Virus record (IMG/VR): IMGVR_UViG_3300014325_000019
Location: 1-47,821 of that record
Source: a virus
Length of the DNA: 47,821 nucleotides
Strand: one strand, 5' to 3'
A model generated the notes under the pieces. That model saw only the letters and a list, made by a program, of their open reading frames with translations, did not search any database and was not told the DNA's origin. Positions 1 to 47,821 of the stretch are shown here, piece after piece. Positions within the stretch are counted from its first letter, which is position 1. Each line of letters starts with the position of its first letter. The position numbers and the translations under genes are program-made.

Positions 1-328
1 CTTAGAGCGTAACTCAGGCTGACTCGCACTGTCAAGCTCAGTCGAGCCGGTCCCCCTTGGCATGGTATGGTCCTTGCCTCGTCTTACTTAATACCTGTAT
101 ACCATCTACATTAGTCTACTTGATTATTTCCTTGACAGTCCAGCCTCGTGTATGCCTACGCCTTGCAGTATCTACTTGACAAGACAATAGGTCTCAGCTC
201 TCAGGCATTTTATCGGCGCTTGCGCGGATATTCATGCCCTACCCCATGGCGGTATGCGGCGCTCTGCTCACTTTCCGGCCATAATCCGCACGATGCATAG
301 CGGCACGCATCATGCTTTCCTATGTGGT
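1..328. other. AT-richer left-end region without a convincing gene
   Basis: No supported gene lies before position 329. The stretch is clearly less GC-rich than the coding regions. It contains promoter-like boxes: TTGCCT at 74-79 with TATACC at 98-103 (18-bp spacer), and two TTGACA boxes at 132-137 and 176-181 without good -10 partners. AATACCTGTATACCA at 90-104 matches 13 of 15 bases of a repeat at 47638-47652 near the other end. If the molecule is circular, these two AT-rich ends would form one regulatory or centromere-like region ahead of the early operon. That joining is inferred. Confidence 0.5.
74..103 (+). promoter_or_regulatory. candidate early rightward promoter
   Basis: TTGCCT (74-79) and TATACC (98-103) are separated by 18 bp in a non-coding stretch and face the early gene cluster. 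The match to sigma-70 consensus is only moderate. The TTGACA boxes at 132 and 176 are alternatives. Confidence 0.3.
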
Positions 329-742
329 ATGACACAACGTGAAGCTAAGCAGGCCGTGCAAGCACTCGGGTTAGTCCTGCGGTACACACCCGAGTATGAC
401 GAATACCGCATTGACTACCGGCCCGATGATGCGCGCCGCTCGGGTGACTCCGCGTACTTCACACAAGACCGCACGGACGCCGTTGACACAGCGCGCCGCA
501 TGGCTGCCTGGCAAGGCGTCGCGACCGTACCTCGCACACATACATTCGTCGGTGATTCTGACAACCGTTCCCATGCGTTCGCATGGGCGGCCGAATACTT
601 CGGCGCCGATGACAGTGCAGCGCTCTTCGTTGCCTATCTCTGCTCACTTGAAGACTCGGAACAATGTCACGTGTTCTTGAATGGTTACCGCGGCGCGCTG
701 ACTGGTTTCACCGAAGCGATCGAAAGGGTTTCAAATGCATAA
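329..742 (+). CDS. small phage protein, MTxxEAxxxxxxLGL type
   Basis: 137 aa if started at the ATG at 329; the frame is open from 254 and 293 also has an ATG. I chose 329 because the residues from there (MTQREAKQAVQALGLVL, then EYDEYRIDYR and a YFTQDRTDAV segment) resemble a small phage family that begins this way and ends its conserved part in xDAVxTARxMA. None of the three starts has a good Shine-Dalgarno. Function is unknown. It is the first gene of the rightward early cluster and overlaps the next gene by 8 bp. Confidence 0.6.
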   Translation: MTQREAKQAVQALGLVLRYTPEYDEYRIDYRPDDARRSGDSAYFTQDRTDAVDTARRMAAWQGVATVPRTHTFVGDSDNRSHAFAWAAEYFGADDSAALFVAYLCSLEDSEQCHVFLNGYRGALTGFTEAIERVSNA

Positions 743-1055
743 GAAATTCGTCTCAGCCTATCAAGGCAGCTCACATTACCTCGTCAATCACGTGATGTAC
801 ACCGTTCGGACGTTCGCGCTTCCCCGTGGATCTCACTGTCCGAATCAATGGCCGTTTGTGCTGTCCGAGGTCGGAACGGTTCGCGCCTATGACTGGCCTG
901 CCGCGGCTGAATTTCCGCCAGCCGAAGTACTCGCGCTCTTCCCCGGCCATGTTGGCGCCCGCGTGAACGCTGATAAGGGGTACGTGCTCGAGCACGACGG
1001 AACGGCGCCGAGTGTCGTCCACAATACGCGCTGTGACTGGTACGAGGTCGCTTGA
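735..1055 (+). CDS. hypothetical early protein
   Basis: 106 aa, starting at ATG 735 inside the end of the previous gene, which suggests translational coupling. No domain is recognised. The protein is soluble, aromatic-rich, without membrane segments, and ends next to the following ATG (TGA then ATG at 1056). Its place in an unbroken run of co-directional tiny genes makes coding likely. Confidence 0.6.
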   Translation: MHKKFVSAYQGSSHYLVNHVMYTVRTFALPRGSHCPNQWPFVLSEVGTVRAYDWPAAAEFPPAEVLALFPGHVGARVNADKGYVLEHDGTAPSVVHNTRCDWYEVA

Positions 1056-1250
1056 ATGACTCGCACTGTCTACACCGCTACCGTTACCGTCATCGTGTCC
1101 CATGACGAAGAGGTCGAGATGGCGTACGACAAGCGCGAAATCGAACAAGCGATCTTGCGCGCCTTTCGCGATTTCAATAACGAGAAATGGATCAGAACGG
1201 CGGACGTCGAAGTACTCGAGGCGGAAACTCAGAAGGACGGTGTTCAATGA
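1056..1250 (+). CDS. small hypothetical protein
   Basis: 64 aa, beginning directly after the previous stop. A beta-strand-like start (TVYTATVTVIVS) is followed by an acidic helical segment (YDKREIEQAILRAF). Its stop overlaps the next start as ATGA at 1247-1250. No family is recognised. Confidence 0.55.
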   Translation: MTRTVYTATVTVIVSHDEEVEMAYDKREIEQAILRAFRDFNNEKWIRTADVEVLEAETQKDGVQ

Positions 1251-1501
1251 CTCTCGCGCGCTTGCTCGAGTTAGGTTTTGACAAGTCAGCACAGCATGGC
1301 CGCCACTTGTCGATCGGTTGCTCACAGTGCGAATCCGCAGCCATCAATGGCGTACCAGCACATGAGCATGGCTGCCCGAACGTTCCGGCCGAATGCCGCG
1401 AATGCGGCCAGCTCTGGCCGACTCGCGATGATGCCGCGGCGTGTTGCGCGCCAGTCGACGACGAGCAGCGCGACGAAGAGCACGACGACGACGACGACTG
1501 A
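1247..1501 (+). CDS. Cys/His-rich small protein with acidic tail
   Basis: 84 aa from the ATG at 1247, which overlaps the previous TGA (ATGA). A longer frame opens at 1187 but would run through the upstream gene. Cys and His residues (IGCSQCES, HEHGCP, ECRECGQ, CC) suggest a bound zinc ion. The last residues are almost all Asp and Glu, a very acidic tail that could act as a DNA mimic or binding tail; that is inference. A hairpin at 1524-1552 follows the gene. Confidence 0.6.
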   Translation: MTLARLLELGFDKSAQHGRHLSIGCSQCESAAINGVPAHEHGCPNVPAECRECGQLWPTRDDAAACCAPVDDEQRDEEHDDDDD

Positions 1502-1523
1502 AAACCGTTCGCGCATCTTTGCA

Positions 1524-1552
1524 GATTGCCCGACCGTTAGGGTCGGGCAATC
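1524..1552. terminator. perfect 12-bp hairpin, terminator-like but no T-run
   Basis: GATTGCCCGACC (1524-1535) and GGTCGGGCAATC (1541-1552) pair perfectly around a 5-nt loop in the gap between two early genes. Neither strand has a following T-tract, so it is not a standard intrinsic terminator. It could attenuate transcription, protect an mRNA end, or bind a protein. Confidence 0.45.
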
Positions 1553-1602
1553 GACAAAGGACGCGAACCATACCGGGCGCGCTCTTTCTCGAGGATCGGC
1601 AC

Positions 1603-1878
1603 ATGACAATCACAGCGAAATTCGACAGTACATGCACACAGTGCGGGCGGCCAGTTCACAAGGGGCAATCCGTCGAATGGACTCGAGGCGCCCGCGGCGT
1701 CTATCACACCGATTGCTCGAGCGCGAGCGCGAACGCCTCGAGCGACGCGAACACGGCGCGAACGCCTCGAGCCGGCCGCGGTCGGTCGCACTATACGCGC
1801 TTCTCGAGCGGCGCCGAAGTCTTCACCAATGCCCGCGGCCGGTGCGAGGATGCGCCGTGCTGCGGCTGTTGCTCGTAA
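1603..1878 (+). CDS. zinc-binding small protein (CxxC...C and Cys-rich tail)
   Basis: 91 aa from the ATG at 1603, chosen because the preceding frame is low-complexity Arg. The start region (FDSTCTQCGRPVHKGQ, then YHTDC) is a treble-clef-like CxxC...HxxC layout seen in many small nucleic-acid-associated phage proteins. A Ser/Ala/Arg linker follows, then a Cys-rich end (CEDAPCCGCCS). The leader GAGGATCGGCAC just before the ATG resembles the leader of the next gene (AAGGATCGACACC). Confidence 0.6.
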   Translation: MTITAKFDSTCTQCGRPVHKGQSVEWTRGARGVYHTDCSSASANASSDANTARTPRAGRGRSHYTRFSSGAEVFTNARGRCEDAPCCGCCS

Positions 1879-1930
1879 GCGCGCGAGCGACCGCGAAACC
1901 GTTTCACTTTTCCCACGAAGGATCGACACC

Positions 1931-2143
1931 ATGAAAACGACGACACTGACAACCTTGACGGCCGAAGAGCGCGCCGCGCTGGATGCGTACGCGGCGATGT
2001 ACGGCCGCACGTGGAAAGACGAGCTGCGATCCGCGTGGATGCGCGCGAGCGAGCCCGGCATCCTGCAAGCGCTTCGCAACAGTCCCCGCTTTGGTCCGCG
2101 TGGCCTGGTGATGTACCGTCCGACCAACCGTCCGGATCTCTAG
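1931..2143 (+). CDS. small hypothetical helical protein
   Basis: 70 aa from the ATG at 1931, preceded by an AAGGA-like site. The core (TAEERAALDAYAAMYGRTWKDELRSAW) is the kind of short helical segment found in many tiny phage proteins of unknown role. There is no membrane segment and no cysteine. The leader resembles that of the gene at 1603, as if both were copied together. Confidence 0.6.
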   Translation: MKTTTLTTLTAEERAALDAYAAMYGRTWKDELRSAWMRASEPGILQALRNSPRFGPRGLVMYRPTNRPDL

Positions 2144-2171
2144 TTCACCGTTCACCGTTCACCCGTTTAGT

Positions 2172-2193
2172 AGTCCCTTGATTGGAGTGACGC
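2172..2193 (+). repeat. leader box copy 1 (AGTCCCTTxATTGGAGTGACGC)
   Basis: First of three near-identical 5' leader boxes; the others are at 2917-2938 and 3206-3229. Each lies immediately upstream of a start codon and carries its own GGAG ribosome-binding site. Confidence 0.75.
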
Positions 2194-2194
2194 T

Positions 2195-2659
2195 ATGAAA
2201 TGCCCGACTTGCGGCCATACCCCGGCCACGAAACGACCGAAACCCAACGCGAGCGATCTCGACTTGACGAGCGCGAGCGAAGCCGATCGCCGAACGTACT
2301 ACGCCCGCACGGCGCCGTTTTTTGATATTCAGTTCATGATCGACAACGGCCGCGGGCTCTCGCCCGAGCTGCTGTCTGACGCGCGCGAGCTGGCCGCGAC
2401 CGTCGACGCATCCGGCCATTTCGCACCAGGCGTGACGCGCGCCAGCTTCTACCGGCAGTACGCCGCACTCTCAGCGCGACGCCGCGAGGAGCGCGACGCG
2501 ATCTACTGGCGGACCGTCGTTATCCCCGCACAAAAGGCGCGCGCATGGGCGCGCATCATGGCCGACAAGGGCGACTCGATCGGCACACGGATCGCGGTCG
2601 CGCTCATGGTGCGGACCGTGGCCGCCGACCGGCGCGCGCAGTACCTCGAGGCAGCCTGA
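2195..2659 (+). CDS. hypothetical early protein with N-terminal CPTC motif
   Basis: 154 aa, ATG at 2195 just after leader box 1 (GGAG 8-9 nt upstream). It starts MKCPTCGHTP, a single CxxC knuckle, then has a long Arg/Ala-rich helical body ending in ARAWARIMADKGDSIGTRIA. No known enzyme domain is seen. Its stop overlaps the next ATG (TGATG). Confidence 0.65.
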   Translation: MKCPTCGHTPATKRPKPNASDLDLTSASEADRRTYYARTAPFFDIQFMIDNGRGLSPELLSDARELAATVDASGHFAPGVTRASFYRQYAALSARRREERDAIYWRTVVIPAQKARAWARIMADKGDSIGTRIAVALMVRTVAADRRAQYLEAA

Positions 2660-2856
2660 TGGCGATCCTCAAGCTGCTGTGTATCGTGGAGATCGAAGGC
2701 GCGCGCGACAGCGACGCCGCGCAACGGCGCCTTGACGCATTCCGCGAATCGGTTTTGCCGGATCTCGAGCACGGCATCACGATTTATCGCGTGGCGGATC
2801 CGGCCGATCTCGACGGCGCGATCCTGCTGGACGGCCGGCCGCTCGGCGCGCGTTGA
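2659..2856 (+). CDS. small hypothetical protein
   Basis: 65 aa, ATG overlapping the previous TGA. It looks like a compact alpha/beta fold (AILKLLCIVEIEGARDS, then a helix, then TIYRVADPADL). A transcription signal begins at its 3' end: the -35 box of the 2853 promoter overlaps its last codons. Confidence 0.6.
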   Translation: MAILKLLCIVEIEGARDSDAAQRRLDAFRESVLPDLEHGITIYRVADPADLDGAILLDGRPLGAR

Positions 2857-2882
2857 CACTCCCCGAAGCGCTGTGCTACATT
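2853..2882 (+). promoter_or_regulatory. rightward promoter with operator between -35 and -10
   Basis: TTGACA (2853-2858), an 18-bp spacer and TACATT (2877-2882), with TG one base ahead of the -10 box (extended -10). This is the best sigma-70-type promoter in the early region. An operator half (2863-2876) fills the spacer and its mirror image lies just downstream. Expected start near 2889, about 55 nt ahead of the gene at 2944. Confidence 0.75.
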
Positions 2883-2896
2883 GCATAGCGCTTCGG
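2863..2896. promoter_or_regulatory. inverted pair of 14-bp operators, AGCGCT core
   Basis: CCGAAGCGCTGTGC (2863-2876) and GCATAGCGCTTCGG (2883-2896) are inverted copies of one site, with centres exactly 20 bp apart around the -10 box. The same site type occurs at 10282-10295, 42755-42768 and 47568-47581. A repressor bound here would block the 2853 promoter. Confidence 0.7.
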
Positions 2897-2916
2897 TTCT
2901 CTCTCTCGCGTTTGGC

Positions 2917-2938
2917 AGTCCCTTTATTGGAGCGACGC
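2917..2938 (+). repeat. leader box copy 2
   Basis: AGTCCCTTTATTGGAGCGACGC, differing from copy 1 at two positions, lies in the leader of the gene at 2944 downstream of the 2853 promoter. Confidence 0.75.
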
Positions 2939-2943
2939 CGGCA

Positions 2944-3207
2944 ATGCACGACACCACACCAGACGTATCCGCCATCCTTCGACCGGGCGATCGTGTCGCG
3001 GTCGCGACCGGCTTTGGATCCGGCCCGATCCAAGAGCACACCGCGATCGATATCGTCGTGGCTGAGTCAGACGCGCGCTTGCTCGAGGTACCGTGGGCGA
3101 CCTTGACCGACCGCGCGATCGTCGTCGACTTGGCCGGCGGCCGTTGGGCGTATGGCTGCCAGCTCTCGAGACCAACCGACCACCCGACCACACAACAACC
3201 CGAGTAG
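2944..3207 (+). CDS. hypothetical early protein
   Basis: 87 aa from ATG 2944, the first start after leader box 2; an earlier in-frame start at 2881 lies inside the promoter/operator and is unlikely. Beta-rich, small-domain-like sequence (ILRPGDRVAVATGFGSGPI ... RAIVVDLAGGRWAYG). It is the first gene downstream of the operator-controlled promoter, so it is directly under that regulator. No family is recognised. Confidence 0.6.
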   Translation: MHDTTPDVSAILRPGDRVAVATGFGSGPIQEHTAIDIVVAESDARLLEVPWATLTDRAIVVDLAGGRWAYGCQLSRPTDHPTTQQPE

Positions 3208-3229
3208 TCCCTTTTTCAAGGAGTGACGC
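3206..3229 (+). repeat. leader box copy 3
   Basis: AGTCCCTTTTTCAAGGAGTGACGC, with a two-base insertion relative to copies 1 and 2, directly precedes the GTG start at 3232 and supplies AAGGAG at 3218-3223. Confidence 0.75.
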
Positions 3230-3231
3230 TA

Positions 3232-3432
3232 GTGACCAAAGTGACCAAACGACAGGCCAACATTATCGACAAGGAGATCGAAGCGATTTTCCGCGAGCAC
3301 TGCGCGGGCGTGCAGATTCCGATCCTGCGACTCTCGGAGATTTTCGCGGCCGGCCATCAGGCCGCGATCGACGGGCGCGATCTGGTGCAGGCCGTCATTG
3401 CCGCCGCGCGGGCGATGGCGGTGCAGTCATGA
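3232..3432 (+). CDS. small helical hypothetical protein
   Basis: 66 aa if started at GTG 3232, set by the AAGGAG about 8 nt upstream; another GTG at 3223 lies inside the ribosome-binding site itself. The sequence is a basic start (TKVTKRQANIIDKEIE) followed by amphipathic helices (AIIAAARAMAV type). Its stop overlaps the next ATG (ATGA at 3429). Confidence 0.6.
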   Translation: MTKVTKRQANIIDKEIEAIFREHCAGVQIPILRLSEIFAAGHQAAIDGRDLVQAVIAAARAMAVQS

Positions 3433-3893
3433 GGATCGAAGACATCAGCGACGAGGTTTGGTCGGTCCCTGGCAAGAATTCGATCATTGATGCGATCGTG
3501 CGCGAGACCGGCTTGACGTGCTACCTCAAAGAAACCCCCGCGCAAGTACTCGCCCGGCATCCTGACGCGATTCGTCAGACGTGGGCGGACTGGCGCCAGG
3601 CCGCGATTGCCCGGCAGCAGACGCCGATCGGCTGGCGCCGGACCACGAAGGCGCGGTATCACGAAATGCTCGAGGTACTGCCGCCGGCTATGTGGATCGG
3701 CGGCGCGTTTCTCGTCGGTGAACCGCAGGATCACGACATCGCGACCGGATCGCCGCGCTTTGATGCATTCCGACACCGCCACGGCGTCTATGAGGCGTCA
3801 GACCGCCCGATCACGCGCGCCGAGCTGCGGGCCGTCCTGGCGCCGCAGTCCGCCAGCATCGCGGCCGACATCATGACGGAGTCAAAATCATGA
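3429..3893 (+). CDS. conserved phage/plasmid hypothetical (LPPxxxxGxxFLVGEPxxH motif)
   Basis: 154 aa starting at ATG 3429 inside the previous stop. The segment YHEMLEVLPPAMWIGGAF, then LVGEPQDHD and a short RFDAFRHR stretch, recalls a conserved hypothetical motif of plasmid- and phage-borne proteins (possibly the DUF1419 group; I am not certain). No catalytic residues can be assigned. It sits directly before the DUF3560 gene with an ATGA overlap, so the two are likely co-translated. Confidence 0.65.
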   Translation: MRIEDISDEVWSVPGKNSIIDAIVRETGLTCYLKETPAQVLARHPDAIRQTWADWRQAAIARQQTPIGWRRTTKARYHEMLEVLPPAMWIGGAFLVGEPQDHDIATGSPRFDAFRHRHGVYEASDRPITRAELRAVLAPQSASIAADIMTESKS

Positions 3894-4774
3894 CGTACCG
3901 TGAACGCCGCGCCGCCCGCGCCGATCGGTTACGCGAATGGTCCGGCAAGCGCGCGACGCGGAGCGCGCAGGCCTTCGCGACCGTCCATCGCATCGCGGAC
4001 GCGATCCCCTTCGGACAGCCGATCCTCGTGGGGCATCATTCCGAGCGTCACGCGCGCCGCGATCAAGATCGCATCTACCGCGGCATGCGGGCCGGCGTCG
4101 ACCACGCTGACAAAGCCGGCGAGATGGCGCGCAAGGCGGACGAGATCGACCGCCAGGCCGACCACGCGATCTATTCCGACGATCCGGACGCGATCGAACA
4201 GCTCACCGCAAAGATCGGCCGGCTCGAGGACGAGCGCGCGCAGATGAAAGCCCGAAACACCGCGTACCGGGCCGCACACCGCGCCGCGCTGGCCGCCATG
4301 ACGCCGTACGAACGGAGTCAATCGGTGCCACACCCGGCCTATGAGCTGCAAAATCTCGGCGGCAACATCACCCGGTGCCGCGAGCGCTTGCGCCTGTTGA
4401 GCGGCACGCCCGCGCCAGAAGCCGCCAGCGTGCCCGAGGGCGCGACCGCGACCGCGCGCGCCGGATTGGTCGTGCACGCCGAGATGACCACGCCTAGCCG
4501 GCCTGGCAAGGCGCCGCGGCCGGTCTGGACGGTCCGCGGCAACCTGGCGACCTGGCGCCCGCTGTTGGTCCGGCTTGATGGGAACTGGTACCGCGGCGCC
4601 TTTTCCTTCTGGGACGATCCGACCGCCGAGATCGAATCGGCCTGTCTTGAGGGCGAGCGCGCCGCGCTCGAGCGGCACCAGCTCGAGGATCCGCACTGCA
4701 CGTGCCCTGATTGCATCCTGGCGCACGCCGCGCAGCTCGAGAGCGAGGGCGCCGCGCCCAAGGCGGCCGAGTAA
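3890..4774 (+). CDS. DUF3560 domain protein
   Basis: 294 aa, the largest protein of the early block. Residues about 41-66 (FGQPILVGHHSERHARRDQD and following) carry the FGQPILVGHHSExRxRRD signature of DUF3560, a family typical of plasmids, ICEs and phages with no known biochemical role. A long charged coiled-coil (about 70-140) follows, then a Pro/Ala linker and a C-terminal part with HCTCPDCILAH, a possible metal-binding knuckle. Start and stop overlap both neighbours (ATGA, TAATG). Confidence 0.8.
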   Translation: MTYRERRAARADRLREWSGKRATRSAQAFATVHRIADAIPFGQPILVGHHSERHARRDQDRIYRGMRAGVDHADKAGEMARKADEIDRQADHAIYSDDPDAIEQLTAKIGRLEDERAQMKARNTAYRAAHRAALAAMTPYERSQSVPHPAYELQNLGGNITRCRERLRLLSGTPAPEAASVPEGATATARAGLVVHAEMTTPSRPGKAPRPVWTVRGNLATWRPLLVRLDGNWYRGAFSFWDDPTAEIESACLEGERAALERHQLEDPHCTCPDCILAHAAQLESEGAAPKAAE

Positions 4775-5118
4775 TGGGCGCCGCAGCTTACAACCGAGGG
4801 ACGCGAGCGATCAGCGCGCAGATCGACCGCGAGCGGCCGTCAAGCGGCCTTCAGCTCTTGCGCGATCTCACGGCCTACTCGGATACGCACGCCACGTGCG
4901 TACCCTTCGCCGACACCGTGATCCGCTTCGGGCCAACGCCCGGCCTGGTCACGCTCATGAACCGCCAGGCCGGCGGCTGGCGCCAGCGCGGGTACGAATA
5001 CCGATCGCTGTGGACGCTCGCCCGCGCCTGGCGGCTGGTGTTCCTGCGGCTGGACGCCGACGAACACGGCCGCTACGTCGCCGTCGCGCCGCAACCGATA
5101 CCACGGGTGCAGCCATGA
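4774..5118 (+). CDS. hypothetical early protein
   Basis: 114 aa. The ATG at 4774 shares a base with the previous TAA (TAATG); the frame is open from 4711 but that would overlap DUF3560. It begins MGAAAYNRGTRAISAQID, an arrangement seen in small plasmid/phage hypotheticals that often neighbour DUF3560. No function can be given. Confidence 0.6.
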   Translation: MGAAAYNRGTRAISAQIDRERPSSGLQLLRDLTAYSDTHATCVPFADTVIRFGPTPGLVTLMNRQAGGWRQRGYEYRSLWTLARAWRLVFLRLDADEHGRYVAVAPQPIPRVQP

Positions 5119-5438
5119 ACCGCGAGCTGTGCCAACAGCTACGGGCCGCCGCGCGCGAAGTGCGAGACCTGGAGGCGGCGATCGAGAAGCATCCGAACAT
5201 CGATCCCACGCGTTTCAACCCCTTGCCCGGCTTGCTCGAGGCGGCGCGCGCGCAGCTCGCGACCGTCCGCGACGCCATCGCGAAGCCCGAGCAATGGACG
5301 GCGCCGGCCGTCGCGATCGTCGATGCCTTACTCGACGTGCCCGGCGTCATCATTCCCGAACGGATCGCCGGCCTGCTGGCCGCGACCATTGCCACGGCCT
5401 TACGCCAGGCCGCGAACCCCGACGAGGTACAACCATGA
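5115..5438 (+). CDS. hypothetical helical early protein
   Basis: 107 aa from ATG 5115 (ATGA overlap with 5118). It is mainly helical: a coiled-coil-like N-terminus (LCQQLRAAAREVRDLEAAIE) and a hydrophobic C-terminal half (VAIVDALLDVPGVIIPERIAG). It is not long enough for confident membrane segments. Confidence 0.6.
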   Translation: MNRELCQQLRAAAREVRDLEAAIEKHPNIDPTRFNPLPGLLEAARAQLATVRDAIAKPEQWTAPAVAIVDALLDVPGVIIPERIAGLLAATIATALRQAANPDEVQP

Positions 5439-5824
5439 CTGCCACCACTGCCGCCGCGCCCGCCGTCGTCAACCTGACCATTCCGATCGCCGTTCAGCGC
5501 TTGCGCGATCTGCTGTGCAACGCCGTCGAAGGCGGATCAACCTATTGGGCGCGCTTCGAAGCCGCCGAGCGCACGCCGGACCTTGACTATCTGCGCGTGC
5601 GCGTCATCGAACACGAGGCGGGCCGGCCGGGCAAACGGCGCGTGAGTTGTTGGATCACGGCCGAACAGCTCGCGACCGGATTGCAACGCCTGGCCATTCT
5701 CGGCGGCGGTAACGATGCGCTCGCGCAACACTTCTGCGACGCGATCGGCGGCGACGGCGGCGACGCCGGGACCGCGGACGTCGTTTTACAAATGGCCGTC
5801 TTTGGAGAGCTGATCTATGGATAG
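5435..5824 (+). CDS. conserved phage protein (DLLCxAxEGGSxYW family)
   Basis: 129 aa from ATG 5435. The order of motifs, RLRDLLCNAVEGGSTYW near residue 25, QLATGLQRLA near 80, and a C-terminal ADVVLQMAVFGELIYG, matches a widespread small phage family of unknown function that I know by this signature rather than by a name. In that family the C-terminal DxxLQxxxFGExxYG is nearly invariant, so the protein is probably intact. Confidence 0.75.
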   Translation: MTATTAAAPAVVNLTIPIAVQRLRDLLCNAVEGGSTYWARFEAAERTPDLDYLRVRVIEHEAGRPGKRRVSCWITAEQLATGLQRLAILGGGNDALAQHFCDAIGGDGGDAGTADVVLQMAVFGELIYG

Positions 5825-6188
5825 GAACACGCCGGCCGCCGAGAGCGGCGACCATCGCGACGAATTCGATCGGCTGCTCGGCGCGCTGCAAGGCTTGCCC
5901 GACGTCACCGAGAGCCGGCCGACCACGGTACAGACGATTCAACCGTTGTTGGGTACGAGTCAGACCTATATTGTCCGGACCTGGCGCCAGATCGACCGCG
6001 GGACCGATAAGACGCGCGGACAGGACACGATTTTTATCGAGTGCGTCAAGGCGGCCGGATCGTTCCGGATCGCCTTGCCGCCCAAAGTTGCCGACGCAAT
6101 CGCGCGCCAGCGGGAAGCGCTCACCGGCAAGACGCGGAGCAAGGCCGCGCGTGCGAACGCGGCCGAACGGAAGGGGAAGAAACGATGA
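5817..6188 (+). CDS. hypothetical protein, possible HTH-like segment and basic tail
   Basis: 123 aa, overlapping the previous gene by 8 bp. Residues about 34-57 (RPTTVQTIQPLLGTSQTYIV) could form a helix-turn-helix, and the C-terminus is strongly basic (SKAARANAAERKGKKR). This would suit a small DNA-binding protein, and it is one of few early candidates for the regulator of the AGCGCT operators. The HTH assignment is weak and made by eye. Confidence 0.5.
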   Translation: MDRNTPAAESGDHRDEFDRLLGALQGLPDVTESRPTTVQTIQPLLGTSQTYIVRTWRQIDRGTDKTRGQDTIFIECVKAAGSFRIALPPKVADAIARQREALTGKTRSKAARANAAERKGKKR

Positions 6189-6451
6189 CCACGTACACGA
6201 CGACGACGGCGATCATGAGCGCCGACCGACAGACGCGCGAGCGCGTCACGTTCTATGTCCCCGATGCCGGCGGGTACGTCCTGTTCCAGACCCCGGCCAT
6301 GCGGCAGCGGCAACAGCTCTGCGAGGACATGGCCACGATGGGCAACACGATGACATCGGCCGGCCCGCGCTTGCAGGACGACATCAGACGGGCGACGCGC
6401 CGGGCATGGCGCAAGGAGCACGCATACCGACAAAGGGACGGCCGACGATGA
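6185..6451 (+). CDS. small hypothetical protein
   Basis: 88 aa from ATG 6185 (ATGA overlap). Thr-rich N-terminus, a beta-hairpin-like stretch (RERVTFYVPDAGGYVLFQT), then a basic C-terminus. Its stop overlaps the ATG at 6448. No family is recognised. Confidence 0.55.
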   Translation: MTTYTTTTAIMSADRQTRERVTFYVPDAGGYVLFQTPAMRQRQQLCEDMATMGNTMTSAGPRLQDDIRRATRRAWRKEHAYRQRDGRR

Positions 6452-6723
6452 AATCGATCACAGAGGCGACCTGGAAGGATGCGGCCGTCATCGAAGTGCG
6501 GTCACTACTGGCCCGCCTCGAGGACGTCGCCGGCACGTGTGCGCGCCATCCTCGGGAAATGCTCACCGCGCCGGTCATGCACGGCACGCTGGAATCGATC
6601 ACACGCCAGGCCGCGCGACTGGCCGACATCATCGACCGGATCAAGGAAGCGCCGCGGGCGCGGGGACACCGCGGCGGCCGGCGACGCGCGGCGGCGCGGG
6701 CGCGGCAACAGGAGAATCGATGA
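6448..6723 (+). CDS. small helical protein with basic C-terminus
   Basis: 91 aa from ATG 6448. Two amphipathic helices (VIEVRSLLARLEDVAGTCAR; LESITRQAARLADIIDRI) are followed by an Arg-rich tail (RGHRGGRRRAAARARQQ) that may bind nucleic acid. ATGA overlap with the next gene. Function unknown. Confidence 0.55.
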   Translation: MKSITEATWKDAAVIEVRSLLARLEDVAGTCARHPREMLTAPVMHGTLESITRQAARLADIIDRIKEAPRARGHRGGRRRAAARARQQENR

Positions 6724-7184
6724 GCCTCATAGACGACATCACCGTCACGATCGACGACGGACACCGGCAAATGCTGTTGCTCGCCCTGGCCGAGTTGTCG
6801 ATCGAGCGTCCCGGCTGGCGGTGGACGCTCGGGGAACTGGCCGCGAAGTACTCGACGGCGCCGACGCTCGAGGACGGCCGCGCACTTTTCGAACAATTTC
6901 GGGCGCTGCACGCGCCCGCCCAACGCCAAGCGATCATCACCGTCGATCCCACGTGCGACGAAGGCTGCCCGGTACACGTGCGGTACACCGATGAGCACGG
7001 CGGCATCTGGGACCACGGGTACGCCGAACTCGGCGATCTCGACTTGCGGCGCGAGATCGAAGAATGGCTGATGCCGAAGCCCCGATCCGCGGCGCCGTTC
7101 GCGGATCTGCCCGACACCCCGAGCCGCGATCGTAAGCTGCTGGCGTGGCGAGACCACGCGCGCGGACTTCCGCGCAAGGAGTAA
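6720..7184 (+). CDS. conserved phage protein (LLLALAxLSxERPGW motif)
   Basis: 154 aa from ATG 6720. The segment MLLLALAELSIERPGWRWTL near residues 18-37 is a recurrent signature in small phage proteins of unknown function. The second half (DPTCDEGCPVHVRYTD) has paired Cys residues. No enzyme motif is evident. The gene ends 5 bp before the next ATG. Confidence 0.65.
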   Translation: MSLIDDITVTIDDGHRQMLLLALAELSIERPGWRWTLGELAAKYSTAPTLEDGRALFEQFRALHAPAQRQAIITVDPTCDEGCPVHVRYTDEHGGIWDHGYAELGDLDLRREIEEWLMPKPRSAAPFADLPDTPSRDRKLLAWRDHARGLPRKE

Positions 7185-7189
7185 CGAGC

Positions 7190-7438
7190 ATGAGCCGACG
7201 ACGGCGCCCGGCCCCCGCACGGCGTGACAGTGCCGACAGCGACGCACGCCGCCGCCTCGAGGCGACGACCCTGTACGACGAGCTGACGGTATGTCAGACG
7301 CGCGCGCATGCAATCACGCTGATCGATCGCGCGCTGCTGCTGGCGCGGATCGCCGGCTCGAATGCGTACATCATCGAAACCAGCCGGCGCGCGCGCGTGC
7401 GCGCAGACGCCCAAAGGAGATCCGCCCGTGCCCGATAA
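7190..7438 (+). CDS. small Arg-rich hypothetical protein
   Basis: 82 aa from ATG 7190 with a GGAG site upstream (AAGGAGTAACGAGC). Basic N- and C-termini flank a helical core (ITLIDRALLLARIAGSNAY). It overlaps the next gene, whose ribosome-binding site (AAAGGAGA, 7413-7420) lies within its 3' end. Confidence 0.55.
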   Translation: MSRRRRPAPARRDSADSDARRRLEATTLYDELTVCQTRAHAITLIDRALLLARIAGSNAYIIETSRRARVRADAQRRSARAR

Positions 7439-7739
7439 AAGCATCGCCATCACCGGTCTACTGGCCGCCCTGGCGCCCGATTCGCGCCTCTATCTGATCG
7501 AACGCCGCCGCAGTCGGAGCAATGAAAGCCGCACGGTCGATGTGTTGGTCGTCGACGACGACCGCGCGATCCAAACGATCGGCGTCGACGTGGCCACGCT
7601 CGCCGAGCTGCCCTGGTCGCAAGAGCTGCGCGGGCTCGAGGTCCGCGGCACACCACGACGGGCCGCCGCGATGATTCTCGAGCGCATCGGGCGCGAACTC
7701 TTCGGCGCCGACCATCACTTAGAGGCGGAATGGCTGTGA
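7428..7739 (+). CDS. hypothetical early protein, GTG start
   Basis: 103 aa from GTG 7428, chosen because AAAGGAGA sits 7 nt upstream; the frame itself is open from 7362. Beta strands (RLYLIERRRS, RTVDVLVVDDD) and a C-terminal helix (AAAMILERIGRELFG). It overlaps the next gene by 10 bp. No family is recognised. Confidence 0.6.
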   Translation: MPDKSIAITGLLAALAPDSRLYLIERRRSRSNESRTVDVLVVDDDRAIQTIGVDVATLAELPWSQELRGLEVRGTPRRAAAMILERIGRELFGADHHLEAEWL

Positions 7740-7930
7740 CGCGCAAAGGCAAAATGCACGCCTATGACTTTCACCGATCGTGCCTCGAGGGCACGCGCAC
7801 GATCTGCGGCCGGGTCACCGACGATGTGCGATGGACGAGCGACGAGCGCCGCGTGACGTGCGCGCGCTGCCGGCGTCGCACCGCCCGCGCCATCATCACG
7901 CGGGTCCGACGAGAGGCGGCCAGACTATGA
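7730..7930 (+). CDS. small zinc-ribbon-like protein
   Basis: 66 aa. SCLEGTRTICGRVTDD and the later VTCARCRRR give a Cys/His pattern typical of tiny zinc-binding phage proteins. The C-terminus is Arg-rich and could contact nucleic acid. Overlaps both neighbours. Confidence 0.6.
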   Translation: MAVTRKGKMHAYDFHRSCLEGTRTICGRVTDDVRWTSDERRVTCARCRRRTARAIITRVRREAARL

Positions 7931-8118
7931 CCAAAGAACGCGCGATCGAATTACTGCGGCGAGTGTTGCAGGCCAACGCGGATGGCGTCACGCTCGAGGG
8001 CCGCGAGATGTTGGAAGCCACCTATGCGCTCGGGTACGCCGTCGAAGTACTCGAGCAGCACACCACGATCGAGACGTTCGACGGCGTCGTGTCGGATCTG
8101 GCCCCATGGCTCGCATGA
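7927..8118 (+). CDS. small helical hypothetical protein
   Basis: 63 aa from ATG 7927 (ATGA overlap). Two helices (TKERAIELLRRVLQANAD; MLEATYALGYAVEVLEQH) without basic surface or cysteines. Function unknown. Confidence 0.55.
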   Translation: MTKERAIELLRRVLQANADGVTLEGREMLEATYALGYAVEVLEQHTTIETFDGVVSDLAPWLA

Positions 8119-8669
8119 ATATCCTGCCGACGCACACGTGTTTCGACGACTCGATCGAGCTGATGATCGAGCGCATCAAGGCGGTACCCGAGCTGGCGCG
8201 CAGCCGGCGCTTGCGCCTCGTCCACGGGATCGCGTTGATGCCGGCCCATCAAGACAACGCCGGCCAGCCGTTCGCGCATGCCTGGGTGGAAGAGCACGGG
8301 TACTGCCTCACGCTAGGGCTCGTGGACGGCGAACGCGTCATGGTCCGCCAGCGGCGCGACGACTTCTACGCCCGGCTGCGCGTGCAACGCTTCACGCTCT
8401 ACACGCCGAGTCAGGCGTACGCGGCGAATCACCGCACGGGACATCATGGCCCGTGGTTGGACGTGTACTTGGCGTACGTGAACAACGCCGAGACTCAACC
8501 GAGGCCGGCCACGTGGCGCGGACCGTTCCGCGCGAAACGTGTCCGCCGGCTGGCCTGGCAGATCGTCGACGCGACCGGCACCGTGGAGCGCACCGGGTAC
8601 CGCAGCCAGGCCGACGCCGTCGAGGTCGCGCGGCTGATGAACGCGGCCCACGCGTCCGACGATGTGTGA
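8115..8669 (+). CDS. hypothetical early protein
   Basis: 184 aa from ATG 8115 (ATGA overlap with the previous stop); an in-frame ATG at 8106 would add three residues. The N-terminal half has HGIALMPAHQDNAGQPFAHA and WVEEHGYC, a layout I have seen in small phage hypotheticals, and the C-terminal part is basic. No catalytic motif is certain. Confidence 0.65.
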   Translation: MNILPTHTCFDDSIELMIERIKAVPELARSRRLRLVHGIALMPAHQDNAGQPFAHAWVEEHGYCLTLGLVDGERVMVRQRRDDFYARLRVQRFTLYTPSQAYAANHRTGHHGPWLDVYLAYVNNAETQPRPATWRGPFRAKRVRRLAWQIVDATGTVERTGYRSQADAVEVARLMNAAHASDDV

Positions 8670-8925
8670 ACGCGTTCACTTCCCCGGCGGCGGGACCGCG
8701 ATCCTCTGCGGCGGGCATCGCGGACGGCGGGCGACGTGCGCGCACTGCGGCGCCACGGCCGAATTCGAGTGCGACGGTCCGCCCGCGAGCGGCCGGCGCA
8801 CGACGTGCGATCGGCCGCTCTGTCGACACTGCCGGATCCACGTGCCGCCGAATCGCGACTTCTGCAAAGACCATCGCGCCGCGGCGGCGACGGCCGGCGC
8901 ACAGCTTCGCCTCTTCGACGAATGA
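8662..8925 (+). CDS. zinc-finger phage protein (CGxxRGRRxxCxxC)
   Basis: 87 aa with a clear arrangement of metal ligands: ILCGGHRGRR, TCAHCG, TTCDRPLCRHC and DFCKDH. This layout is a known small phage family that probably binds two zinc ions; its role is unknown. It ends in LRLFDE. 8-bp overlap with the upstream gene. Confidence 0.75.
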   Translation: MCERVHFPGGGTAILCGGHRGRRATCAHCGATAEFECDGPPASGRRTTCDRPLCRHCRIHVPPNRDFCKDHRAAAATAGAQLRLFDE

Positions 8926-8935
8926 ATGCATAGCA

Positions 8936-9154
8936 ATGGCAAACAAGCTTCGCTACCGGCTCCATTGGGCATCGGGCCAAGCGCCGAAACCTTCCCTCAA
9001 ATGGGCCGTCTACGACTGGATCTTGATCTGCCCTGTGGCGTACGCGGAATCGCGTGTTGCTGGTCGGCAATTGTGCGATTTTCTCAACAGCTCGTCACCA
9101 GCAACGCGTCACCCTCGAGACGAGCGCGCCGGCCGATGTCGCGGGCACGCATGA
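8936..9154 (+). CDS. small hypothetical protein
   Basis: 72 aa from ATG 8936. The N-terminal half (KLRYRLHWASGQAPKPSLKW) looks like real coding sequence. The C-terminal part is rich in Arg and Ser. A competing frame starting at 8926 gives a less protein-like sequence and was not chosen. Confidence 0.45.
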   Translation: MANKLRYRLHWASGQAPKPSLKWAVYDWILICPVAYAESRVAGRQLCDFLNSSSPATRHPRDERAGRCRGHA

Positions 9155-9177
9155 TCTGCGGCGCGGAAAGAATCGGG

Positions 9178-9194
9178 TAACAATGCCATTGTTA
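9178..9194. repeat. AT-rich palindrome at a gene start
   Basis: TAACAAT (9178-9184), GCC, ATTGTTA (9188-9194): a perfect 7-bp inverted repeat in otherwise GC-rich DNA, ending on the first base of the ATG at 9194. It could be an operator or an RNA hairpin covering the start codon. Confidence 0.5.
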
Positions 9195-9457
9195 TGACAC
9201 CCCCGTCGACGGTCGGTCCCCGCAACACGACGCCGCGATCCAAGCGCCCGAAAGTCGTGTACGCCGAAACGTATCGCGCGCCCGGCCTGAAAATCCGCGC
9301 CGAGTGCTTGCCGACACTCTCGAGCGCGATCGGGCACGTCGTCGATGCAGCGTACGTGCTGAAGGCTGGCGCCGTCACGATCGACGGCCAGGCCTTCGAA
9401 TTCCAAGATGTGCGGTTCTATCTCACGGCCGCGCACCACGAGCCGCCGAAAGGCTGA
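9194..9457 (+). CDS. hypothetical early protein
   Basis: 87 aa from ATG 9194. There is no Shine-Dalgarno; instead the palindrome at 9178-9194 abuts the start, so translation may be controlled or start elsewhere. The protein is basic at the N-terminus and beta-rich later (AGAVTIDGQAFEFQDVRFYL). Confidence 0.5.
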   Translation: MTPPSTVGPRNTTPRSKRPKVVYAETYRAPGLKIRAECLPTLSSAIGHVVDAAYVLKAGAVTIDGQAFEFQDVRFYLTAAHHEPPKG

Positions 9458-9462
9458 GCCCA

Positions 9463-9813
9463 ATGAGCCCCGTCGATCCGTCCCCCATCACCTACCGCAT
9501 TCTGCTGTCTGACGCGGAGATTCGCGCGCGCGGCCTCGATCCGAGTGCGCCGGTCACCTGTAACTGTCACTTCGACGAGGGCCACGAGGCGACGTGCGAT
9601 CTGGTCGCGGCCCACGCCTACCGCGCGCGCTGCAAGACGCTGGCGCCGGGCGTCTGGATCGATCCGGACGGGGAGCTGCATTTCGCGATTCCCGACATCC
9701 TGGCGTATCTCGACCTACCGGACACGCCCGCGCATCGCGAGGGCGCGACCGCAACCCTCCGCGCCATGCTGGCCGAGCTGGCGCCACACACCAAAGTCAT
9801 CGAGCGTCCATGA
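9463..9813 (+). CDS. hypothetical early protein, CxC/His motif
   Basis: 116 aa from ATG 9463. A possible metal site is seen in VTCNCHFDEGHEATCDL (residues about 31-47). The C-terminal half (LHFAIPDILAYLDLPDTPAH) is a compact helical region. ATGA overlap with the next gene at 9810. No family is recognised. Confidence 0.6.
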   Translation: MSPVDPSPITYRILLSDAEIRARGLDPSAPVTCNCHFDEGHEATCDLVAAHAYRARCKTLAPGVWIDPDGELHFAIPDILAYLDLPDTPAHREGATATLRAMLAELAPHTKVIERP

Positions 9814-10022
9814 CGCGCCGGCCGCCCACACGACCGCCGAAAACGGGCCGGTGGCCCAACACGACCACAACGGGCGCACTCGCCTGTGCGTTCGGGACGC
9901 CATGGCTCGATCACTTTCAGCCGCCGGTCGGGAATGGGCGCGGATGTGCGGAGTGTGCGCGGCACGGCCGGCCCGCTGCGCGCCGTGCGCCGAAGCGCAA
10001 GGCGCGGAAGCGGCCCGGTTAG
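9810..10022 (+). CDS. small basic Cys-containing protein
   Basis: 70 aa from ATG 9810. Pro/Arg-rich start, CAECARHG near the middle and a strongly basic end (RRAPKRKARKRPG). It converges with the leftward gene 10019-10261; their ends overlap by 4 bp. Confidence 0.5.
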   Translation: MTRRPPTRPPKTGRWPNTTTTGALACAFGTPWLDHFQPPVGNGRGCAECARHGRPAARRAPKRKARKRPG

Positions 10023-10261
10023 ACGGTGGGGAGAACGGCAGACGAGCTGTCGGGCGCGGGACCGGCATCGGCCGGCGGCCAGGGTTTCCCGTGACGAGCG
10101 GCGGCGGCCTTTCGGCCCAGCTCTGACGCGCGCTCGGGCGAAAGATTCCGCTTGCGCGCCAGGCCGCCGAGGCGACCGAGCGCTTGCGCGGCCGGGTTGG
10201 GTTTCTTCGCGCGCGCCCCTTTCGCGACTTTCTTCTTGCTGACTCGCTTCGTGGTTTTCAT
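10019..10261 (-). CDS. small Lys/Arg-rich DNA-binding-type protein under AGCGCT operator
   Basis: 80 aa from the ATG at 10261. The N-terminus is very basic (TTKRVSKKKVAKGARAKK) and is followed by QALGRLGGLARKRNLSPERA and LGRKAAAARHGK, a repeat-like motif known from small basic bacterial and phage proteins. A Pro/Ser tail follows. It is the only leftward gene in the early block and has its own promoter, whose -10 box (TATCCT, 10274-10269) puts transcription start at about the ATG, so the mRNA is probably leaderless. The perfect operator palindrome lies just upstream. It may be nucleoid-associated or itself a regulator; neither is shown. Confidence 0.65.
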   Translation of the reverse strand: MKTTKRVSKKKVAKGARAKKPNPAAQALGRLGGLARKRNLSPERASELGRKAAAARHGKPWPPADAGPAPDSSSAVLPTV

Positions 10262-10268
10262 ATCGGGT

Positions 10269-10296
10269 AGGATAGCACGACGCATAGCGCTATGCG
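10269..10296 (-). promoter_or_regulatory. leftward promoter with 16-bp perfect operator palindrome
   Basis: CGCATAGCGCTATGCG at 10281-10296 is a perfect palindrome containing the 14-bp AGCGCT-centred site. On the minus strand the extended -10 TGCTATCCT (TATCCT at 10274-10269) lies 6 bp downstream of it. The region also separates the divergent genes at 10261 (leftward) and 10334 (rightward), so one bound protein could affect both. Confidence 0.65.
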
Positions 10297-10333
10297 GAAG
10301 CGTAGGGATTCCCCTTACACCACCCCCGATCAC

Positions 10334-10597
10334 ATGAGCACCGTCACCGAGATCACGATCGAAATCTACGCCGACACCCGGCGCACGGGCCGGTGTCGGA
10401 GCTGCCGGGCGTCGCTGCAATGGGCGATCGTCGTGGAGTCAGGCAAGAAACTCCCGTTTGATGCCGATCGCTTCGCGGTGATCTCGACGCGGCGCGAGGA
10501 CGAGACCAACCGCTTGATCGAACGGGCCGACCGCCGCACGAATCATTGGGCCACGTGTCCCGGCGCGCACTTGTTCAAAGAGAAGGGCAAAGGCTGA
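10334..10597 (+). CDS. zinc-binding small protein (CRSC motif)
   Basis: 87 aa from ATG 10334; an earlier in-frame ATG at 10292 overlaps the operator and was rejected. CRSCRASLQWAIVVESGKKL, then WATCPGAHLF, give the paired Cys/His ligands of a small zinc domain. This type often precedes a nuclease gene in phages, as here: its TGA overlaps the ATG at 10597. Confidence 0.65.
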   Translation: MSTVTEITIEIYADTRRTGRCRSCRASLQWAIVVESGKKLPFDADRFAVISTRREDETNRLIERADRRTNHWATCPGAHLFKEKGKG

Positions 10598-11022
10598 TGG
10601 CGATCATTCACGTCACGCGCGGACTGATGCAGCAGTCGCGCCCCGCCGGCACCACGCGGCGCCGCGGGCGCAAACGCAAGGGCGCGGGCCGCGCGTTCGA
10701 TTGGGCGGATCATCTCGCCGCCCTGATCGCCCAAGTCGGCCTGCCGGCGCCGGCCCGCGATCGACAGCTTGTGCTGCCCCGGCAATTCAAAACCGATCTC
10801 TGTTGGCCCGAGCGCCGGCTGTTCGTCGAATGCGATGGCGCGGAATGGGCGCAAGGGCAACACAGCCGCGGGCAAGGCATGAAAGACGACTGCGTGAAGT
10901 GGAACCTGTTGACGCTCGCCGGCTGGCGCGGTCTGCGGGTCACCGGGGATCAGATCAAAAGCGGCTATGCGCTCGAGACGATCACGCGCGCCCTGGCGGC
11001 GTTCCCTAGCAGTGCGCCATAA
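10597..11022 (+). CDS. PD-(D/E)XK-type endonuclease (VSR/DUF559-like)
   Basis: 141 aa from ATG 10597. A basic N-terminal arm (TRRRGRKRKGAGRAFDWADH) precedes a compact nuclease core: FKTDLCWPERRLFVECDG with D67, E78 and D80 as the likely catalytic acids, then K101 and GWRGLRVTGDQI. The family cuts DNA; in phages such proteins may act in Holliday-junction or nick processing or host DNA breakdown. It closes the rightward cluster. The match is to the fold signature, so the exact substrate is open. Confidence 0.75.
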   Translation: MAIIHVTRGLMQQSRPAGTTRRRGRKRKGAGRAFDWADHLAALIAQVGLPAPARDRQLVLPRQFKTDLCWPERRLFVECDGAEWAQGQHSRGQGMKDDCVKWNLLTLAGWRGLRVTGDQIKSGYALETITRALAAFPSSAP

Positions 11023-11098
11023 GCCAGCCGACGACGACGACCACGCACAAGAGGACGGCCGTACCGACCGTGAGACAGCCGATCGTTTCGTCACGCAC
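11006..11098 (-). CDS. possible tiny single-span membrane protein
   Basis: 30 aa from a GTG at 11098 (GAGG 9-10 nt upstream) to TAG at 11008-11006. One strongly hydrophobic stretch (TAVLLCVVVVVGWLM) follows a short charged start. It lies at the far end of the late operon, where phage lysis genes commonly sit, and overlaps the 3' end of the convergent endonuclease gene. The short length and non-ATG start make it uncertain. Confidence 0.3.
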   Translation of the reverse strand: MRDETIGCLTVGTAVLLCVVVVVGWLMAHC

Positions 11099-11256
11099 AA
11101 GGAAGGCCTCGCGACTAGTCGCCGGGACGACTGGTCGACTCCTCGAGAATACCCGGCCGGCCGATGGTAGAACACGCGTGCATGCCGTGGCTGAACGTTA
11201 TCCGCGGGATACATCGTGTGGCTGGAATGGCCCCCATCGTCCGGCCGGTCGCCGAG
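11099..11256. other. short gene-poor junction of the two convergent operons
   Basis: About 160 bp between the tail of the late operon and the endonuclease gene. It contains CGACTAGTCG (11113-11122) and CGACTGGTCG (11127-11136), which can pair with one mismatch. No T-run follows, so a terminator cannot be called. Confidence 0.4.
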
Positions 11257-11562
11257 CTATGACTTTTTGTTGCCCTTGGTGACTTTCTCGTGGTCGTGGC
11301 TGGCCGTCGACAGCTCGGTCTGCGCGGCCGTGCGCGCGGCAATGGCCGTCGCGAGCCCCGTGCGCTGCGCGGCCAGGGCGGCGGTCACGTCACTGAACGG
11401 CGCGAGCTGCTCGGCGGTCGCGCCGTTCTCGATCGCTTTGGCGACGGCATCCTTGACGAGCTGATCGATCCCGTTGATCACGACCGCCGCGCTGCCCATC
11501 ACGGTCACGTCGGCAGTCGCCTCGTCCATGATCTCTTGAATGATTTCCTGTGCGGTTTTCAT
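11257..11562 (-). CDS. nested in-frame product of the 232-aa gene
   Basis: 101 aa starting at ATG 11562 in the same frame as the longer gene. AAGGAG (11576-11571) stands 8 nt upstream, a better site than most genes in this window have. The product would be the helical domain without the duplicated N-terminal motif. Overlapping start pairs of this kind are known for phage scaffold and lysis genes; here the role is unknown. Confidence 0.5.
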   Translation of the reverse strand: MKTAQEIIQEIMDEATADVTVMGSAAVVINGIDQLVKDAVAKAIENGATAEQLAPFSDVTAALAAQRTGLATAIAARTAAQTELSTASHDHEKVTKGNKKS

Positions 11563-11955
11563 AACAGTCACTCCTTCTGCTTTGTTGGCGGGTGGACGAC
11601 GAACGGGCGACGGCGGACCGGCCGCGGGCGAAGCCGGCGTGCCGCCCGCACGATCCGTGCTGGCCTTCAGGTTGGCGCGGGCGTGCGCTAGACTTTGAAT
11701 CACTTCGCCGAGCACGGCGACGTCGACGAGCTGCCCGCGGATCAATCCCATGAACGCGGCGAAATCCTCCAGAGACGTAATCTCGAGCAAGAACCCCGGC
11801 GATCGATTGGCGCGCTCTTTGGCCGCCACGAAGCCGGCCAAGGCCTGTTGGCCCTGCCGATGATCGCGCACGAGCCCGATAAAGGTGGCCATGTCTTCGA
11901 TCGTGTCGATGCGCAGCGCGAAGGTCGGCTCGTCGGTGTGGTGAGTCACGGGCAT
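11257..11955 (-). CDS. late phage protein with duplicated N-terminal motif and nested start
   Basis: 232 aa from ATG 11955 with AAAGGAG about 8 nt upstream. The N-terminal half holds a duplicated motif (DTIEDMATFIGLVRDH and TSLEDFAAFMGLIRGQ). A Pro/Ala linker follows, then a helical C-terminal domain (KTAQEIIQEIMDEATADVTV...) like small proteins near phage lysis genes. An internal ATG at 11562 has its own strong AAGGAG, so the C-terminal domain is probably also made alone. No enzyme is recognised. Confidence 0.7.
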   Translation of the reverse strand: MPVTHHTDEPTFALRIDTIEDMATFIGLVRDHRQGQQALAGFVAAKERANRSPGFLLEITSLEDFAAFMGLIRGQLVDVAVLGEVIQSLAHARANLKASTDRAGGTPASPAAGPPSPVRRPPANKAEGVTVMKTAQEIIQEIMDEATADVTVMGSAAVVINGIDQLVKDAVAKAIENGATAEQLAPFSDVTAALAAQRTGLATAIAARTAAQTELSTASHDHEKVTKGNKKS

Positions 11956-12012
11956 GAGCGATACTCCTTTTGTTTTTCCTGGCAGGAGAGAGGTACCTAC
12001 ACGGCCATCGGG

Positions 12013-12486
12013 CTAGGACTGATCCGGATCTTGGCGATCGGCGGCCGACCCCGCCGGCACCATTTCACCCAACGCGCTGCGGACGAGATCGGTTCGGCGC
12101 ACTTGGCGCGCATGCAGCACGCCGGTCAGGGTGACGACCGTCGCTTGCAGCCCTTCGTTGATGAGCGTGAGCCGTTTCACATCGTCGGTCAGGCGGGTCA
12201 AGTGCCCGTTGGTTTGCTCCGCGATAGCTTTCGTCGTCTCATGCACTTCTTGGGCTTTCACTGCGGCGTCGGCCGCTTTGCCGGCGGCGACTTCCGCGCT
12301 GACGGCGGCGGCGTCGGCCTTCACGCCGATCGCGTCGGTCTTCGCCTCGACCTTGTCGGTTTTGCGCCCGTTGCGCAGCGAGAACAACGCCGCCGCTAAC
12401 GCGGCACAGGCCGTGAGAATGGCCGGGAGCTGATTGATCAACGCAATCGCAACGGGCGGCTGCACGACGGCGGCGGCGGTGTCCAT
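12013..12486 (-). CDS. membrane-anchored coiled-coil protein (holin/spanin-like layout)
   Basis: 157 aa. One membrane segment near residues 14-41 (IALINQLPAILTACAALAAAL) is followed by a basic RNGRKTDK stop and a long Ala/Lys/Glu coiled coil to about residue 115. This is the layout of phage envelope proteins such as Rz-like inner-membrane spanins or hemolysin-XhlA-like proteins. It lies between the ejection-type proteins and the end of the operon, as lysis genes often do. No lipobox partner or endolysin was found. Confidence 0.6.
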   Translation of the reverse strand: MDTAAAVVQPPVAIALINQLPAILTACAALAAALFSLRNGRKTDKVEAKTDAIGVKADAAAVSAEVAAGKAADAAVKAQEVHETTKAIAEQTNGHLTRLTDDVKRLTLINEGLQATVVTLTGVLHARQVRRTDLVRSALGEMVPAGSAADRQDPDQS

Positions 12487-12503
12487 GGTGAACAGACCCT
12501 CCC

Positions 12504-13967
12504 TTATTTTTTGAGCAAGGCGAGAAACGCGGGCGACTGCATCAACGCCTCGAGCGCCGCCGCCTGGTCGGGATCGGTCGCGGTCGTCGGCGCCGCACGG
12601 CCGGCCGCACGCGCGGCGCGGGCCTCGGGAGAAAACTCCGCGAAGCGGGAGAGCGGCGCCCCGCGGGTCGACGCGCGCGGCACGGCCGCCGCCGCCGTAG
12701 GCGCCTCACTCGCGACCACGTCACCCGCGACGGCCGCCGCCTCGGGCACGGCCGGGCTCGCGGCGCGCTGCAAGGCGCCGAGCGATCCCCACGTGGGATA
12801 GGTGGGCGCGGGTGGAGCGCCCGGCCACCCCGTTGCCTCAAGGGCCGCGCCGCCGGCCGGTGGCGCCTCGCTGGCCTTGGCGCCCATCGACCGCAGCCAC
12901 GCCGGGTATTCCGGACCGGCGCCGGCCGCCGCGGGCGGGATCCCCGTCCCGGTCGCCTCGAGCCCCGCCACGCCGGCCGGCTGTGCCTCGGTCGCCTTGG
13001 CGCCCATGGACCGCAGCCACGACGGGTATTCCGGGCCGCCCGTCGCCGCAGGGGGAGCGCCCGGCCATCCGGTCGCCTCAAGGGCCGCATCGCCGGCCGG
13101 CTGATTCGCCGTCGCTTCGTCCCCGAGCGTCCGCAACCAGGACGGATACTCCGGTCCGGCGCCGGCCGCCGCGGGCGGGATCCCCGTCCCGGTCGCCTCG
13201 AGCCCCGCCACGGCGGCCGGCCGCGCCTCGGTCGCTTTCGCCCCCATGGAATCCAGCCAGGCCGGATACCCCGGATTGGCTTCCATCGTGGCGCGACGCC
13301 GGGCGGCGGCCTCGAGCCCACGGAAGGCGGGCAGCGCCTCGGGCTCGGCCGCCTCGACCCCTGGCGTGAGCCCGCGGGCCACACTCCCGAACGCCGTCCG
13401 CGCGCCCTCGGGCGTCAACCCCTCCCCAAACCGCTCCAGCGCCCCTAGGACGGGTTTGGACGTCGCGGCGTCCATCGCCAGGCCCTTGGGCGACGAGAAC
13501 GTTAGAAGCCGTTTTAAGCCGGCTGGCAGCACATTCCCGGCGGCGGCCTTGGCCGCGCCCAGCCCGCGCGCCCCGGCGGCCAGCGCGGACCCCCCGTAGC
13601 CCATCACCGCGCCTTCCGCGAGGTCGCCGACCGCCCCGCCGACCGTGGGCGCGTCCGTCCGGCCCGTGGCCAGCAATTGCGACAGATGCTTGAGCCCGCT
13701 CGTCGCCGCGGGAATCGCCGCCACCAGCGGCGCCCCGGCCCCGCTCGCCGTCGCCAGGCTGCCGAGCAGCGCGTTGACGGTCTGCGGCTCATCCTCGAGC
13801 AGATGGCGGGTCGCGCCGCCCGCCCACGAGGTCGCGATGTCGCCGCCGGCAAAGCCGCGCTCTTGCTTCGCGCGCTGAATCAGATCGGTATCGGACATCC
13901 CCGCCGGCCCGTCGAAGTGCTGCACGTGGCCATCGGGAAACGTGACGGTGTATTGCTGTCGCGGCAT
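12504..13967 (-). CDS. probable internal virion (ejection) protein with ~40-aa repeats
   Basis: 487 aa. The N-terminus (QYTVTFPDGHVQHFDGPAGM ... DTDLIQRAKQ) is the short FPDG domain often found at the start of phage internal or lytic structural proteins. An Ala/Gly-rich region follows, then about four ~40-aa units (residues about 232-396) built on YPxWLRSMGAKATE and ALEATG, alternating GTGIPPAAAGAG and GWPGAPPA forms. Position at the end of the virion block and low complexity suggest an ejected protein; I see no muramidase motif. Confidence 0.6.
   Translation of the reverse strand: MPRQQYTVTFPDGHVQHFDGPAGMSDTDLIQRAKQERGFAGGDIATSWAGGATRHLLEDEPQTVNALLGSLATASGAGAPLVAAIPAATSGLKHLSQLLATGRTDAPTVGGAVGDLAEGAVMGYGGSALAAGARGLGAAKAAAGNVLPAGLKRLLTFSSPKGLAMDAATSKPVLGALERFGEGLTPEGARTAFGSVARGLTPGVEAAEPEALPAFRGLEAAARRRATMEANPGYPAWLDSMGAKATEARPAAVAGLEATGTGIPPAAAGAGPEYPSWLRTLGDEATANQPAGDAALEATGWPGAPPAATGGPEYPSWLRSMGAKATEAQPAGVAGLEATGTGIPPAAAGAGPEYPAWLRSMGAKASEAPPAGGAALEATGWPGAPPAPTYPTWGSLGALQRAASPAVPEAAAVAGDVVASEAPTAAAAVPRASTRGAPLSRFAEFSPEARAARAAGRAAPTTATDPDQAAALEALMQSPAFLALLKK
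12790..13275 (-). repeat. ~120-bp tandem repeats, A-B-A-B pattern, inside the 487-aa gene
   Basis: About four tandem units of roughly 120 bp encode ~40-aa modules starting YPxWL. Units one and three share the GTGIPPAAAGAGPE end, units two and four the GWPGAPPA end, so the unit that was duplicated was probably an A-B pair of about 240 bp. Confidence 0.7.
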
Positions 13968-13979
13968 GGTGCCCCCCGG

Positions 13980-15185
13980 TCAGTGACGCTCGATACTGAA
14001 GCCCGCCGCCGGATCGGCCCCGCCGGTCGCATCAGCCGGCGCGTGCCGCGTGCCTGGCGACGAGGCGCCGTACATCGTCAGCAGCTCTTTCGCGGCATCG
14101 AGGTCACCCAGAAACGACCGGTAATCGCCGGTCGACGCGATCAGCTTGTCGAATTTCTCGGCGACGCCCGGCGACGCGGCGCCGCGCATGCCGGTATGCG
14201 CGTTCGCAATCGCGGACTTGAGATAGCCGATCGACGCATCGAACTTCGTCATCTTCTGCACAGTGTCCCCCGACAGGCCCGCCAGGGTGCCGAGCCCGTG
14301 CTCGGAGAGTTTGCGCCGCGCCCAGCCGATCCCCGGCGTGAACAGGCCCTCATCACGCAACGATTTCGCCTCGTCCTGCACGCTGTCGATCATGGGTAGC
14401 AGCTTGTTTGCGATCTCGCCCATGCGCCGCGTCTGCGCGGTGACGTCGTTCAGATTCCCGCCGGACATCGCGAGGTGCGATTCAACGGCGCTGCGCAACG
14501 CCTTGTTACTGATCTTCGACAGGACACGGGGATCGTTGAGCGCTTGCTGTGTCCAGTACTCCACGACGTTGGACGCGTCGCCGCCGCCGCCGCCCGCGCC
14601 GGCACCGCCCGCGCCGCCCCCGGTAAACGCCGCCGCCGGATCCGGATGCGCCGCGCGCACTTCCTGGATCTTGCGGCCCGACGCGAGATCCGCGGAGAGC
14701 CGGCCGGCCGGGCTCGTTTCCTCTTCGTTCTTCGCGCGCGCTTCAGCGCCGACCGTGAGGAATTTCGCGAACGCGTTGCGCCGGGCCACGGTATCGGCCG
14801 CGTCGCCGACTTCCGGCCGCATCGTCGTCGACGCGGTATCGAGCGCGTCTTGCACGTGTTGCGTGCGGGCGCGCGCGGCCGTGCCTGTGTAGGGATCAGC
14901 GGCGATATCGCCTTGCAGAAATCGCAGCAGCGCCGCATCGCGCCCGGTGTTCGGATCCGGCCGGCTCGAGCCGGCGCCGAATTGATCGTTGGCGAGCCGC
15001 GTTTGCAATTCCCCCTCGCGCGAGCCGCGGAGCTCGCGCAACGCTAACGAGCCCGTGGGGTCGCCGTACTCGAGGCCCGCGGGCGCATCGCCGCTCGCAT
15101 CGCCGCCCGCGTCGTCGGCCGACGCCGGCAGCAGGCCGGGCAACGCCCGCCGCAAAATTGCGATCGCTTCGCTCGGTGTCGGCAT
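13980..15185 (-). CDS. probable internal virion/ejection protein
   Basis: 401 aa, largely helical, with a Gly-rich hinge near residues 189-205 (GGGAGGAGAGGGGG). The C-terminal half has long amphipathic helices (LNDVTAQTRRMGEIANKLLP). Large helical, Ala-rich proteins directly downstream of tail genes in podovirus-like genomes are usually ejection proteins. Its ATG overlaps the stop of the next gene upstream (15185). No catalytic domain is seen. Confidence 0.55.
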   Translation of the reverse strand: MPTPSEAIAILRRALPGLLPASADDAGGDASGDAPAGLEYGDPTGSLALRELRGSREGELQTRLANDQFGAGSSRPDPNTGRDAALLRFLQGDIAADPYTGTAARARTQHVQDALDTASTTMRPEVGDAADTVARRNAFAKFLTVGAEARAKNEEETSPAGRLSADLASGRKIQEVRAAHPDPAAAFTGGGAGGAGAGGGGGDASNVVEYWTQQALNDPRVLSKISNKALRSAVESHLAMSGGNLNDVTAQTRRMGEIANKLLPMIDSVQDEAKSLRDEGLFTPGIGWARRKLSEHGLGTLAGLSGDTVQKMTKFDASIGYLKSAIANAHTGMRGAASPGVAEKFDKLIASTGDYRSFLGDLDAAKELLTMYGASSPGTRHAPADATGGADPAAGFSIERH

Positions 15186-15751
15186 CAGTAACCCCCTTGT
15201 TTCGCGAGCGCGCGCATCGACGGCGTGAGCCGGCGCGACATCTCGGTCTGAAAGCGCCGCCCGATCTCCGGAAAGCCCGACGTATCCGAATCCGCGAAGG
15301 CCGGCGCGTGACCGCCGCGCGCGAAGGTGTCTAACTCGCTGGCGTAGCGATCGTCGGTGTACCCGGGTGGCAGGCCGGGTTGCGGCGCGAGGGGGACTTG
15401 CAACGATCGCGTGTCGGTCTTGACCGGGCCGCCCGCGTTGTCGCCGATCACATTCAGGGACTCAAGGAACGGCTGCCACGGCGCGGCGAAGCCCTGGCGC
15501 GCGGCGTCGCCCTGCATCCGCGAGAACTGGCCCATCAGCGACCCCTTGACCCCGAGCGGCCCTTGCGCCGCATTGACCGTGTCGTCGTGCGTCTGATCCT
15601 CGCGGTTGCGTCGATTCGCGCTGTCGATCAAGAGCCGCGTGTACCCCATCGGATCGGCCGCCGGGTCCACGTCGTACGCGCCCGTGTCGGTCTCAAGGTG
15701 CGTCATCTGTCGGAGCGGACGCAGCGAGGCCGCGATCGGCTTCTTCGCCAT
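15185..15751 (-). CDS. structural-block hypothetical protein
   Basis: 188 aa from ATG 15751, one base shared with the upstream gene's stop. The sequence is polar and Pro/Gly-rich without membrane segments (e.g. PMGYTRLLIDSANRRNRED). It lies between two large helical ejection-type proteins and is probably a minor virion protein; no family is recognised. Confidence 0.6.
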   Translation of the reverse strand: MAKKPIAASLRPLRQMTHLETDTGAYDVDPAADPMGYTRLLIDSANRRNREDQTHDDTVNAAQGPLGVKGSLMGQFSRMQGDAARQGFAAPWQPFLESLNVIGDNAGGPVKTDTRSLQVPLAPQPGLPPGYTDDRYASELDTFARGGHAPAFADSDTSGFPEIGRRFQTEMSRRLTPSMRALAKQGGY

Positions 15752-16755
15752 CAGTAGAGCCCGCCCACTTTCAGCAGCGACAACAGCGACGGCGCCAGCG
15801 CCGCCTTTTGTCCCTGCAAGGCGATATTGCCTTGATAGTTGCGATCCGCCACGCTGTCGGCCCGCGTGGACGTGTCGACGGCTTGCTGGCGCACGAGATC
15901 CGACAACGGCCGATTGGCGGCCGACAGGGTGCGGCTTTCTTCGGAGAGCAACGCCGGATTGGTCCCGCCCGCGACGTTGACGCCGCGCTCGGCGCCGGCT
16001 GCCCGCAACGTCATCAGACTCGAGCGCGCGAGATCCGCGGTCTGATCCTTCGCGCGATTGAACGCGGCCGTGCGCGCCGCGCCCGCGAGCGCATCGTCAT
16101 CGGCCGGCGGCGTGACGATCCCGCCCCCACTCGCCGCCGCGCTCGTCGACGACGTGCCACCACCGGGCGCGCTGCTGCCGGACCCCAGGAACGACGACAG
16201 GAACGGCGCGATATACGCCATCATCCGATCCTGGTTTTCCCGCGAGGTCTGTACGCCCGTCGCGGTCGTCGACGTTTGGAACGCGCGCGCGAGCGCCGAT
16301 TCTGCCGCGGCGCGCGCGTCATCCTCCCGCGCGGCCGTGCTGCTATAGCCGGCGTTGGCCGCGTCGCGCGCGAGCTGCTGCGCGCGGTCGGCGCCGCCTT
16401 CCGACGCCGTCAGCGCGCGTTGCGCCGCCGACTCCGACGCCGTCAGCGCGCGATCGGCGTCGAGGTTGCCTTGCGCGCGGCTGATGTCGGCGGCCCGTGC
16501 GGACGCGTCCGCCGCGGCCTGGCCGGGACTCGCCGCGAGCGACAGACTTTGGAGCGACGCCGGCAGCGATGCCCGGCTGAACGACAGCGCGCCGGGCGCC
16601 GTCGACGCGTCCGGCGTGGGGACCGCGTTCGGGTACTGCGACGCCAGCGCATCGCCTTGGTTCGCGTAGCGTTTGCCGTTGTACGTCCACGTATTCGAGA
16701 GCGGATCGTACTGCGGCACGTTCGCGCTCATCATCACGCCTGCACTCCCGGCCAT
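15751..16755 (-). CDS. Ala/Ser-rich helical virion-type protein
   Basis: 334 aa from ATG 16755, supported by GAGGAGG about 9 nt upstream. A short N-terminal motif (PLSNTWTYNGKRYANQGDAL) precedes a long Ala/Asp/Arg coiled-coil with two direct repeats (ALTASESAAQR / ALTASEGGADR), a Gly/Ser linker, and a C-terminal helical part. This resembles podovirus internal or tail-associated proteins that are low in sequence conservation. Confidence 0.55.
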   Translation of the reverse strand: MAGSAGVMMSANVPQYDPLSNTWTYNGKRYANQGDALASQYPNAVPTPDASTAPGALSFSRASLPASLQSLSLAASPGQAAADASARAADISRAQGNLDADRALTASESAAQRALTASEGGADRAQQLARDAANAGYSSTAAREDDARAAAESALARAFQTSTTATGVQTSRENQDRMMAYIAPFLSSFLGSGSSAPGGGTSSTSAAASGGGIVTPPADDDALAGAARTAAFNRAKDQTADLARSSLMTLRAAGAERGVNVAGGTNPALLSEESRTLSAANRPLSDLVRQQAVDTSTRADSVADRNYQGNIALQGQKAALAPSLLSLLKVGGLY

Positions 16756-16777
16756 ACGATTGCCCTCCTCTGCGCGG

Positions 16778-16963
16778 TTACGGGGTGACGGGTGGCACGG
16801 GCGTGGTGACGTCGTCGGCCGACGCCAGATCGATCTTCTTCGCTTGCAAGGCCAGCACGATCGCCTTCACGTCCGCGAAGAGTTGATCGAAGTTGGCATC
16901 CACGCGCGAATCGACGTCGCTGACGTCATGCCGCTTGCCGCGAATGACGAGACTCATTTTCAT
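16778..16963 (-). CDS. small structural-block protein
   Basis: 61 aa from ATG 16963, which overlaps the upstream TGA (ATGA); an ATG two codons later is also possible. It has a beta N-terminus (MSLVIRGKRHDVSDVDSRV) and a helix (NFDQLFADVKAIVLALQAKK) and ends in a Pro/Val tail. Possibly a small tail or connector accessory; function unknown. Confidence 0.6.
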   Translation of the reverse strand: MKMSLVIRGKRHDVSDVDSRVDANFDQLFADVKAIVLALQAKKIDLASADDVTTPVPPVTP

Positions 16964-18570
16964 CGGCGGACTCGATTGCTGACCGGGTAATAAGGCACTT
17001 CGTAGCCGTACACTTCGCACGCCGCGCCATTCGTCTCGTCATGGATCTCGAGCTGCAAGAATTGCCCGGTGCCCACGCGCGGCAGCGTTTCGGTCCCGAG
17101 CCGCAGATCGAGCGGGACCGTTTGCGTCACGTCGACGTCGATCGGCCCGACGCGGTACTGCACGCGACACTGCCCCATCAGGGCGATCGCGCGCGTCATG
17201 AACGTCGGCGCCAGCCACGTCTTGAGGATCGTCGGCGCGTCCGCATCGTGCCATTTCGATCGCAGGACGATCGGGATCGCGACGCCGGCATCGCTGTAGC
17301 CGGCCTGATTGAGCACGTAGATCGTGCCGTCGTCCGCGCCAAGCACGGGCAACGCGTTGCTGCCGGCGTCGATCAACGTAAAGCCCGACGTCGGCCCGGC
17401 CTTGTTCGTGCGATGCGGCCCATGCCAGGCGCCGCTCGCGCGGTCGTACGACACCCAGCGATCGATCGTCGTGCTGCCGGCGGCGGCCAGGTGCCACTCG
17501 ATCGAGTCATAGCGCTCGTTGTATTTGACGAACGCGTCGGCGAAGCGCGCGCGGTTGAAATCGTCGTCTTTCGCGAACCATCGCCGCACGCGCCCATCCG
17601 AGAGACACTTGAAGCCGTCCGCGCCCCACTCGTAGACACCATCCGGCCCGAGGTAGTACGCGGTATCGCCGACGACGATCGACGGCCCGAAACACCCTTG
17701 CCCGTTTTTGTCGGCGTTGACGTCCCATTGCGGCACGCCGTCGCCATCGGGCAAGCCGCCCGACACTTTCGTGAACCCGGTGCGCTTCGCGACGCCGAGC
17801 AGATCCTTGCGCGCCATCAAGCCGGTGATGCCGAATTCGTCGGCGCCGATCGGATCGATGTCGAGCCCGTACGTCGCCGGCCAGCCGTACGCCAGGCCTT
17901 CGCCGGAATACCGCAACGTGTCGACGTGGCGATTCCCGACGCCCCACAGGCGATTTTTCCACGACGTGAGCAGCGTCATGAACGAGGACGGCAGCAGGCC
18001 GGGCCCGGCGCCCAGCTCGCGCGGCGCCGCCAGGTTCGGCAGCAGCAGATCCGAGAGATCATCGGCGATCGTCGTTTGGCCCGCCTCGACATCGAGCCAC
18101 CAATAGAACACGTCGCCATCGGCCAACGTGCGATACAAGCGGTGATGCGTCGTCGACAAGTCGGGACTCGCGCTGATCCCGGTGACGTTCAAGAGCCCGC
18201 CCGCCAGCGTGAGCGGCGCCGAGATGGGCGAGAAATCACTTTCAGAGACGAGCCCGCCCGTCTCCGGATCAATCTGCGCGTGCGTGTACTTGACCTGGTA
18301 CGTGCCGGCGAGCCCGCCGATCCCGCCCACGCCCAAGACGACGGCGCTCACGGGTGCGACGAGCTGCAACGGCCGCACGTTGAAATCCGGATCAATCGCG
18401 AGACTGCGCGTCGGATTGTTCGTGAGGATCACGTTGCGGCCGAACACGGCCAGCCGCGGCGGCCTGGTCGTCGACAGCGTGACGCCATCGGGCAGCGGCA
18501 ACGGCGTGGCCACCCCCGCCGACGACACGCGATACAGCGTCGCCCCGGCGACGACAATCGCGTACGGCAT
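16960..18570 (-). CDS. putative podovirus tail/nozzle beta-propeller protein
   Basis: 536 aa. It reads as a beta-rich tail protein: VILTNNPTRSLAIDPDFN early, an immunoglobulin/FnIII-like stretch around residues 90-150 ending in HHRLYRTLADGD, then GVGNRHVDTLRYSG, GVYEWGADGFKCLSDG and RWVSYDRASGAWHG, spaced like the blades of a T7 gp12-type nozzle. It follows directly from the 1143-aa tail gene. The nozzle role is inferred from these motifs and position. Confidence 0.6.
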   Translation of the reverse strand: MPYAIVVAGATLYRVSSAGVATPLPLPDGVTLSTTRPPRLAVFGRNVILTNNPTRSLAIDPDFNVRPLQLVAPVSAVVLGVGGIGGLAGTYQVKYTHAQIDPETGGLVSESDFSPISAPLTLAGGLLNVTGISASPDLSTTHHRLYRTLADGDVFYWWLDVEAGQTTIADDLSDLLLPNLAAPRELGAGPGLLPSSFMTLLTSWKNRLWGVGNRHVDTLRYSGEGLAYGWPATYGLDIDPIGADEFGITGLMARKDLLGVAKRTGFTKVSGGLPDGDGVPQWDVNADKNGQGCFGPSIVVGDTAYYLGPDGVYEWGADGFKCLSDGRVRRWFAKDDDFNRARFADAFVKYNERYDSIEWHLAAAGSTTIDRWVSYDRASGAWHGPHRTNKAGPTSGFTLIDAGSNALPVLGADDGTIYVLNQAGYSDAGVAIPIVLRSKWHDADAPTILKTWLAPTFMTRAIALMGQCRVQYRVGPIDVDVTQTVPLDLRLGTETLPRVGTGQFLQLEIHDETNGAACEVYGYEVPYYPVSNRVRR

Positions 18571-18572
18571 CG

Positions 18573-21500
18573 CTACTCGCCCCCTTCGACGCGCACAATG
18601 CCGAGCGGCCCGCGCACGTTCGGCAGATTACTGAGCACGACGGACCACGCGCCGGCTGCCGACCGTTTCAAGAGCCCGCCCTTGCCGGCGCCCGAGGACC
18701 CACTAGCCAGCGGCCAATAGATATCTCCGTCGCTGTCGGGATCGAGCAGCGGCATGCCCGATCGGCCGTACTCATTGCTGAGTAGGTTACTGATCGAGAA
18801 GTCGACGACCCACACGACGCCGTCGACGGATCGCAGGATCACGATCATCGGCGCCGTCCCGCCAGACACCGAATTGCGAAACGCGAGGATGGTCCCGCCA
18901 TCGGCCGTCACGATCATCGGCCCCACGGAATTGCCGGCGCCGTTCCCGTCGGTCATGTACGCGATCGACCACACGGCAGCCGGCGGCACCAGGACCGCGA
19001 CGGCCGTCCCGACAATGGCCGCGCCACTCAAGCCCGTCACGCCCGTCAACACGCCGGGCCCGCTCGTCGTCGTGCGCCCGGTGTAGGTGATCGCTTGAAT
19101 GCCGACTTGCGCGGCGCCGCCGGCTGACGAAAAGTTAGTGGTGTCGCCCACGGGGACCGCGGTCGCGCCCGCGGGCACCGAGAGCACGACGGCCGCGCCG
19201 TGCAGGATGACGGCCGCGATCCCCGTCACGCCCGTCAGCTCGCCGGGTCCGCTCGTCACCGACCGCCCGGTGTAGCGCACGGTTTGCCCGCTCACCGCGA
19301 CGGCGCCCGGTACCAGCAACGAGGCCACGTCCGCCACGCGCAGCGCGGTCGCGCCGATCGGGACCGCGGGCGTGATCGGGACGCCACTCGCGAGCCCACT
19401 GCCGAGCCCCGTGACGCCCGTCAGCGTGCCCGGCTTCGGCAGGCCCGAGGTATCGATCGTCGGCGCAAACACGTTGAGCAAGGCGCTGTCGGGCGCCGCA
19501 TCCAGCAACGTCGGCGACGTCGTATCGATGTACCCCAACAGCTTGAATTGCGTCCCGTTGGCGATCGTGCGATAGACGAGGCGATTCGTCGCGCCGGCCG
19601 GCGCCACCGGGAGACTCGACAACGCGACTTGATGCGTGATCGCCGTGTTGCTCGAGGGCGGCGCCGCGCCCGCGGTCGCGTTGGCCAACGCGTCGCTCCA
19701 CGTCGACCCCGACGCCGGCAGCGAGGCGACGAGGCGATACACGCCCGCGCCGTTGAAGCGTCGATACAGATTGCGCGACGTGACGAGCGGCCCGCCGGTC
19801 GGCAACGCGGTGAGCGGGATCGTGCGATATTGCGTCACGATGCCCGTCGTGTTCGACGTCGGCGCGGCGCCGCCCAAGCTCGAGTTCGGCACGGTGTCGG
19901 TGTACGTCGTGACGCCGTTTTCGTTGAACGTCGTCACCAGGTTGAACGCGCCGCTTCCGTTGAATCGGCGATAGAGGCGACGGCCCGTCACGCCGGCCGG
20001 GCCGGTCGGGATCCCCGTCAGGGGGACTTGCTTTTGCGGCGTCCCGATCGTCGCCGTGTTGACGGACGGCGGCGCACTCCCCGGCGTTTGAAACTGGACG
20101 CTATCAAACGACGCCGTGTTGTTGTTGACGGTCTTCATGAACCCGAACGCGCCGCCCCCGAGCGACCGATAGAGCCGCCGCGCGATCGTCCCCGTGCCCC
20201 CCAGCGCCAAGGGCACACTAATGAAACTGGCCGGGCCCGTGAGCGTGACCGACCCTGCCGGGCTCGGCGTCGTTTCGCCGGCCGCGTTCACGAACGTGTA
20301 GCACACCCCAACCGTCACGCCGGGGTTGTACGGATCCATGGTGAAGCTGGGATCGACATAGTTCGGCGTCAATGACGGCGCCGACGAGGGCGGACTCAGC
20401 GTCGTCACGCCCGGCACGCTGACGGGCGCGCTGATCGCGCCGAGATCGGTCTCGCCGATCGCCGTCAGAAACGTCGTGGCGTATTCATGACTCCCCGCGT
20501 CTGGTCCGGTCCCCGTGGCCGGCGTACCGGGCGACGGCGCCGAGCCCGGCGCGGCCGTCCCGCCCGAGGTCACTGGCCCCGCCGTGATCGCCGCGCTCAC
20601 GGGCCCGAGCGTCGTTTCGCCCGCCGCGGTCACAAACGTCAGACCGTAATCGTGCGTGCCCGCATCGAGACTGCCGCCGACCGTCGCCGCGCCGGCCGTA
20701 GGCGCGGCCACGGGCGCGGCCAACGTGCCCGTGACCACGGTGGCCACCGCACTCGGCAACGATTCGCCGATCGCCGTGCGATTGGTCACGACGTACTGAT
20801 ACTGGCCCGCGCCCATGCCGGCGCCCGAGTTGGGCGTCACGACGGGCGCCGGCACGACGGCGAGCGTACGCCCGGTGTAGTTGATCGTTTGACCGCTCAC
20901 GCTGGCCGCGCCGACGAGCAGCAGAAACAAATCCGTGTCCGCGACCGGAATCGCCCCCGCGCCCCCCGCGACGGCGCCGACGACCGTGGTCGGGCCGCCG
21001 ATCGCGACGGTCGTACTGCCGCCGAGCACGCTCGTCGTGCGCGTCGCACTGCCGCCGGCCGCTTGGCGCCGCTTGCGAATAAAGCCGTGCGATCCCGCGT
21101 CGGCCGCGGAACTTTGATACAGCTCGCCCTTGAAAACGCAGAGGCCTGTGCAGTACCCGTGTGTCGTCGAGAAACTATCGTCCGTCGTCCACGACGCATC
21201 GCCCGGCCGAATCCACCGCGTGACGAGCGGACCGCCCGCGCTGACATTCGCGCCCGCGATCCACACGCGCCCTTGCCACACGACGATCCCGCCGATGATG
21301 TGACCGGACGCGAGATCCGTGCCCGCGCCGAGCTGCGAGAGCGCGCCGTTTTTGATGTCGAGCGACAGCACGCGGGCGCGGCCACTCGTGCGATCGGCCA
21401 CGGCGACGAGTAGTTGCGTCGCGCCATACGGCACGATGCTCGTGATCCCGAACGCGCCGAACGTGTTCCCCGCATCGGCCGGGTTGGGCGGCACGCGCGC

Positions 21501-22004
21501 GATCGGAATGTCTTCCGCGTTGTTCCACGCATGCACCGAGGGCAGCGAGGGCCCGCCGTTGGCGTAGTCGTTCGCCGGATAGTAGAGCGTGCCGCCGACG
21601 CCGCGCCAGATCATCGCGGCATCGCCAAACACCGGATGCAGCGTGTCGACCCCGAGCGTCACTTCACGCACCGGAACCGCGGGGAATGTCGAAGTCGCAC
21701 TCCACGCCACGCCGTCATCGGACACGAGGAAGGCATGCAGGCCGTCGTTGAGCGCGAGATAGAACACGCGGCGTAACGTCGAGCGGTCCGGCAGCGGCAC
21801 GCCGATCCCGCCGAGCACGGGCCCCGCGAGCGGGAGCGCATTCAACGCGACCATGCCATCGCGGCGGCGAATGGCCCCGCGCCCGCCCACGGAATCAATC
21901 TGCCAATTTTGCGCGAGCAGCAGCTCGCCGTCCGTCGTGTGGACGGCGCTCTTGTCGACGACCACGCCTCGCAGCCCGAGGTTGTATACGTCGATCTTCG
22001 CCAT
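18573..22004 (-). CDS. giant tail/nozzle-like protein with FnIII-type repeats
   Basis: 1143 aa, the largest protein here. The N-terminus (NLGLRGVVVDKSAVHTTDGE ... LLLAQNWQ, RRDGMVALN) resembles podovirus nozzle/stabiliser proteins. The middle contains repeated beta-sandwich units (EYATTFLTAIGETDLG, DYGLTFVTAAGETTLG, QYQYVVTNRTAIGES) and at least four copies of a NLYRRFNGAGVYRLV-type motif. The C-terminal part has a propeller-like stretch (VWSIAYMTDGNGAG). It probably builds the tail tip or a host-contact structure. The repeats make recombination likely. Confidence 0.6.
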   Translation of the reverse strand: MAKIDVYNLGLRGVVVDKSAVHTTDGELLLAQNWQIDSVGGRGAIRRRDGMVALNALPLAGPVLGGIGVPLPDRSTLRRVFYLALNDGLHAFLVSDDGVAWSATSTFPAVPVREVTLGVDTLHPVFGDAAMIWRGVGGTLYYPANDYANGGPSLPSVHAWNNAEDIPIARVPPNPADAGNTFGAFGITSIVPYGATQLLVAVADRTSGRARVLSLDIKNGALSQLGAGTDLASGHIIGGIVVWQGRVWIAGANVSAGGPLVTRWIRPGDASWTTDDSFSTTHGYCTGLCVFKGELYQSSAADAGSHGFIRKRRQAAGGSATRTTSVLGGSTTVAIGGPTTVVGAVAGGAGAIPVADTDLFLLLVGAASVSGQTINYTGRTLAVVPAPVVTPNSGAGMGAGQYQYVVTNRTAIGESLPSAVATVVTGTLAAPVAAPTAGAATVGGSLDAGTHDYGLTFVTAAGETTLGPVSAAITAGPVTSGGTAAPGSAPSPGTPATGTGPDAGSHEYATTFLTAIGETDLGAISAPVSVPGVTTLSPPSSAPSLTPNYVDPSFTMDPYNPGVTVGVCYTFVNAAGETTPSPAGSVTLTGPASFISVPLALGGTGTIARRLYRSLGGGAFGFMKTVNNNTASFDSVQFQTPGSAPPSVNTATIGTPQKQVPLTGIPTGPAGVTGRRLYRRFNGSGAFNLVTTFNENGVTTYTDTVPNSSLGGAAPTSNTTGIVTQYRTIPLTALPTGGPLVTSRNLYRRFNGAGVYRLVASLPASGSTWSDALANATAGAAPPSSNTAITHQVALSSLPVAPAGATNRLVYRTIANGTQFKLLGYIDTTSPTLLDAAPDSALLNVFAPTIDTSGLPKPGTLTGVTGLGSGLASGVPITPAVPIGATALRVADVASLLVPGAVAVSGQTVRYTGRSVTSGPGELTGVTGIAAVILHGAAVVLSVPAGATAVPVGDTTNFSSAGGAAQVGIQAITYTGRTTTSGPGVLTGVTGLSGAAIVGTAVAVLVPPAAVWSIAYMTDGNGAGNSVGPMIVTADGGTILAFRNSVSGGTAPMIVILRSVDGVVWVVDFSISNLLSNEYGRSGMPLLDPDSDGDIYWPLASGSSGAGKGGLLKRSAAGAWSVVLSNLPNVRGPLGIVRVEGGE

Positions 22005-22009
22005 GGGGC

Positions 22010-23161
22010 TTAGTCGTCACACCAGTCGTCGCCCGACAGGCCGGGTCCGAGGATGTCATCGAAGATGCCCGTCACAACCGGCGGGATCTGCTCTTGCCGC
22101 GGCGCCGACGCCACGAGACACGATTGCTTCTCGGTCGCATAGACCGCCAGCCAATTCGGATCCGGCGATCGATCCTCGCGATCCTTGGCGAGCGCAAACG
22201 AGACCGTGTACGCGACGAGCGCCGCATCGGATTCGCCGGGGACCGGATTCGGATCGCTCGCCGTCAAGCTGCCGTTGAGCGTGGGGATATACACCAGGCG
22301 CACCGGCAGATCCGCGTTGAGCCGCGGCGCCGTGTAGATCGTCGGCGCCCCGGTCGGCGCCCCGGCCCCGGTGACTTCGTAGTAAATCGTCGACGCGGCA
22401 TCCGGCGACACGGCCGCCGCGACGCGCGCCGCACGAAAGGCCGGCGCCGTGTATTTCTTCGGCGTGAACGTGAGCGCCACCGCCTCGCGCGGCTCGATCG
22501 CCAACACGCGATGCACGTTGCTCGGGACGCCGGACAATTGCAGCGTGTCGGCCATCAGCGTGACGCTCGTGGAATCGTCGGTGAAAAAGTGGTCTTGATG
22601 CAGATCGATGAACGCGCGCCACAAATCTTTGGCGCCGAGAATCATGATCCGCAGCAGCTCGTCATCCGTCCAGAAGTGGCCGAGCGTGCCACTGGTGTTG
22701 GTGGCCGGAGGCGCCGCGTCATCGCCGACACTCCCGCGATCGTCGAAGCTCGTCACCGGGCCCAGCGTCGCAATCAGCCCGGCGGTGTCGCCGCCCTGCG
22801 TGCGATAGATCGCATAGCCCGACGCCCGCGGCACGGCCGTCCACGTGAGCCGCACGAAGCCCAGCGTATTGAGGTCGGCCGCCCCGAGCGCCGTCACGCC
22901 TTCATCGCTGCTCGCACTGTGGCCCGTCGCATTGAGCGCCACGACGCGATACGCGTACGTCGTCGTGCCGGTCGCGCGTTGCGGCGAGACGAGCGGCGGG
23001 CCCGGCGTCACGAGCGCCAACGTCTCGAGGATGCGATCGCGCACGATGAGAATCAACGATCGCAAGGTCGCGCCGGATGTCCCGCTTGAGGAGCTGCCGG
23101 ACAACAGCGCCGATCGGGTACTGCCGGCGCGCGCGAGCCCGGCGCGGGCCGGCGTCGTCAC
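22010..23161 (-). CDS. putative head-tail adaptor with FnIII-like domain
   Basis: 383 aa. Residues about 55-130 form an FnIII-like domain (TTTYAYRVVALNATGHSASS ... SGYAIYRTQ). The second half has an adaptor-like pattern: TDDELLRIMILGAKDLWRAF, LHQDHFF, then FTPKKYTAP and a C-terminal PGESDAALVAYTVSFALAKD, as in gatekeeper/adaptor proteins joining portal and tail. An adaptor interrupted by an FnIII module is unusual. Ends just before the nozzle-type gene. Confidence 0.55.
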   Translation of the reverse strand: MTTPARAGLARAGSTRSALLSGSSSSGTSGATLRSLILIVRDRILETLALVTPGPPLVSPQRATGTTTYAYRVVALNATGHSASSDEGVTALGAADLNTLGFVRLTWTAVPRASGYAIYRTQGGDTAGLIATLGPVTSFDDRGSVGDDAAPPATNTSGTLGHFWTDDELLRIMILGAKDLWRAFIDLHQDHFFTDDSTSVTLMADTLQLSGVPSNVHRVLAIEPREAVALTFTPKKYTAPAFRAARVAAAVSPDAASTIYYEVTGAGAPTGAPTIYTAPRLNADLPVRLVYIPTLNGSLTASDPNPVPGESDAALVAYTVSFALAKDREDRSPDPNWLAVYATEKQSCLVASAPRQEQIPPVVTGIFDDILGPGLSGDDWCDD

Positions 23162-23535
23162 AGGGTCCCTGCCTTGGCCCGAATGGCGGCGATCGCTTGC
23201 GCGGGCGTGATCGGCGCGAGCGGGGTCGGCAACGCGGCCCGAATGACGTTGAGTTGATCCACGAGGGCGAGCACGATCGCCTTCGTCACGATCGGAATCG
23301 CATCGATCTCCCCCTGCGCGTCCTTTTGATCCTGCGCGTGCAGGCCCGTCGCGTCGATGGCGACCGTCGCCAGCAGCGCGTTGCCCTGCGTGATCTGCGC
23401 GGGCGTGGCGCTCGGGTCAAACGTGACGCGCCAGGTACCCCGGTTCGCGGGGTCATTGATCGTCACGCCGACGATCGGGATCCCCGCCGCGCGCAAGGCT
23501 TGGTCGACGAGCGCCGGTATCTTCTCTGGAAGCAT
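23158..23535 (-). CDS. small structural-block protein
   Basis: 125 aa from ATG 23535, 8 bp after the tail-fibre stop; the frame is open further upstream but inside the fibre gene. The sequence MLPEKIPALVDQALRAAGIP, VTFDPSATPAQ and ITPAQAIAAIRAKAG suggests a compact helical protein. Its TGA overlaps the ATG of the adaptor gene at 23161. Probable virion or assembly accessory. Confidence 0.6.
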   Translation of the reverse strand: MLPEKIPALVDQALRAAGIPIVGVTINDPANRGTWRVTFDPSATPAQITQGNALLATVAIDATGLHAQDQKDAQGEIDAIPIVTKAIVLALVDQLNVIRAALPTPLAPITPAQAIAAIRAKAGTL

Positions 23536-23543
23536 GGTCCTCT

Positions 23544-25784
23544 CTACCCGTCGACGCTGCCACTGCACCCCGCGCGATAGTTGTTGCCGTACCACGTCGT
23601 CGTCCCCGTGGCGCCCGAGTACTCGCAGAACACGTAGGTATGACGGCCCAAGGGCACGATCTTGCACAGATGCGCGAGCATGGCTTGCATCACGTTGGCG
23701 GCCGGGCCGACCGCAATCTGGCCGCCGGCCGACGCATAGTTGGCGCCGTCCTCCCCGATGACCAATTCCGTCAGCGCGCCGCCGCTCGAATTGCTGTTGA
23801 GGGTCGTCATCACGAGCGAGATAGTGGCATCAGGCCAGCCGACGACGACTTCAAATTGGTTCGCGGCGTTCGCGTTCATTTGCCGCAGCACGGCCGTCGT
23901 GTAGGTCCAGTTCCCGGCATCGGCGACCGAGCGACTCAAGGGACGCCGCACCCGGTTGTAGAAGTTCCACACGTACCGCTTCGTGAGCGAATCTTCGGTC
24001 GTCGTCGTGCTCGTCGTGTAAAACGTCCCCAGATAGCGGCGGGTGGTCGCGCCCGTTTTGACGAGCACGCCATCTTGAAGGACGAGCGCCGTGGCGCGGG
24101 CCGTGGCCGATGACCACGCGAGCAGCTCCAGCGCCAGCGTGCCGGCGTTGTCGTAGGCGAAGACATCGTACGGCAGGGCGGCCGTGAGCGTGCCGAGCGC
24201 CAGCGAGGTTTCCGCGAACGCCCGCAGCACCCAGGCGGACGCGCCGTCGTAGAGCGCGATGTACTTCCCGAGATACGGCGTCCACTTGATCGAGGTCGCG
24301 CCGACCACGTCGGCGGACGTCACGGGCGTGCCGCTCGTCAGCGTCAAGCGCCCTTCGCAGACGCCGACATCGACGGTGCCACTCGCCGCCACGAACGCGG
24401 TCGTCGCGAGCTGCGTCGTGTTGGTGCCGACCGAGGCCGTGGGCGCGGTCGGCACGCCCGTCAACGCGGGCGACGCGAGCGGCGCCAGCAACGCTTGCAC
24501 GGCCGTGACGAACGCGGTCGTCGCGAGCTGCGTCGTGTTGGTCCCTGGCGCGGCCGTGGGCGCGGTCGGCGTGCCCGTCAACGCGGGCGACGCGAGCGGC
24601 GCGAGCAACGCATTGACGGCGGCGACGAACGCGGTCGTCGCGAGCTGCGTGCTGTTGGTCCCTGGCGCGGCCGTGGGCGCGCTCGGCGTGCCGGTGAGCG
24701 CAGGCGACGCGAGCGGCGCCTTGGCCGCGAGATCGCTGACGAGCGAGGTGACCTGACTTTCCGGAATCGTGACAGCGTTGGCGAACGCGGTCGTTGCGAG
24801 CTGCGTCGTGTTGGTGCCGGCCGTGGCCGTGGGCGCGGTCGGCGTCCCGGTGAGCGCAGGCGACGCGAGCGGCGCCTTGAGCGCGATCGCGGCGACGAGC
24901 GCCGCGAGATCCGATACGAGGTTGGTGATCTGCGATTCGGTGAGCGCCAGATCCGTGCCGATCAATTTGCTCGCCGCGATCGCGCCGGCCAACATCGCGT
25001 TCGTCACTTTGCCGGCGCCGATCGCGAGCGCGAGTGAGCCCGCCGCGTTGGTGACGTCTCCGGTGTGCGCGGGTTCTTGCGCCGCTTGCAGCACGCCCGT
25101 GACTTCGGTGGAGAGGTCGACCGGGCCGAAGGACGGATCGCCGCTGACGTTGCCGTGCAAGACCTGATGCTCGGTCCCGACTGCCGTCAGCGTCCGAATA
25201 TCGCTCGTGCTCTCGCCGAGCACCAGGTGCGTGCCGACGAGCGCGCCCGTCGTCGCCGTGACGGTGCCCGCGCCCGTGCCGCTGGCGCCGGTTGGCCCCG
25301 TGGCGCCCGTCGCGCCGGCCGCGCCCTGTGCGCCGGGTGCGCCGGGTGCGCCCGCGGCACCTGGCGCCCCGTTCGCGCCCGCCGGCCCAGAGGGACCGGT
25401 GAGCCCGGTCGGGCCGATGGGCCCCGCCGGTCCCGTCAGGCCGATGTCGCCCTTGTCGCCCTTGTCGCCCTTGGCGCCGGTCGCGCCGGTCGCACCGGTC
25501 GCGCCGGTCGGCCCTTCGGCGCCGGGCACGCCTTGCGGGCCCTGTGGCCCTTGCACACCCTGCGGCCCTTGCGCGCCGGTCGCGCCCTGCGGCCCTTGCG
25601 CGCCCGTCGCCCCCGGCGGCCCGGTTTCCGCCGCCACGATCTCGTCGATGCGCGCGTCTTGGACCGCGAACGCCTCATCGATTTCGTCGTACAGGCGTTC
25701 CTTCGCGGCGTTGTCGATGATGGTCCCTTCGACCCCCGCATCCGGATCTTCGTCGACCCACGGCGACCGCGCGATCTGCGTCAC
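23544..25784 (-). CDS. collagen-like tail fibre protein
   Basis: 746 aa. After an acidic start, residues about 55-172 are Gly-X-Y repeats ([19 protein letters not shown] ... GPTGASG) forming a collagen-like trimeric shaft. Residues about 290-480 hold tail-fibre repeats of the type [16 protein letters not shown]...[11 protein letters not shown], about five copies. The C-terminal ~250 residues ([16 protein letters not shown] onward) are probably the receptor-binding head. This is the main host-range candidate. Confidence 0.8.
24370..24880 (-). repeat. tandem repeats of the tail-fibre gene
   Basis: About five direct repeats of roughly 100-140 bp encode the [13 protein letters not shown]...QLATTAFV unit. 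Several copies are nearly identical at DNA level, so copy number can change by recombination and short-read assembly may be wrong here. Confidence 0.7.
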
Positions 25785-26176
25785 GCGGGCACTCCGACAC
25801 CGGTCAGTTTTTGATACGCCTCGATGTGAATGCGGCCGGCGAGCCCGGCCGCACTGCCTCGGATGTCGAGGCTCGCGCCTTGTGTCAACGGCGTGCCACG
25901 CGGCCCGAAGTCGACGGAGAGCCCCGGCTGAATCACGTCGGCGACCACTTCGTCCCCGTACGTGTGAATCGGCACGGGCGTCCCCGCCGTGTCCTGAAAC
26001 GTCCAGCTCTTGCCGTCGCTATGCGTGGTGATCGCGCCGACGATGCGTTGCACGTAGATCGTGTGATTCGCATCGCGCGGCACCAGGACGCCGTTGTAAT
26101 TCTGCGTCCCTGCCACGGCGACGACGTCGGCGAAGAGCGGGCCGTACGCGTCCTGATAGCGCCGATACTCTGTCAT
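25781..26176 (-). CDS. hypothetical tail-region protein
   Basis: 131 aa, its TGA overlapping the tail-fibre ATG (ATGA). It is beta-rich ([38 protein letters not shown]) and may be a small capsid decoration or tail protein. Position directly ahead of the fibre suggests a structural partner; no family is recognised. Confidence 0.6.
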
Positions 26177-26206
26177 CGTCGGACCCTCCCCACGTTGGCG
26201 CGCGGA

Positions 26207-26755
26207 CTATCCAACGAGCATGAATCCGTTCGGCCCGTCGCCCGCCGTCGACGCGGTCGTGGCGTTCGCGCCGATAAACGCGGTGTACGCGCCGATCACG
26301 ACGCCGGCTGCGAGCGCGAGCCCATCGGGGAAGATCAATATCTGCTCTTGGTTGGCGTCGAGCAGCGCAATGCCCACGCGCGCATCGGCCACGGTGGCAT
26401 CGTTCGTCGCATTGTCGAAGATCTTGAAAAACGCGTCGGTGCCCGTGTTCTGTTTCTTCACGTACACCGCGTACACGCGCACGACGCCGTCGAGCGGGTT
26501 CGTGAACCCGGTCAAGTCGGCGATATCCAGCAATTGCAGATTGATGCCCTTCAGATGTTGCATGCACCACGTCTTGAAGCCCCGAAAGAGAATCTGCGCG
26601 CACGGCGTCGCGCGACTGAGGCGGGCATCCACCTTGTCCCACATCGTGACGGGCGTTTCCGTGGTCAGGACCGCGCCGAACGCGACGGGCATCCCGAAGA
26701 CCGCGCCGAGCGCCAGCAGCACAAACCCCGCAATGGATCGCAGCAAACTTCGCAT
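26207..26755 (-). CDS. secreted or membrane-anchored protein in the structural block
   Basis: 182 aa from ATG 26755 (GGAG about 9 nt upstream); a TTG at 26770 is the only earlier start. The N-terminus (RSLLRSIAGFVLLALGAVFG) is a clear signal-peptide or membrane-anchor sequence, unusual for a virion gene. The rest is a soluble beta-rich domain (VRVYAVYVKKQNTGTDAFFK). It could be a host-envelope-acting or superinfection-type protein; function is not known. Confidence 0.6.
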   Translation of the reverse strand: MRSLLRSIAGFVLLALGAVFGMPVAFGAVLTTETPVTMWDKVDARLSRATPCAQILFRGFKTWCMQHLKGINLQLLDIADLTGFTNPLDGVVRVYAVYVKKQNTGTDAFFKIFDNATNDATVADARVGIALLDANQEQILIFPDGLALAAGVVIGAYTAFIGANATTASTAGDGPNGFMLVG

Positions 26756-26759
26756 GGTG

Positions 26760-27380
26760 TCAGACTCCAATCAGCCGGCCGCGTGGCGCCGGCATCGGTG
26801 AAGGCGTGGCGATCAGGCCACGCGGTGAGGGCGAGCCCGCATTGAGAACGCGGCTGCCTGTGCGCGCCTGGCGGGATCGCCACGCGTCGCCCGTCGCGTG
26901 CCAGGTTTTCTCACGCTCATTCCGATCGAGCTTCGCGCGCTCGGAGATGTCGTGTTCGTCGATCTCTTTCGCGAGCTTGGACCCCCCTTCAAAAAGCGCG
27001 GCGCGTTGGCCGGACTCGTCGAGCGGTCCGTCACGCCGCCACGTGTCGCGGCGCGTCAGTTCGTCGAGGAAGACTTGCAAATTGCTCGTCGTCCAGTCAC
27101 CGGCCACGAACACCGTCGTCACGACCACCAGGCCGTACGCGTCGCACATCGCCGCGTGCCCGGTGTGCGCCGGATCGTCGAGGCGTAGCTTGCGATCGAT
27201 CACGGCGCCGAGCGGCTGCGACAGCCGGCGGCGCCGCCCGAGCACGAAGAGCGGTTTACAGCGCGACGGAATCAGGACGAGATCCGGATCGAATCTAAGC
27301 ATCCCGCTTAGCCACCAGGTCGGCGGCTTTGCGAGATGAAACGGATTTCGATCGGCGACGTAGTTGGGTAGCGGGCGCAT
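26760..27380 (-). CDS. structural-block protein (WWLxxLxxFDPDLVLIPSR)
   Basis: 206 aa from ATG 27380, 3 nt after the upstream stop. The segment TWWLSGMLRFDPDLVLIPSR (residues about 21-40) is a motif I know from phage proteins encoded close to the capsid gene. The C-terminal half is charged and helical. Probably an assembly or minor virion protein. Confidence 0.6.
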   Translation of the reverse strand: MRPLPNYVADRNPFHLAKPPTWWLSGMLRFDPDLVLIPSRCKPLFVLGRRRRLSQPLGAVIDRKLRLDDPAHTGHAAMCDAYGLVVVTTVFVAGDWTTSNLQVFLDELTRRDTWRRDGPLDESGQRAALFEGGSKLAKEIDEHDISERAKLDRNEREKTWHATGDAWRSRQARTGSRVLNAGSPSPRGLIATPSPMPAPRGRLIGV

Positions 27381-27383
27381 GGG

Positions 27384-27776
27384 TTAGTGGTCCGCCGCCA
27401 GCGCTTCCCCGTCGATCGGCTTCGTCCCCTCCAGCGCTTCCCAAGCGGTGATCGGGGATCCCGGCATCGCCACCGCTTGACTCGCGAGCCCCCCCATTTT
27501 TGAGCGGTCGAATAATTCGACGGTGGCGTCCGACAGCGCCTCGAGCGGCGACGTGTCGTCCTTCGTGCCTTCGACCGCCACGAGCGAATCGAACGAAGTC
27601 GGGCTGTACGGGTGCCGCGAGCCCCGCACGGGATTCTGGCCCTTCGCGTACGAGACGGCGACCGCCGGGAACCCGTAATTTTTGCCCGGCTTGATCGGAA
27701 TATCCGTGCCGTCGAAGGTGACCTTCAACGTCTGCGACGTGCGATTGATGAGCGTGACGGACTCTTGCAGCGGCAT
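27384..27776 (-). CDS. hypothetical capsid-region protein
   Basis: 130 aa from ATG 27776, with GGAG upstream. A beta-sandwich-like start (ESVTLINRTSQTLKVTFDGT) would suit a capsid decoration or head-completion protein. It is directly downstream of the major capsid gene. Function is inferred from place only. Confidence 0.6.
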   Translation of the reverse strand: MPLQESVTLINRTSQTLKVTFDGTDIPIKPGKNYGFPAVAVSYAKGQNPVRGSRHPYSPTSFDSLVAVEGTKDDTSPLEALSDATVELFDRSKMGGLASQAVAMPGSPITAWEALEGTKPIDGEALAADH

Positions 27777-27859
27777 ACGATCTCCACACCAACGGGCCGA
27801 GCGTCGATCGCGCGTCTACCTAGACGCGCGGCCGACGCCCGCCCTCTTGGGGATAGCGG

Positions 27860-29230
27860 TTATTCGTTGCGAACGACGACGAGGGTTTGACCGGTGATCC
27901 CGTCGAGGCGCGCACACTTCCCCGGATTGCGCGCGAACAGGTTGTACCGTTTGAAGTACCAGGCTTCCCACGCGTGACGGGCCGCTCGGCCGGTGCCCGA
28001 GCGGACGAGAATTTCGCCGCTCTTGCCGGCGACCCACTTGCCATCCTCGCTGCTGTAGCGCACGAAGTCGGCGCCCGCCTCGTCGATGAGGTACATCTGC
28101 GCGAGCGGCGCCGTCTTGAGCGCTTTGAGCTTGACCGCGCCCATGGTCAAGTCCTTCTGTTGAAACGCCACGGTGCCGCCGTCCGGCGATTTCAAGTCGG
28201 CGCCGATGTAGCGGCGATCGCCTTGCGTGAGCAGGATGTACAGCCGGCGGATCGAGTGATGACACCAAATGGCGGTAATTTCACCGTCGAGTTTTTGGTT
28301 AACCACATCCGACACGCGTTGCAGCAGATCGAACGACAGCGGGCCGACCGCGGGCACCACGTACGACTTGTGCGACGACGCGCGCGAGCGCTGCACACCG
28401 TAGTAGTTGTCGCGGTAGGTACCGTCATCGATCAGCGCGGGCAACCCCCACGGCGCATGTTCATACGCGGTGTCGGTCGTTTCGATCACGTCCGGATTCG
28501 CCGCTTGGACGATGTAGTCATTGTCGGCCCACGTCGAGAGGCCGGACATATTCGCCGTGACGTCGGTCCCGTCGTCGTTCGTGGCCTGCACGCGCGTGAT
28601 GCCGGCGCGCAGCGTGCCCGTCGCCGGATTGACCGCCGCCAAGTACATCTTGGCTTTGATGAATCGGTTGCCGAAGTTGGCCCCCGCGATCGCGCCCGGC
28701 GAATCCAGCTCCAGCGTGTTATCCGCAGACGGGCTCGCTTCGTTGATGAGCGCGAAGATCCCCCGGCCGTCCGTGCCCATGTAAAACTCTTCGCGATAGG
28801 AAATATCGTCGATGAGCCGTTCCATGTTTTCCGTGCGGCTCGAGCGGTACGCGCCTTCGCTCGATTCGGTGTCGGTGAGCTGCTCGTCGGTGGTGCGCCA
28901 CCGCGCCATGATCTTCTTCTGGGTGATGAACCCCTCGAGATACCCTTGCTGATCGCCTTCAGGAAAGGCGCCGTCTTGGGCGACGGCCATGGGCGAGTTG
29001 TTGCGTTCGGTGTGGATGTCCCACTTCAGCCCGCGGCCCCCGTTCCAGGGCGACGGCTTGGCTTTGAAATTGTCCTTCAGTGGGAACTTGTTGGAAACGC
29101 CTTCCGCGATCCGCTTCTCGTAGATGTCCTTCAGCAAGCCGTCTTCGGTGGCTGTGTCCGAAGCCATGTGCAGCAGGCCGTCCGGACTCTGCACCAGCAT
29201 GGCGTAAAACGCCCCGAGCCCTAATCGCAT
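27860..29230 (-). CDS. major capsid protein
   Basis: 456 aa from ATG 29230 (GGGGAG about 7 nt upstream); a GTG two codons earlier is less likely. The sequence contains the hallmark regions of a phage major capsid protein of HK97-like fold: KWDIHTERNNSPMAVAQDG, TDGRGIFALINEAS and a C-terminal IWCHHSIRRLYILLTQGDRR. The N-terminus carries QSPDGLLHMAS, a motif also present at the start of the scaffold protein. It is flanked by scaffold upstream and a head protein downstream. Confidence 0.85.
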   Translation of the reverse strand: MRLGLGAFYAMLVQSPDGLLHMASDTATEDGLLKDIYEKRIAEGVSNKFPLKDNFKAKPSPWNGGRGLKWDIHTERNNSPMAVAQDGAFPEGDQQGYLEGFITQKKIMARWRTTDEQLTDTESSEGAYRSSRTENMERLIDDISYREEFYMGTDGRGIFALINEASPSADNTLELDSPGAIAGANFGNRFIKAKMYLAAVNPATGTLRAGITRVQATNDDGTDVTANMSGLSTWADNDYIVQAANPDVIETTDTAYEHAPWGLPALIDDGTYRDNYYGVQRSRASSHKSYVVPAVGPLSFDLLQRVSDVVNQKLDGEITAIWCHHSIRRLYILLTQGDRRYIGADLKSPDGGTVAFQQKDLTMGAVKLKALKTAPLAQMYLIDEAGADFVRYSSEDGKWVAGKSGEILVRSGTGRAARHAWEAWYFKRYNLFARNPGKCARLDGITGQTLVVVRNE

Positions 29231-29260
29231 GGTCACTCCCCCTCGGGGAGCGGTCGAAGA

Positions 29261-30205
29261 TCACGCCTGTTGCAAGTGGCCGCGTTCCTTCAGGTAGTTC
29301 ACGGCCGCGTCTTCAACCGCTTCTCGATCGTTGTAATCGATTTTGGGCGGTGTCGTCACAACGGGTCTGGATGATCCCGTGTTCGGCACGCGCGGTTGAC
29401 CACGCACGAATCCGGCCGCCTCACGCCGACGAATCGGATCGAAGTAGCGCGTCTTAAGACGCGCGAGGAATTCATCGACGAGTTTAGGATCTTCGCGTTC
29501 GTAGCGGGTTTGAAATCCTTGCGGATCATCCTGCGCGAGCTGGAAGAACAACGCGGCGAGTTCGCGGCGATCACGGTCGGTGATGTCCGCGAGGTCGACG
29601 CCGGTTTCGTCGGCGAATTTCGAGGCGATGCTATCGAGCGTTCGGCGTGTCAGCCCATCCCACACGGCATCACTGGCGTGTGAAATCTCGTCACTCCGCT
29701 CCAGCAGTTTCGAGAGCCGGTCGGCGACCGCCGGATCTTTGAACAATTGGAACTGGGGGAACAAGGCGAAAAAGGCGTCGGCAACGGCTTGCTTTTCGGC
29801 CTCTTCCGGTTTGGTCGGCTGCACGCCGGAAAGGGCCTGCACACGCTGTCGCTCCGTGGCCAGGTCACTTTCAAGCTTTCGGGTGCGGGCGATCGCTGCC
29901 CGCCGCGCCTGTTCCGTCGCCGTCCACACTTCTTTCGTGGGCGGCGTCCACGCGTCACCCGCCGCGCCACCAGGGCGAGCTGTCGCGCTCGCGGGCGTGG
30001 TCGTCGCGTCGCCGGCTGGCGGCGTCGTCGTCGATTGGCCTGGTGTGGGGGGGGGCGTGGTGGTGGACGCGGCGGTTGTCGACGAGCCGGCGGCGGTCGA
30101 CGCCTGGCCCGACGTAGAGCCCTGGTCTGTCGCGCCAGGTGCGGCATCATGCAAGAGCCCCGAGGGACTTTGCGTGAAGACGAACGAAACCAGTGAGAAA
30201 CGCAT
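29261..30205 (-). CDS. scaffolding-type protein
   Basis: 314 aa from ATG 30205 (AAGGA about 9 nt upstream). The N-terminus (RFSLVSFVFTQSPSGLLHDA) repeats the capsid N-terminal motif; a Ser/Thr/Pro-rich disordered region (about 30-90) follows, then long acidic/basic helices (ARTRKLESDLATERQRVQAL) and a C-terminal segment (PKIDYNDREAVEDAAVNYLK). Its length, helical nature and position before the capsid gene mark it as scaffold. The leader holds two hairpin repeats. Confidence 0.75.
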   Translation of the reverse strand: MRFSLVSFVFTQSPSGLLHDAAPGATDQGSTSGQASTAAGSSTTAASTTTPPPTPGQSTTTPPAGDATTTPASATARPGGAAGDAWTPPTKEVWTATEQARRAAIARTRKLESDLATERQRVQALSGVQPTKPEEAEKQAVADAFFALFPQFQLFKDPAVADRLSKLLERSDEISHASDAVWDGLTRRTLDSIASKFADETGVDLADITDRDRRELAALFFQLAQDDPQGFQTRYEREDPKLVDEFLARLKTRYFDPIRRREAAGFVRGQPRVPNTGSSRPVVTTPPKIDYNDREAVEDAAVNYLKERGHLQQA

Positions 30206-30225
30206 GTCGGGGTGTCCTTGGCCCG

Positions 30226-30283
30226 TTGATATCGGAGATGAGCCGCTCCGTAGGCCCTTGGTATCGGAGAATGGGCCGCTCCG
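30226..30283. repeat. two 25-bp direct repeats with internal inverted arms in scaffold leader
   Basis: TTGATATCGGAGATGAGCCG (start 30226) and TTGGTATCGGAGAATGGGCC (start 30259) repeat 33 bp apart. Each can fold through CGGAG...CTCCG. They are in the non-coding region upstream of the scaffold gene, about 20-80 nt before its ATG. Confidence 0.6.
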
Positions 30284-30314
30284 ACCGAAAATCGGACTCT
30301 AGCACAAAGAGCAC

Positions 30315-30343
30315 AGTTGGCGCGGTTCTTGAATCGTTATACT
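30315..30343 (+). promoter_or_regulatory. candidate rightward promoter for the lone gene at 30350
   Basis: A good -10 (TATACT, 30338-30343) is preceded at 17 bp by AGTTGG, a weak -35. The predicted start lies at about 30350, the GTG start codon itself, so the mRNA would be leaderless. Confidence 0.4.
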
Positions 30344-30349
30344 GCGCAA

Positions 30350-30751
30350 GTGCCCCCGATCCCCTCGAGTAAACGGCCGACCGTGCCGATCAACCCGCAA
30401 CCCCTGCACGTGCTGCAATACCGGTATCCGGCCGCGGTCAAGGAGCTGATCTCCGCGGTCGACATCCTGCATGGGCATCTACCGCCACCGTCGAAGGATC
30501 CGACGCACGTCTTCGACACCGATGACGGCTTGCGGTTGATCCTCTCGCGCGAGCTGCACCCGAACGGGAAAACGGTCGTGCATATCTCCGCGTCGTTCAA
30601 CGGGCCCGAGACGGCCGGCCAGCCGATCGAAGCGCTGATGACGTGGATCGTTCAGACCTGGCAGCGCATCGCGAAGAGCACGGCCGTGCCCGCGCTGGTG
30701 AAAATCACCGACGGCGGCATCCCGCATTTCGTCGTGGAACAGGTGAGTTAG
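30350..30751 (+). CDS. lone rightward gene in the late block (moron-like)
   Basis: 133 aa if started at GTG 30350; a TTG at 30317 would add 11 residues. No Shine-Dalgarno is seen, but a -10 box about 7 nt upstream fits leaderless expression. Compact soluble protein (PLHVLQYRYPAAVKELISAV ... HPNGKTVVHISASFNG). It runs against about 30 leftward genes and converges on the 75-aa gene at 30748. That orientation is typical of accessory genes expressed in the quiescent state. No family is recognised. Confidence 0.6.
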   Translation: MPPIPSSKRPTVPINPQPLHVLQYRYPAAVKELISAVDILHGHLPPPSKDPTHVFDTDDGLRLILSRELHPNGKTVVHISASFNGPETAGQPIEALMTWIVQTWQRIAKSTAVPALVKITDGGIPHFVVEQVS

Positions 30752-30975
30752 TTCAGCCGCGGACCGATGCGGCAGAACACGATCCCGCCGGGCCACGGCC
30801 CGCGGCTGATCACGCGCACGGCATAGCCGGCTTGCAGCTTCTCGAGATAGCGATCGGCCTTGGCGTCGTCGTCGACGAAAAAGCCCACGGTCCGCCCGTC
30901 CGCCGCCATCTGGCCCATCGTGGCAATCTGCTCGTCTTCGGGGATCGCGTTGATGTGGAGTATGGGTCGCGTCAC
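30748..30975 (-). CDS. small hypothetical protein
   Basis: 75 aa. RPILHINAIPEDEQIATMGQ and GFFVDDDAKADRYLEKLQAG form an alpha/beta sequence that reads as real. It overlaps the end of the convergent rightward gene by 4 bp. Function is unknown; it lies between scaffold and a portal-side gene. Confidence 0.55.
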   Translation of the reverse strand: MTRPILHINAIPEDEQIATMGQMAADGRTVGFFVDDDAKADRYLEKLQAGYAVRVISRGPWPGGIVFCRIGPRLN

Positions 30976-30984
30976 GGCCGGGTG

Positions 30985-31644
30985 TCAGAGATCGCGCGGT
31001 GTGAGTTCAACCCAAAACGTTCGGCCCGTGCCGTCGTAGCGGAGAAGCATCGGCCCGACGCGGCGGGCGAGTTCCCAGCGGCCGACCGTCTGACGCAATT
31101 CGATGCGTCCATCCTCTTGCGGGCTGATGATATCGCCCTTGGACGTGATCAACACGACGAAGCCATCCGGTTGCGGCACGATCGTGCCCATGACGCGCGC
31201 CGTCTCGGTTAGCGTGACCGGCGCATAAAACACCGCCTCACTGCGATCAGCGATCGGCGGCCGTTCGGGAACGTCCGGCGGCGTGTCGCCGAGCTGCGCC
31301 AGGCCGGCGGTCGGCGTGCGCCAGCGCGCGGCCATCTCGGGATCCGGTCCAGACGCGGCACTGTTGACGGGCATCGCGCGTCCGGCGCGATCCGTCGCGA
31401 TATCCCAAAACGTCCCGTCACGACGCACCAGCACATCGACGGAGTAGCCCAAGGCGTTGTTGCCGCTGGTCTTTTCCAAGAGCCCGATCGACGGGTCCAC
31501 CTGGTACGCGTAGAAGCCGGCCCGCCGGGTCAATAACCCTTTGTCGTGCTCGAGATCCGCTTGGTCGGTGCGCGTCGCAATCAGGCCGGCTGAGAGCAGC
31601 TCATCGTGTGCGCGCATCACCAGGTCGAAATACGGAAAACTCAT
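30985..31644 (-). CDS. capsid-region hypothetical protein
   Basis: 219 aa from ATG 31644 (GAGGGG about 7 nt upstream). The N-terminal half is FDLVMRAHDELLSAGLIATR, then HDKGLLTRRAGFYAYQVDPS and DVLVRRDGTFWDIATD, which looks like a structural or carboxypeptidase-type fold but cannot be assigned. The C-terminal half is beta-rich. Between portal and scaffold it may be a head-assembly protein. Confidence 0.6.
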   Translation of the reverse strand: MSFPYFDLVMRAHDELLSAGLIATRTDQADLEHDKGLLTRRAGFYAYQVDPSIGLLEKTSGNNALGYSVDVLVRRDGTFWDIATDRAGRAMPVNSAASGPDPEMAARWRTPTAGLAQLGDTPPDVPERPPIADRSEAVFYAPVTLTETARVMGTIVPQPDGFVVLITSKGDIISPQEDGRIELRQTVGRWELARRVGPMLLRYDGTGRTFWVELTPRDL

Positions 31645-31660
31645 GGATGCCCCTCGGCCG

Positions 31661-34036
31661 TCATAGTGGCGCCTGATTCCCATTCATGGCCGGCCCGCCG
31701 GGGAGCGACTGCACGGCGCCGGAATTCTGATTGCTGTTCGCCATGCTGCGCGCCGAGCCGGCCGGCTGCGGCGGCGCCGCGGCGCCGGCTGCCGGCGGCG
31801 TCGCCCCGGCCCCAGGCGCGGGCGACGTCGTCAGGTCGACGACGCCACCGGGATCGATCGCACCTTGCGCGCGCTGCGCGAGGGCCAGATCGATTTCCAT
31901 GAGATGCGCCGTCAAGAGCCCATCGAACGCGCCTTTGAATTGCTTCCGCAAATCCTGCAACGTGTCGCCGTTGACCCACTTCAAAAATTCCTGACGCGCG
32001 ACGGCCGGGTCATACCAGCGTTGCCACTGCAACGGATAGCTGAATTCGCGCGTGACGTCGTAGGCCGGATCGGCGGTGAGCTGCGCCGTCGCCGCCTTGT
32101 AGCTGCCGTCCGTCATCCAGCGTTCGAAGGCCTCTTGCCGCCGCAAGGCGCATTGGACTTGAATGTCATCGGTCGGAATGAGATCGATGGCGCCGAACTT
32201 CCGGAAAATCGCGTAGCGCTGATCGCTGTTGTTCGCGTCCAGCAATTTGAGCTGCGAGAGATGCTCCACCATCGCGCGCATGCCGAGCGCGGTTTTTGGT
32301 TTGCCGGTGCCATCCTCGATGAGCATCCGCACGGCGCCGGACAGGTCCGCCTTTTTGAACGTCTTGAACGCGTACTCACGAGCCGGCGTCATCACCGCGT
32401 ACGTGCGTTCGGTCGGGCCGTACTCGCGCTCCAGCTCGAGGGCGAAGCCGGCCCATTCACGATAGCAATGGCCACGGGCCGCAAACGGGCGCGCGAAGCG
32501 GGCTTCGCCCCGTTCGACGAGTAGTTGCATCGCCGAGAACGCCTCGACGCCTGGCGGCTTCGCGCCTTTCAAGACGTCGTAGACGCCACTGAGTTGATCG
32601 ATATCCCCCAAGAGCTGTTGCCGCAGTTGGTAGAACGATCGATCGGGCCCCATGCCGGGCACGCGTTCAGGGCGCCCCGCGGTCCCGGCTAATTGCGCGT
32701 TCCATTGCAGGATCAATCCCGCGAGCCCTGGCGAGTCGCCCAACCATTGCACTTCGGCGCCCTTGGGGACCATCCATTGCGGCGACGCCGTGCGCGTGAT
32801 GATCATCTCGACGAGGGAATCCAAGCGGTTGAGCTGATCGTATTTTTGAATCACCGTATCGTGAATGCCCGAGCCTACGACGCGCCCGCCCACGCTTTTG
32901 TAGCGCCCGAGCGAAAACGTCCATAACGGATTCCCCGCCGCGTTGTGGTACGGCAGCGGGCCCGGCAGCCCTTCCGATTCGCATTCGATGGCGATCGGCT
33001 CGGCGTCGCCGACGAAACGCGCGACGAGCCCGTCTGGATGTTCCGGCGTCGGCCGCATCCACCATTCGAATTCCGCCACGCCGTCGCTTTCGCCGGCCGT
33101 GGCCGCCATGCTCGCCGCGTTGCCGAGATCGTTCTGAAACGGGATCGACTTGAAAATCTGCAACGAACGTTCGCCCGCCAGCCGCGTCCATCGAATCTGC
33201 TCGACGTACTTTTTCAGCTCGGCGTGCTCTTCGTAGTACCGCTTGTCCCGCCAGCGCAAGCGAATCAGGCCGGGAATATCCTTCCAGCGCGCGTGAATGA
33301 GCGGGAAGGCAATTTCCAGCGGGGATAGCGCCGTCGTCACCGCACTGCCCTTCGACAGCACATCGAACCGCGGTTGCCCTTGCGCGTCGACGGCCGGCGT
33401 GAAATCCGACTTGCCGCACCGCGGGCACTTCTGCCCGGCCTCGGCGATAAAGTCGCTGGTCACTTCCAATTGGCACGCCGTGCAGTGTTCCCACGGCAAC
33501 CGATACAAGCCACTGATCGCGGACTTATCCCACGCGGTGTGGAGACACGCGGTGCCGAGATTGACGAACCAATAATCAAATTCGTCCATCACGTCCGTCA
33601 TGTCATGCACGTCGTGCAGCAGCGGGACGAGATCATCCGCGATGCCGGCGGTCACCAGGTCGCGCGGATCGCGAGACGCCGGCCGGCAGTCGACGCCGAG
33701 ATCGGCCGTCGCAAACATCGCGCGAATCGTGGCGTCGATTTCGGTGGCCTTGTTCGTGACCGGCTTCGGAATGCCGCGCGCCAGGCGCGCATCGCGCCAG
33801 CCTTCCGTGCGCGAATACGGCGCGAGCCATTGGCGGCCGTTCAGGTAGTGAATGATCCGCGTCCATTGCCGCTCGAAAATCCAGCGGTCCGCGAAACATT
33901 CTTTTTTGAAGCGCTTGAACCCGTCGATCAGTTGCGTCCGTTCGGCATTCGACGACGTGGTCACGATGTTGCCCGCGCGCGGGAGATTCGCGAGCAGCGT
34001 GGACGGCGGCGGCGTCAGTGGAGCTAAGTCGGCCAT
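31661..34036 (-). CDS. portal protein with internal zinc ribbon
   Basis: 791 aa from ATG 34036. The central region has portal motifs (GRYKSVGGRVVGSGIHDTVI, QKYDQLNRLDSLVEMIIT, TAGRPERVPGMGPDRSFYQL), and SGVYDVLKGAKPPGVEAFSA is the loop common in podovirus-type portals. Residues about 184-206 hold C184, C187, C203 and C206 (HCTACQ ... KCPRCGK), a zinc ribbon seldom seen in portals. The C-terminus is a Pro/Ala/Gly tail. It forms the DNA entry ring of the capsid. Confidence 0.8.
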   Translation of the reverse strand: MADLAPLTPPPSTLLANLPRAGNIVTTSSNAERTQLIDGFKRFKKECFADRWIFERQWTRIIHYLNGRQWLAPYSRTEGWRDARLARGIPKPVTNKATEIDATIRAMFATADLGVDCRPASRDPRDLVTAGIADDLVPLLHDVHDMTDVMDEFDYWFVNLGTACLHTAWDKSAISGLYRLPWEHCTACQLEVTSDFIAEAGQKCPRCGKSDFTPAVDAQGQPRFDVLSKGSAVTTALSPLEIAFPLIHARWKDIPGLIRLRWRDKRYYEEHAELKKYVEQIRWTRLAGERSLQIFKSIPFQNDLGNAASMAATAGESDGVAEFEWWMRPTPEHPDGLVARFVGDAEPIAIECESEGLPGPLPYHNAAGNPLWTFSLGRYKSVGGRVVGSGIHDTVIQKYDQLNRLDSLVEMIITRTASPQWMVPKGAEVQWLGDSPGLAGLILQWNAQLAGTAGRPERVPGMGPDRSFYQLRQQLLGDIDQLSGVYDVLKGAKPPGVEAFSAMQLLVERGEARFARPFAARGHCYREWAGFALELEREYGPTERTYAVMTPAREYAFKTFKKADLSGAVRMLIEDGTGKPKTALGMRAMVEHLSQLKLLDANNSDQRYAIFRKFGAIDLIPTDDIQVQCALRRQEAFERWMTDGSYKAATAQLTADPAYDVTREFSYPLQWQRWYDPAVARQEFLKWVNGDTLQDLRKQFKGAFDGLLTAHLMEIDLALAQRAQGAIDPGGVVDLTTSPAPGAGATPPAAGAAAPPQPAGSARSMANSNQNSGAVQSLPGGPAMNGNQAPL

Positions 34037-34044
34037 GGGGAGCG

Positions 34045-34416
34045 TTACCCTTTCGCCCGCGTGGTGTCGGGCTCGTCGCGGTACTCGACCGTGCCGGCCG
34101 CATTCCAAGTCACGCCTTGCTGGCGGGCGGCGTCATCGCCCATATCCTCAAAGAGCGCCGAGCCCATCGCCGAGAGCACGGCCGCCTGATCGAGCGCGGG
34201 CGCCGGCACGGCCGCCAGCTCGGGGATCGGAATCTCGAGCTTCGTGATATGGCGCACCATGATCGCGCGCTCTTTCTCGAGCTGATTGATCCGCGCGATC
34301 AGAAAGGCGGTCTGCGTGCGATGCGTCGCGGCTTGTTCGCTCAACACGGTCGCGCGTGTGCGTTGCTCGATCAGGTCGGCGCGCAGCGCGGCCAGTTCGG
34401 CGTGAGCAATCCACAT
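34045..34416 (-). CDS. coiled-coil protein before portal
   Basis: 123 aa from ATG 34416. The first 60 residues are a continuous coiled coil (HAELAALRADLIEQRTRATV ... INQLEKERAIMVRH), followed by a Pro/Ala-rich linker and a short C-terminal part. Likely a structural or assembly helper beside the portal; no family is recognised. Confidence 0.6.
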   Translation of the reverse strand: MWIAHAELAALRADLIEQRTRATVLSEQAATHRTQTAFLIARINQLEKERAIMVRHITKLEIPIPELAAVPAPALDQAAVLSAMGSALFEDMGDDAARQQGVTWNAAGTVEYRDEPDTTRAKG

Positions 34417-34419
34417 CGG

Positions 34420-34620
34420 TCACAGCACTTTCGGAATCGCGATGTCGTGGCCCCCGAGCGCGCGCCAGATCGTAAACGCGACGATCACGGCGGCGAGTAC
34501 CCACAACAAGCGATCGATGATTGTCGGATGCTCGGGCGCCAGGTAGTCAATCACCCAGATCGCCGCGGCGATCAACAGGACGACGCCACCACACAGGAAG
34601 AGCAGTTGCAGTAAGCCCAT
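34420..34620 (-). CDS. small two-span membrane protein (Thivi_2564-like)
   Basis: 66 aa. Two membrane segments (LLQLLFLCGGVVLLIAAAIW and RLLWVLAAVIVAFTIWRAL) flank a short polar loop (DYLAPEHPTIID). This matches the size and layout of the small Thivi_2564-type membrane family. It is one of three tiny membrane protein genes in a row, a possible holin-like set or envelope module. Confidence 0.65.
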   Translation of the reverse strand: MGLLQLLFLCGGVVLLIAAAIWVIDYLAPEHPTIIDRLLWVLAAVIVAFTIWRALGGHDIAIPKVL

Positions 34621-34639
34621 GGCGTCTCACTCCCCATCG

Positions 34640-34819
34640 CTAAATCGCACTCAAATTCGACAGGTCAAAGAGATGCACGCCCCACGCGCGCCAGAGCGCG
34701 AGGGCGAGCACCAGGACGCCGACCGTCCACAAAATGCGCTTCGCCTGAGAATTGTCCACCGCGATCGCGAGGAACAACACGACGAACGCACACATCAAGA
34801 GCCCATGCGGGACGTCCAC
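34640..34819 (-). CDS. small two-span membrane protein, GTG start
   Basis: 59 aa from GTG 34819 to TAG at 34642-34640, 6 bp after the upstream stop; an internal ATG (residue 9) is an alternative start. Segments GLLMCAFVVLFLAIAVD and ILWTVGVLVLALALWRAWG are hydrophobic and separated by NSQAKR. The layout echoes the neighbouring two-span protein, so the two may be diverged copies. Confidence 0.55.
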   Translation of the reverse strand: MDVPHGLLMCAFVVLFLAIAVDNSQAKRILWTVGVLVLALALWRAWGVHLFDLSNLSAI

Positions 34820-34825
34820 GGCGAC

Positions 34826-35113
34826 TCAGCATACACCCCCCTCGTCGTGGGGTTGCGCGAGGATCAGATCCACGGCCGCCGCCATCAGCCAGAGGGTCGC
34901 GTGCGCGTGCGTCTCGCTGCCGTCGTGAAATTCGGCCTGCGCAATGGCCAGCGCGTGCGCAAGGATGGTCGCCCGTGGACGGGCCGGCGGCGCGAGCAGG
35001 ATCGCGCGCCAGGGTTGGATCAAGCGGTCATAGTCCGCGCCATGGAGAAAGCGCAACGTCTGGCGGCACTCGTGCAAGCGCATCACGACGTCGAGATCAT
35101 CCGTGAGCGTCAC
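34826..35113 (-). CDS. hypothetical late-block protein
   Basis: 95 aa from GTG 35113, whose GTGA overlaps the stop of the tiny membrane gene upstream; the frame is open to 35416 but only as low-quality sequence. A helical protein (LDVVMRLHECRQTLRFLHGA ... ATLWLMAAAVDLILAQ). No family is recognised. Confidence 0.55.
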   Translation of the reverse strand: MTLTDDLDVVMRLHECRQTLRFLHGADYDRLIQPWRAILLAPPARPRATILAHALAIAQAEFHDGSETHAHATLWLMAAAVDLILAQPHDEGGVC

Positions 35114-35226
35114 GGGACACGCGCCGCCGTGAGCATCACGAGCAGTTGAATCCCGGCGTAGGCGATCCACGCCAGCTCGCCCGCGACGCACGCCCACGCG
35201 AGGCGCGCGGTCCACCGATGTCCCAT
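35110..35226 (-). CDS. tiny single-span membrane peptide
   Basis: 38 aa from ATG 35226 to TGA at 35112-35110. A basic start (GHRWTARLAW) precedes a hydrophobic segment (IAYAGIQLLVMLTAA). The GTGA overlap with the next gene and the tight fit between two genes support translation. Together with 34420 and 34640 it makes a cluster of three membrane peptides. Confidence 0.5.
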   Translation of the reverse strand: MGHRWTARLAWACVAGELAWIAYAGIQLLVMLTAARVP

Positions 35227-35237
35227 GGCTGCCCCTG

Positions 35238-35492
35238 TCAATCGGGCACTTTCCCGCCACCGTGCCGCGCGCGCCACAATTCCATCGCGTCCGCGATGGC
35301 GTACGCGCCGGCCACCTTGCCGTGTGGCCCGTCACGGGCCGCCAGCTCCAGCGCCCATCCGCGCACTTTATCGGCGGACAGAATGTCACGCGCCACGAGG
35401 ACGAAGACGGGCTCATCGGGATCGCTTCGTCCTAAGCACCCTTCGTTGCGGGCGGCGGCCTCGAGTACTTCGCGCTTCGTGATCAGGTTCAT
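35238..35492 (-). CDS. small phage protein (EPVFVLVARDxLSA motif)
   Basis: 84 aa from ATG 35492 with GGAGA about 6 nt upstream. LITKREVLEAAARNEGCLGR, then DEPVFVLVARDILSADKV and a C-terminal GGGKVPD, matches a recurring small phage protein family of unknown function. Its first 80 nt overlap, in another frame, the 3' end of the upstream gene. Confidence 0.7.
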   Translation of the reverse strand: MNLITKREVLEAAARNEGCLGRSDPDEPVFVLVARDILSADKVRGWALELAARDGPHGKVAGAYAIADAMELWRARHGGGKVPD

Positions 35493-36138
35493 GAGACGTC
35501 TCCGCGAGCGCCGGGACCAACGTCAGCGGCGGCGACGGCACCGCCAGCACCGTGTTAACAAACCGCAAGATCCGACCGGTCGATGCGTCCACGATACCAT
35601 CCCACGCGCCGGCATAATCGGGCCCGAGCCCGCGGGTCACCGCATGGAAACTCACTTGCCCGTGCGGCAGATCGACGTAGAGCACCCACGGATAGCGCTC
35701 GTTCGCCGCGTCCACGCCCCAGCCCCACGGATACGGGAGCGCGTGGGTCGTGGTCACAGTCACCGGCCCCTGCGGCAACGGCAGCACGATCCGCAACACC
35801 CACGGATCGCGCGCGGTCGGATCCGGATGCCCACACCCCCAGACATCGCCCTGCGCGTTCGTCGTCATGAGCAACGTCGTCAATTGCTCGAGCGACCAAT
35901 TCTTGCGGCCGTACGCCAGCGTCGAGTAGTGGCCCCGGTGATACACCTTCGCGCGCGCCGAGCACTTCTGCGCACGAAAGAGCTGGATCGCGACGAACCC
36001 GAGCGGCCCGCAGCCCGCGAGTTCGTTGTAGAGGGCGCGCGTCGCGTCGCCGTCCGATCCAGCGAAGATCATCTCCGCGCGATGCGCTTCGTAGTCGCGT
36101 TCGGCGGCGGCGACGACGGCCCCGGTACTCTGTTTCAT
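35413..36138 (-). CDS. phage hypothetical protein with extended C-terminus
   Basis: 241 aa from ATG 36138 (overlaps the previous stop). RAQKCSARAKVYHRGHYSTL and YPWVLYVDLPHGQVSFHAVT, then RGLGPDYAGAWDGIVD, form a family-like pattern of phage hypotheticals that end soon after this. Here the frame runs on through an Arg-rich tail for another ~30 codons, overlapping the 84-aa gene out of frame by 80 bp. The natural stop may have been lost. Confidence 0.6.
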   Translation of the reverse strand: MKQSTGAVVAAAERDYEAHRAEMIFAGSDGDATRALYNELAGCGPLGFVAIQLFRAQKCSARAKVYHRGHYSTLAYGRKNWSLEQLTTLLMTTNAQGDVWGCGHPDPTARDPWVLRIVLPLPQGPVTVTTTHALPYPWGWGVDAANERYPWVLYVDLPHGQVSFHAVTRGLGPDYAGAWDGIVDASTGRILRFVNTVLAVPSPPLTLVPALAETSHEPDHEARSTRGRRPQRRVLRTKRSR

Positions 36139-36347
36139 AGTTCCACCCGCACGGCCGCGCGTGTGACCGCCGCGCGCGACGTCTTCGCCAGAATGGCCTG
36201 CATTTGGTCGGTGACATCGAATTTTTCGCGCGCCACGAGGTAGCGGCGCTTCCCGACTGGTGTGGTCTTCTCGATGTAGCGCGTGACGACAAACCAACGG
36301 CGCACGAGCGGCGAGTAGGTGATCCGCGGCGTTTGCTTCGGTCTCAT
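36135..36347 (-). CDS. small hypothetical protein
   Basis: 70 aa from ATG 36347 (ATGA overlap with the upstream gene). Basic, beta-type sequence (RITYSPLVRRWFVVTRYIEK) followed by REKFDVTDQMQAILAK. No cysteines or membrane segment. Function is unknown. Confidence 0.6.
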   Translation of the reverse strand: MRPKQTPRITYSPLVRRWFVVTRYIEKTTPVGKRRYLVAREKFDVTDQMQAILAKTSRAAVTRAAVRVEL

Positions 36348-36628
36348 GATCGCGCCTCGGTAATCAACGCCTCGAGCGCATCCAGCACGATCGCTTGATG
36401 GTGAACAGAGCACATCGCGACGAGATGCAACGCGCGGGCATAGCTGACGAGCCACGCGCGCTCGGGGAACACATCCGGCCTGCGCGCCAACAGCGCCAGG
36501 ACCGCGTCACGCACGCACACAATTGCCATCCCGGTGCCAGGGCCGAGACTGCCCACACCCCCGTCAGTGAGCACGCGCGCGAGGGCCTGCCAGTCCGCGG
36601 GCGTCAACGGCTCGAGCGGATCCGTCAT
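36344..36628 (-). CDS. small hypothetical protein
   Basis: 94 aa from ATG 36628, chosen because it forms ATGA with the stop at 36625; an ATG three codons upstream is also in frame. LTPADWQALARVLTDGGVGS, AIVCVRDAVLALLARR and CSVHHQAIVLDALEALIT suggest a helical protein. No family is recognised. Confidence 0.6.
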   Translation of the reverse strand: MTDPLEPLTPADWQALARVLTDGGVGSLGPGTGMAIVCVRDAVLALLARRPDVFPERAWLVSYARALHLVAMCSVHHQAIVLDALEALITEARS

Positions 36629-37341
36629 CGTCGCCACCAGGCCGCCAGCCGCGTCGTCCAGGTCGGCGCGCTCGCGAGCTGCACGCGCAAGACCGGCGTG
36701 CCGTGTTTTGGATTCGCGAACGCATCGCCCGACAACCCGTCCGCGGTGTGATACCCAAAGAGCCCCACGAGAAAATTCTGTACCAGCGCATCCGGATCAA
36801 AGTCGATGATCCGGCCGCAGTCGGTCGCCGACCGAATCGCGTACTTGGCCGCCGCACGCGCCGCTTCGTGCGCCGTCCGACACAGCGGATCGTTCACGCC
36901 CATGCGAAACGGCATCGGCGGCGCCTCGTACTGGTCGTTGGGGAGTCTGGCGTACAACCAGTGGTCGGCCCGCAGTGGATACGAGACTACTGCGCAGCCC
37001 GACCCATCCCCGAGATTGGCCGTGACGCTCTCGACGCGCCCGCAGGCCGCATCCAGCCGGGCGCGCAGTGTGGTCAGGGTCATCTCGGGTGCCGTCGCGA
37101 TCCGCTCAATCGTCACGGGACGCTGATTGATGATCTCAAACCAGGCGCCATCAGGACGGCGCACGACGCTCAGTGAGAGCGGCGACGGTGACGCACCGCT
37201 CAGCCCGTGCGAGAGTTCCAGTACGAGCGAGCCCGGCGGCGTGACGACGACGACACGCGCGAGCGTCGAATACCCGTGCGCGGTCAAGATCACGTACTCA
37301 TCGATCGCGAACGGCCGATCGTCGTCGGGAGTACTCATCAT
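36625..37341 (-). CDS. hypothetical protein downstream of terminase
   Basis: 238 aa from ATG 37341 (ATGATG; the second ATG is equally possible), overlapping the terminase stop region. AIDEYVILTAHGYSTLARVV and EMTLTTLRARLDAACGRVES are readable, and the C-terminus ends in WTTRLAAWWRR. No domain is assigned. Directly downstream of terminase, so perhaps a packaging accessory. Confidence 0.6.
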   Translation of the reverse strand: MMSTPDDDRPFAIDEYVILTAHGYSTLARVVVVTPPGSLVLELSHGLSGASPSPLSLSVVRRPDGAWFEIINQRPVTIERIATAPEMTLTTLRARLDAACGRVESVTANLGDGSGCAVVSYPLRADHWLYARLPNDQYEAPPMPFRMGVNDPLCRTAHEAARAAAKYAIRSATDCGRIIDFDPDALVQNFLVGLFGYHTADGLSGDAFANPKHGTPVLRVQLASAPTWTTRLAAWWRR

Positions 37342-37343
37342 CG

Positions 37344-38969
37344 TCAGTCCACAATCGACGCGGACGCGGCCCAATCCACCCCGAACGGCCAGCCACGATC
37401 GCCCGGCCGTAACTCATCCCCGCGCGCGTCGTCCGCGTCATAGCCGCGCATGCGCTGAATGTCGTCCGCGACCTTCGCCGGCAGCGTCGACAGATCGCGC
37501 CCGATCTGCGGCGCCGCCAGTTCCGGCGCCGCGGGCCGCGACATCACGATGTAGCGCAACGCGTTCGCGCCCTGTTCCGGCCCCGTTTTCAAGCAATCCT
37601 CTTCGTTGGCGTCGTCCTGCAACAGCGCCGGGATCGTCTTGAGCAGCCGCGGACAGTCCGGACTGATGATCAAGCCCGCTTGCGCCACGGCGTCGATGAC
37701 CATCGGCTTGAACCACGCGCGCAGTCGAAGAAAGCCGGTCACGCGATCGTGATCGGAGCGCACGGCCGGCACGCCGCGCGTGCGAAACGTCTCGAAGACA
37801 TCCTCCCCGTTCTGCCCCTCGGGCACATCGCTCGGCGGATTGCCCCAGACGGAGACGAACGTCCAGTGCTTCTCGACGTTGACGGCCGCGATGTCCTTCG
37901 CCACGTCGCCCGCGAGCTGCTCGGAGAACACATGCTCGCGTTCGACGTACAGCCGACCATCCGGCAACACGACCGCCCACACGAAAATCCCCGGCCGAAA
38001 AAATCCCCAATGCAGGCCGCCGACGCGCGGCAGATCCGGCGACACCGTCAAGCGCTGGACGCGATCCGCCGTGATGAATTCGGGGAAGTATTGGCCGGGA
38101 AACACATCGCGCCGGCCCCACCGGTACCGCGCGCGCTGCGCGGGCTCGAGCGCCATCAAGAACTGCGCGTACTCTTCGTCAATCCACGGGTTATCCTCGA
38201 CCGACGTCGGAATAAATAGATGTTGATCAGGATCGTAGGCGGGGTACTTCCGTTCACCGGTCGGCGTGAGCATGTGCCCGCGCGTTTTCGAGATCAACAC
38301 TTCGTCGATGTAGTCGGCGAGCGGCCCGCCGGGGTTTTCGCCGTACAGCACGACGCCGCGCCAGCCATCACGGCGCATACGGCCGACCATGGCCGGGATC
38401 TCCGTCGCTTGGCGCTCGGTGAACATTTCGAACTGATCGAAGATCAAGAGATCCGCTTCGGCGCCGACGTAGTTTTTCCAATCGTCGTCGTCCTGGCAGT
38501 GATTGAAGGCGAGCTGCGAATCGTTGTGTTCCCACGTGATGCGCCGGCTCGCGAGCTTCGCGCCGATCCGCTTCACTTCCTTAGCGGCCTTCAAGAGATG
38601 GTCTTTCTCGAGGTCGGGGAACGTGCGCCGCAAGAGCACGGCCGTGAAATCCGCATACTTCATGCAGTACCGATACGCGAGCCGTCGCAGGCCTGTGCTC
38701 TTGGAACCCCCGCGGCTGCCCCCGAGCAGAATGTGTCGGTACCGTTGCGATTCCACCGCCTCTTCTAGCTCGACTTGTTTGGGTGTGGGGAGATGGAACA
38801 GGCCGCCGTCGACGTCGAAGATCGCCCAGCGACATTGGCGATCGAAACACGACGGCGTCTCACAGATCCAAAAGCCGCGACCTAAAATATCCTCGAGCAC
38901 GAACGGCTTCCGACACCAACAGCACCGTGCTTCGATCTGCCAATCGGCCGGCTCGATCGCGGTCGTCAA
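37344..38969 (-). CDS. terL: terminase large subunit with N-terminal zinc motif
   Basis: 541 aa. The ATPase half has Walker A GGSRGGSKST at residues 83-92 and the Walker B-like LLIFDQFE at 174-181, where D178 is followed by Q179 instead of the usual Glu; E181 is nearby. C-terminal nuclease region: GLHWGFFRPGIFVWA at about 318-332, where related terminases normally have GxDWG; here residue 320 is His. A Cys-rich N-terminus (C16, C17, C19, C36, C41, C46) may bind zinc. It packages DNA into the prohead. Confidence 0.8.
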   Translation of the reverse strand: MTTAIEPADWQIEARCCWCRKPFVLEDILGRGFWICETPSCFDRQCRWAIFDVDGGLFHLPTPKQVELEEAVESQRYRHILLGGSRGGSKSTGLRRLAYRYCMKYADFTAVLLRRTFPDLEKDHLLKAAKEVKRIGAKLASRRITWEHNDSQLAFNHCQDDDDWKNYVGAEADLLIFDQFEMFTERQATEIPAMVGRMRRDGWRGVVLYGENPGGPLADYIDEVLISKTRGHMLTPTGERKYPAYDPDQHLFIPTSVEDNPWIDEEYAQFLMALEPAQRARYRWGRRDVFPGQYFPEFITADRVQRLTVSPDLPRVGGLHWGFFRPGIFVWAVVLPDGRLYVEREHVFSEQLAGDVAKDIAAVNVEKHWTFVSVWGNPPSDVPEGQNGEDVFETFRTRGVPAVRSDHDRVTGFLRLRAWFKPMVIDAVAQAGLIISPDCPRLLKTIPALLQDDANEEDCLKTGPEQGANALRYIVMSRPAAPELAAPQIGRDLSTLPAKVADDIQRMRGYDADDARGDELRPGDRGWPFGVDWAASASIVD

Positions 38970-39181
38970 AACAACACACCTTGGCCCTTGATCGGCGTCA
39001 CGCCTTCAGGCGCGATCGTCGCGAAGACGCGCGCCTCGGGCGGTAACCCGCGATCCTGCGCGATCACGCCGTACACGTCGGCCGGCCACGCGTCGAGGCG
39101 ATAGACGACCATCGACTTGCCGAAACGGTCGACCATGCCTCGGGCGGTGTCGACCGCGCCTTGTTTCGTCACGGCGGTCAC
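38966..39181 (-). CDS. small hypothetical protein next to terminase
   Basis: 71 aa from GTG 39181 (GTGA overlap with the gene upstream); the frame extends upstream without better support. TKQGAVDTARGMVDRFGKSM and PADVYGVIAQDRGLPPEARV read as real protein. Its TGA overlaps the terminase ATG (ATGA at 38969-38966). It could be a small-terminase replacement, but no HTH is seen. Confidence 0.6.
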   Translation of the reverse strand: MTAVTKQGAVDTARGMVDRFGKSMVVYRLDAWPADVYGVIAQDRGLPPEARVFATIAPEGVTPIKGQGVLF

Positions 39182-39648
39182 CGCGCCGACTCGTACTGAA
39201 ATTCGCCAGTGGTTCTGTGATCGCTCGTGCGACGCCACGCCGTCGTCATCGGCGCCGCCTCGGTGGTATGTCGCACGTGCGCGTGTGTCTCGATCGTGCC
39301 CTGATCATTCACCACGAGACAATCCAGCGTCGGCTGCTGGTCGGGCGATCCGCCCGGCTCAACGCGCCATGTCAGCACGAGCGCATCGCGCGCGTACCCA
39401 TCCTCGCGCACCAACACGACCGCTTGTCCCATCCGGACCGTCGTACTCGCCATCACGCCCTCGCTTCCTTCCAATTGCCGCACCAGCGCATCAAAATACC
39501 GCGCGTCCTCGAGCCAGGCGCGCGACTCCTCGCCTGCACTGCGGCGCGCGTCGCGCACACACTGCGCATAGCGTCCCCGCGCCCACTGCAACACAGACAA
39601 CAGACCGAACGCCATCGGCAACGCGTCCTGTCGATGGCGCGTGTCCAT
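39178..39648 (-). CDS. hypothetical protein
   Basis: 156 aa from ATG 39648; the open frame extends to 39786 as Arg-rich junk. AFGLLSVLQWARGRYAQCVR and AWLEDARYFDALVRQLEGSE are helical; the later part (TVRMGQAVVLVREDGYARDA) is beta-rich. A GTGAGG site precedes the start. Overlap with the next gene at 39181. No family is recognised. Confidence 0.6.
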   Translation of the reverse strand: MDTRHRQDALPMAFGLLSVLQWARGRYAQCVRDARRSAGEESRAWLEDARYFDALVRQLEGSEGVMASTTVRMGQAVVLVREDGYARDALVLTWRVEPGGSPDQQPTLDCLVVNDQGTIETHAHVRHTTEAAPMTTAWRRTSDHRTTGEFQYESAR

Positions 39649-39650
39649 CC

Positions 39651-39830
39651 TCACCACTCGGCCGCGCGACCTGGTCGTAAGGCATCGCCGGCCACAATCG
39701 GCGTGTCGGCCGACGCGGGCGGAAACGTGCGCAGCGCGACGGCGCCGCCGCATTGTGGGCACGCGGTCCGATTGCGATGAAACCACGCGTCACACCCCGC
39801 GCAAAAGGTACGCAGGTAGCGCCTCGTCAT
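39651..39830 (-). CDS. short zinc-ribbon protein
   Basis: 59 aa from ATG 39830 (ATGA overlap with the gene at 39827) to TGA at 39653-39651. The sequence FCAGCDAWFHRNRTACPQCG has two CxxC knuckles spaced as a zinc ribbon, followed by a Pro/Ala tail. Fully packed between two genes, so it is very likely coding. Confidence 0.65.
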   Translation of the reverse strand: MTRRYLRTFCAGCDAWFHRNRTACPQCGGAVALRTFPPASADTPIVAGDALRPGRAAEW

Positions 39831-40030
39831 GTGGGCGTCTCCTCGTCGGCCTTCACGTCAAACTGATCGCACAGCGCGCGCAAGGCCGCGATGATCTCGG
39901 CCCGCGTCATCGATCGATCGCGGCGCGAGGTCACGCGCACGTACGACTTCGGCCCCAACGGAATCAGGACGTCATACCGGCCGCGCAGGATGCCCCGGCC
40001 GACGCGCGTGGGATCGATCAGGTCCGTCAT
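39827..40030 (-). CDS. small hypothetical protein
   Basis: 67 aa from ATG 40030 (ATGA overlap at 40027). TDLIDPTRVGRGILRGRYDV, LIPLGPKSYVRVTSRRD and a helix RAEIIAALRALCDQFDVK. Possibly a small nucleic-acid-binding beta/alpha protein; no family is recognised. Confidence 0.6.
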   Translation of the reverse strand: MTDLIDPTRVGRGILRGRYDVLIPLGPKSYVRVTSRRDRSMTRAEIIAALRALCDQFDVKADEETPT

Positions 40031-40617
40031 GAGGGACTCGCCATCGTCACGCTGTAGGCGCCACTGAGAAAGGCCAGCGTACACGCATCCTTCGCACACG
40101 CGCGGATCTCGAGCTGGCGATCATCCCAGGCGCGCAGCGGCAACACCTGCGACACCACGATCGGACACCCGCAAAACGAACAGAGGCAATCCGGCGAGCC
40201 AGCCGGCGGCGAATCCAGAAACCATTGCGGCTCGACCGGGACACCGCCCGGCGCCGCGCCGAGCAGCTCCGAGCATTTCATGATGCCGCGGGACGTCGGG
40301 CGCGTGAGCGGCTGCAAGCCTTCATTCAACAGCAACGCACTCGTGCAATTGCAGACCCATTCGACCGACTGCGCGAACCGCGCCGCGAACACGCACGCCG
40401 TCGCATCCGGCACGGGCGCCGCGATCACTTCCGCGTGCTTATTGCGCGCGAAGGCCAACAAGATCCCCAGCTCGGGCGCGCTCTCGCACTCCCGACACGC
40501 CAGATAGCCGGCGAGCGCGCCCGCGCAGTCGGCCTCGGTCGCGGAGTAGTCGGCGGGGATCCCGAGTTCGGTGATCCCTTCGATGATGATGCGCGTCACG
40601 AATTCGCGGTACGTCAT
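40027..40617 (-). CDS. Cys-rich hypothetical protein
   Basis: 196 aa from ATG 40617. The first half is helical (EFVTRIIIEGITELGIPADY, DCAGALAGYLACRECESA). The C-terminal half has CLCSFCGCPIVVSQVLPLRA and CAKDACTL, a metal-binding pattern. It is one of several zinc-type proteins in this pre-terminase cluster. Function is unknown. Confidence 0.6.
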   Translation of the reverse strand: MTYREFVTRIIIEGITELGIPADYSATEADCAGALAGYLACRECESAPELGILLAFARNKHAEVIAAPVPDATACVFAARFAQSVEWVCNCTSALLLNEGLQPLTRPTSRGIMKCSELLGAAPGGVPVEPQWFLDSPPAGSPDCLCSFCGCPIVVSQVLPLRAWDDRQLEIRACAKDACTLAFLSGAYSVTMASPS

Positions 40618-40620
40618 GCG

Positions 40621-40983
40621 TCACCCGTCCGTTTTGTTGCCGACCAAAAGGCTCTCGCGGCTGTGGGTCTCCAATTCCTCGTACAGCCGTTGCAGCATCT
40701 CGACGCCGACGTCTTCACTGACGTCGTCAGGCGTGACCCGATAAACCAATTCGAACATCGCCGCGACGCCCGCGTAGAACGCCGGTTCAAGCGTCGCGCG
40801 CACGCTGGCGTCGGTGATGTCGATGCCGTACGGCGTGAGGCGGTTCGACGCGTACGTCAGCCACATGTGCCGGATGCTCTTCGCCGCGAGTACTTCACCG
40901 TGGATGCGATCAAACTGCTGGCGCCGGCTTTCACGTTTCGCGTCTGCCCGCGCCTGGTTGCGCCGCTGCTGTCTGGTTCTCAT
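40621..40983 (-). CDS. phage hypothetical protein (AFYAGxAAMFEL motif)
   Basis: 120 aa from ATG 40983 (overlaps the previous stop). A basic start (RTRQQRRNQARADAKRESRR) is followed by EPAFYAGVAAMFELVYRVTP and a C-terminal helix (EDVGVEMLQRLYEELETH). This AFYAG...AMF...V motif recurs in small phage proteins of unknown function. Confidence 0.65.
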   Translation of the reverse strand: MRTRQQRRNQARADAKRESRRQQFDRIHGEVLAAKSIRHMWLTYASNRLTPYGIDITDASVRATLEPAFYAGVAAMFELVYRVTPDDVSEDVGVEMLQRLYEELETHSRESLLVGNKTDG

Positions 40984-41288
40984 AGCGCCGCCAGATCCTT
41001 GGGCAGCGTCTTGATCCGCTCGCGCATCTCCGTGAGCTGCGTGCGCATCTCGCGCGGCAGCCGCAGCCATTCGGCGTTGCTCATGACACGCATCGTCGTG
41101 GTCTCCGTGAAGAGCAATACGACCGCGCAGCACATACACACCGCATAATCGCCAGGGTGCGGCGGCGCCGTTGCAATCGACTGGTCGCCCTTTCCGGCGG
41201 CCGAAAACGTGTACGTACAGACCGGGCACGTGCGCGGCGCAATCAGGGCCACGTCGGGCGGCGGCGGCGTCGCGGTCTGGTCGCTCAT
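40980..41288 (-). CDS. zinc-ribbon protein, tandem paralogue 2
   Basis: 102 aa from ATG 41288 (ATGA overlap). CPVCTYTFSAAGKGDQ followed later by GDYAVCMCCAVVLLF makes a four-Cys ribbon, then a helical C-terminus (NAEWLRLPREMRTQLTEMRE). It aligns over its whole length with the next gene upstream (41285-41611), so the pair arose by tandem duplication. Confidence 0.7.
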   Translation of the reverse strand: MSDQTATPPPPDVALIAPRTCPVCTYTFSAAGKGDQSIATAPPHPGDYAVCMCCAVVLLFTETTTMRVMSNAEWLRLPREMRTQLTEMRERIKTLPKDLAAL

Positions 41289-41611
41289 GATTCCTGCATC
41301 GGCGGGACCGGGCCGCCGGGCGGGCCGCACACGCGATGCATGTAGGCAATCCGGCCCTTCATGTTCGACAGGTCGCGCACTTCCTCGCGCGTCAATCGCC
41401 ACAATTCTTCCGTCGTCAATTCGCGCAACGCCATCGACGAATCAAACACCAGGACGGCGATACATTTCATGCACACGGTGAAATCGCCCGGCGTGGGATC
41501 GGACGCCGGCCGCCCGTCGCCCGTCCCGACCGCGGTAAACGTGTACCCGCACTTCGGGCAGTGTCGCTCGCCGATCAGTCGCACATCCGGCGGAACCGGT
41601 GTCGGCATCAT
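41285..41611 (-). CDS. zinc-ribbon protein, tandem paralogue 1
   Basis: 108 aa from ATG 41611, overlapping the stop at 41608. HCPKCGYTFTAVGTGDG and TPGDFTVCMKCIAVLVF form the four-Cys ribbon shared with the neighbour, followed by LTTEELWRLTREEVRDLSNM. It ends in a Gly/Pro tail. The family sequence (CPxCxxxFTAxGxG...PxPGDxxVCxxC) is common among phages; its role is not known. Confidence 0.7.
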   Translation of the reverse strand: MMPTPVPPDVRLIGERHCPKCGYTFTAVGTGDGRPASDPTPGDFTVCMKCIAVLVFDSSMALRELTTEELWRLTREEVRDLSNMKGRIAYMHRVCGPPGGPVPPMQES

Positions 41612-41856
41612 GACCGCGTCACCGTCTCCGGAAGCTTGATCGTGATCGTGCCGTCCGATCGTTCGCTGTACGCGCCCTGGACCGCCAGCATGCTCTGCGA
41701 CGTCGCGCGATAGAAATTGCGCCAGGCGTGCCATTCGGCCGGCGTCATCACCAATTCCCCGAGCCCGGCAAACGTCCGATCCAGTGCGGGCGCACTCGCG
41801 AAGCGCACGCGCACGTGACCGCCGTCACTCGGCTGCGGACAAATGCGCAAAATCAT
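41608..41856 (-). CDS. small hypothetical protein
   Basis: 82 aa from ATG 41856. HVRVRFASAPALDRTFAGLG and LVMTPAEWHAWRNFYRAT are readable, with a C-terminal strand (DGTITIKLPETV). ATGA overlaps at both ends. No family is recognised. Confidence 0.6.
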   Translation of the reverse strand: MILRICPQPSDGGHVRVRFASAPALDRTFAGLGELVMTPAEWHAWRNFYRATSQSMLAVQGAYSERSDGTITIKLPETVTRS

Positions 41857-42107
41857 CGCCGCCGCCTGGCGCGCGGACGACGGCGCGGCGACATCGTGCG
41901 CGTATGCAGAAATTGATGCTCTTGCAGAAACTCGGCGAGTTCATGCCGGCCGGCGACGCTGCGCAGCGACCGATCGAGCGGGACGCACTCGGTGCAGAGG
42001 GTCTGCTGCGGATCGGCCCAGCCGCAGCCATTCGCGCACGGCCGATCGTGGGTGCAGCGACACCACCGGCAGCGCCCTGGTGTCGCCGTGACCGTGAACG
42101 TCGGCAT
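41853..42107 (-). CDS. phage zinc-finger protein (CxxCxCTxxxxC)
   Basis: 84 aa. RCRWCRCTHDRPCANGCGWA, then TLCTECVPL, is the Cys-rich module CxxCG(C)TxxxxC...C..W....LCxxC of a very widespread phage protein of unknown function. The C-terminus is extremely Arg-rich (SPRRRPRARRRR), suggesting nucleic-acid contact. Confidence 0.75.
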   Translation of the reverse strand: MPTFTVTATPGRCRWCRCTHDRPCANGCGWADPQQTLCTECVPLDRSLRSVAGRHELAEFLQEHQFLHTRTMSPRRRPRARRRR

Positions 42108-42109
42108 GA

Positions 42110-42538
42110 TCAGAATCGCCCGTGGTTCGCGATCGCGCTGTGGGCCTTCCAGCGGGCGACGCGCAAGTCACGCAACGCGCTCGAGCGGTCGCCGGATTCG
42201 GGCACATTGCGCAGAATCACTTTCGCCGCGGCGACCAACGCGTCATAGACCAGCTCGTCGCGATCGTCCAATGCGGGCATCGCAAAAGCTAACTCGACAT
42301 TGTGCAGCCACACCCCGCTTGCCGCCTCGACGCCGACCGGCTGCGTGGCTTGGGCATGCAACGTACGCGCGGCCACCATCGGCGTCTGCCCCACGACCGC
42401 CGTAAATTGCGACATCCACCCCGCCAGGCGCGCGCGCGCCACGGGATCCAGCGCGGAAATCTGGCGCATCAGTGGCTCGGTCGTCGCGTCGGCCGCCGCC
42501 GCCCGCGCCTTGTGGCTTAACTCGTCGTCTTGACTCAT
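42110..42538 (-). CDS. phage protein with Acb2/Tad1-like C-terminal helical signature
   Basis: 142 aa from ATG 42538 (overlap with 42535). Residues about 98-137 read YDALVAAAKVILRNVPESG, then SSALRDLRVARWKAHSAIA. This lines up with the pattern Y.A...AK.....PES...S.AL..L......A..AIA of a small phage family often annotated as Acb2/Tad1-type, whose members sequester immune cyclic nucleotides. The N-terminal 95 residues are different and unassigned. Also plausible: another helical-hairpin protein. Confidence 0.5.
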   Translation of the reverse strand: MSQDDELSHKARAAAADATTEPLMRQISALDPVARARLAGWMSQFTAVVGQTPMVAARTLHAQATQPVGVEAASGVWLHNVELAFAMPALDDRDELVYDALVAAAKVILRNVPESGDRSSALRDLRVARWKAHSAIANHGRF

Positions 42539-42744
42539 AACCGATTGGCCTCTTCCTGTTCTAGCTCAAACAGAGCGGGCACATCCCGCCGTTGTCCCGT
42601 CATCGGATCGCGCCGTCGATGCTTCACGGCCGGCGGCGGCGGCACGTAGGCCGGCCGATCGTCGCGGCCCGACACTAACAGCGCGCGTAAGCCGTACCGC
42701 AGGGTCATTTCCTCGATTTCCACGCCGAGTGTTTCATTGACCAT
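42535..42744 (-). CDS. first gene of the late operon, small hypothetical
   Basis: 69 aa from ATG 42744; a GTG two codons earlier is possible. VNETLGVEIEEMTLRYGLRA is followed by a Pro-rich, basic section and an acidic end (ELEQEEANRL). The promoter's -10 box ends at 42749 and the predicted start of transcription is at or next to the ATG, so the mRNA is probably leaderless. Confidence 0.6.
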   Translation of the reverse strand: MVNETLGVEIEEMTLRYGLRALLVSGRDDRPAYVPPPPAVKHRRRDPMTGQRRDVPALFELEQEEANRL

Positions 42745-42748
42745 GCAC

Positions 42749-42778
42749 ACCTTACCGTAGCGCTTCGGACCACGTCAA
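42749..42778 (-). promoter_or_regulatory. late leftward promoter with AGCGCT operator in the spacer
   Basis: On the minus strand TTGACG (42778-42773), an 18-bp spacer and TAAGGT (42754-42749). The spacer holds CCGAAGCGCTACGG (42768-42755), the same operator type as at 2863, 10282 and 47568. It is placed to drive the whole late operon down to about 11000, and it overlaps the 3' end of the HerA-like gene. Confidence 0.7.
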
Positions 42779-44607
42779 GTCAGGCTCGGATGCGGGCGGA
42801 TCGTGTCGTCGTCGCCCACCACAATCAGACCACGCGCGGCCAGGCGTTGCAGGTAGGCGTTGCGCGTTGATTTTTTGAAGCCGCTCGCCTCGGTCAAGGC
42901 GTCCCGCTGCGCGGTCCCGTCGGCGATCAGCCGCAGCAAGACCGCTTCGCCGGCCGGCAGCCGGTCGTACCACCAGTCGCGCAGCGCGGCGCCTTCAGGC
43001 GGGCGCTCCACGGGCCCGGCGACCATCACGCCCGCCGACGTCGCGGTCACGCGATCGTTGGTGACCACCACGAGCCCGCGCGCCGCCAAGCGTTGCACGT
43101 ACGCGTTGCGCGTCGATTTTTTGAAGCCCGTCGTGAGCGTCAAATGCTCGCGGGTGGCGCCGCCCAACCCCACAACCGACCGCAAGAGCGCCACTTCGCC
43201 GGTTCCGATAGGACCGGTGTCGGCCGACGACGGCGGCGCCGCCGGCTTGTCGTCCGGTTTGACCGATTGTTTCCGACTCTGACCGGGTTTCACCGCGGCC
43301 GGCGGCGGCGCGGGCGTCGGCTTCGGCGGCGGTGTCCACGCGCCCCACTGCTGACCACTGCGAAAATCCGCGTGTTTCAAGCGCTCGAGGTACGCATCCG
43401 TGGCCGCGAAAATCGACGACCACGCGGTCCGATTGTCGACGCCGAGCTGTCGCAGCGCTGCCGCGGCCTCGATCACGCGCGCGTGAAACCGCATGACGTC
43501 CTTCAGCATGCGATCAAGTTTTTTGAGCTGCGCTTTCGCCGCGCGACCCTTCACGGCGATCGCGAGCTGATCCCGTTCCGCGACGACGGCCGCGAACTTG
43601 CGTTGCAGCTCGAGGATCTGCGTGCGTTGATCCGCTAGGGATTGCTTGAGGGCGTTCGGATCATTGGCTTTGACGTGGGCGAGCGTCGCGGCCATGCGTA
43701 CCTCGAGCGCGCCAAGGTCGACGCGGGCCGCGTGTTTCGGTGCGCGCCCTTTGTGACTGGTCGGCGTCGACGACGAATCGAACGTCTCGGGTAACTGCAT
43801 CTGCACGCGTTCGAAAATGCCGCGCCCATTCGGCCAGCCGGGCGCCCACACGAAGGCCTCGCCTTGCGCCATCGTCGGCAGCGACTCACGCACCGCGATC
43901 CGCTCGGCCGCGGTGCCATGGACCGCGATCCACGTATCCATCGCTTTGAGATCGAGCGGCGCGATCGTGCGCAACACGATCAGGATCCCGATCTGCGTCA
44001 ACGCGCTCTTGGATAGCTCCGCGGTGCGTTGCGTGATCATCACGCAGCCCATGCCGCGTTGTCCGCCGCGCCGCACGATGTCTTCGACGGCTGCCGCCAT
44101 CAGCCGCTCACCCGCGCGATCGGATTTCTGCGGCGCGATTGTGTCGGCCTCGTCGATGATGAGCGTCATCGCCGTGCGATAGCGTTCGTCGGCCTTCAGC
44201 CGATACAGCGTCTCGAGAAACGGCGTCATAAAGGTCGGCACGTCGTCTTTGCGAAAGTGCGACAAGTCGAGAATCACATTCACGCGCTCCATCACCACCA
44301 GGCGCGCGACGACTTCGCCGGCTGTCAGCTCGAGCGGTACGTGTCCGTGGCCACCGCCGAGCACGATGAACGGCAGGCCCGGCCGTTTGCCATCGCGCGC
44401 GTAGAGCAAGCCCCACCAGTCGCCTTTCGGATCGACGATCGTGACCTGTTGTTTCGCTTTGAAAAATTGTTCCGTGAGCCGGCGGGCCGTCGTGCTCTTG
44501 CCGGCGCGGCGCTTTGCCAGAATGCCGATGCTTTCCGTGACGGCCTCGATCGGCAGACTGAATCCGTTGACGCCGAGCACTAACCGCGAGTGTGTTTTGG
44601 TTTTCAT
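42775..44607 (-). CDS. HerA/FtsK-type ATPase with tandem winged-helix C-terminus
   Basis: 610 aa from ATG 44607, chosen from the ATGA overlap with the upstream gene. ATPase core of the HerA/DUF87 group: Walker A AKRRAGKST at 31-39, Walker B LIIDEAD at about 149-155, then QRGMGCVMITQRTAELSKSA. A coiled coil follows (about 310-400), then a Pro-rich linker. The last ~130 residues hold two copies of a winged-helix unit, each with GFKKSTRNAY(V/L)QRLAARGL. It should form a DNA-pumping or remodelling hexamer. Confidence 0.75.
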   Translation of the reverse strand: MKTKTHSRLVLGVNGFSLPIEAVTESIGILAKRRAGKSTTARRLTEQFFKAKQQVTIVDPKGDWWGLLYARDGKRPGLPFIVLGGGHGHVPLELTAGEVVARLVVMERVNVILDLSHFRKDDVPTFMTPFLETLYRLKADERYRTAMTLIIDEADTIAPQKSDRAGERLMAAAVEDIVRRGGQRGMGCVMITQRTAELSKSALTQIGILIVLRTIAPLDLKAMDTWIAVHGTAAERIAVRESLPTMAQGEAFVWAPGWPNGRGIFERVQMQLPETFDSSSTPTSHKGRAPKHAARVDLGALEVRMAATLAHVKANDPNALKQSLADQRTQILELQRKFAAVVAERDQLAIAVKGRAAKAQLKKLDRMLKDVMRFHARVIEAAAALRQLGVDNRTAWSSIFAATDAYLERLKHADFRSGQQWGAWTPPPKPTPAPPPAAVKPGQSRKQSVKPDDKPAAPPSSADTGPIGTGEVALLRSVVGLGGATREHLTLTTGFKKSTRNAYVQRLAARGLVVVTNDRVTATSAGVMVAGPVERPPEGAALRDWWYDRLPAGEAVLLRLIADGTAQRDALTEASGFKKSTRNAYLQRLAARGLIVVGDDDTIRPHPSLT

Positions 44608-45311
44608 AAGGCTTTCGTCCACGTGCGATGCCGGCGTCGCGTCCACGTCCGCGCCGGCTCGGCGTCGCGCACGGCGTAGACGTGGCCACACGCGCGGCAG
44701 CTCGTCGTGATGAATGGTCCGCTCCGTAGCTCGGATGTGGGTTTCGATTGTTTGCAGTCGGGACAGTCGCGCACGTCGACATCTGGACATCCACGAGGAC
44801 CTGACGGCGCGACGCGCGCGGGCTCGTCATCACCGGGCGCCGCGATCGTCGACTCGAGCGCTTCACACATCGCATCGGATTCGACGATCGCGTTCACCAA
44901 TGCGAGTGCCGCGCGCGCGCGGTCGCGTTCGAAGACGACGCGCGGATCATCCGGCGGCGCCGCCGGCATGACCTTGGGTTTCAGCTCGGGCACGTTCAAG
45001 CGTTTGCGGATCGTTACCAGGACCGACGCGGCATCGTGTCGCGTGAGATTCGGGCCGAGGTCGACGCGTTCAATGGGTCGGCCGACGCGCGGTAGTTCGT
45101 GCTCTGGGTCGCCGCGGGGAATCCCGCGGACCTTGCCGGCGTGTTCGACTTGCGTGATCGCCGAGTGAATGCTGGCCGAGTCGTAGGGGATTGGCGGCTT
45201 GAACCTGGCGCACCGTCGACTGACCGCTTCGATGAGGTCGGAACGGCGCGCGAATCGGCCGGCCTTCAGGACGTCGTAAACGACCGCGATGATGAGTTTT
45301 GGATTCGGCAT
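44604..45311 (-). CDS. zinc-ribbon protein coupled to the HerA-like ATPase
   Basis: 235 aa from ATG 45311. The N-terminal half is winged-helix-like (LIIAVVYDVLKAGRFARRSD ... IHSAITQVEHAGKVRGIPRG). The middle is helical, and the C-terminus is a zinc ribbon (DCPDCKQSKPTSELRSGPFI and TTSCRACGHV). Its stop overlaps the ATPase start (ATGA), so the two are probably made in fixed ratio and act together. DNA binding is likely; no named family. Confidence 0.6.
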   Translation of the reverse strand: MPNPKLIIAVVYDVLKAGRFARRSDLIEAVSRRCARFKPPIPYDSASIHSAITQVEHAGKVRGIPRGDPEHELPRVGRPIERVDLGPNLTRHDAASVLVTIRKRLNVPELKPKVMPAAPPDDPRVVFERDRARAALALVNAIVESDAMCEALESTIAAPGDDEPARVAPSGPRGCPDVDVRDCPDCKQSKPTSELRSGPFITTSCRACGHVYAVRDAEPARTWTRRRHRTWTKAL

Positions 45312-45335
45312 TTGTGGTGCCCGAAAACGACGATG

Positions 45336-45352
45336 AAAAATCGCGAAGCGAT
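45336..45352 (-). terminator. weak intrinsic terminator
   Basis: On the minus strand ATCGC-TTC-GCGAT is followed by TTTT (45339-45336). The stem is only 5 bp, so termination would be partial. It would separate transcription from the replication region from the 44604/ATPase pair. Confidence 0.35.
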
Positions 45353-45393
45353 GCACTAATTGCTTCTAGTACGAAGAACTCCGCAGGTTATAG

Positions 45394-45421
45394 GCAGGGC
45401 GAAGCGATAGCGTAGCCCTGC
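45394..45421. repeat. inverted repeat GCAGGGC...GCCCTGC
   Basis: GCAGGGC (45394-45400) and GCCCTGC (45415-45421) are perfect arms around 14 nt that themselves contain GAAGCGATAGCG. It lies between the iterons and the ATPase pair, and may be a terminator stem or a protein-binding site. Confidence 0.45.
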
Positions 45422-45472
45422 TCTTCTCTGGTTAGAAGTACCTCTGGTTCAATGATTCTGGTTCTTGCTGCG

Positions 45473-45603
45473 ACACCCATGACCCCACCGTGGGGTCACC
45501 CATGACCCCACCGTAGCGCCATCCTTGTCGCCACCCCTTGTCACCCATGACCCCACCCCCTAGACACCCATGACCCCACCCCCTAGACACCCATGACCCC
45601 ACC
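45473..45603. other. iteron array, candidate replication origin
   Basis: Five 17-bp direct repeats (A/T)CACCCATGACCCCACC start at 45473, 45496, 45541, 45564 and 45587. The spacing is 23, 45, 23 and 23 bp; a degenerate sixth copy fills the double gap near 45519. A period of two helical turns is typical of Rep-binding iterons in plasmid origins. The array lies just downstream of the winged-helix gene 45680-46117 and close to the partition genes. No DnaA box was checked. Confidence 0.75.
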
Positions 45604-45679
45604 CACGCGGCAGTCAGCTTCGCCAAAACAGGGCCGAACACATGGTGTCGCCCTGCCTGAACATCGCCCGAAAATTGGC

Positions 45680-46117
45680 TTACTTTTTGGTCCCGAAACG
45701 CCCCTCTTTGACCGGCGCTGGCGCTTGCTGCTGCGCGTCGATCAGGGCTTCAGGTTTATTGAAAAGAATGGTGTAGAGATTCGTGGTTCTATCGCCGAAG
45801 TGGTCGTATCGAGCTTCAATGATGATCGCCCCAAGCGTTTGTAGCTCGATAAGTGCCCGATCGACCGTGCGCTCTGACACGCGTAGGTCTTTCGCGAGTG
45901 CCCGCCGTGACGGATGGCACGTGTCCGTAGAGCGGTCGGCGTATTTTCCGGCCAGGAACCCATAGAGGCGGATCGCGATGGATCCAATAGCGCTTTCGAG
46001 CAGCCACACGGGCATCATCCCGTATGGCCCGATCTGCGATCGCGCGTCGCTTCTACGCGCCATGCCGGCACCTGGCGGGAGTGGTGTCGGCCGCTTGTCG
46101 ACGCGCCGCGGCTTCAT
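45680..46117 (-). CDS. winged-helix replication-type protein
   Basis: 145 aa from ATG 46117; a later ATG at 46063 is possible. MPVWLLESAIGSIAIRLYGF and then CHPSRRALAKDLRVSERTVD and IELQTLGAIIIEARYD make a clear winged helix-turn-helix of the replication-initiator/HTH_36 kind. It sits between the iterons and the partition genes, so it is the best candidate for the initiator that binds the iterons. It is short for a plasmid Rep and has only one obvious winged helix. Confidence 0.65.
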   Translation of the reverse strand: MKPRRVDKRPTPLPPGAGMARRSDARSQIGPYGMMPVWLLESAIGSIAIRLYGFLAGKYADRSTDTCHPSRRALAKDLRVSERTVDRALIELQTLGAIIIEARYDHFGDRTTNLYTILFNKPEALIDAQQQAPAPVKEGRFGTKK

Positions 46118-46160
46118 AGTGACCGTCCAGACGTAAGGTAGTGTGTGGCATCCGTTTGTA

Positions 46161-46192
46161 TAGCGGCATGCATTCCAGCCAACATGCCGCTA
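46161..46192. promoter_or_regulatory. perfect 10-bp inverted repeat upstream of the winged-helix gene
   Basis: TAGCGGCATG (46161-46170) and CATGCCGCTA (46183-46192) are perfect arms separated by 12 bp, about 45-75 bp before the winged-helix start. The following 46193-46292 is AT-rich. It is placed for autoregulation of the replication gene; a terminator role is less likely because no T-run follows. Confidence 0.55.
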
Positions 46193-46292
46193 CGCAAAAC
46201 GTCGCACGGGGATAAACAAAACGCAAGCAAAAAGCGAGTTTTCATTAGAAAATCCGCGCAAGAACAGGCGAACAAAACAACGAAAGTGGGGT

Positions 46293-46553
46293 CTATTCGT
46301 CGAGCGGAATGATCGCGGGCTTTTTGTATTTCTCAAAGAGGTCGTTCAACGCTTCGGACAACAGCCGTTGAATCGTTTTGCTCTGTTCGGCGGCCAGAAT
46401 GCGAAGCTGTTTTTTGACGTCGAGCCCAAAAAAACCCGTGATGGGAGATTTATGGTCCCGGCCAGGCCTGGCGCTCGTCGCGGGTGTCACGGCGGCGGCG
46501 GGTGTGGGCTGTGCGCTCTTGCGCATTGCGGACACGAGGTTGCTTTTTGCCAT
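46293..46553 (-). CDS. ribbon-helix-helix partition partner (ParB/ParG-like)
   Basis: 86 aa from ATG 46553, directly after the ParA stop (TAAATG). A disordered basic N-terminus is followed by KSPITGFFGLDVKKQLRILA and AEQSKTIQRLLSEALNDLFE, a ribbon-helix-helix fold found in small centromere-binding partners of ParA. Such proteins bind parS and usually repress their own promoter. Confidence 0.75.
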   Translation of the reverse strand: MAKSNLVSAMRKSAQPTPAAAVTPATSARPGRDHKSPITGFFGLDVKKQLRILAAEQSKTIQRLLSEALNDLFEKYKKPAIIPLDE

Positions 46554-47186
46554 TTACACGGTCTCCTTGAGTAGTCGGTTGACGAAGCGATAGACGGCGC
46601 GGATTTCATCGGCTGCTTTGCCGGCCGGCGCGAATTCTTGCGCGCTCTGCCCGGTTTCAGCGCTCTGCGCATAGGCTTTTCGCAGCCCGAGCGCGGTAGG
46701 ACACACGGTCAAGCCCAGCTCGTGAAGAATGCTGGCGGCTTGTGTGCGTTCGTCGCCGATCGCCGGCACGCCGTTCAGGACGGCGGCCACGGCGATCGAT
46801 GGGCCCGAGAGTTTGAGTAAATCGAGCGTGGTCGACACGGTGTCGAGGTCGAACACGGCCGGCCGACAGGGAATCAACACCAGGGTGGCGGCTCGAGCCG
46901 CGCTCAAGGCCGCCTGTTCAGCGCGTGGCGGCGTGTCGATGACGACCAGGTGTGTGCCGCCCTCACTGGCAGTCTGTAACACGCGCGGAAGTCGTGCGGG
47001 TTGGGCGGAAATCACGAACGGCGGGTGTTCGCCGCGGCGGTCATACCAGTTCGTTGCCGTTGCTTGAGGGTCGAGGTCGATAATCGCGACGGTCCGCCCG
47101 GCAAGATGCGCCGCGACAGCCAACGAGAGCGCGAGTGTGGTCTTGCCGGTGCCGCCCTTTTGAGCAATCACAGAAACAACATGCAT
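46554..47186 (-). CDS. parA: ParA-type partition ATPase
   Basis: 210 aa from ATG 47186. KGGTGKTT at residues 10-17 is the deviant Walker A of ParA/MinD proteins, followed by AIIDLDPQATATNWYDRRGE and the Walker B-like LVVIDTPPR. It is a short ParA without an N-terminal HTH (type Ib class). With the downstream ribbon-helix-helix gene it should segregate the replicon. Its start has no Shine-Dalgarno and the promoter predicts a leaderless or nearly leaderless mRNA. Confidence 0.9.
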   Translation of the reverse strand: MHVVSVIAQKGGTGKTTLALSLAVAAHLAGRTVAIIDLDPQATATNWYDRRGEHPPFVISAQPARLPRVLQTASEGGTHLVVIDTPPRAEQAALSAARAATLVLIPCRPAVFDLDTVSTTLDLLKLSGPSIAVAAVLNGVPAIGDERTQAASILHELGLTVCPTALGLRKAYAQSAETGQSAQEFAPAGKAADEIRAVYRFVNRLLKETV

Positions 47187-47196
47187 ATAAGTTGAA

Positions 47197-47225
47197 TGGT
47201 ATACCAAGTGAAGGGCAGAGCGCAA
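47197..47225 (-). promoter_or_regulatory. parA promoter with TGGTATACCA palindrome
   Basis: On the minus strand TTGCGC (47225-47220), a 16-bp spacer and TATACC (47203-47198). The -10 lies in the 10-bp palindrome TGGTATACCA (47197-47206), a likely autorepression operator. Related GTATACC sequence occurs at 97-103. Confidence 0.5.
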
Positions 47226-47288
47226 GCATGGTAGTGTGGGCGAGAGGGTTTTATTGGTGGAAACGCGAACAAAAAAGAGGATGACGAC

Positions 47289-47561
47289 ATGGCGACAGTA
47301 ATACCAGTCGTAGGTGAAGCGCGCGAGGTCTCGCCAAAGAAAGGCCGGGTGTTCAAGTTAGCCGAGCTGCGAGCGGTCGTCGGCGGCGATATTCAAGCGG
47401 TCCCCGCGCCCGATGGCCGCACGCTGTATCTCAATGAGCACGGCAAATACCAGCAGTTACCGAGAAATACGGCAGCCACGACGCTCATGCGCGCCTGGTT
47501 GCTGTCCGACGACTACATCGCGGGTGACGTGATCCTATGCTCACGCAAGGAAGCGCCCTAA
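47289..47561 (+). CDS. DUF3846 family protein
   Basis: 90 aa from ATG 47289, preceded by AGAGG about 9 nt upstream. FKLAELRAVVGGDIQAVPAP, then LYLNEHGKYQQLPRNTAAT and a C-terminal AGDVILC, match the DUF3846 pattern (LxxLQxxVGGxI ... NEEGxLxxLPxNxxAT ... GxxL). The family is common on plasmids and phages and has no established role. It is divergent from parA. Confidence 0.75.
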   Translation: MATVIPVVGEAREVSPKKGRVFKLAELRAVVGGDIQAVPAPDGRTLYLNEHGKYQQLPRNTAATTLMRAWLLSDDYIAGDVILCSRKEAP

Positions 47562-47567
47562 CACAAT

Positions 47568-47581
47568 ACATAGCGCTATGT
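47568..47581. promoter_or_regulatory. perfect 14-bp AGCGCT operator
   Basis: ACATAGCGCTATGT is a perfect palindrome just after the DUF3846 stop and 16 bp before a perfect -10 box (TATAAT, 47598-47603). A protein bound here would cover the -35 position of that rightward promoter. Confidence 0.65.
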
Positions 47582-47597
47582 CAATGACACCTAAACA

Positions 47598-47603
47598 TAT
47601 AAT
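47598..47603 (+). promoter_or_regulatory. rightward -10 box TATAAT near the right end
   Basis: TATAAT is perfect; the 17-bp-upstream hexamer (GCTATG) is a poor -35 and overlaps the AGCGCT operator. If the molecule is circular, the transcript would cross the junction into the early operon. A tiny ORF of 11 codons (47629-47664) follows AAGGG. Confidence 0.4.
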
Positions 47604-47630
47604 GTATGAGTGTGTCAAGGGAAAAGACAT

Positions 47631-47772
47631 GAGTAGTAATACCAGTAAACCAGTCGATGAGTAGTAAATACCAGTAGACAAGTAAGGCGGTAGTATGGTA
47701 GTGGGTAATGCGCGAGTGAGATAGGTAGGCCGGCGAGCCCGCGGGTAGGAAATGAGAAGACTGGTAGACCAG
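47631..47772. repeat. ACCAG/CTGGT repeat cluster, centromere-like
   Basis: GAGTAGTAATACCAGTA (47631-47647) and GAGTAGTAAATACCAGTA (47659-47676) are direct repeats 28 bp apart, followed by CTGGTAGACCAG (47761-47772). AGTAATACCAGT also occurs at 47297-47308 near parA. Clustered short repeats close to par genes are typical of ribbon-helix-helix binding sites (parS). Confidence 0.5.
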
Positions 47773-47821
47773 CCTACAGGTTGTAGAAGGCTAGGCGGTT
47801 GTGATAAGCTTGTTGCTAACC
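47682..47821. other. right end without gene
   Basis: Low-complexity, GTA/TAG-rich DNA with no open frame of note. It matches the character of the left end, which supports (without proving) that the two ends belong to one region. Confidence 0.4.

Follow-up and report, generated by a model that had tools for sequence, protein, structure and literature searches.

The DNA analysed here (the window, one strand of 47,821 nt, positions 1–47,821 of the virus record IMGVR_UViG_3300014325_000019) carries five symmetric dyads. Probably they serve as operators for a single repressor that the phage itself encodes, namely the 80-aa basic protein whose gene occupies 10019–10261 on the minus strand; this protein would repress its own gene from the palindrome at 10281–10296. 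That it binds the dyads, that binding represses and that all five sites answer to one protein is what we infer from the sequence patterns set out below.

The five sequences were present at the places given in the original prediction. The sites at 2863–2876 and 2883–2896 were exact, inverted 14-mer matches with centres 20 bp apart, and 10282–10295 lay inside a 16-bp perfect palindrome, CGCATAGCGCTATGCG (10281–10296). The 14-mer CCGAAGCGCT(A/G)TGC, proposed as their shared form, described them poorly: it matched 42755 with two mismatches and 10282 with three, and was absent from 47568 at ≤3 mismatches. At this stringency (≤3) the window contained 17 copies against 21.9 expected; therefore, the 14-mer is not enriched. 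The symmetric dyad CRNAGCGCTNYG matched exactly the five predicted places, about 8-fold above expectation (5 copies versus 0.65), and none of 100 shuffles reached five. No dyad lay inside a called gene, the non-called share of the window being 12.5% with gene calls from a simple script that missed some genes, such as 2944–3207. The loose half form GAAGCGCT occurred 10 times versus 2.7 expected, with 7 of the 10 within called genes. The original prediction had made its case depend on the motif being less dense inside genes, and this holds for the full dyad but not for the loose forms. The sites are real, and symmetric dyads describe them better than the 14-mer.

Putative operators, promoters and neighbouring genes in the window
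Feature	Position	Strand	Description
Early promoter TTGACA-18-TACATT	2853–2882	+	Well formed; gene 2944–3207 and early unit downstream
Operator O1	2863–2876	+	Within the −35/−10 spacer of the early promoter
Operator O2	2883–2896	−	Just 3' of the −10, covering the expected start site
80-aa basic protein	10019–10261	−	Predicted autoregulated DNA-binding regulator; adjoins O3
Operator O3	10281–10296		Perfect 16-bp palindrome flanked by the diverging genes for the basic protein and the 87-aa protein; same place in G001 (37483)
87-aa Cys-containing protein	10334–10597	+	Gene diverges from that of the regulator; 67% identity with G001; phrog_5984 (function unknown)
Promoter TTGACG-18-TAAGGT	42749–42778	−	Well formed; head of the minus-strand unit toward terminase, portal and capsid genes
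Operator O4	42755–42768	−	Spacer of the 42778–42749 promoter; place and layout same in G001 (4846)
Operator O5 (ACATAGCGCTATGT)	47568–47581		7 bp past the end of the DUF3846 gene 47289–47561
Possible weaker operator (TGCATAGCGGCACGCA)	294–309		PWM score 12.4; ~20 bp upstream of possible start codon 329
Possible weaker operator (ACCGTAGCGCCATCCT)	45510–45525		PWM score 11.3; within the iteron-like array
Inverted repeat of TAGCGGCATG half-sites	46155–46198		16-nt arms, 88% complementary; upstream of replication-like gene 45680–46117 (−)

A dyad falls between the −35 and −10 elements of both the early and the late promoter, the position expected of a repressor operator. Its centre is near −20 at three promoters (window 2863, window 42755 and 4846 in the relative G001), and the spacer is 18 bp at window 2853, window 42778 and G001 4836. 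Three well-formed promoters had been claimed; those at 2853–2882 and 42778–42749 (minus strand) stand, and the site at 10282 has an extended −10 (TGCTATCCT, minus strand) without a good −35, the −35 of the regulator gene's own promoter being poor. The start codon of the basic protein is only 7 nt beyond TATCCT (10274–10269), so the regulator message may be leaderless. O5 overlaps a minus-strand TTGACA (47584–47579) and has a plus-strand TATAAT (47598–47603) on its 3' side; transcription may run in either direction. A longer reading of the frame starting at 329, from 254, would take in the weaker site at 294–309. The inverted repeat at 46155–46198 may be a target of the same regulator or may serve Rep autoregulation; a related repeat, arranged differently, was seen in G001 at 1496–1549.

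The colinear relative G001 contained seven dyads versus none for the reversed-pattern control, and none was within a called gene. Three dyad places correspond between the two genomes: window 10283 and G001 37483 lie between the same divergent gene pair, window 42756 and G001 4846 both come after the HerA-like gene, and window 2864 and G001 43187 are both at the head of the early unit, with similar leaders. Extra small genes intervene behind the early and late sites of G001, and the directly following genes differ from those of the window. One close relative was compared. In G001, TAGC-GCTA came out top of a dyad search run without a seed (5/5 outside called genes), but in the window the motif was not among the ranked results. 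A genome-wide set of phage operators, as had been proposed, is supported by dyads that are enriched, lie outside called genes, sit in or by promoters and have three places matched in a relative.

G001 was the sole relative found with the portal protein as query; the terminase query found none. The capsid alignment gave 105 pattern matches among species genomes, none of them a relative. Window 30000–47821 had no near DNA match among phage records, in which the HerA-like protein had two partial matches. The capsid relative G024 had neither an operator excess nor the basic protein; as a candidate shared operator, its four-copy 18-bp palindrome was rejected as part of a longer repeated block.

We then asked the viral contigs for the same arrangement from DNA alone. 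A scan for an operator inside a promoter returned 39 stretches, representing 28 distinct promoters. The basic-protein family was encoded on 21 of the 39 contigs and in 14 of the 28 distinct clusters; the other 14 clusters had no family gene on the contig, many contigs being fragments. When the five clusters that seeded the profile were dropped, the family was present in 9 of 23, versus 2/33 control contigs (Fisher's test, p = 0.003) and 0/22 contigs with the permuted core ACGCGT (p = 0.0009). Seven of these nine genes were within 240 bp of a dyad, one was 567 bp away and one (L103) was far; at L075, the dyad close to the family gene differs from the dyad that matched the scan pattern. On visual inspection, these promoters served a second gene that varied from phage to phage, with the basic protein as the constant partner.

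The reverse direction, from protein to operator, was taken as well. Among 105 upstream regions of family genes, 17 had a scorable sigma70 promoter (spacers of 16–18 bp only) 5–8 nt before the start codon, with 16 unique spacers; the other 88 had no scorable promoter, and many members sit within operons or lack such a promoter. AGCG or CGCT was found in all 16 unique spacers, two of which are seed loci, versus a mean of 2.0 and a maximum of 6 for shuffled spacers. The full AGCGCT was found in four of the 16 versus 0.06 expected. In 89 upstream regions, the top seven enriched hexamers were parts of TTGACA and TATACT, plus AGCGCT, AAGCGC and CAAGCG. Short-form members in genome loci were without AGCGCT inside 90 bp in 25 of 33 cases, and for two of the eight loci with it (L234 and L256) the upstream stretch is probably coding, as read by eye. 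In the other phages a contig had one dyad (30/38) or two (8/38), so that a wide regulon is evident for the window and G001 alone.

The original prediction had left the repressor without a name; the small basic protein adjoining the best palindrome is now the most likely candidate. Its family is nearly without annotation. Pfam, NCBIfam and PHROGs gave no recognised DNA-binding domain for the basic protein, which had no match to an HTH domain, and Pfam returned no family match for 10019–10261 at E ≤ 1, ≤ 5 or ≤ 0.1, PF10685 (the KGG repeat) included. The collection of 101 family loci was reduced to 89 non-redundant ones, with the best 80 of the 101 relatives listed separately; loci L205–L285 were reduced to 64. 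Seventy usable members were listed, 22 in one class. The 26-row set A11 comprised the window protein, 18 of the 22 members of one class (all except L159, L190, L201 and L202) and seven others, two of which (L068 and L090) begin one codon late. Of these 26 members, three matched PF10685 at E ≤ 0.1, the best with 2.1e-5, and two other members scored 9.9 and 10.2 bits (cut-off 20.4). One relative gave a sub-cut-off match to HTH_OrfB_IS605 (17.9 bits, cut-off 21).

An AlphaFold model, weak overall (pTM 0.37) with two helices in blocks of pLDDT 84–90, suggests that the basic protein is a two-helix hairpin. A PDB fold search with this model found no match, and a PDB sequence search gave seven weak matches, none convincing (best E 0.14). 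Family queries had no match in phage and plasmid records, in which a low-complexity filter may hide such proteins. Rfam yielded nothing at gathering scores. Among the papers listed by a literature search, none dealt with the operator or the protein family; one lead containing TAGCGCTA was discarded as a mutagenesis primer. Pfam analysis of 50 further window proteins, a set without the largest structural proteins and some small frames, found no repressor domain.

Operator and family recur together in unrelated phages and in some bacterial genomes, a pairing that would also be seen were the small gene merely a favourite target of another regulator. The dyads might then belong to a repressor of the host, such as an SOS or stress regulator, with the small basic gene among its commonest targets. 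Such a repressor would likewise account for the pairing of operator and small gene, and bacterial contigs do carry the family, some with AGCGCT upstream. However, the same operator type and family occur together in viral contigs of 0.40 to 0.66 G+C, and four capsid-relative contigs without the protein, three of them fragments of 12–26 kb, also lack an operator excess. In addition, the tail class of the protein may vary together with the operator flank (TAGCG in 11/17 versus 1/10, p = 0.014, in a hand-curated post hoc comparison whose rows were listed by hand with L075 and others left out). We consider a host repressor unlikely. It is distinctly less probable that another phage protein reads the sites, the candidates being the HerA-like ATPase (42775–44790), the ribbon-helix-helix (RHH) protein (46293–46553) and the replication-like protein (45680–46117). 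All three match DNA-binding domains, but the replication protein, the RHH protein and ParA were rejected, because G001 retains the sites yet has no match to any of these three (although G001 may be incomplete). The HerA-like protein was rejected as well: 19 other contigs with HerA relatives (20 of 32 HerA loci taken) held eight sites in total versus 12 for the control pattern, which is not above control. The HerA-like ATPase has C-terminal winged helices, and the RHH protein adjoins ParA.

Two further explanations deny that the sites are operators of any protein, in part or altogether. The pair at 2863–2896 scores as terminator-like (14 pairs, loop 6), as would be expected of an RNA hairpin or terminator; however, the −10 element TACATT would be the loop of this hairpin, and the remaining sites, like the matching promoter of G001, have single dyads. 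O1 and O2 resemble a hairpin but are two dyads, and a hairpin reading is very improbable. Chance deserves next to no credence: loose forms of the motif are common, also inside genes, as ordinary AGCGCT sequences in a G+C-rich genome would be, but the full dyad exceeds expectation as given above and lies outside called genes at corresponding places in both genomes.

With the basic protein as the repressor, the following mechanism is proposed. It would repress its own promoter from the 10281–10296 palindrome. It would also bind between the −35 and −10 elements of the early (2853) and late (42778–42749) promoters and at 47568, obstructing RNA polymerase at these three places. With spacers of 18 bp in the three clearest promoters, no MerR-type activation is needed. 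The genes for terminase, portal and capsid occur together with ParA and replication-initiation-like genes, the gene content by which a phage-plasmid is recognised, and the window has an iteron-like 23-bp array. As judged from these sequences, ParA, the RHH protein, the replication-initiation-like protein and the array suggest a plasmid-like resident state. The most likely role would be to hold down early and late transcription during that state while the repressor regulates its own gene; alternatively, it may act in a Cro-like temporal shut-off. The lysogeny switch of the original prediction is thus one of two roles that fit the evidence, an early-to-late shut-off repressor being the other.

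Several known systems share features with this arrangement. Phage P1, whose prophage is plasmid-like, has C1 repressor operators at several promoters, as proposed for the window; P1 operators are asymmetric and C1 is much larger, whereas the window dyads are symmetric and the candidate has 80 aa. Lambda-type CI/Cro switches and PY54 Cro use short symmetric operators over early promoters and a small repressor. Unlike these, the window has its operators in −35/−10 spacers at separate promoters, and unlike lambda-type or P22-type HTH repressors, the candidate gave no match to an HTH domain. IncP plasmids have a KorA/KorB regulon in which several promoters are linked to a palindromic operator whose arms read AGC/GCT; the likeness is in the operators only. 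KorA and KorB have known HTH domains. MerR-type activators bind a dyad inside a long spacer of 19–20 bp, unlike the 18-bp spacers found here. In the Cluster A mycobacteriophages, according to PMC9283540, one phage repressor has binding sites (stoperators) spread over the genome; the site is asymmetric, and the repressor binds it as a monomer that has two DNA-binding domains. The candidate would likewise be one phage repressor acting at sites across a phage genome, but the window sites are few and symmetric, and in place of the HTH and stoperator domains it has a predicted helical hairpin only. KGG repeat proteins (PF10685) are linked to stress and biofilm in passages of PMC9262955, in the main text of which the terms "DNA-binding" and "DNA binding" are absent; the likeness to the family here lies in KGG-like repeats, with no match by the window protein itself.

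The chances seem evenly balanced that the basic protein is the founding member of a novel family of minimal DNA-binding autorepressors, helical hairpins of ~43–80 aa with KGG-like repeats and no known DNA-binding fold, spread with a portable cassette through phages and several groups of environmental bacteria and raised in the window lineage from self-regulator to genome-wide master repressor. In the cassette, an operator with an AGCG core would sit in the −35/−10 spacer, and the start of the regulator gene, which is near-leaderless, would follow 6–7 nt past the −10. A small, almost unannotated protein family would thereby gain a predicted function that can be tested concretely and cheaply, and the signature of an operator in the spacer and a start codon 6–7 nt behind the −10 lets its members and targets be found. 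If the predicted binding is true, the basic protein would be a very small phage repressor of a new kind, as well as an example of a self-regulating gene growing into a genome-wide switch.

The symmetric dyad CRNAGCGCTNYG matched the window at 2864, 2884, 10283, 42756 and 47569 and nowhere else, five times versus 0.65 expected, and five matches were reached in 0 of 100 shuffles. The original prediction had described the operator as a 14-mer; the five places were retained, and the symmetric dyad replaced the 14-mer as their description. With up to three mismatches, the 14-mer occurred 17 times versus 21.9 expected and was not enriched. As judged by gene calls from a simple script (used for the window and its relative G001), looser motif forms were frequent inside genes, with seven of ten copies of GAAGCGCT in called genes. 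The eight top-scoring window matches of a position matrix all lay outside called genes. The matrix was trained on window and G001 sites and is hence partly self-fulfilling; three of these eight (294, 46181 and 45510) were absent from the training set. At score 11, eight window matches were found; 20 simulated sequences averaged 1.45 at that score and never exceeded 5. An inverted repeat with 16-nt arms and TAGCGG half-sites (46155–46198) lies upstream of the replication-like gene, and a related repeat is present in G001 (1496–1549).

G001 (IMGVR_UViG_3300005844_000041; 43,552 bases) is colinear with the window but inverted, and its capsid protein is 86% identical. It contains seven dyads versus 0 for the reversed-pattern control, 0 of them inside called genes. 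Window site 10283 and G001 site 37483 share their flanking genes, a divergent pair with 67% and 66% identity. Window 42756 and G001 4846 both directly follow the HerA-like gene and head the late unit; in G001, the matching 69-aa gene comes after two small additional frames. Window 2864/2884 and G001 43187 both stand at the front of the early unit, and their leaders are similar; the next gene differs in G001, and the match to the window's first early gene comes about 1.1 kb further on. An unseeded repeated-dyad search ranked TAGC-GCTA first in G001, where 5/5 copies avoid called genes; in the window, whose dyad arms vary, it did not. In G001, the right-hand contig end (L049:3403–3552) is occupied by a 30-bp perfect tandem repeat, with 25-bp CGCGCGTCTGACCATTCCCGA-like repeats just inside it. 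G024 (capsid 64% identical) had two sites versus one control match and no comparable operator set. Its early region (L060, about 47023, 47579, 48166 and 48963) holds four copies of a block outside called genes, each with the 18-bp perfect palindrome GGTCGGCTCGAGCCGACC and a second hairpin-like stretch.

The dyad lies within the spacer of TTGAC(A/G/T)-18-TANNNT promoters at window 2853 and 42778 (minus strand) and at G001 4836, and the second operator of the early pair overlaps the expected start site. As read from the sequence, this layout is repressor geometry. The long spacers of MerR-type promoters were considered and are not matched at these three promoters. The inverted pair at 2863–2896 also scores as a terminator-like hairpin; however, dyads stand singly at the other sites, so two operators are the better reading.

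To link the operator to a protein, we scanned viral contigs, by DNA only, for the operator inside a promoter and obtained 39 stretches, 28 of them distinct. Directly behind two distinct stretches (the L077 group and L083) was a gene for a 48–51 aa basic protein like that encoded at window 10019–10261, and a gene of this type was close to the pattern in L071 and L088. A six-member profile (A7) detected the family in 21/39 contigs (14/28 distinct). When the five profile-seeding clusters (L071, L077, L083, L088 and G001) were left out, it was found in nine of 23 distinct clusters. In other viral contigs the family occurred in 2/33, neither adjoining its AGCGCT site, and with the permuted core ACGCGT in 0/22 (Fisher tests of unseeded clusters, p = 0.003 and 0.0009). 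Because control contigs differ from operator contigs in length and origin, the proximity of gene and site carries more weight than these counts. ParA, the ribbon-helix-helix protein and the replication protein were rejected as the regulator, having no match in G001, where the sites persist. Pfam searches of 50 further window proteins matched only DUF3560.

Distance from the family gene to the nearest dyad in unseeded clusters
Contig	Gap	Remark
L066	5 bp	dyad behind gene
L068	239 bp	
L073	36 bp	
L075	16 bp	to a second dyad
L076	98 bp	
L090	63 bp	
L093	63 bp	
L100	567 bp	
L103		gene far away

In the opposite direction, protein similarity led to 101 viral loci (the best 80 of the 101 relatives were kept in one list) and to 15 genome loci in Acidobacteria, Terriglobia, Binataceae, Deltaproteobacteria, Myxococcales and Phycisphaerae records. 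In 89 non-redundant viral upstream regions, the top seven hexamers by enrichment were promoter pieces plus AGCGCT (9 versus 2.05 expected), AAGCGC (14 versus 4.1) and CAAGCG (12 versus 3.3). A scorable promoter with its −10 ending 5–8 nt before the start codon was present in 17/105 upstream regions, the distance being 6 nt in 12 of the 17; the window's own regulator gene is not among them because its −35 is poor. AGCG or CGCT occurred in 16/16 unique spacers, two of them from seed loci, against 2.0 expected and no more than 6 in any of 500 shuffles; AGCGCT occurred in 4/16 (0.06 expected). Thus, where a family gene has its own clear promoter, it looks near-leaderless and a putative operator core occupies the spacer. 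Genome loci L205, L207, L209, L218, L219 and L237 (Binataceae and Acidobacteria/Terriglobia records) also have an exact AGCGCT upstream. On the other hand, 88/105 members had no scorable promoter, many are situated in operons, and AGCGCT was within 90 bp in just 8/33 short-form genome members, in two of which it is probably coding sequence. In an Acidobacteriota contig (L218:906), a perfect CGTAGCGCTACG dyad lies about 80–90 bp upstream of the family gene, besides a TACCGCTA core in the spacer.

The family core is KNPxAVALGRxGGxAR; after it, one class has LTPEQRSEIARKAAxARW and another a KKGGRPRK tail. PHROG gave no confident match for the family (best E 0.09), no NCBIfam model matched the window protein, and Pfam KGG matched 3/26 members. 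AlphaFold predicted helices at 23–39 and 42–57 of the window protein, in blocks of pLDDT 84–90 (pTM 0.37); a Foldseek search of the PDB with this model returned nothing. In a hand-curated, after-the-fact comparison, a TAGCG flank accompanied 11/17 members of one tail class versus 1/10 of the other (p = 0.014), suggesting that operator flank and tail class may co-occur.

The record is classed as linear (47,821 bases). Its minus strand encodes terminase, portal and capsid, and its plus strand carries the early unit. ParA, a ribbon-helix-helix protein and a replication-initiation-like protein are encoded near the right end, and a phage-plasmid is the natural reading. Adjoining the replication-initiation-like gene is a 23-bp iteron-like array (45472–45604; about 5.8 tandem copies, GTGGGGTCATGGGTGTC-like on the minus strand), within which the weak operator match at 45510 falls. 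A capsid alignment against the species-genome collection gave zero relatives. The HerA-like ATPase (42775–44790) has relatives in 32 viral loci and winged-helix matches near its C-terminus, apparently in two repeats. A 559-aa open frame (17041–18720, plus strand) is antisense to structural gene 16960–18570 and also aligns to G001, probably merely via the conserved opposite strand. A 240-bp/120-bp tandem repeat (12807–13250) lies within the gene for a 487-aa protein (12504–13967), and the tRNA of undetermined anticodon reported by ARAGORN at 12368–12457, which overlaps a called gene, is probably spurious.

Phage repressors with several operators are a known kind; searches of open-licence papers turned up no account of this candidate regulator family, its operator or its promoter cassette. 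Most likely, the candidate protein would bind the dyads as a single dimer or a pair of them, blocking polymerase at its own, the early and the late promoters. As for the lysogeny switch proposed originally, the sites and the partition genes agree with a standing repressor in a plasmid-like prophage. A repressor acting in the early-to-late transition fits nearly as well, although a site also on the late promoter is awkward for it. Other phages with the pattern carry one dyad (30/38) or two (8/38) per contig; thus, the wide operator set seems peculiar to the window and G001.

Follow-up and report, generated by a model that had tools for sequence, protein, structure and literature searches.

Short peptides that sort virion proteins have been described in a handful of model phages (T4 and P1). 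The internal proteins of T4 carry a common N-terminal capsid targeting sequence (CTS) of approximately 10 residues, which is identical in IPII and IPIII and sufficient for packaging (PMC9026906), and DarB of P1 has an N-terminal packaging signal (PMC9024508). The heads of T4 and SPN3US assemble on the inner membrane, and head proteins of both phages have N-terminal propeptides that are cleaved (PMC9026906).

The sequence analyzed here, a virus record of IMG/VR with a length of 47,821 bp (hereafter, the window), comes from an uncultured phage in which the major capsid protein (MCP) and a probable scaffolding protein share an N-terminal peptide (the tag). The peptides of T4 and P1 are the nearest known systems: both are short and N-terminal, and that of T4 is portable and common to otherwise unrelated virion proteins. 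The present tag differs from the T4 CTS in sequence, occurs on shell, scaffold, putative decoration, and tail tube proteins, and spans phages with unrelated MCPs. Cargo peptides of microcompartments and encapsulins are short, terminal, amphipathic tags that bring unrelated proteins to one assembly. The present tag is likewise short, terminal, and found on unrelated proteins; however, its sequence is unrelated, no known compartment shell is involved, and the tagged set includes the shell itself.

Results

The features of the window to which we refer are as follows.

26207 to 26755, minus strand: "third" protein, a small β-sandwich, jelly-roll/TNF-like by model; hydrophobic N terminus, no tag in the window
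27860 to 29230, minus strand: MCP gene, phrog_14242 major head protein (E 1.1e-11); the inner Met of untagged relatives is at 29167
29168 to 29230, minus strand: N-terminal tag of the MCP, leader MRLGLGAFYAM and core LVQSPDGLLH (core 29168-29197; PSSM 29.8 bits)
29261 to 30205, minus strand: gene for a probable scaffolding protein of 314 aa, assigned by position and composition
30149 to 30205, minus strand: N-terminal tag of the scaffold, leader MRFSLVSFV and core FTQSPSGLLH (core 30149-30178; PSSM 30.8 bits)
31661 to 34108, minus strand: portal protein gene, untagged, exact start uncertain (phrog_156, E 6.7e-10)

Both peptides were present as quoted in the preliminary description. The MCP tag, MRLGLGAFYAMLVQSPDGLLH, occupies 29230-29168 (minus strand) from an ATG at 29230, which is preceded by the strong Shine-Dalgarno-like sequence GAGGGGGAG; the mechanical ORF start is a GTG at 29236. 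The scaffold tag, MRFSLVSFVFTQSPSGLLH, occupies 30205-30149 (minus strand) from an ATG at 30205, which is preceded by the Shine-Dalgarno-like AAGGA. The phrog_14242 profile spans most of the window MCP (residues 28-346), and yet most relatives were found without an N-terminal extension. The ORF at 29261-30205 is probably a scaffolding protein, judging from its position and composition: it is located between the portal and MCP genes, its N-terminal half is of low complexity (Pro/Ala/Ser/Thr), as in scaffolds, and its homologues lie directly upstream of the MCP throughout the MCP family, with position and composition fitting in about 60 relatives. It matched no database family and nothing in INPHARED.

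The MCP and scaffold are otherwise unrelated, as previously claimed, and BLASTP aligned residues 1-31 alone (E 1e-4), with nothing else of note. They were the top-scoring pair among the N termini of all window genes (49, the next pair scoring 38), none of 20,000 shuffles reached this score, and the motif was present at just these two places in the window. The claim that the peptide is held by selection while the DNA differs also withstood analysis. Six of the seven core residues shared by the two tags are on different codons. Among the tag copies, serine is encoded by TCN in 27 cases and by AGY in 11, and the other residues use several synonymous codons; the use of both serine codon families indicates that selection acts on the peptide. 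A DNA- or RNA-level element was rejected because neither the synonymous sites nor the upstream regions are conserved. Gene conversion between the tags of one genome was without support, the same codon being used at 29 of 71 identical tag residues within genomes.

The tag is not confined to this pair. Its consensus is M-(6-20 basic/aromatic residues)-[FLI]TQSP[DE]G[YL]L[WH], with the motif located 7-20 residues past the start codon, and 38 distinct DNA sequences were collected from 29 phage records. Among the first five close relatives of the MCP, the tag was on the MCP and scaffold (L001, L004), on the MCP and an unrelated third protein of ~190 aa (L005), or on the third protein alone (L002). 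L313 had it on all three. DNA-pattern scans of IMG/VR, which ran blind to gene function, found the tag at the start of phrog_14242 MCPs and of SU10/phrog_9953-like MCPs (L022, L025), a P22-type coat protein (L088), a phrog_267-like MCP (L264), and a PF25209 MCP (L266). MCPs of at least five families bear it. It was also found on small β-sandwich (third-type) proteins, lambda-type tail tube proteins (PF16461; L265, L269, L278), a GP4-type head fibre protein, Gp80 (PF23140; L016), a phrog_644 protein (L013, L018), scaffold-like proteins (L058, L102), and several proteins of unknown type. These scans hit no gene identified as encoding a terminase, a portal, or a replication or lysis function. Among identified proteins, the tag is limited to virion proteins. 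The phenomenon is broader than the preliminary description recognized.

A position matrix of the tag, run on whole records, scored the tags at 24-38.5 bits and the next-best N-terminal stretch at 13.3. Because some letters of SP-G were prescribed by the scan patterns, their 100% conservation is partly ascertainment; the same letters were also kept in tag copies reached via MCP homology (G000-G003). The leaders, with a median of 10 residues and a mean hydropathy of 0.58, contained K/R in 38/39 cases and any acidic residue in 7/39, and their aromatic content was 18% against a background of 6%. By inspection, the tag differs from Sec/Tat signal peptides in that its leader is too short and ends in ..L[WH], not in A-x-A.

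Untagged homologues start with Met exactly at the position of the last W/H of the tag, which indicates that the tag is a fused prefix replacing the initiator Met. For example, VLW is followed by ANDFLTNDIITVRAL in L088, and Met by ANNLLTISKITNEAL in the untagged L280; YLW is followed by SNASDYLE in L016, and Met by AALSDYAE in the untagged L283. Likewise, YLW is followed by AGPGSDAATEDG in L005, and Met by AGPGSDAATEDG in the untagged homologue of L002. The window MCP retains an inner Met just past the tag (..LLH-MASD.., ATG at 29167), which is the start position of untagged relatives. However, Met is absent from this junction in nearly all other tagged MCPs; therefore, the tag must be translated, which answers the objection, named in the preliminary description, that the starts may lie downstream of it.

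Of 76 loci with relatives of the window MCP, 60 non-redundant ones were used to compare extension states, which were classed by eye. Most of the family is tagged nowhere, the commonest state being the lack of an extension on the MCP, scaffold, and third protein. Tags, tag variants, or hydrophobic transmembrane (TM)-like N termini occur in scattered lineages: variants keeping PxGxLW were found in L311 and L374, and TM-like N termini at the place of the tag on the MCP of L311, L374, and L368-L370 and, in the window and L004, on the third protein. At least eight changes of state were counted on the MCP tree for the MCP extension, seven for the scaffold, and four for the third protein. Relatives exist that are tagged on the MCP only (L357/L134) or solely on the third protein (L002, L310), which is the kind of case that the preliminary description named as a refutation, and an obligate capsid-scaffold pair is not supported; yet tags on the MCP and scaffold tend to co-occur. 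The co-occurrence of MCP and scaffold extensions was 17/6/4/33 (Fisher 9e-7), with related rows and states classed by eye; after tree correction, about 3.5 pairs changed the same way and 0 the opposite way, which was not significant, at low power. Variable tag positions matched more within than between genomes, with a permutation p of 0.005 for four post hoc positions and of 0.014 for all ten positions (8 genomes), as expected for a shared partner. L364 carries an unusual TQSPEGKLW on both the MCP and scaffold, whereas its sister L357 is tagged on the MCP only; their MCPs are 91% identical and use the same codon at 59% of identical residues. The tagged MCP gene of L364 (5305-6001 on the contig of L102, IMGVR_UViG_3300005545_000025) is split by a stretch of ~600 bp, breaking off after ...AIFKEV and resuming at FEEGVAEG, with no Rfam intron match.

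The third protein of the window has a hydrophobic, signal-peptide-like N terminus, MRSLLRSIAGFVLLALGAVFGMPVAFG (26675-26755, minus strand), followed by A; its homologues in L002, L005, L310, and L313 have a QSPDG tag in place of this segment. The third protein gave a structural model with a pLDDT of 79, in which residues below 50 were all within 1-21, corresponding to a flexible tail (the tag), and a weak bridge between Q9 and Y14 crossed SPDG in a hairpin-like manner. The predicted fold is a jelly-roll/TNF-like β-sandwich, weakly like a capsid chain of cyanophage Pam1 (7eel_H) and predicted proteins of other phages, and on these grounds the model suggests that the third protein is likely a decoration protein. 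An AlphaFold model of the MCP from 13 sequences had a pLDDT of 45. Signal-peptide-like N termini were also noted in genes downstream of the MCP in L369 (7604-8269), L376 (11099-12187), L315 (10713-11714), and L349 (10459-11172).

Database searches gave a close look-alike. The ITQTPDGYLW(I/V)GT string, the Reg_prop repeat of two-component β-propellers in Acidobacteria and Verrucomicrobia, contains a near-identical 9-residue string in a PDG-turn blade hairpin. However, Reg_prop is an internal repeat of large sensors, in tandem blades, and continues into ..GLxRFDG, whereas the tag is an N-terminal prefix without a repeat context; we take the resemblance as convergent. TQTPDG[YF]LW (L143-L218) is a very common first-blade string in two-component propeller sensors of Acidobacteria, Verrucomicrobia, and Aminicenantes, and is a decoy in sequence searches for the tag. 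No tagged prophage was seen in 84,980 species genomes, in which 76 strict-pattern matches were propeller repeats or internal look-alikes. INPHARED yielded no tagged relative with the peptide (one weak match, E 1), the PDB yielded propeller-lectin look-alikes only, and a literature search by tag strings and phrases found no match to the tag. Distant untagged MCP relatives were found in 6/298 genomes of the phylum of the Gemmatimonadetes MAG, 1/396 of that of the Pyrinomonadaceae MAG, and 0/398 of that of Novosphingobium; sequence matches give only a hint of a host in the first of these phyla. In a group scan, the window also matched a ParA-like partition protein and replication initiation/O-like families, and this phage could have a phage-plasmid lifestyle. 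Collagen-like fibre genes (23544-25784, minus strand, in the window and in 15 other records) link 16 records in 7 groups, probably because of low-complexity repeats.

Discussion

The present study revealed a new tag, modular and N-terminal, that is carried by virion proteins of many unrelated phages. The results obtained suggest that the shared peptide is an undescribed docking or sorting signal in particle building. We propose, with about an even chance of being correct, that it serves as a portable tag for docking, through which high-copy virion proteins are gathered at one common partner or surface as the particle is assembled. The docking unit would comprise approximately 16-28 residues, namely, a basic, aromatic, acid-poor leader and [FLI]TQSP[DE]G[YL]L[WH]. 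SPDG is a classic β-turn sequence and may form such a turn in the tag, which would act as a short linear motif in a flexible tail outside the folded domain. The basic/aromatic leader, the SPDG turn, and the flexible tail together agree with a short linear motif that docks to one shared partner, and several virion proteins of one phage would reach the same partner or surface through it. Docking to one partner shared within each phage is likely, although some phages have only one tag in their record. The surface may be the host inner membrane or a membrane-bound or hydrophobic assembly factor, a site suggested by sister phages in which TM-like hydrophobic N termini take the place of the tag. A membrane association of the partner is no more than a possibility and the weakest step; the leader has too few residues to cross a membrane. 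In co-occurrence analyses, no partner gene spanned all tagged phages, and a probable terminase gene spanned four groups of them. Near the MCP, nothing was associated with the tag except apparent alternative-frame portal ORFs, which were specific to the window clade. Since no partner gene was found, a host-encoded partner is possible.

Other explanations have to be set against docking to a shared partner. The preliminary description proposed a common portal/protease recognition tag or an assembly signal; an assembly-type signal is the best reading, whereas a tag specific to the portal or prohead protease is not supported because tail tube and head fibre proteins are tagged and no prohead protease family was matched. 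The last point also bears on a cleavable propeptide, which a maturation protease would cut after [YL]L[WH] to restore the N terminus of untagged relatives. The junction lies at the ancestral start, the residue that follows is usually small, and the restored start (A/S/T/G...) is that of untagged relatives after Met removal. However, plain fusion to MA.. or MS.. starts would just as readily leave a small residue there, the tag is also present on tail tube proteins, which are outside the prohead, and none of the 46 window ORFs matched a prohead protease family at E 0.001, a search that can miss divergent proteases; we consider a propeptide unlikely. A CTS of the T4 type, directing proteins into the prohead interior via the scaffold core, has precedents in T4 (PMC9026906) and the N-terminal signal of P1 DarB (PMC9024508), and the peptide is indeed common to unrelated virion proteins of one phage (the MCP and scaffold in the window; the MCP, scaffold, and third protein in L313). 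The T4 signal is restricted to head-internal proteins, whereas the present tag is on the MCP, tail tube (PF16461), and Gp80 (PF23140), which are not internal proteins; this and the lack of a prohead protease match among the window ORFs make capsid targeting distinctly improbable.

We attach the same low probability to a homotypic contact, in which the tags of the MCP and scaffold, or those in tail tube rings, bind each other as β-hairpins and aid co-assembly. Matched tags within genomes, the co-occurrence on the MCP and scaffold, and the hairpin-like SPDG turn agree with such a contact, but in many phages just one protein is tagged, or the tagged protein has untagged neighbours (L002, L357, G017). 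An expression leader, acting on highly expressed late genes through, for example, mRNA structure or early translation, appears slightly less probable still. The tagged protein types are typically the most abundant in the virion; however, synonymous sites are free to vary, with serine in both codon families, while residues are kept. The RNA sequence is therefore not the conserved element, which would leave room only for an effect of the nascent peptide. A coincidence between two short peptides of a single genome is conceivable, and one contig is an inverted duplicate, but chance and artefact were ruled out by the shuffles and by the recurrence of this peptide, identically placed, in dozens of contigs that came from different metagenomes. 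An upstream mis-start conflicts with the lack of a junction Met in nearly all tagged genes, and together these explanations retain a negligible probability. The duplicated contig (IMGVR_UViG_3300010362_000012, 84,424 bp; L014/L017 and L310/L371) contains the same tagged gene and MCP twice, inverted and with identical tag DNA; a ~42 kb genome was probably assembled into an artefactual palindrome.

Docking to a shared partner also has a bolder form, which we put forward as a rather doubtful speculation. The tag may belong to a membrane- or surface-tethering code for virion assembly that passes between unrelated tailed phages infecting uncultured bacteria; a short amphipathic hairpin or a TM helix would be interchangeable and, fused to the start of a shell, scaffold, decoration, or tail tube protein, would let all of these be built at one site. 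To our knowledge, tailed phages have not been described as sharing a sorting code of this kind.

The tag is an unannotated sequence element that automated annotation has missed. One 10-residue core recurs in phages with different capsid families, has been repeatedly gained and lost, and marks major virion proteins. It offers a handle for finding the partner that would gather the tagged proteins, and may be of use as a portable tag for loading or localizing proteins in phage particles.
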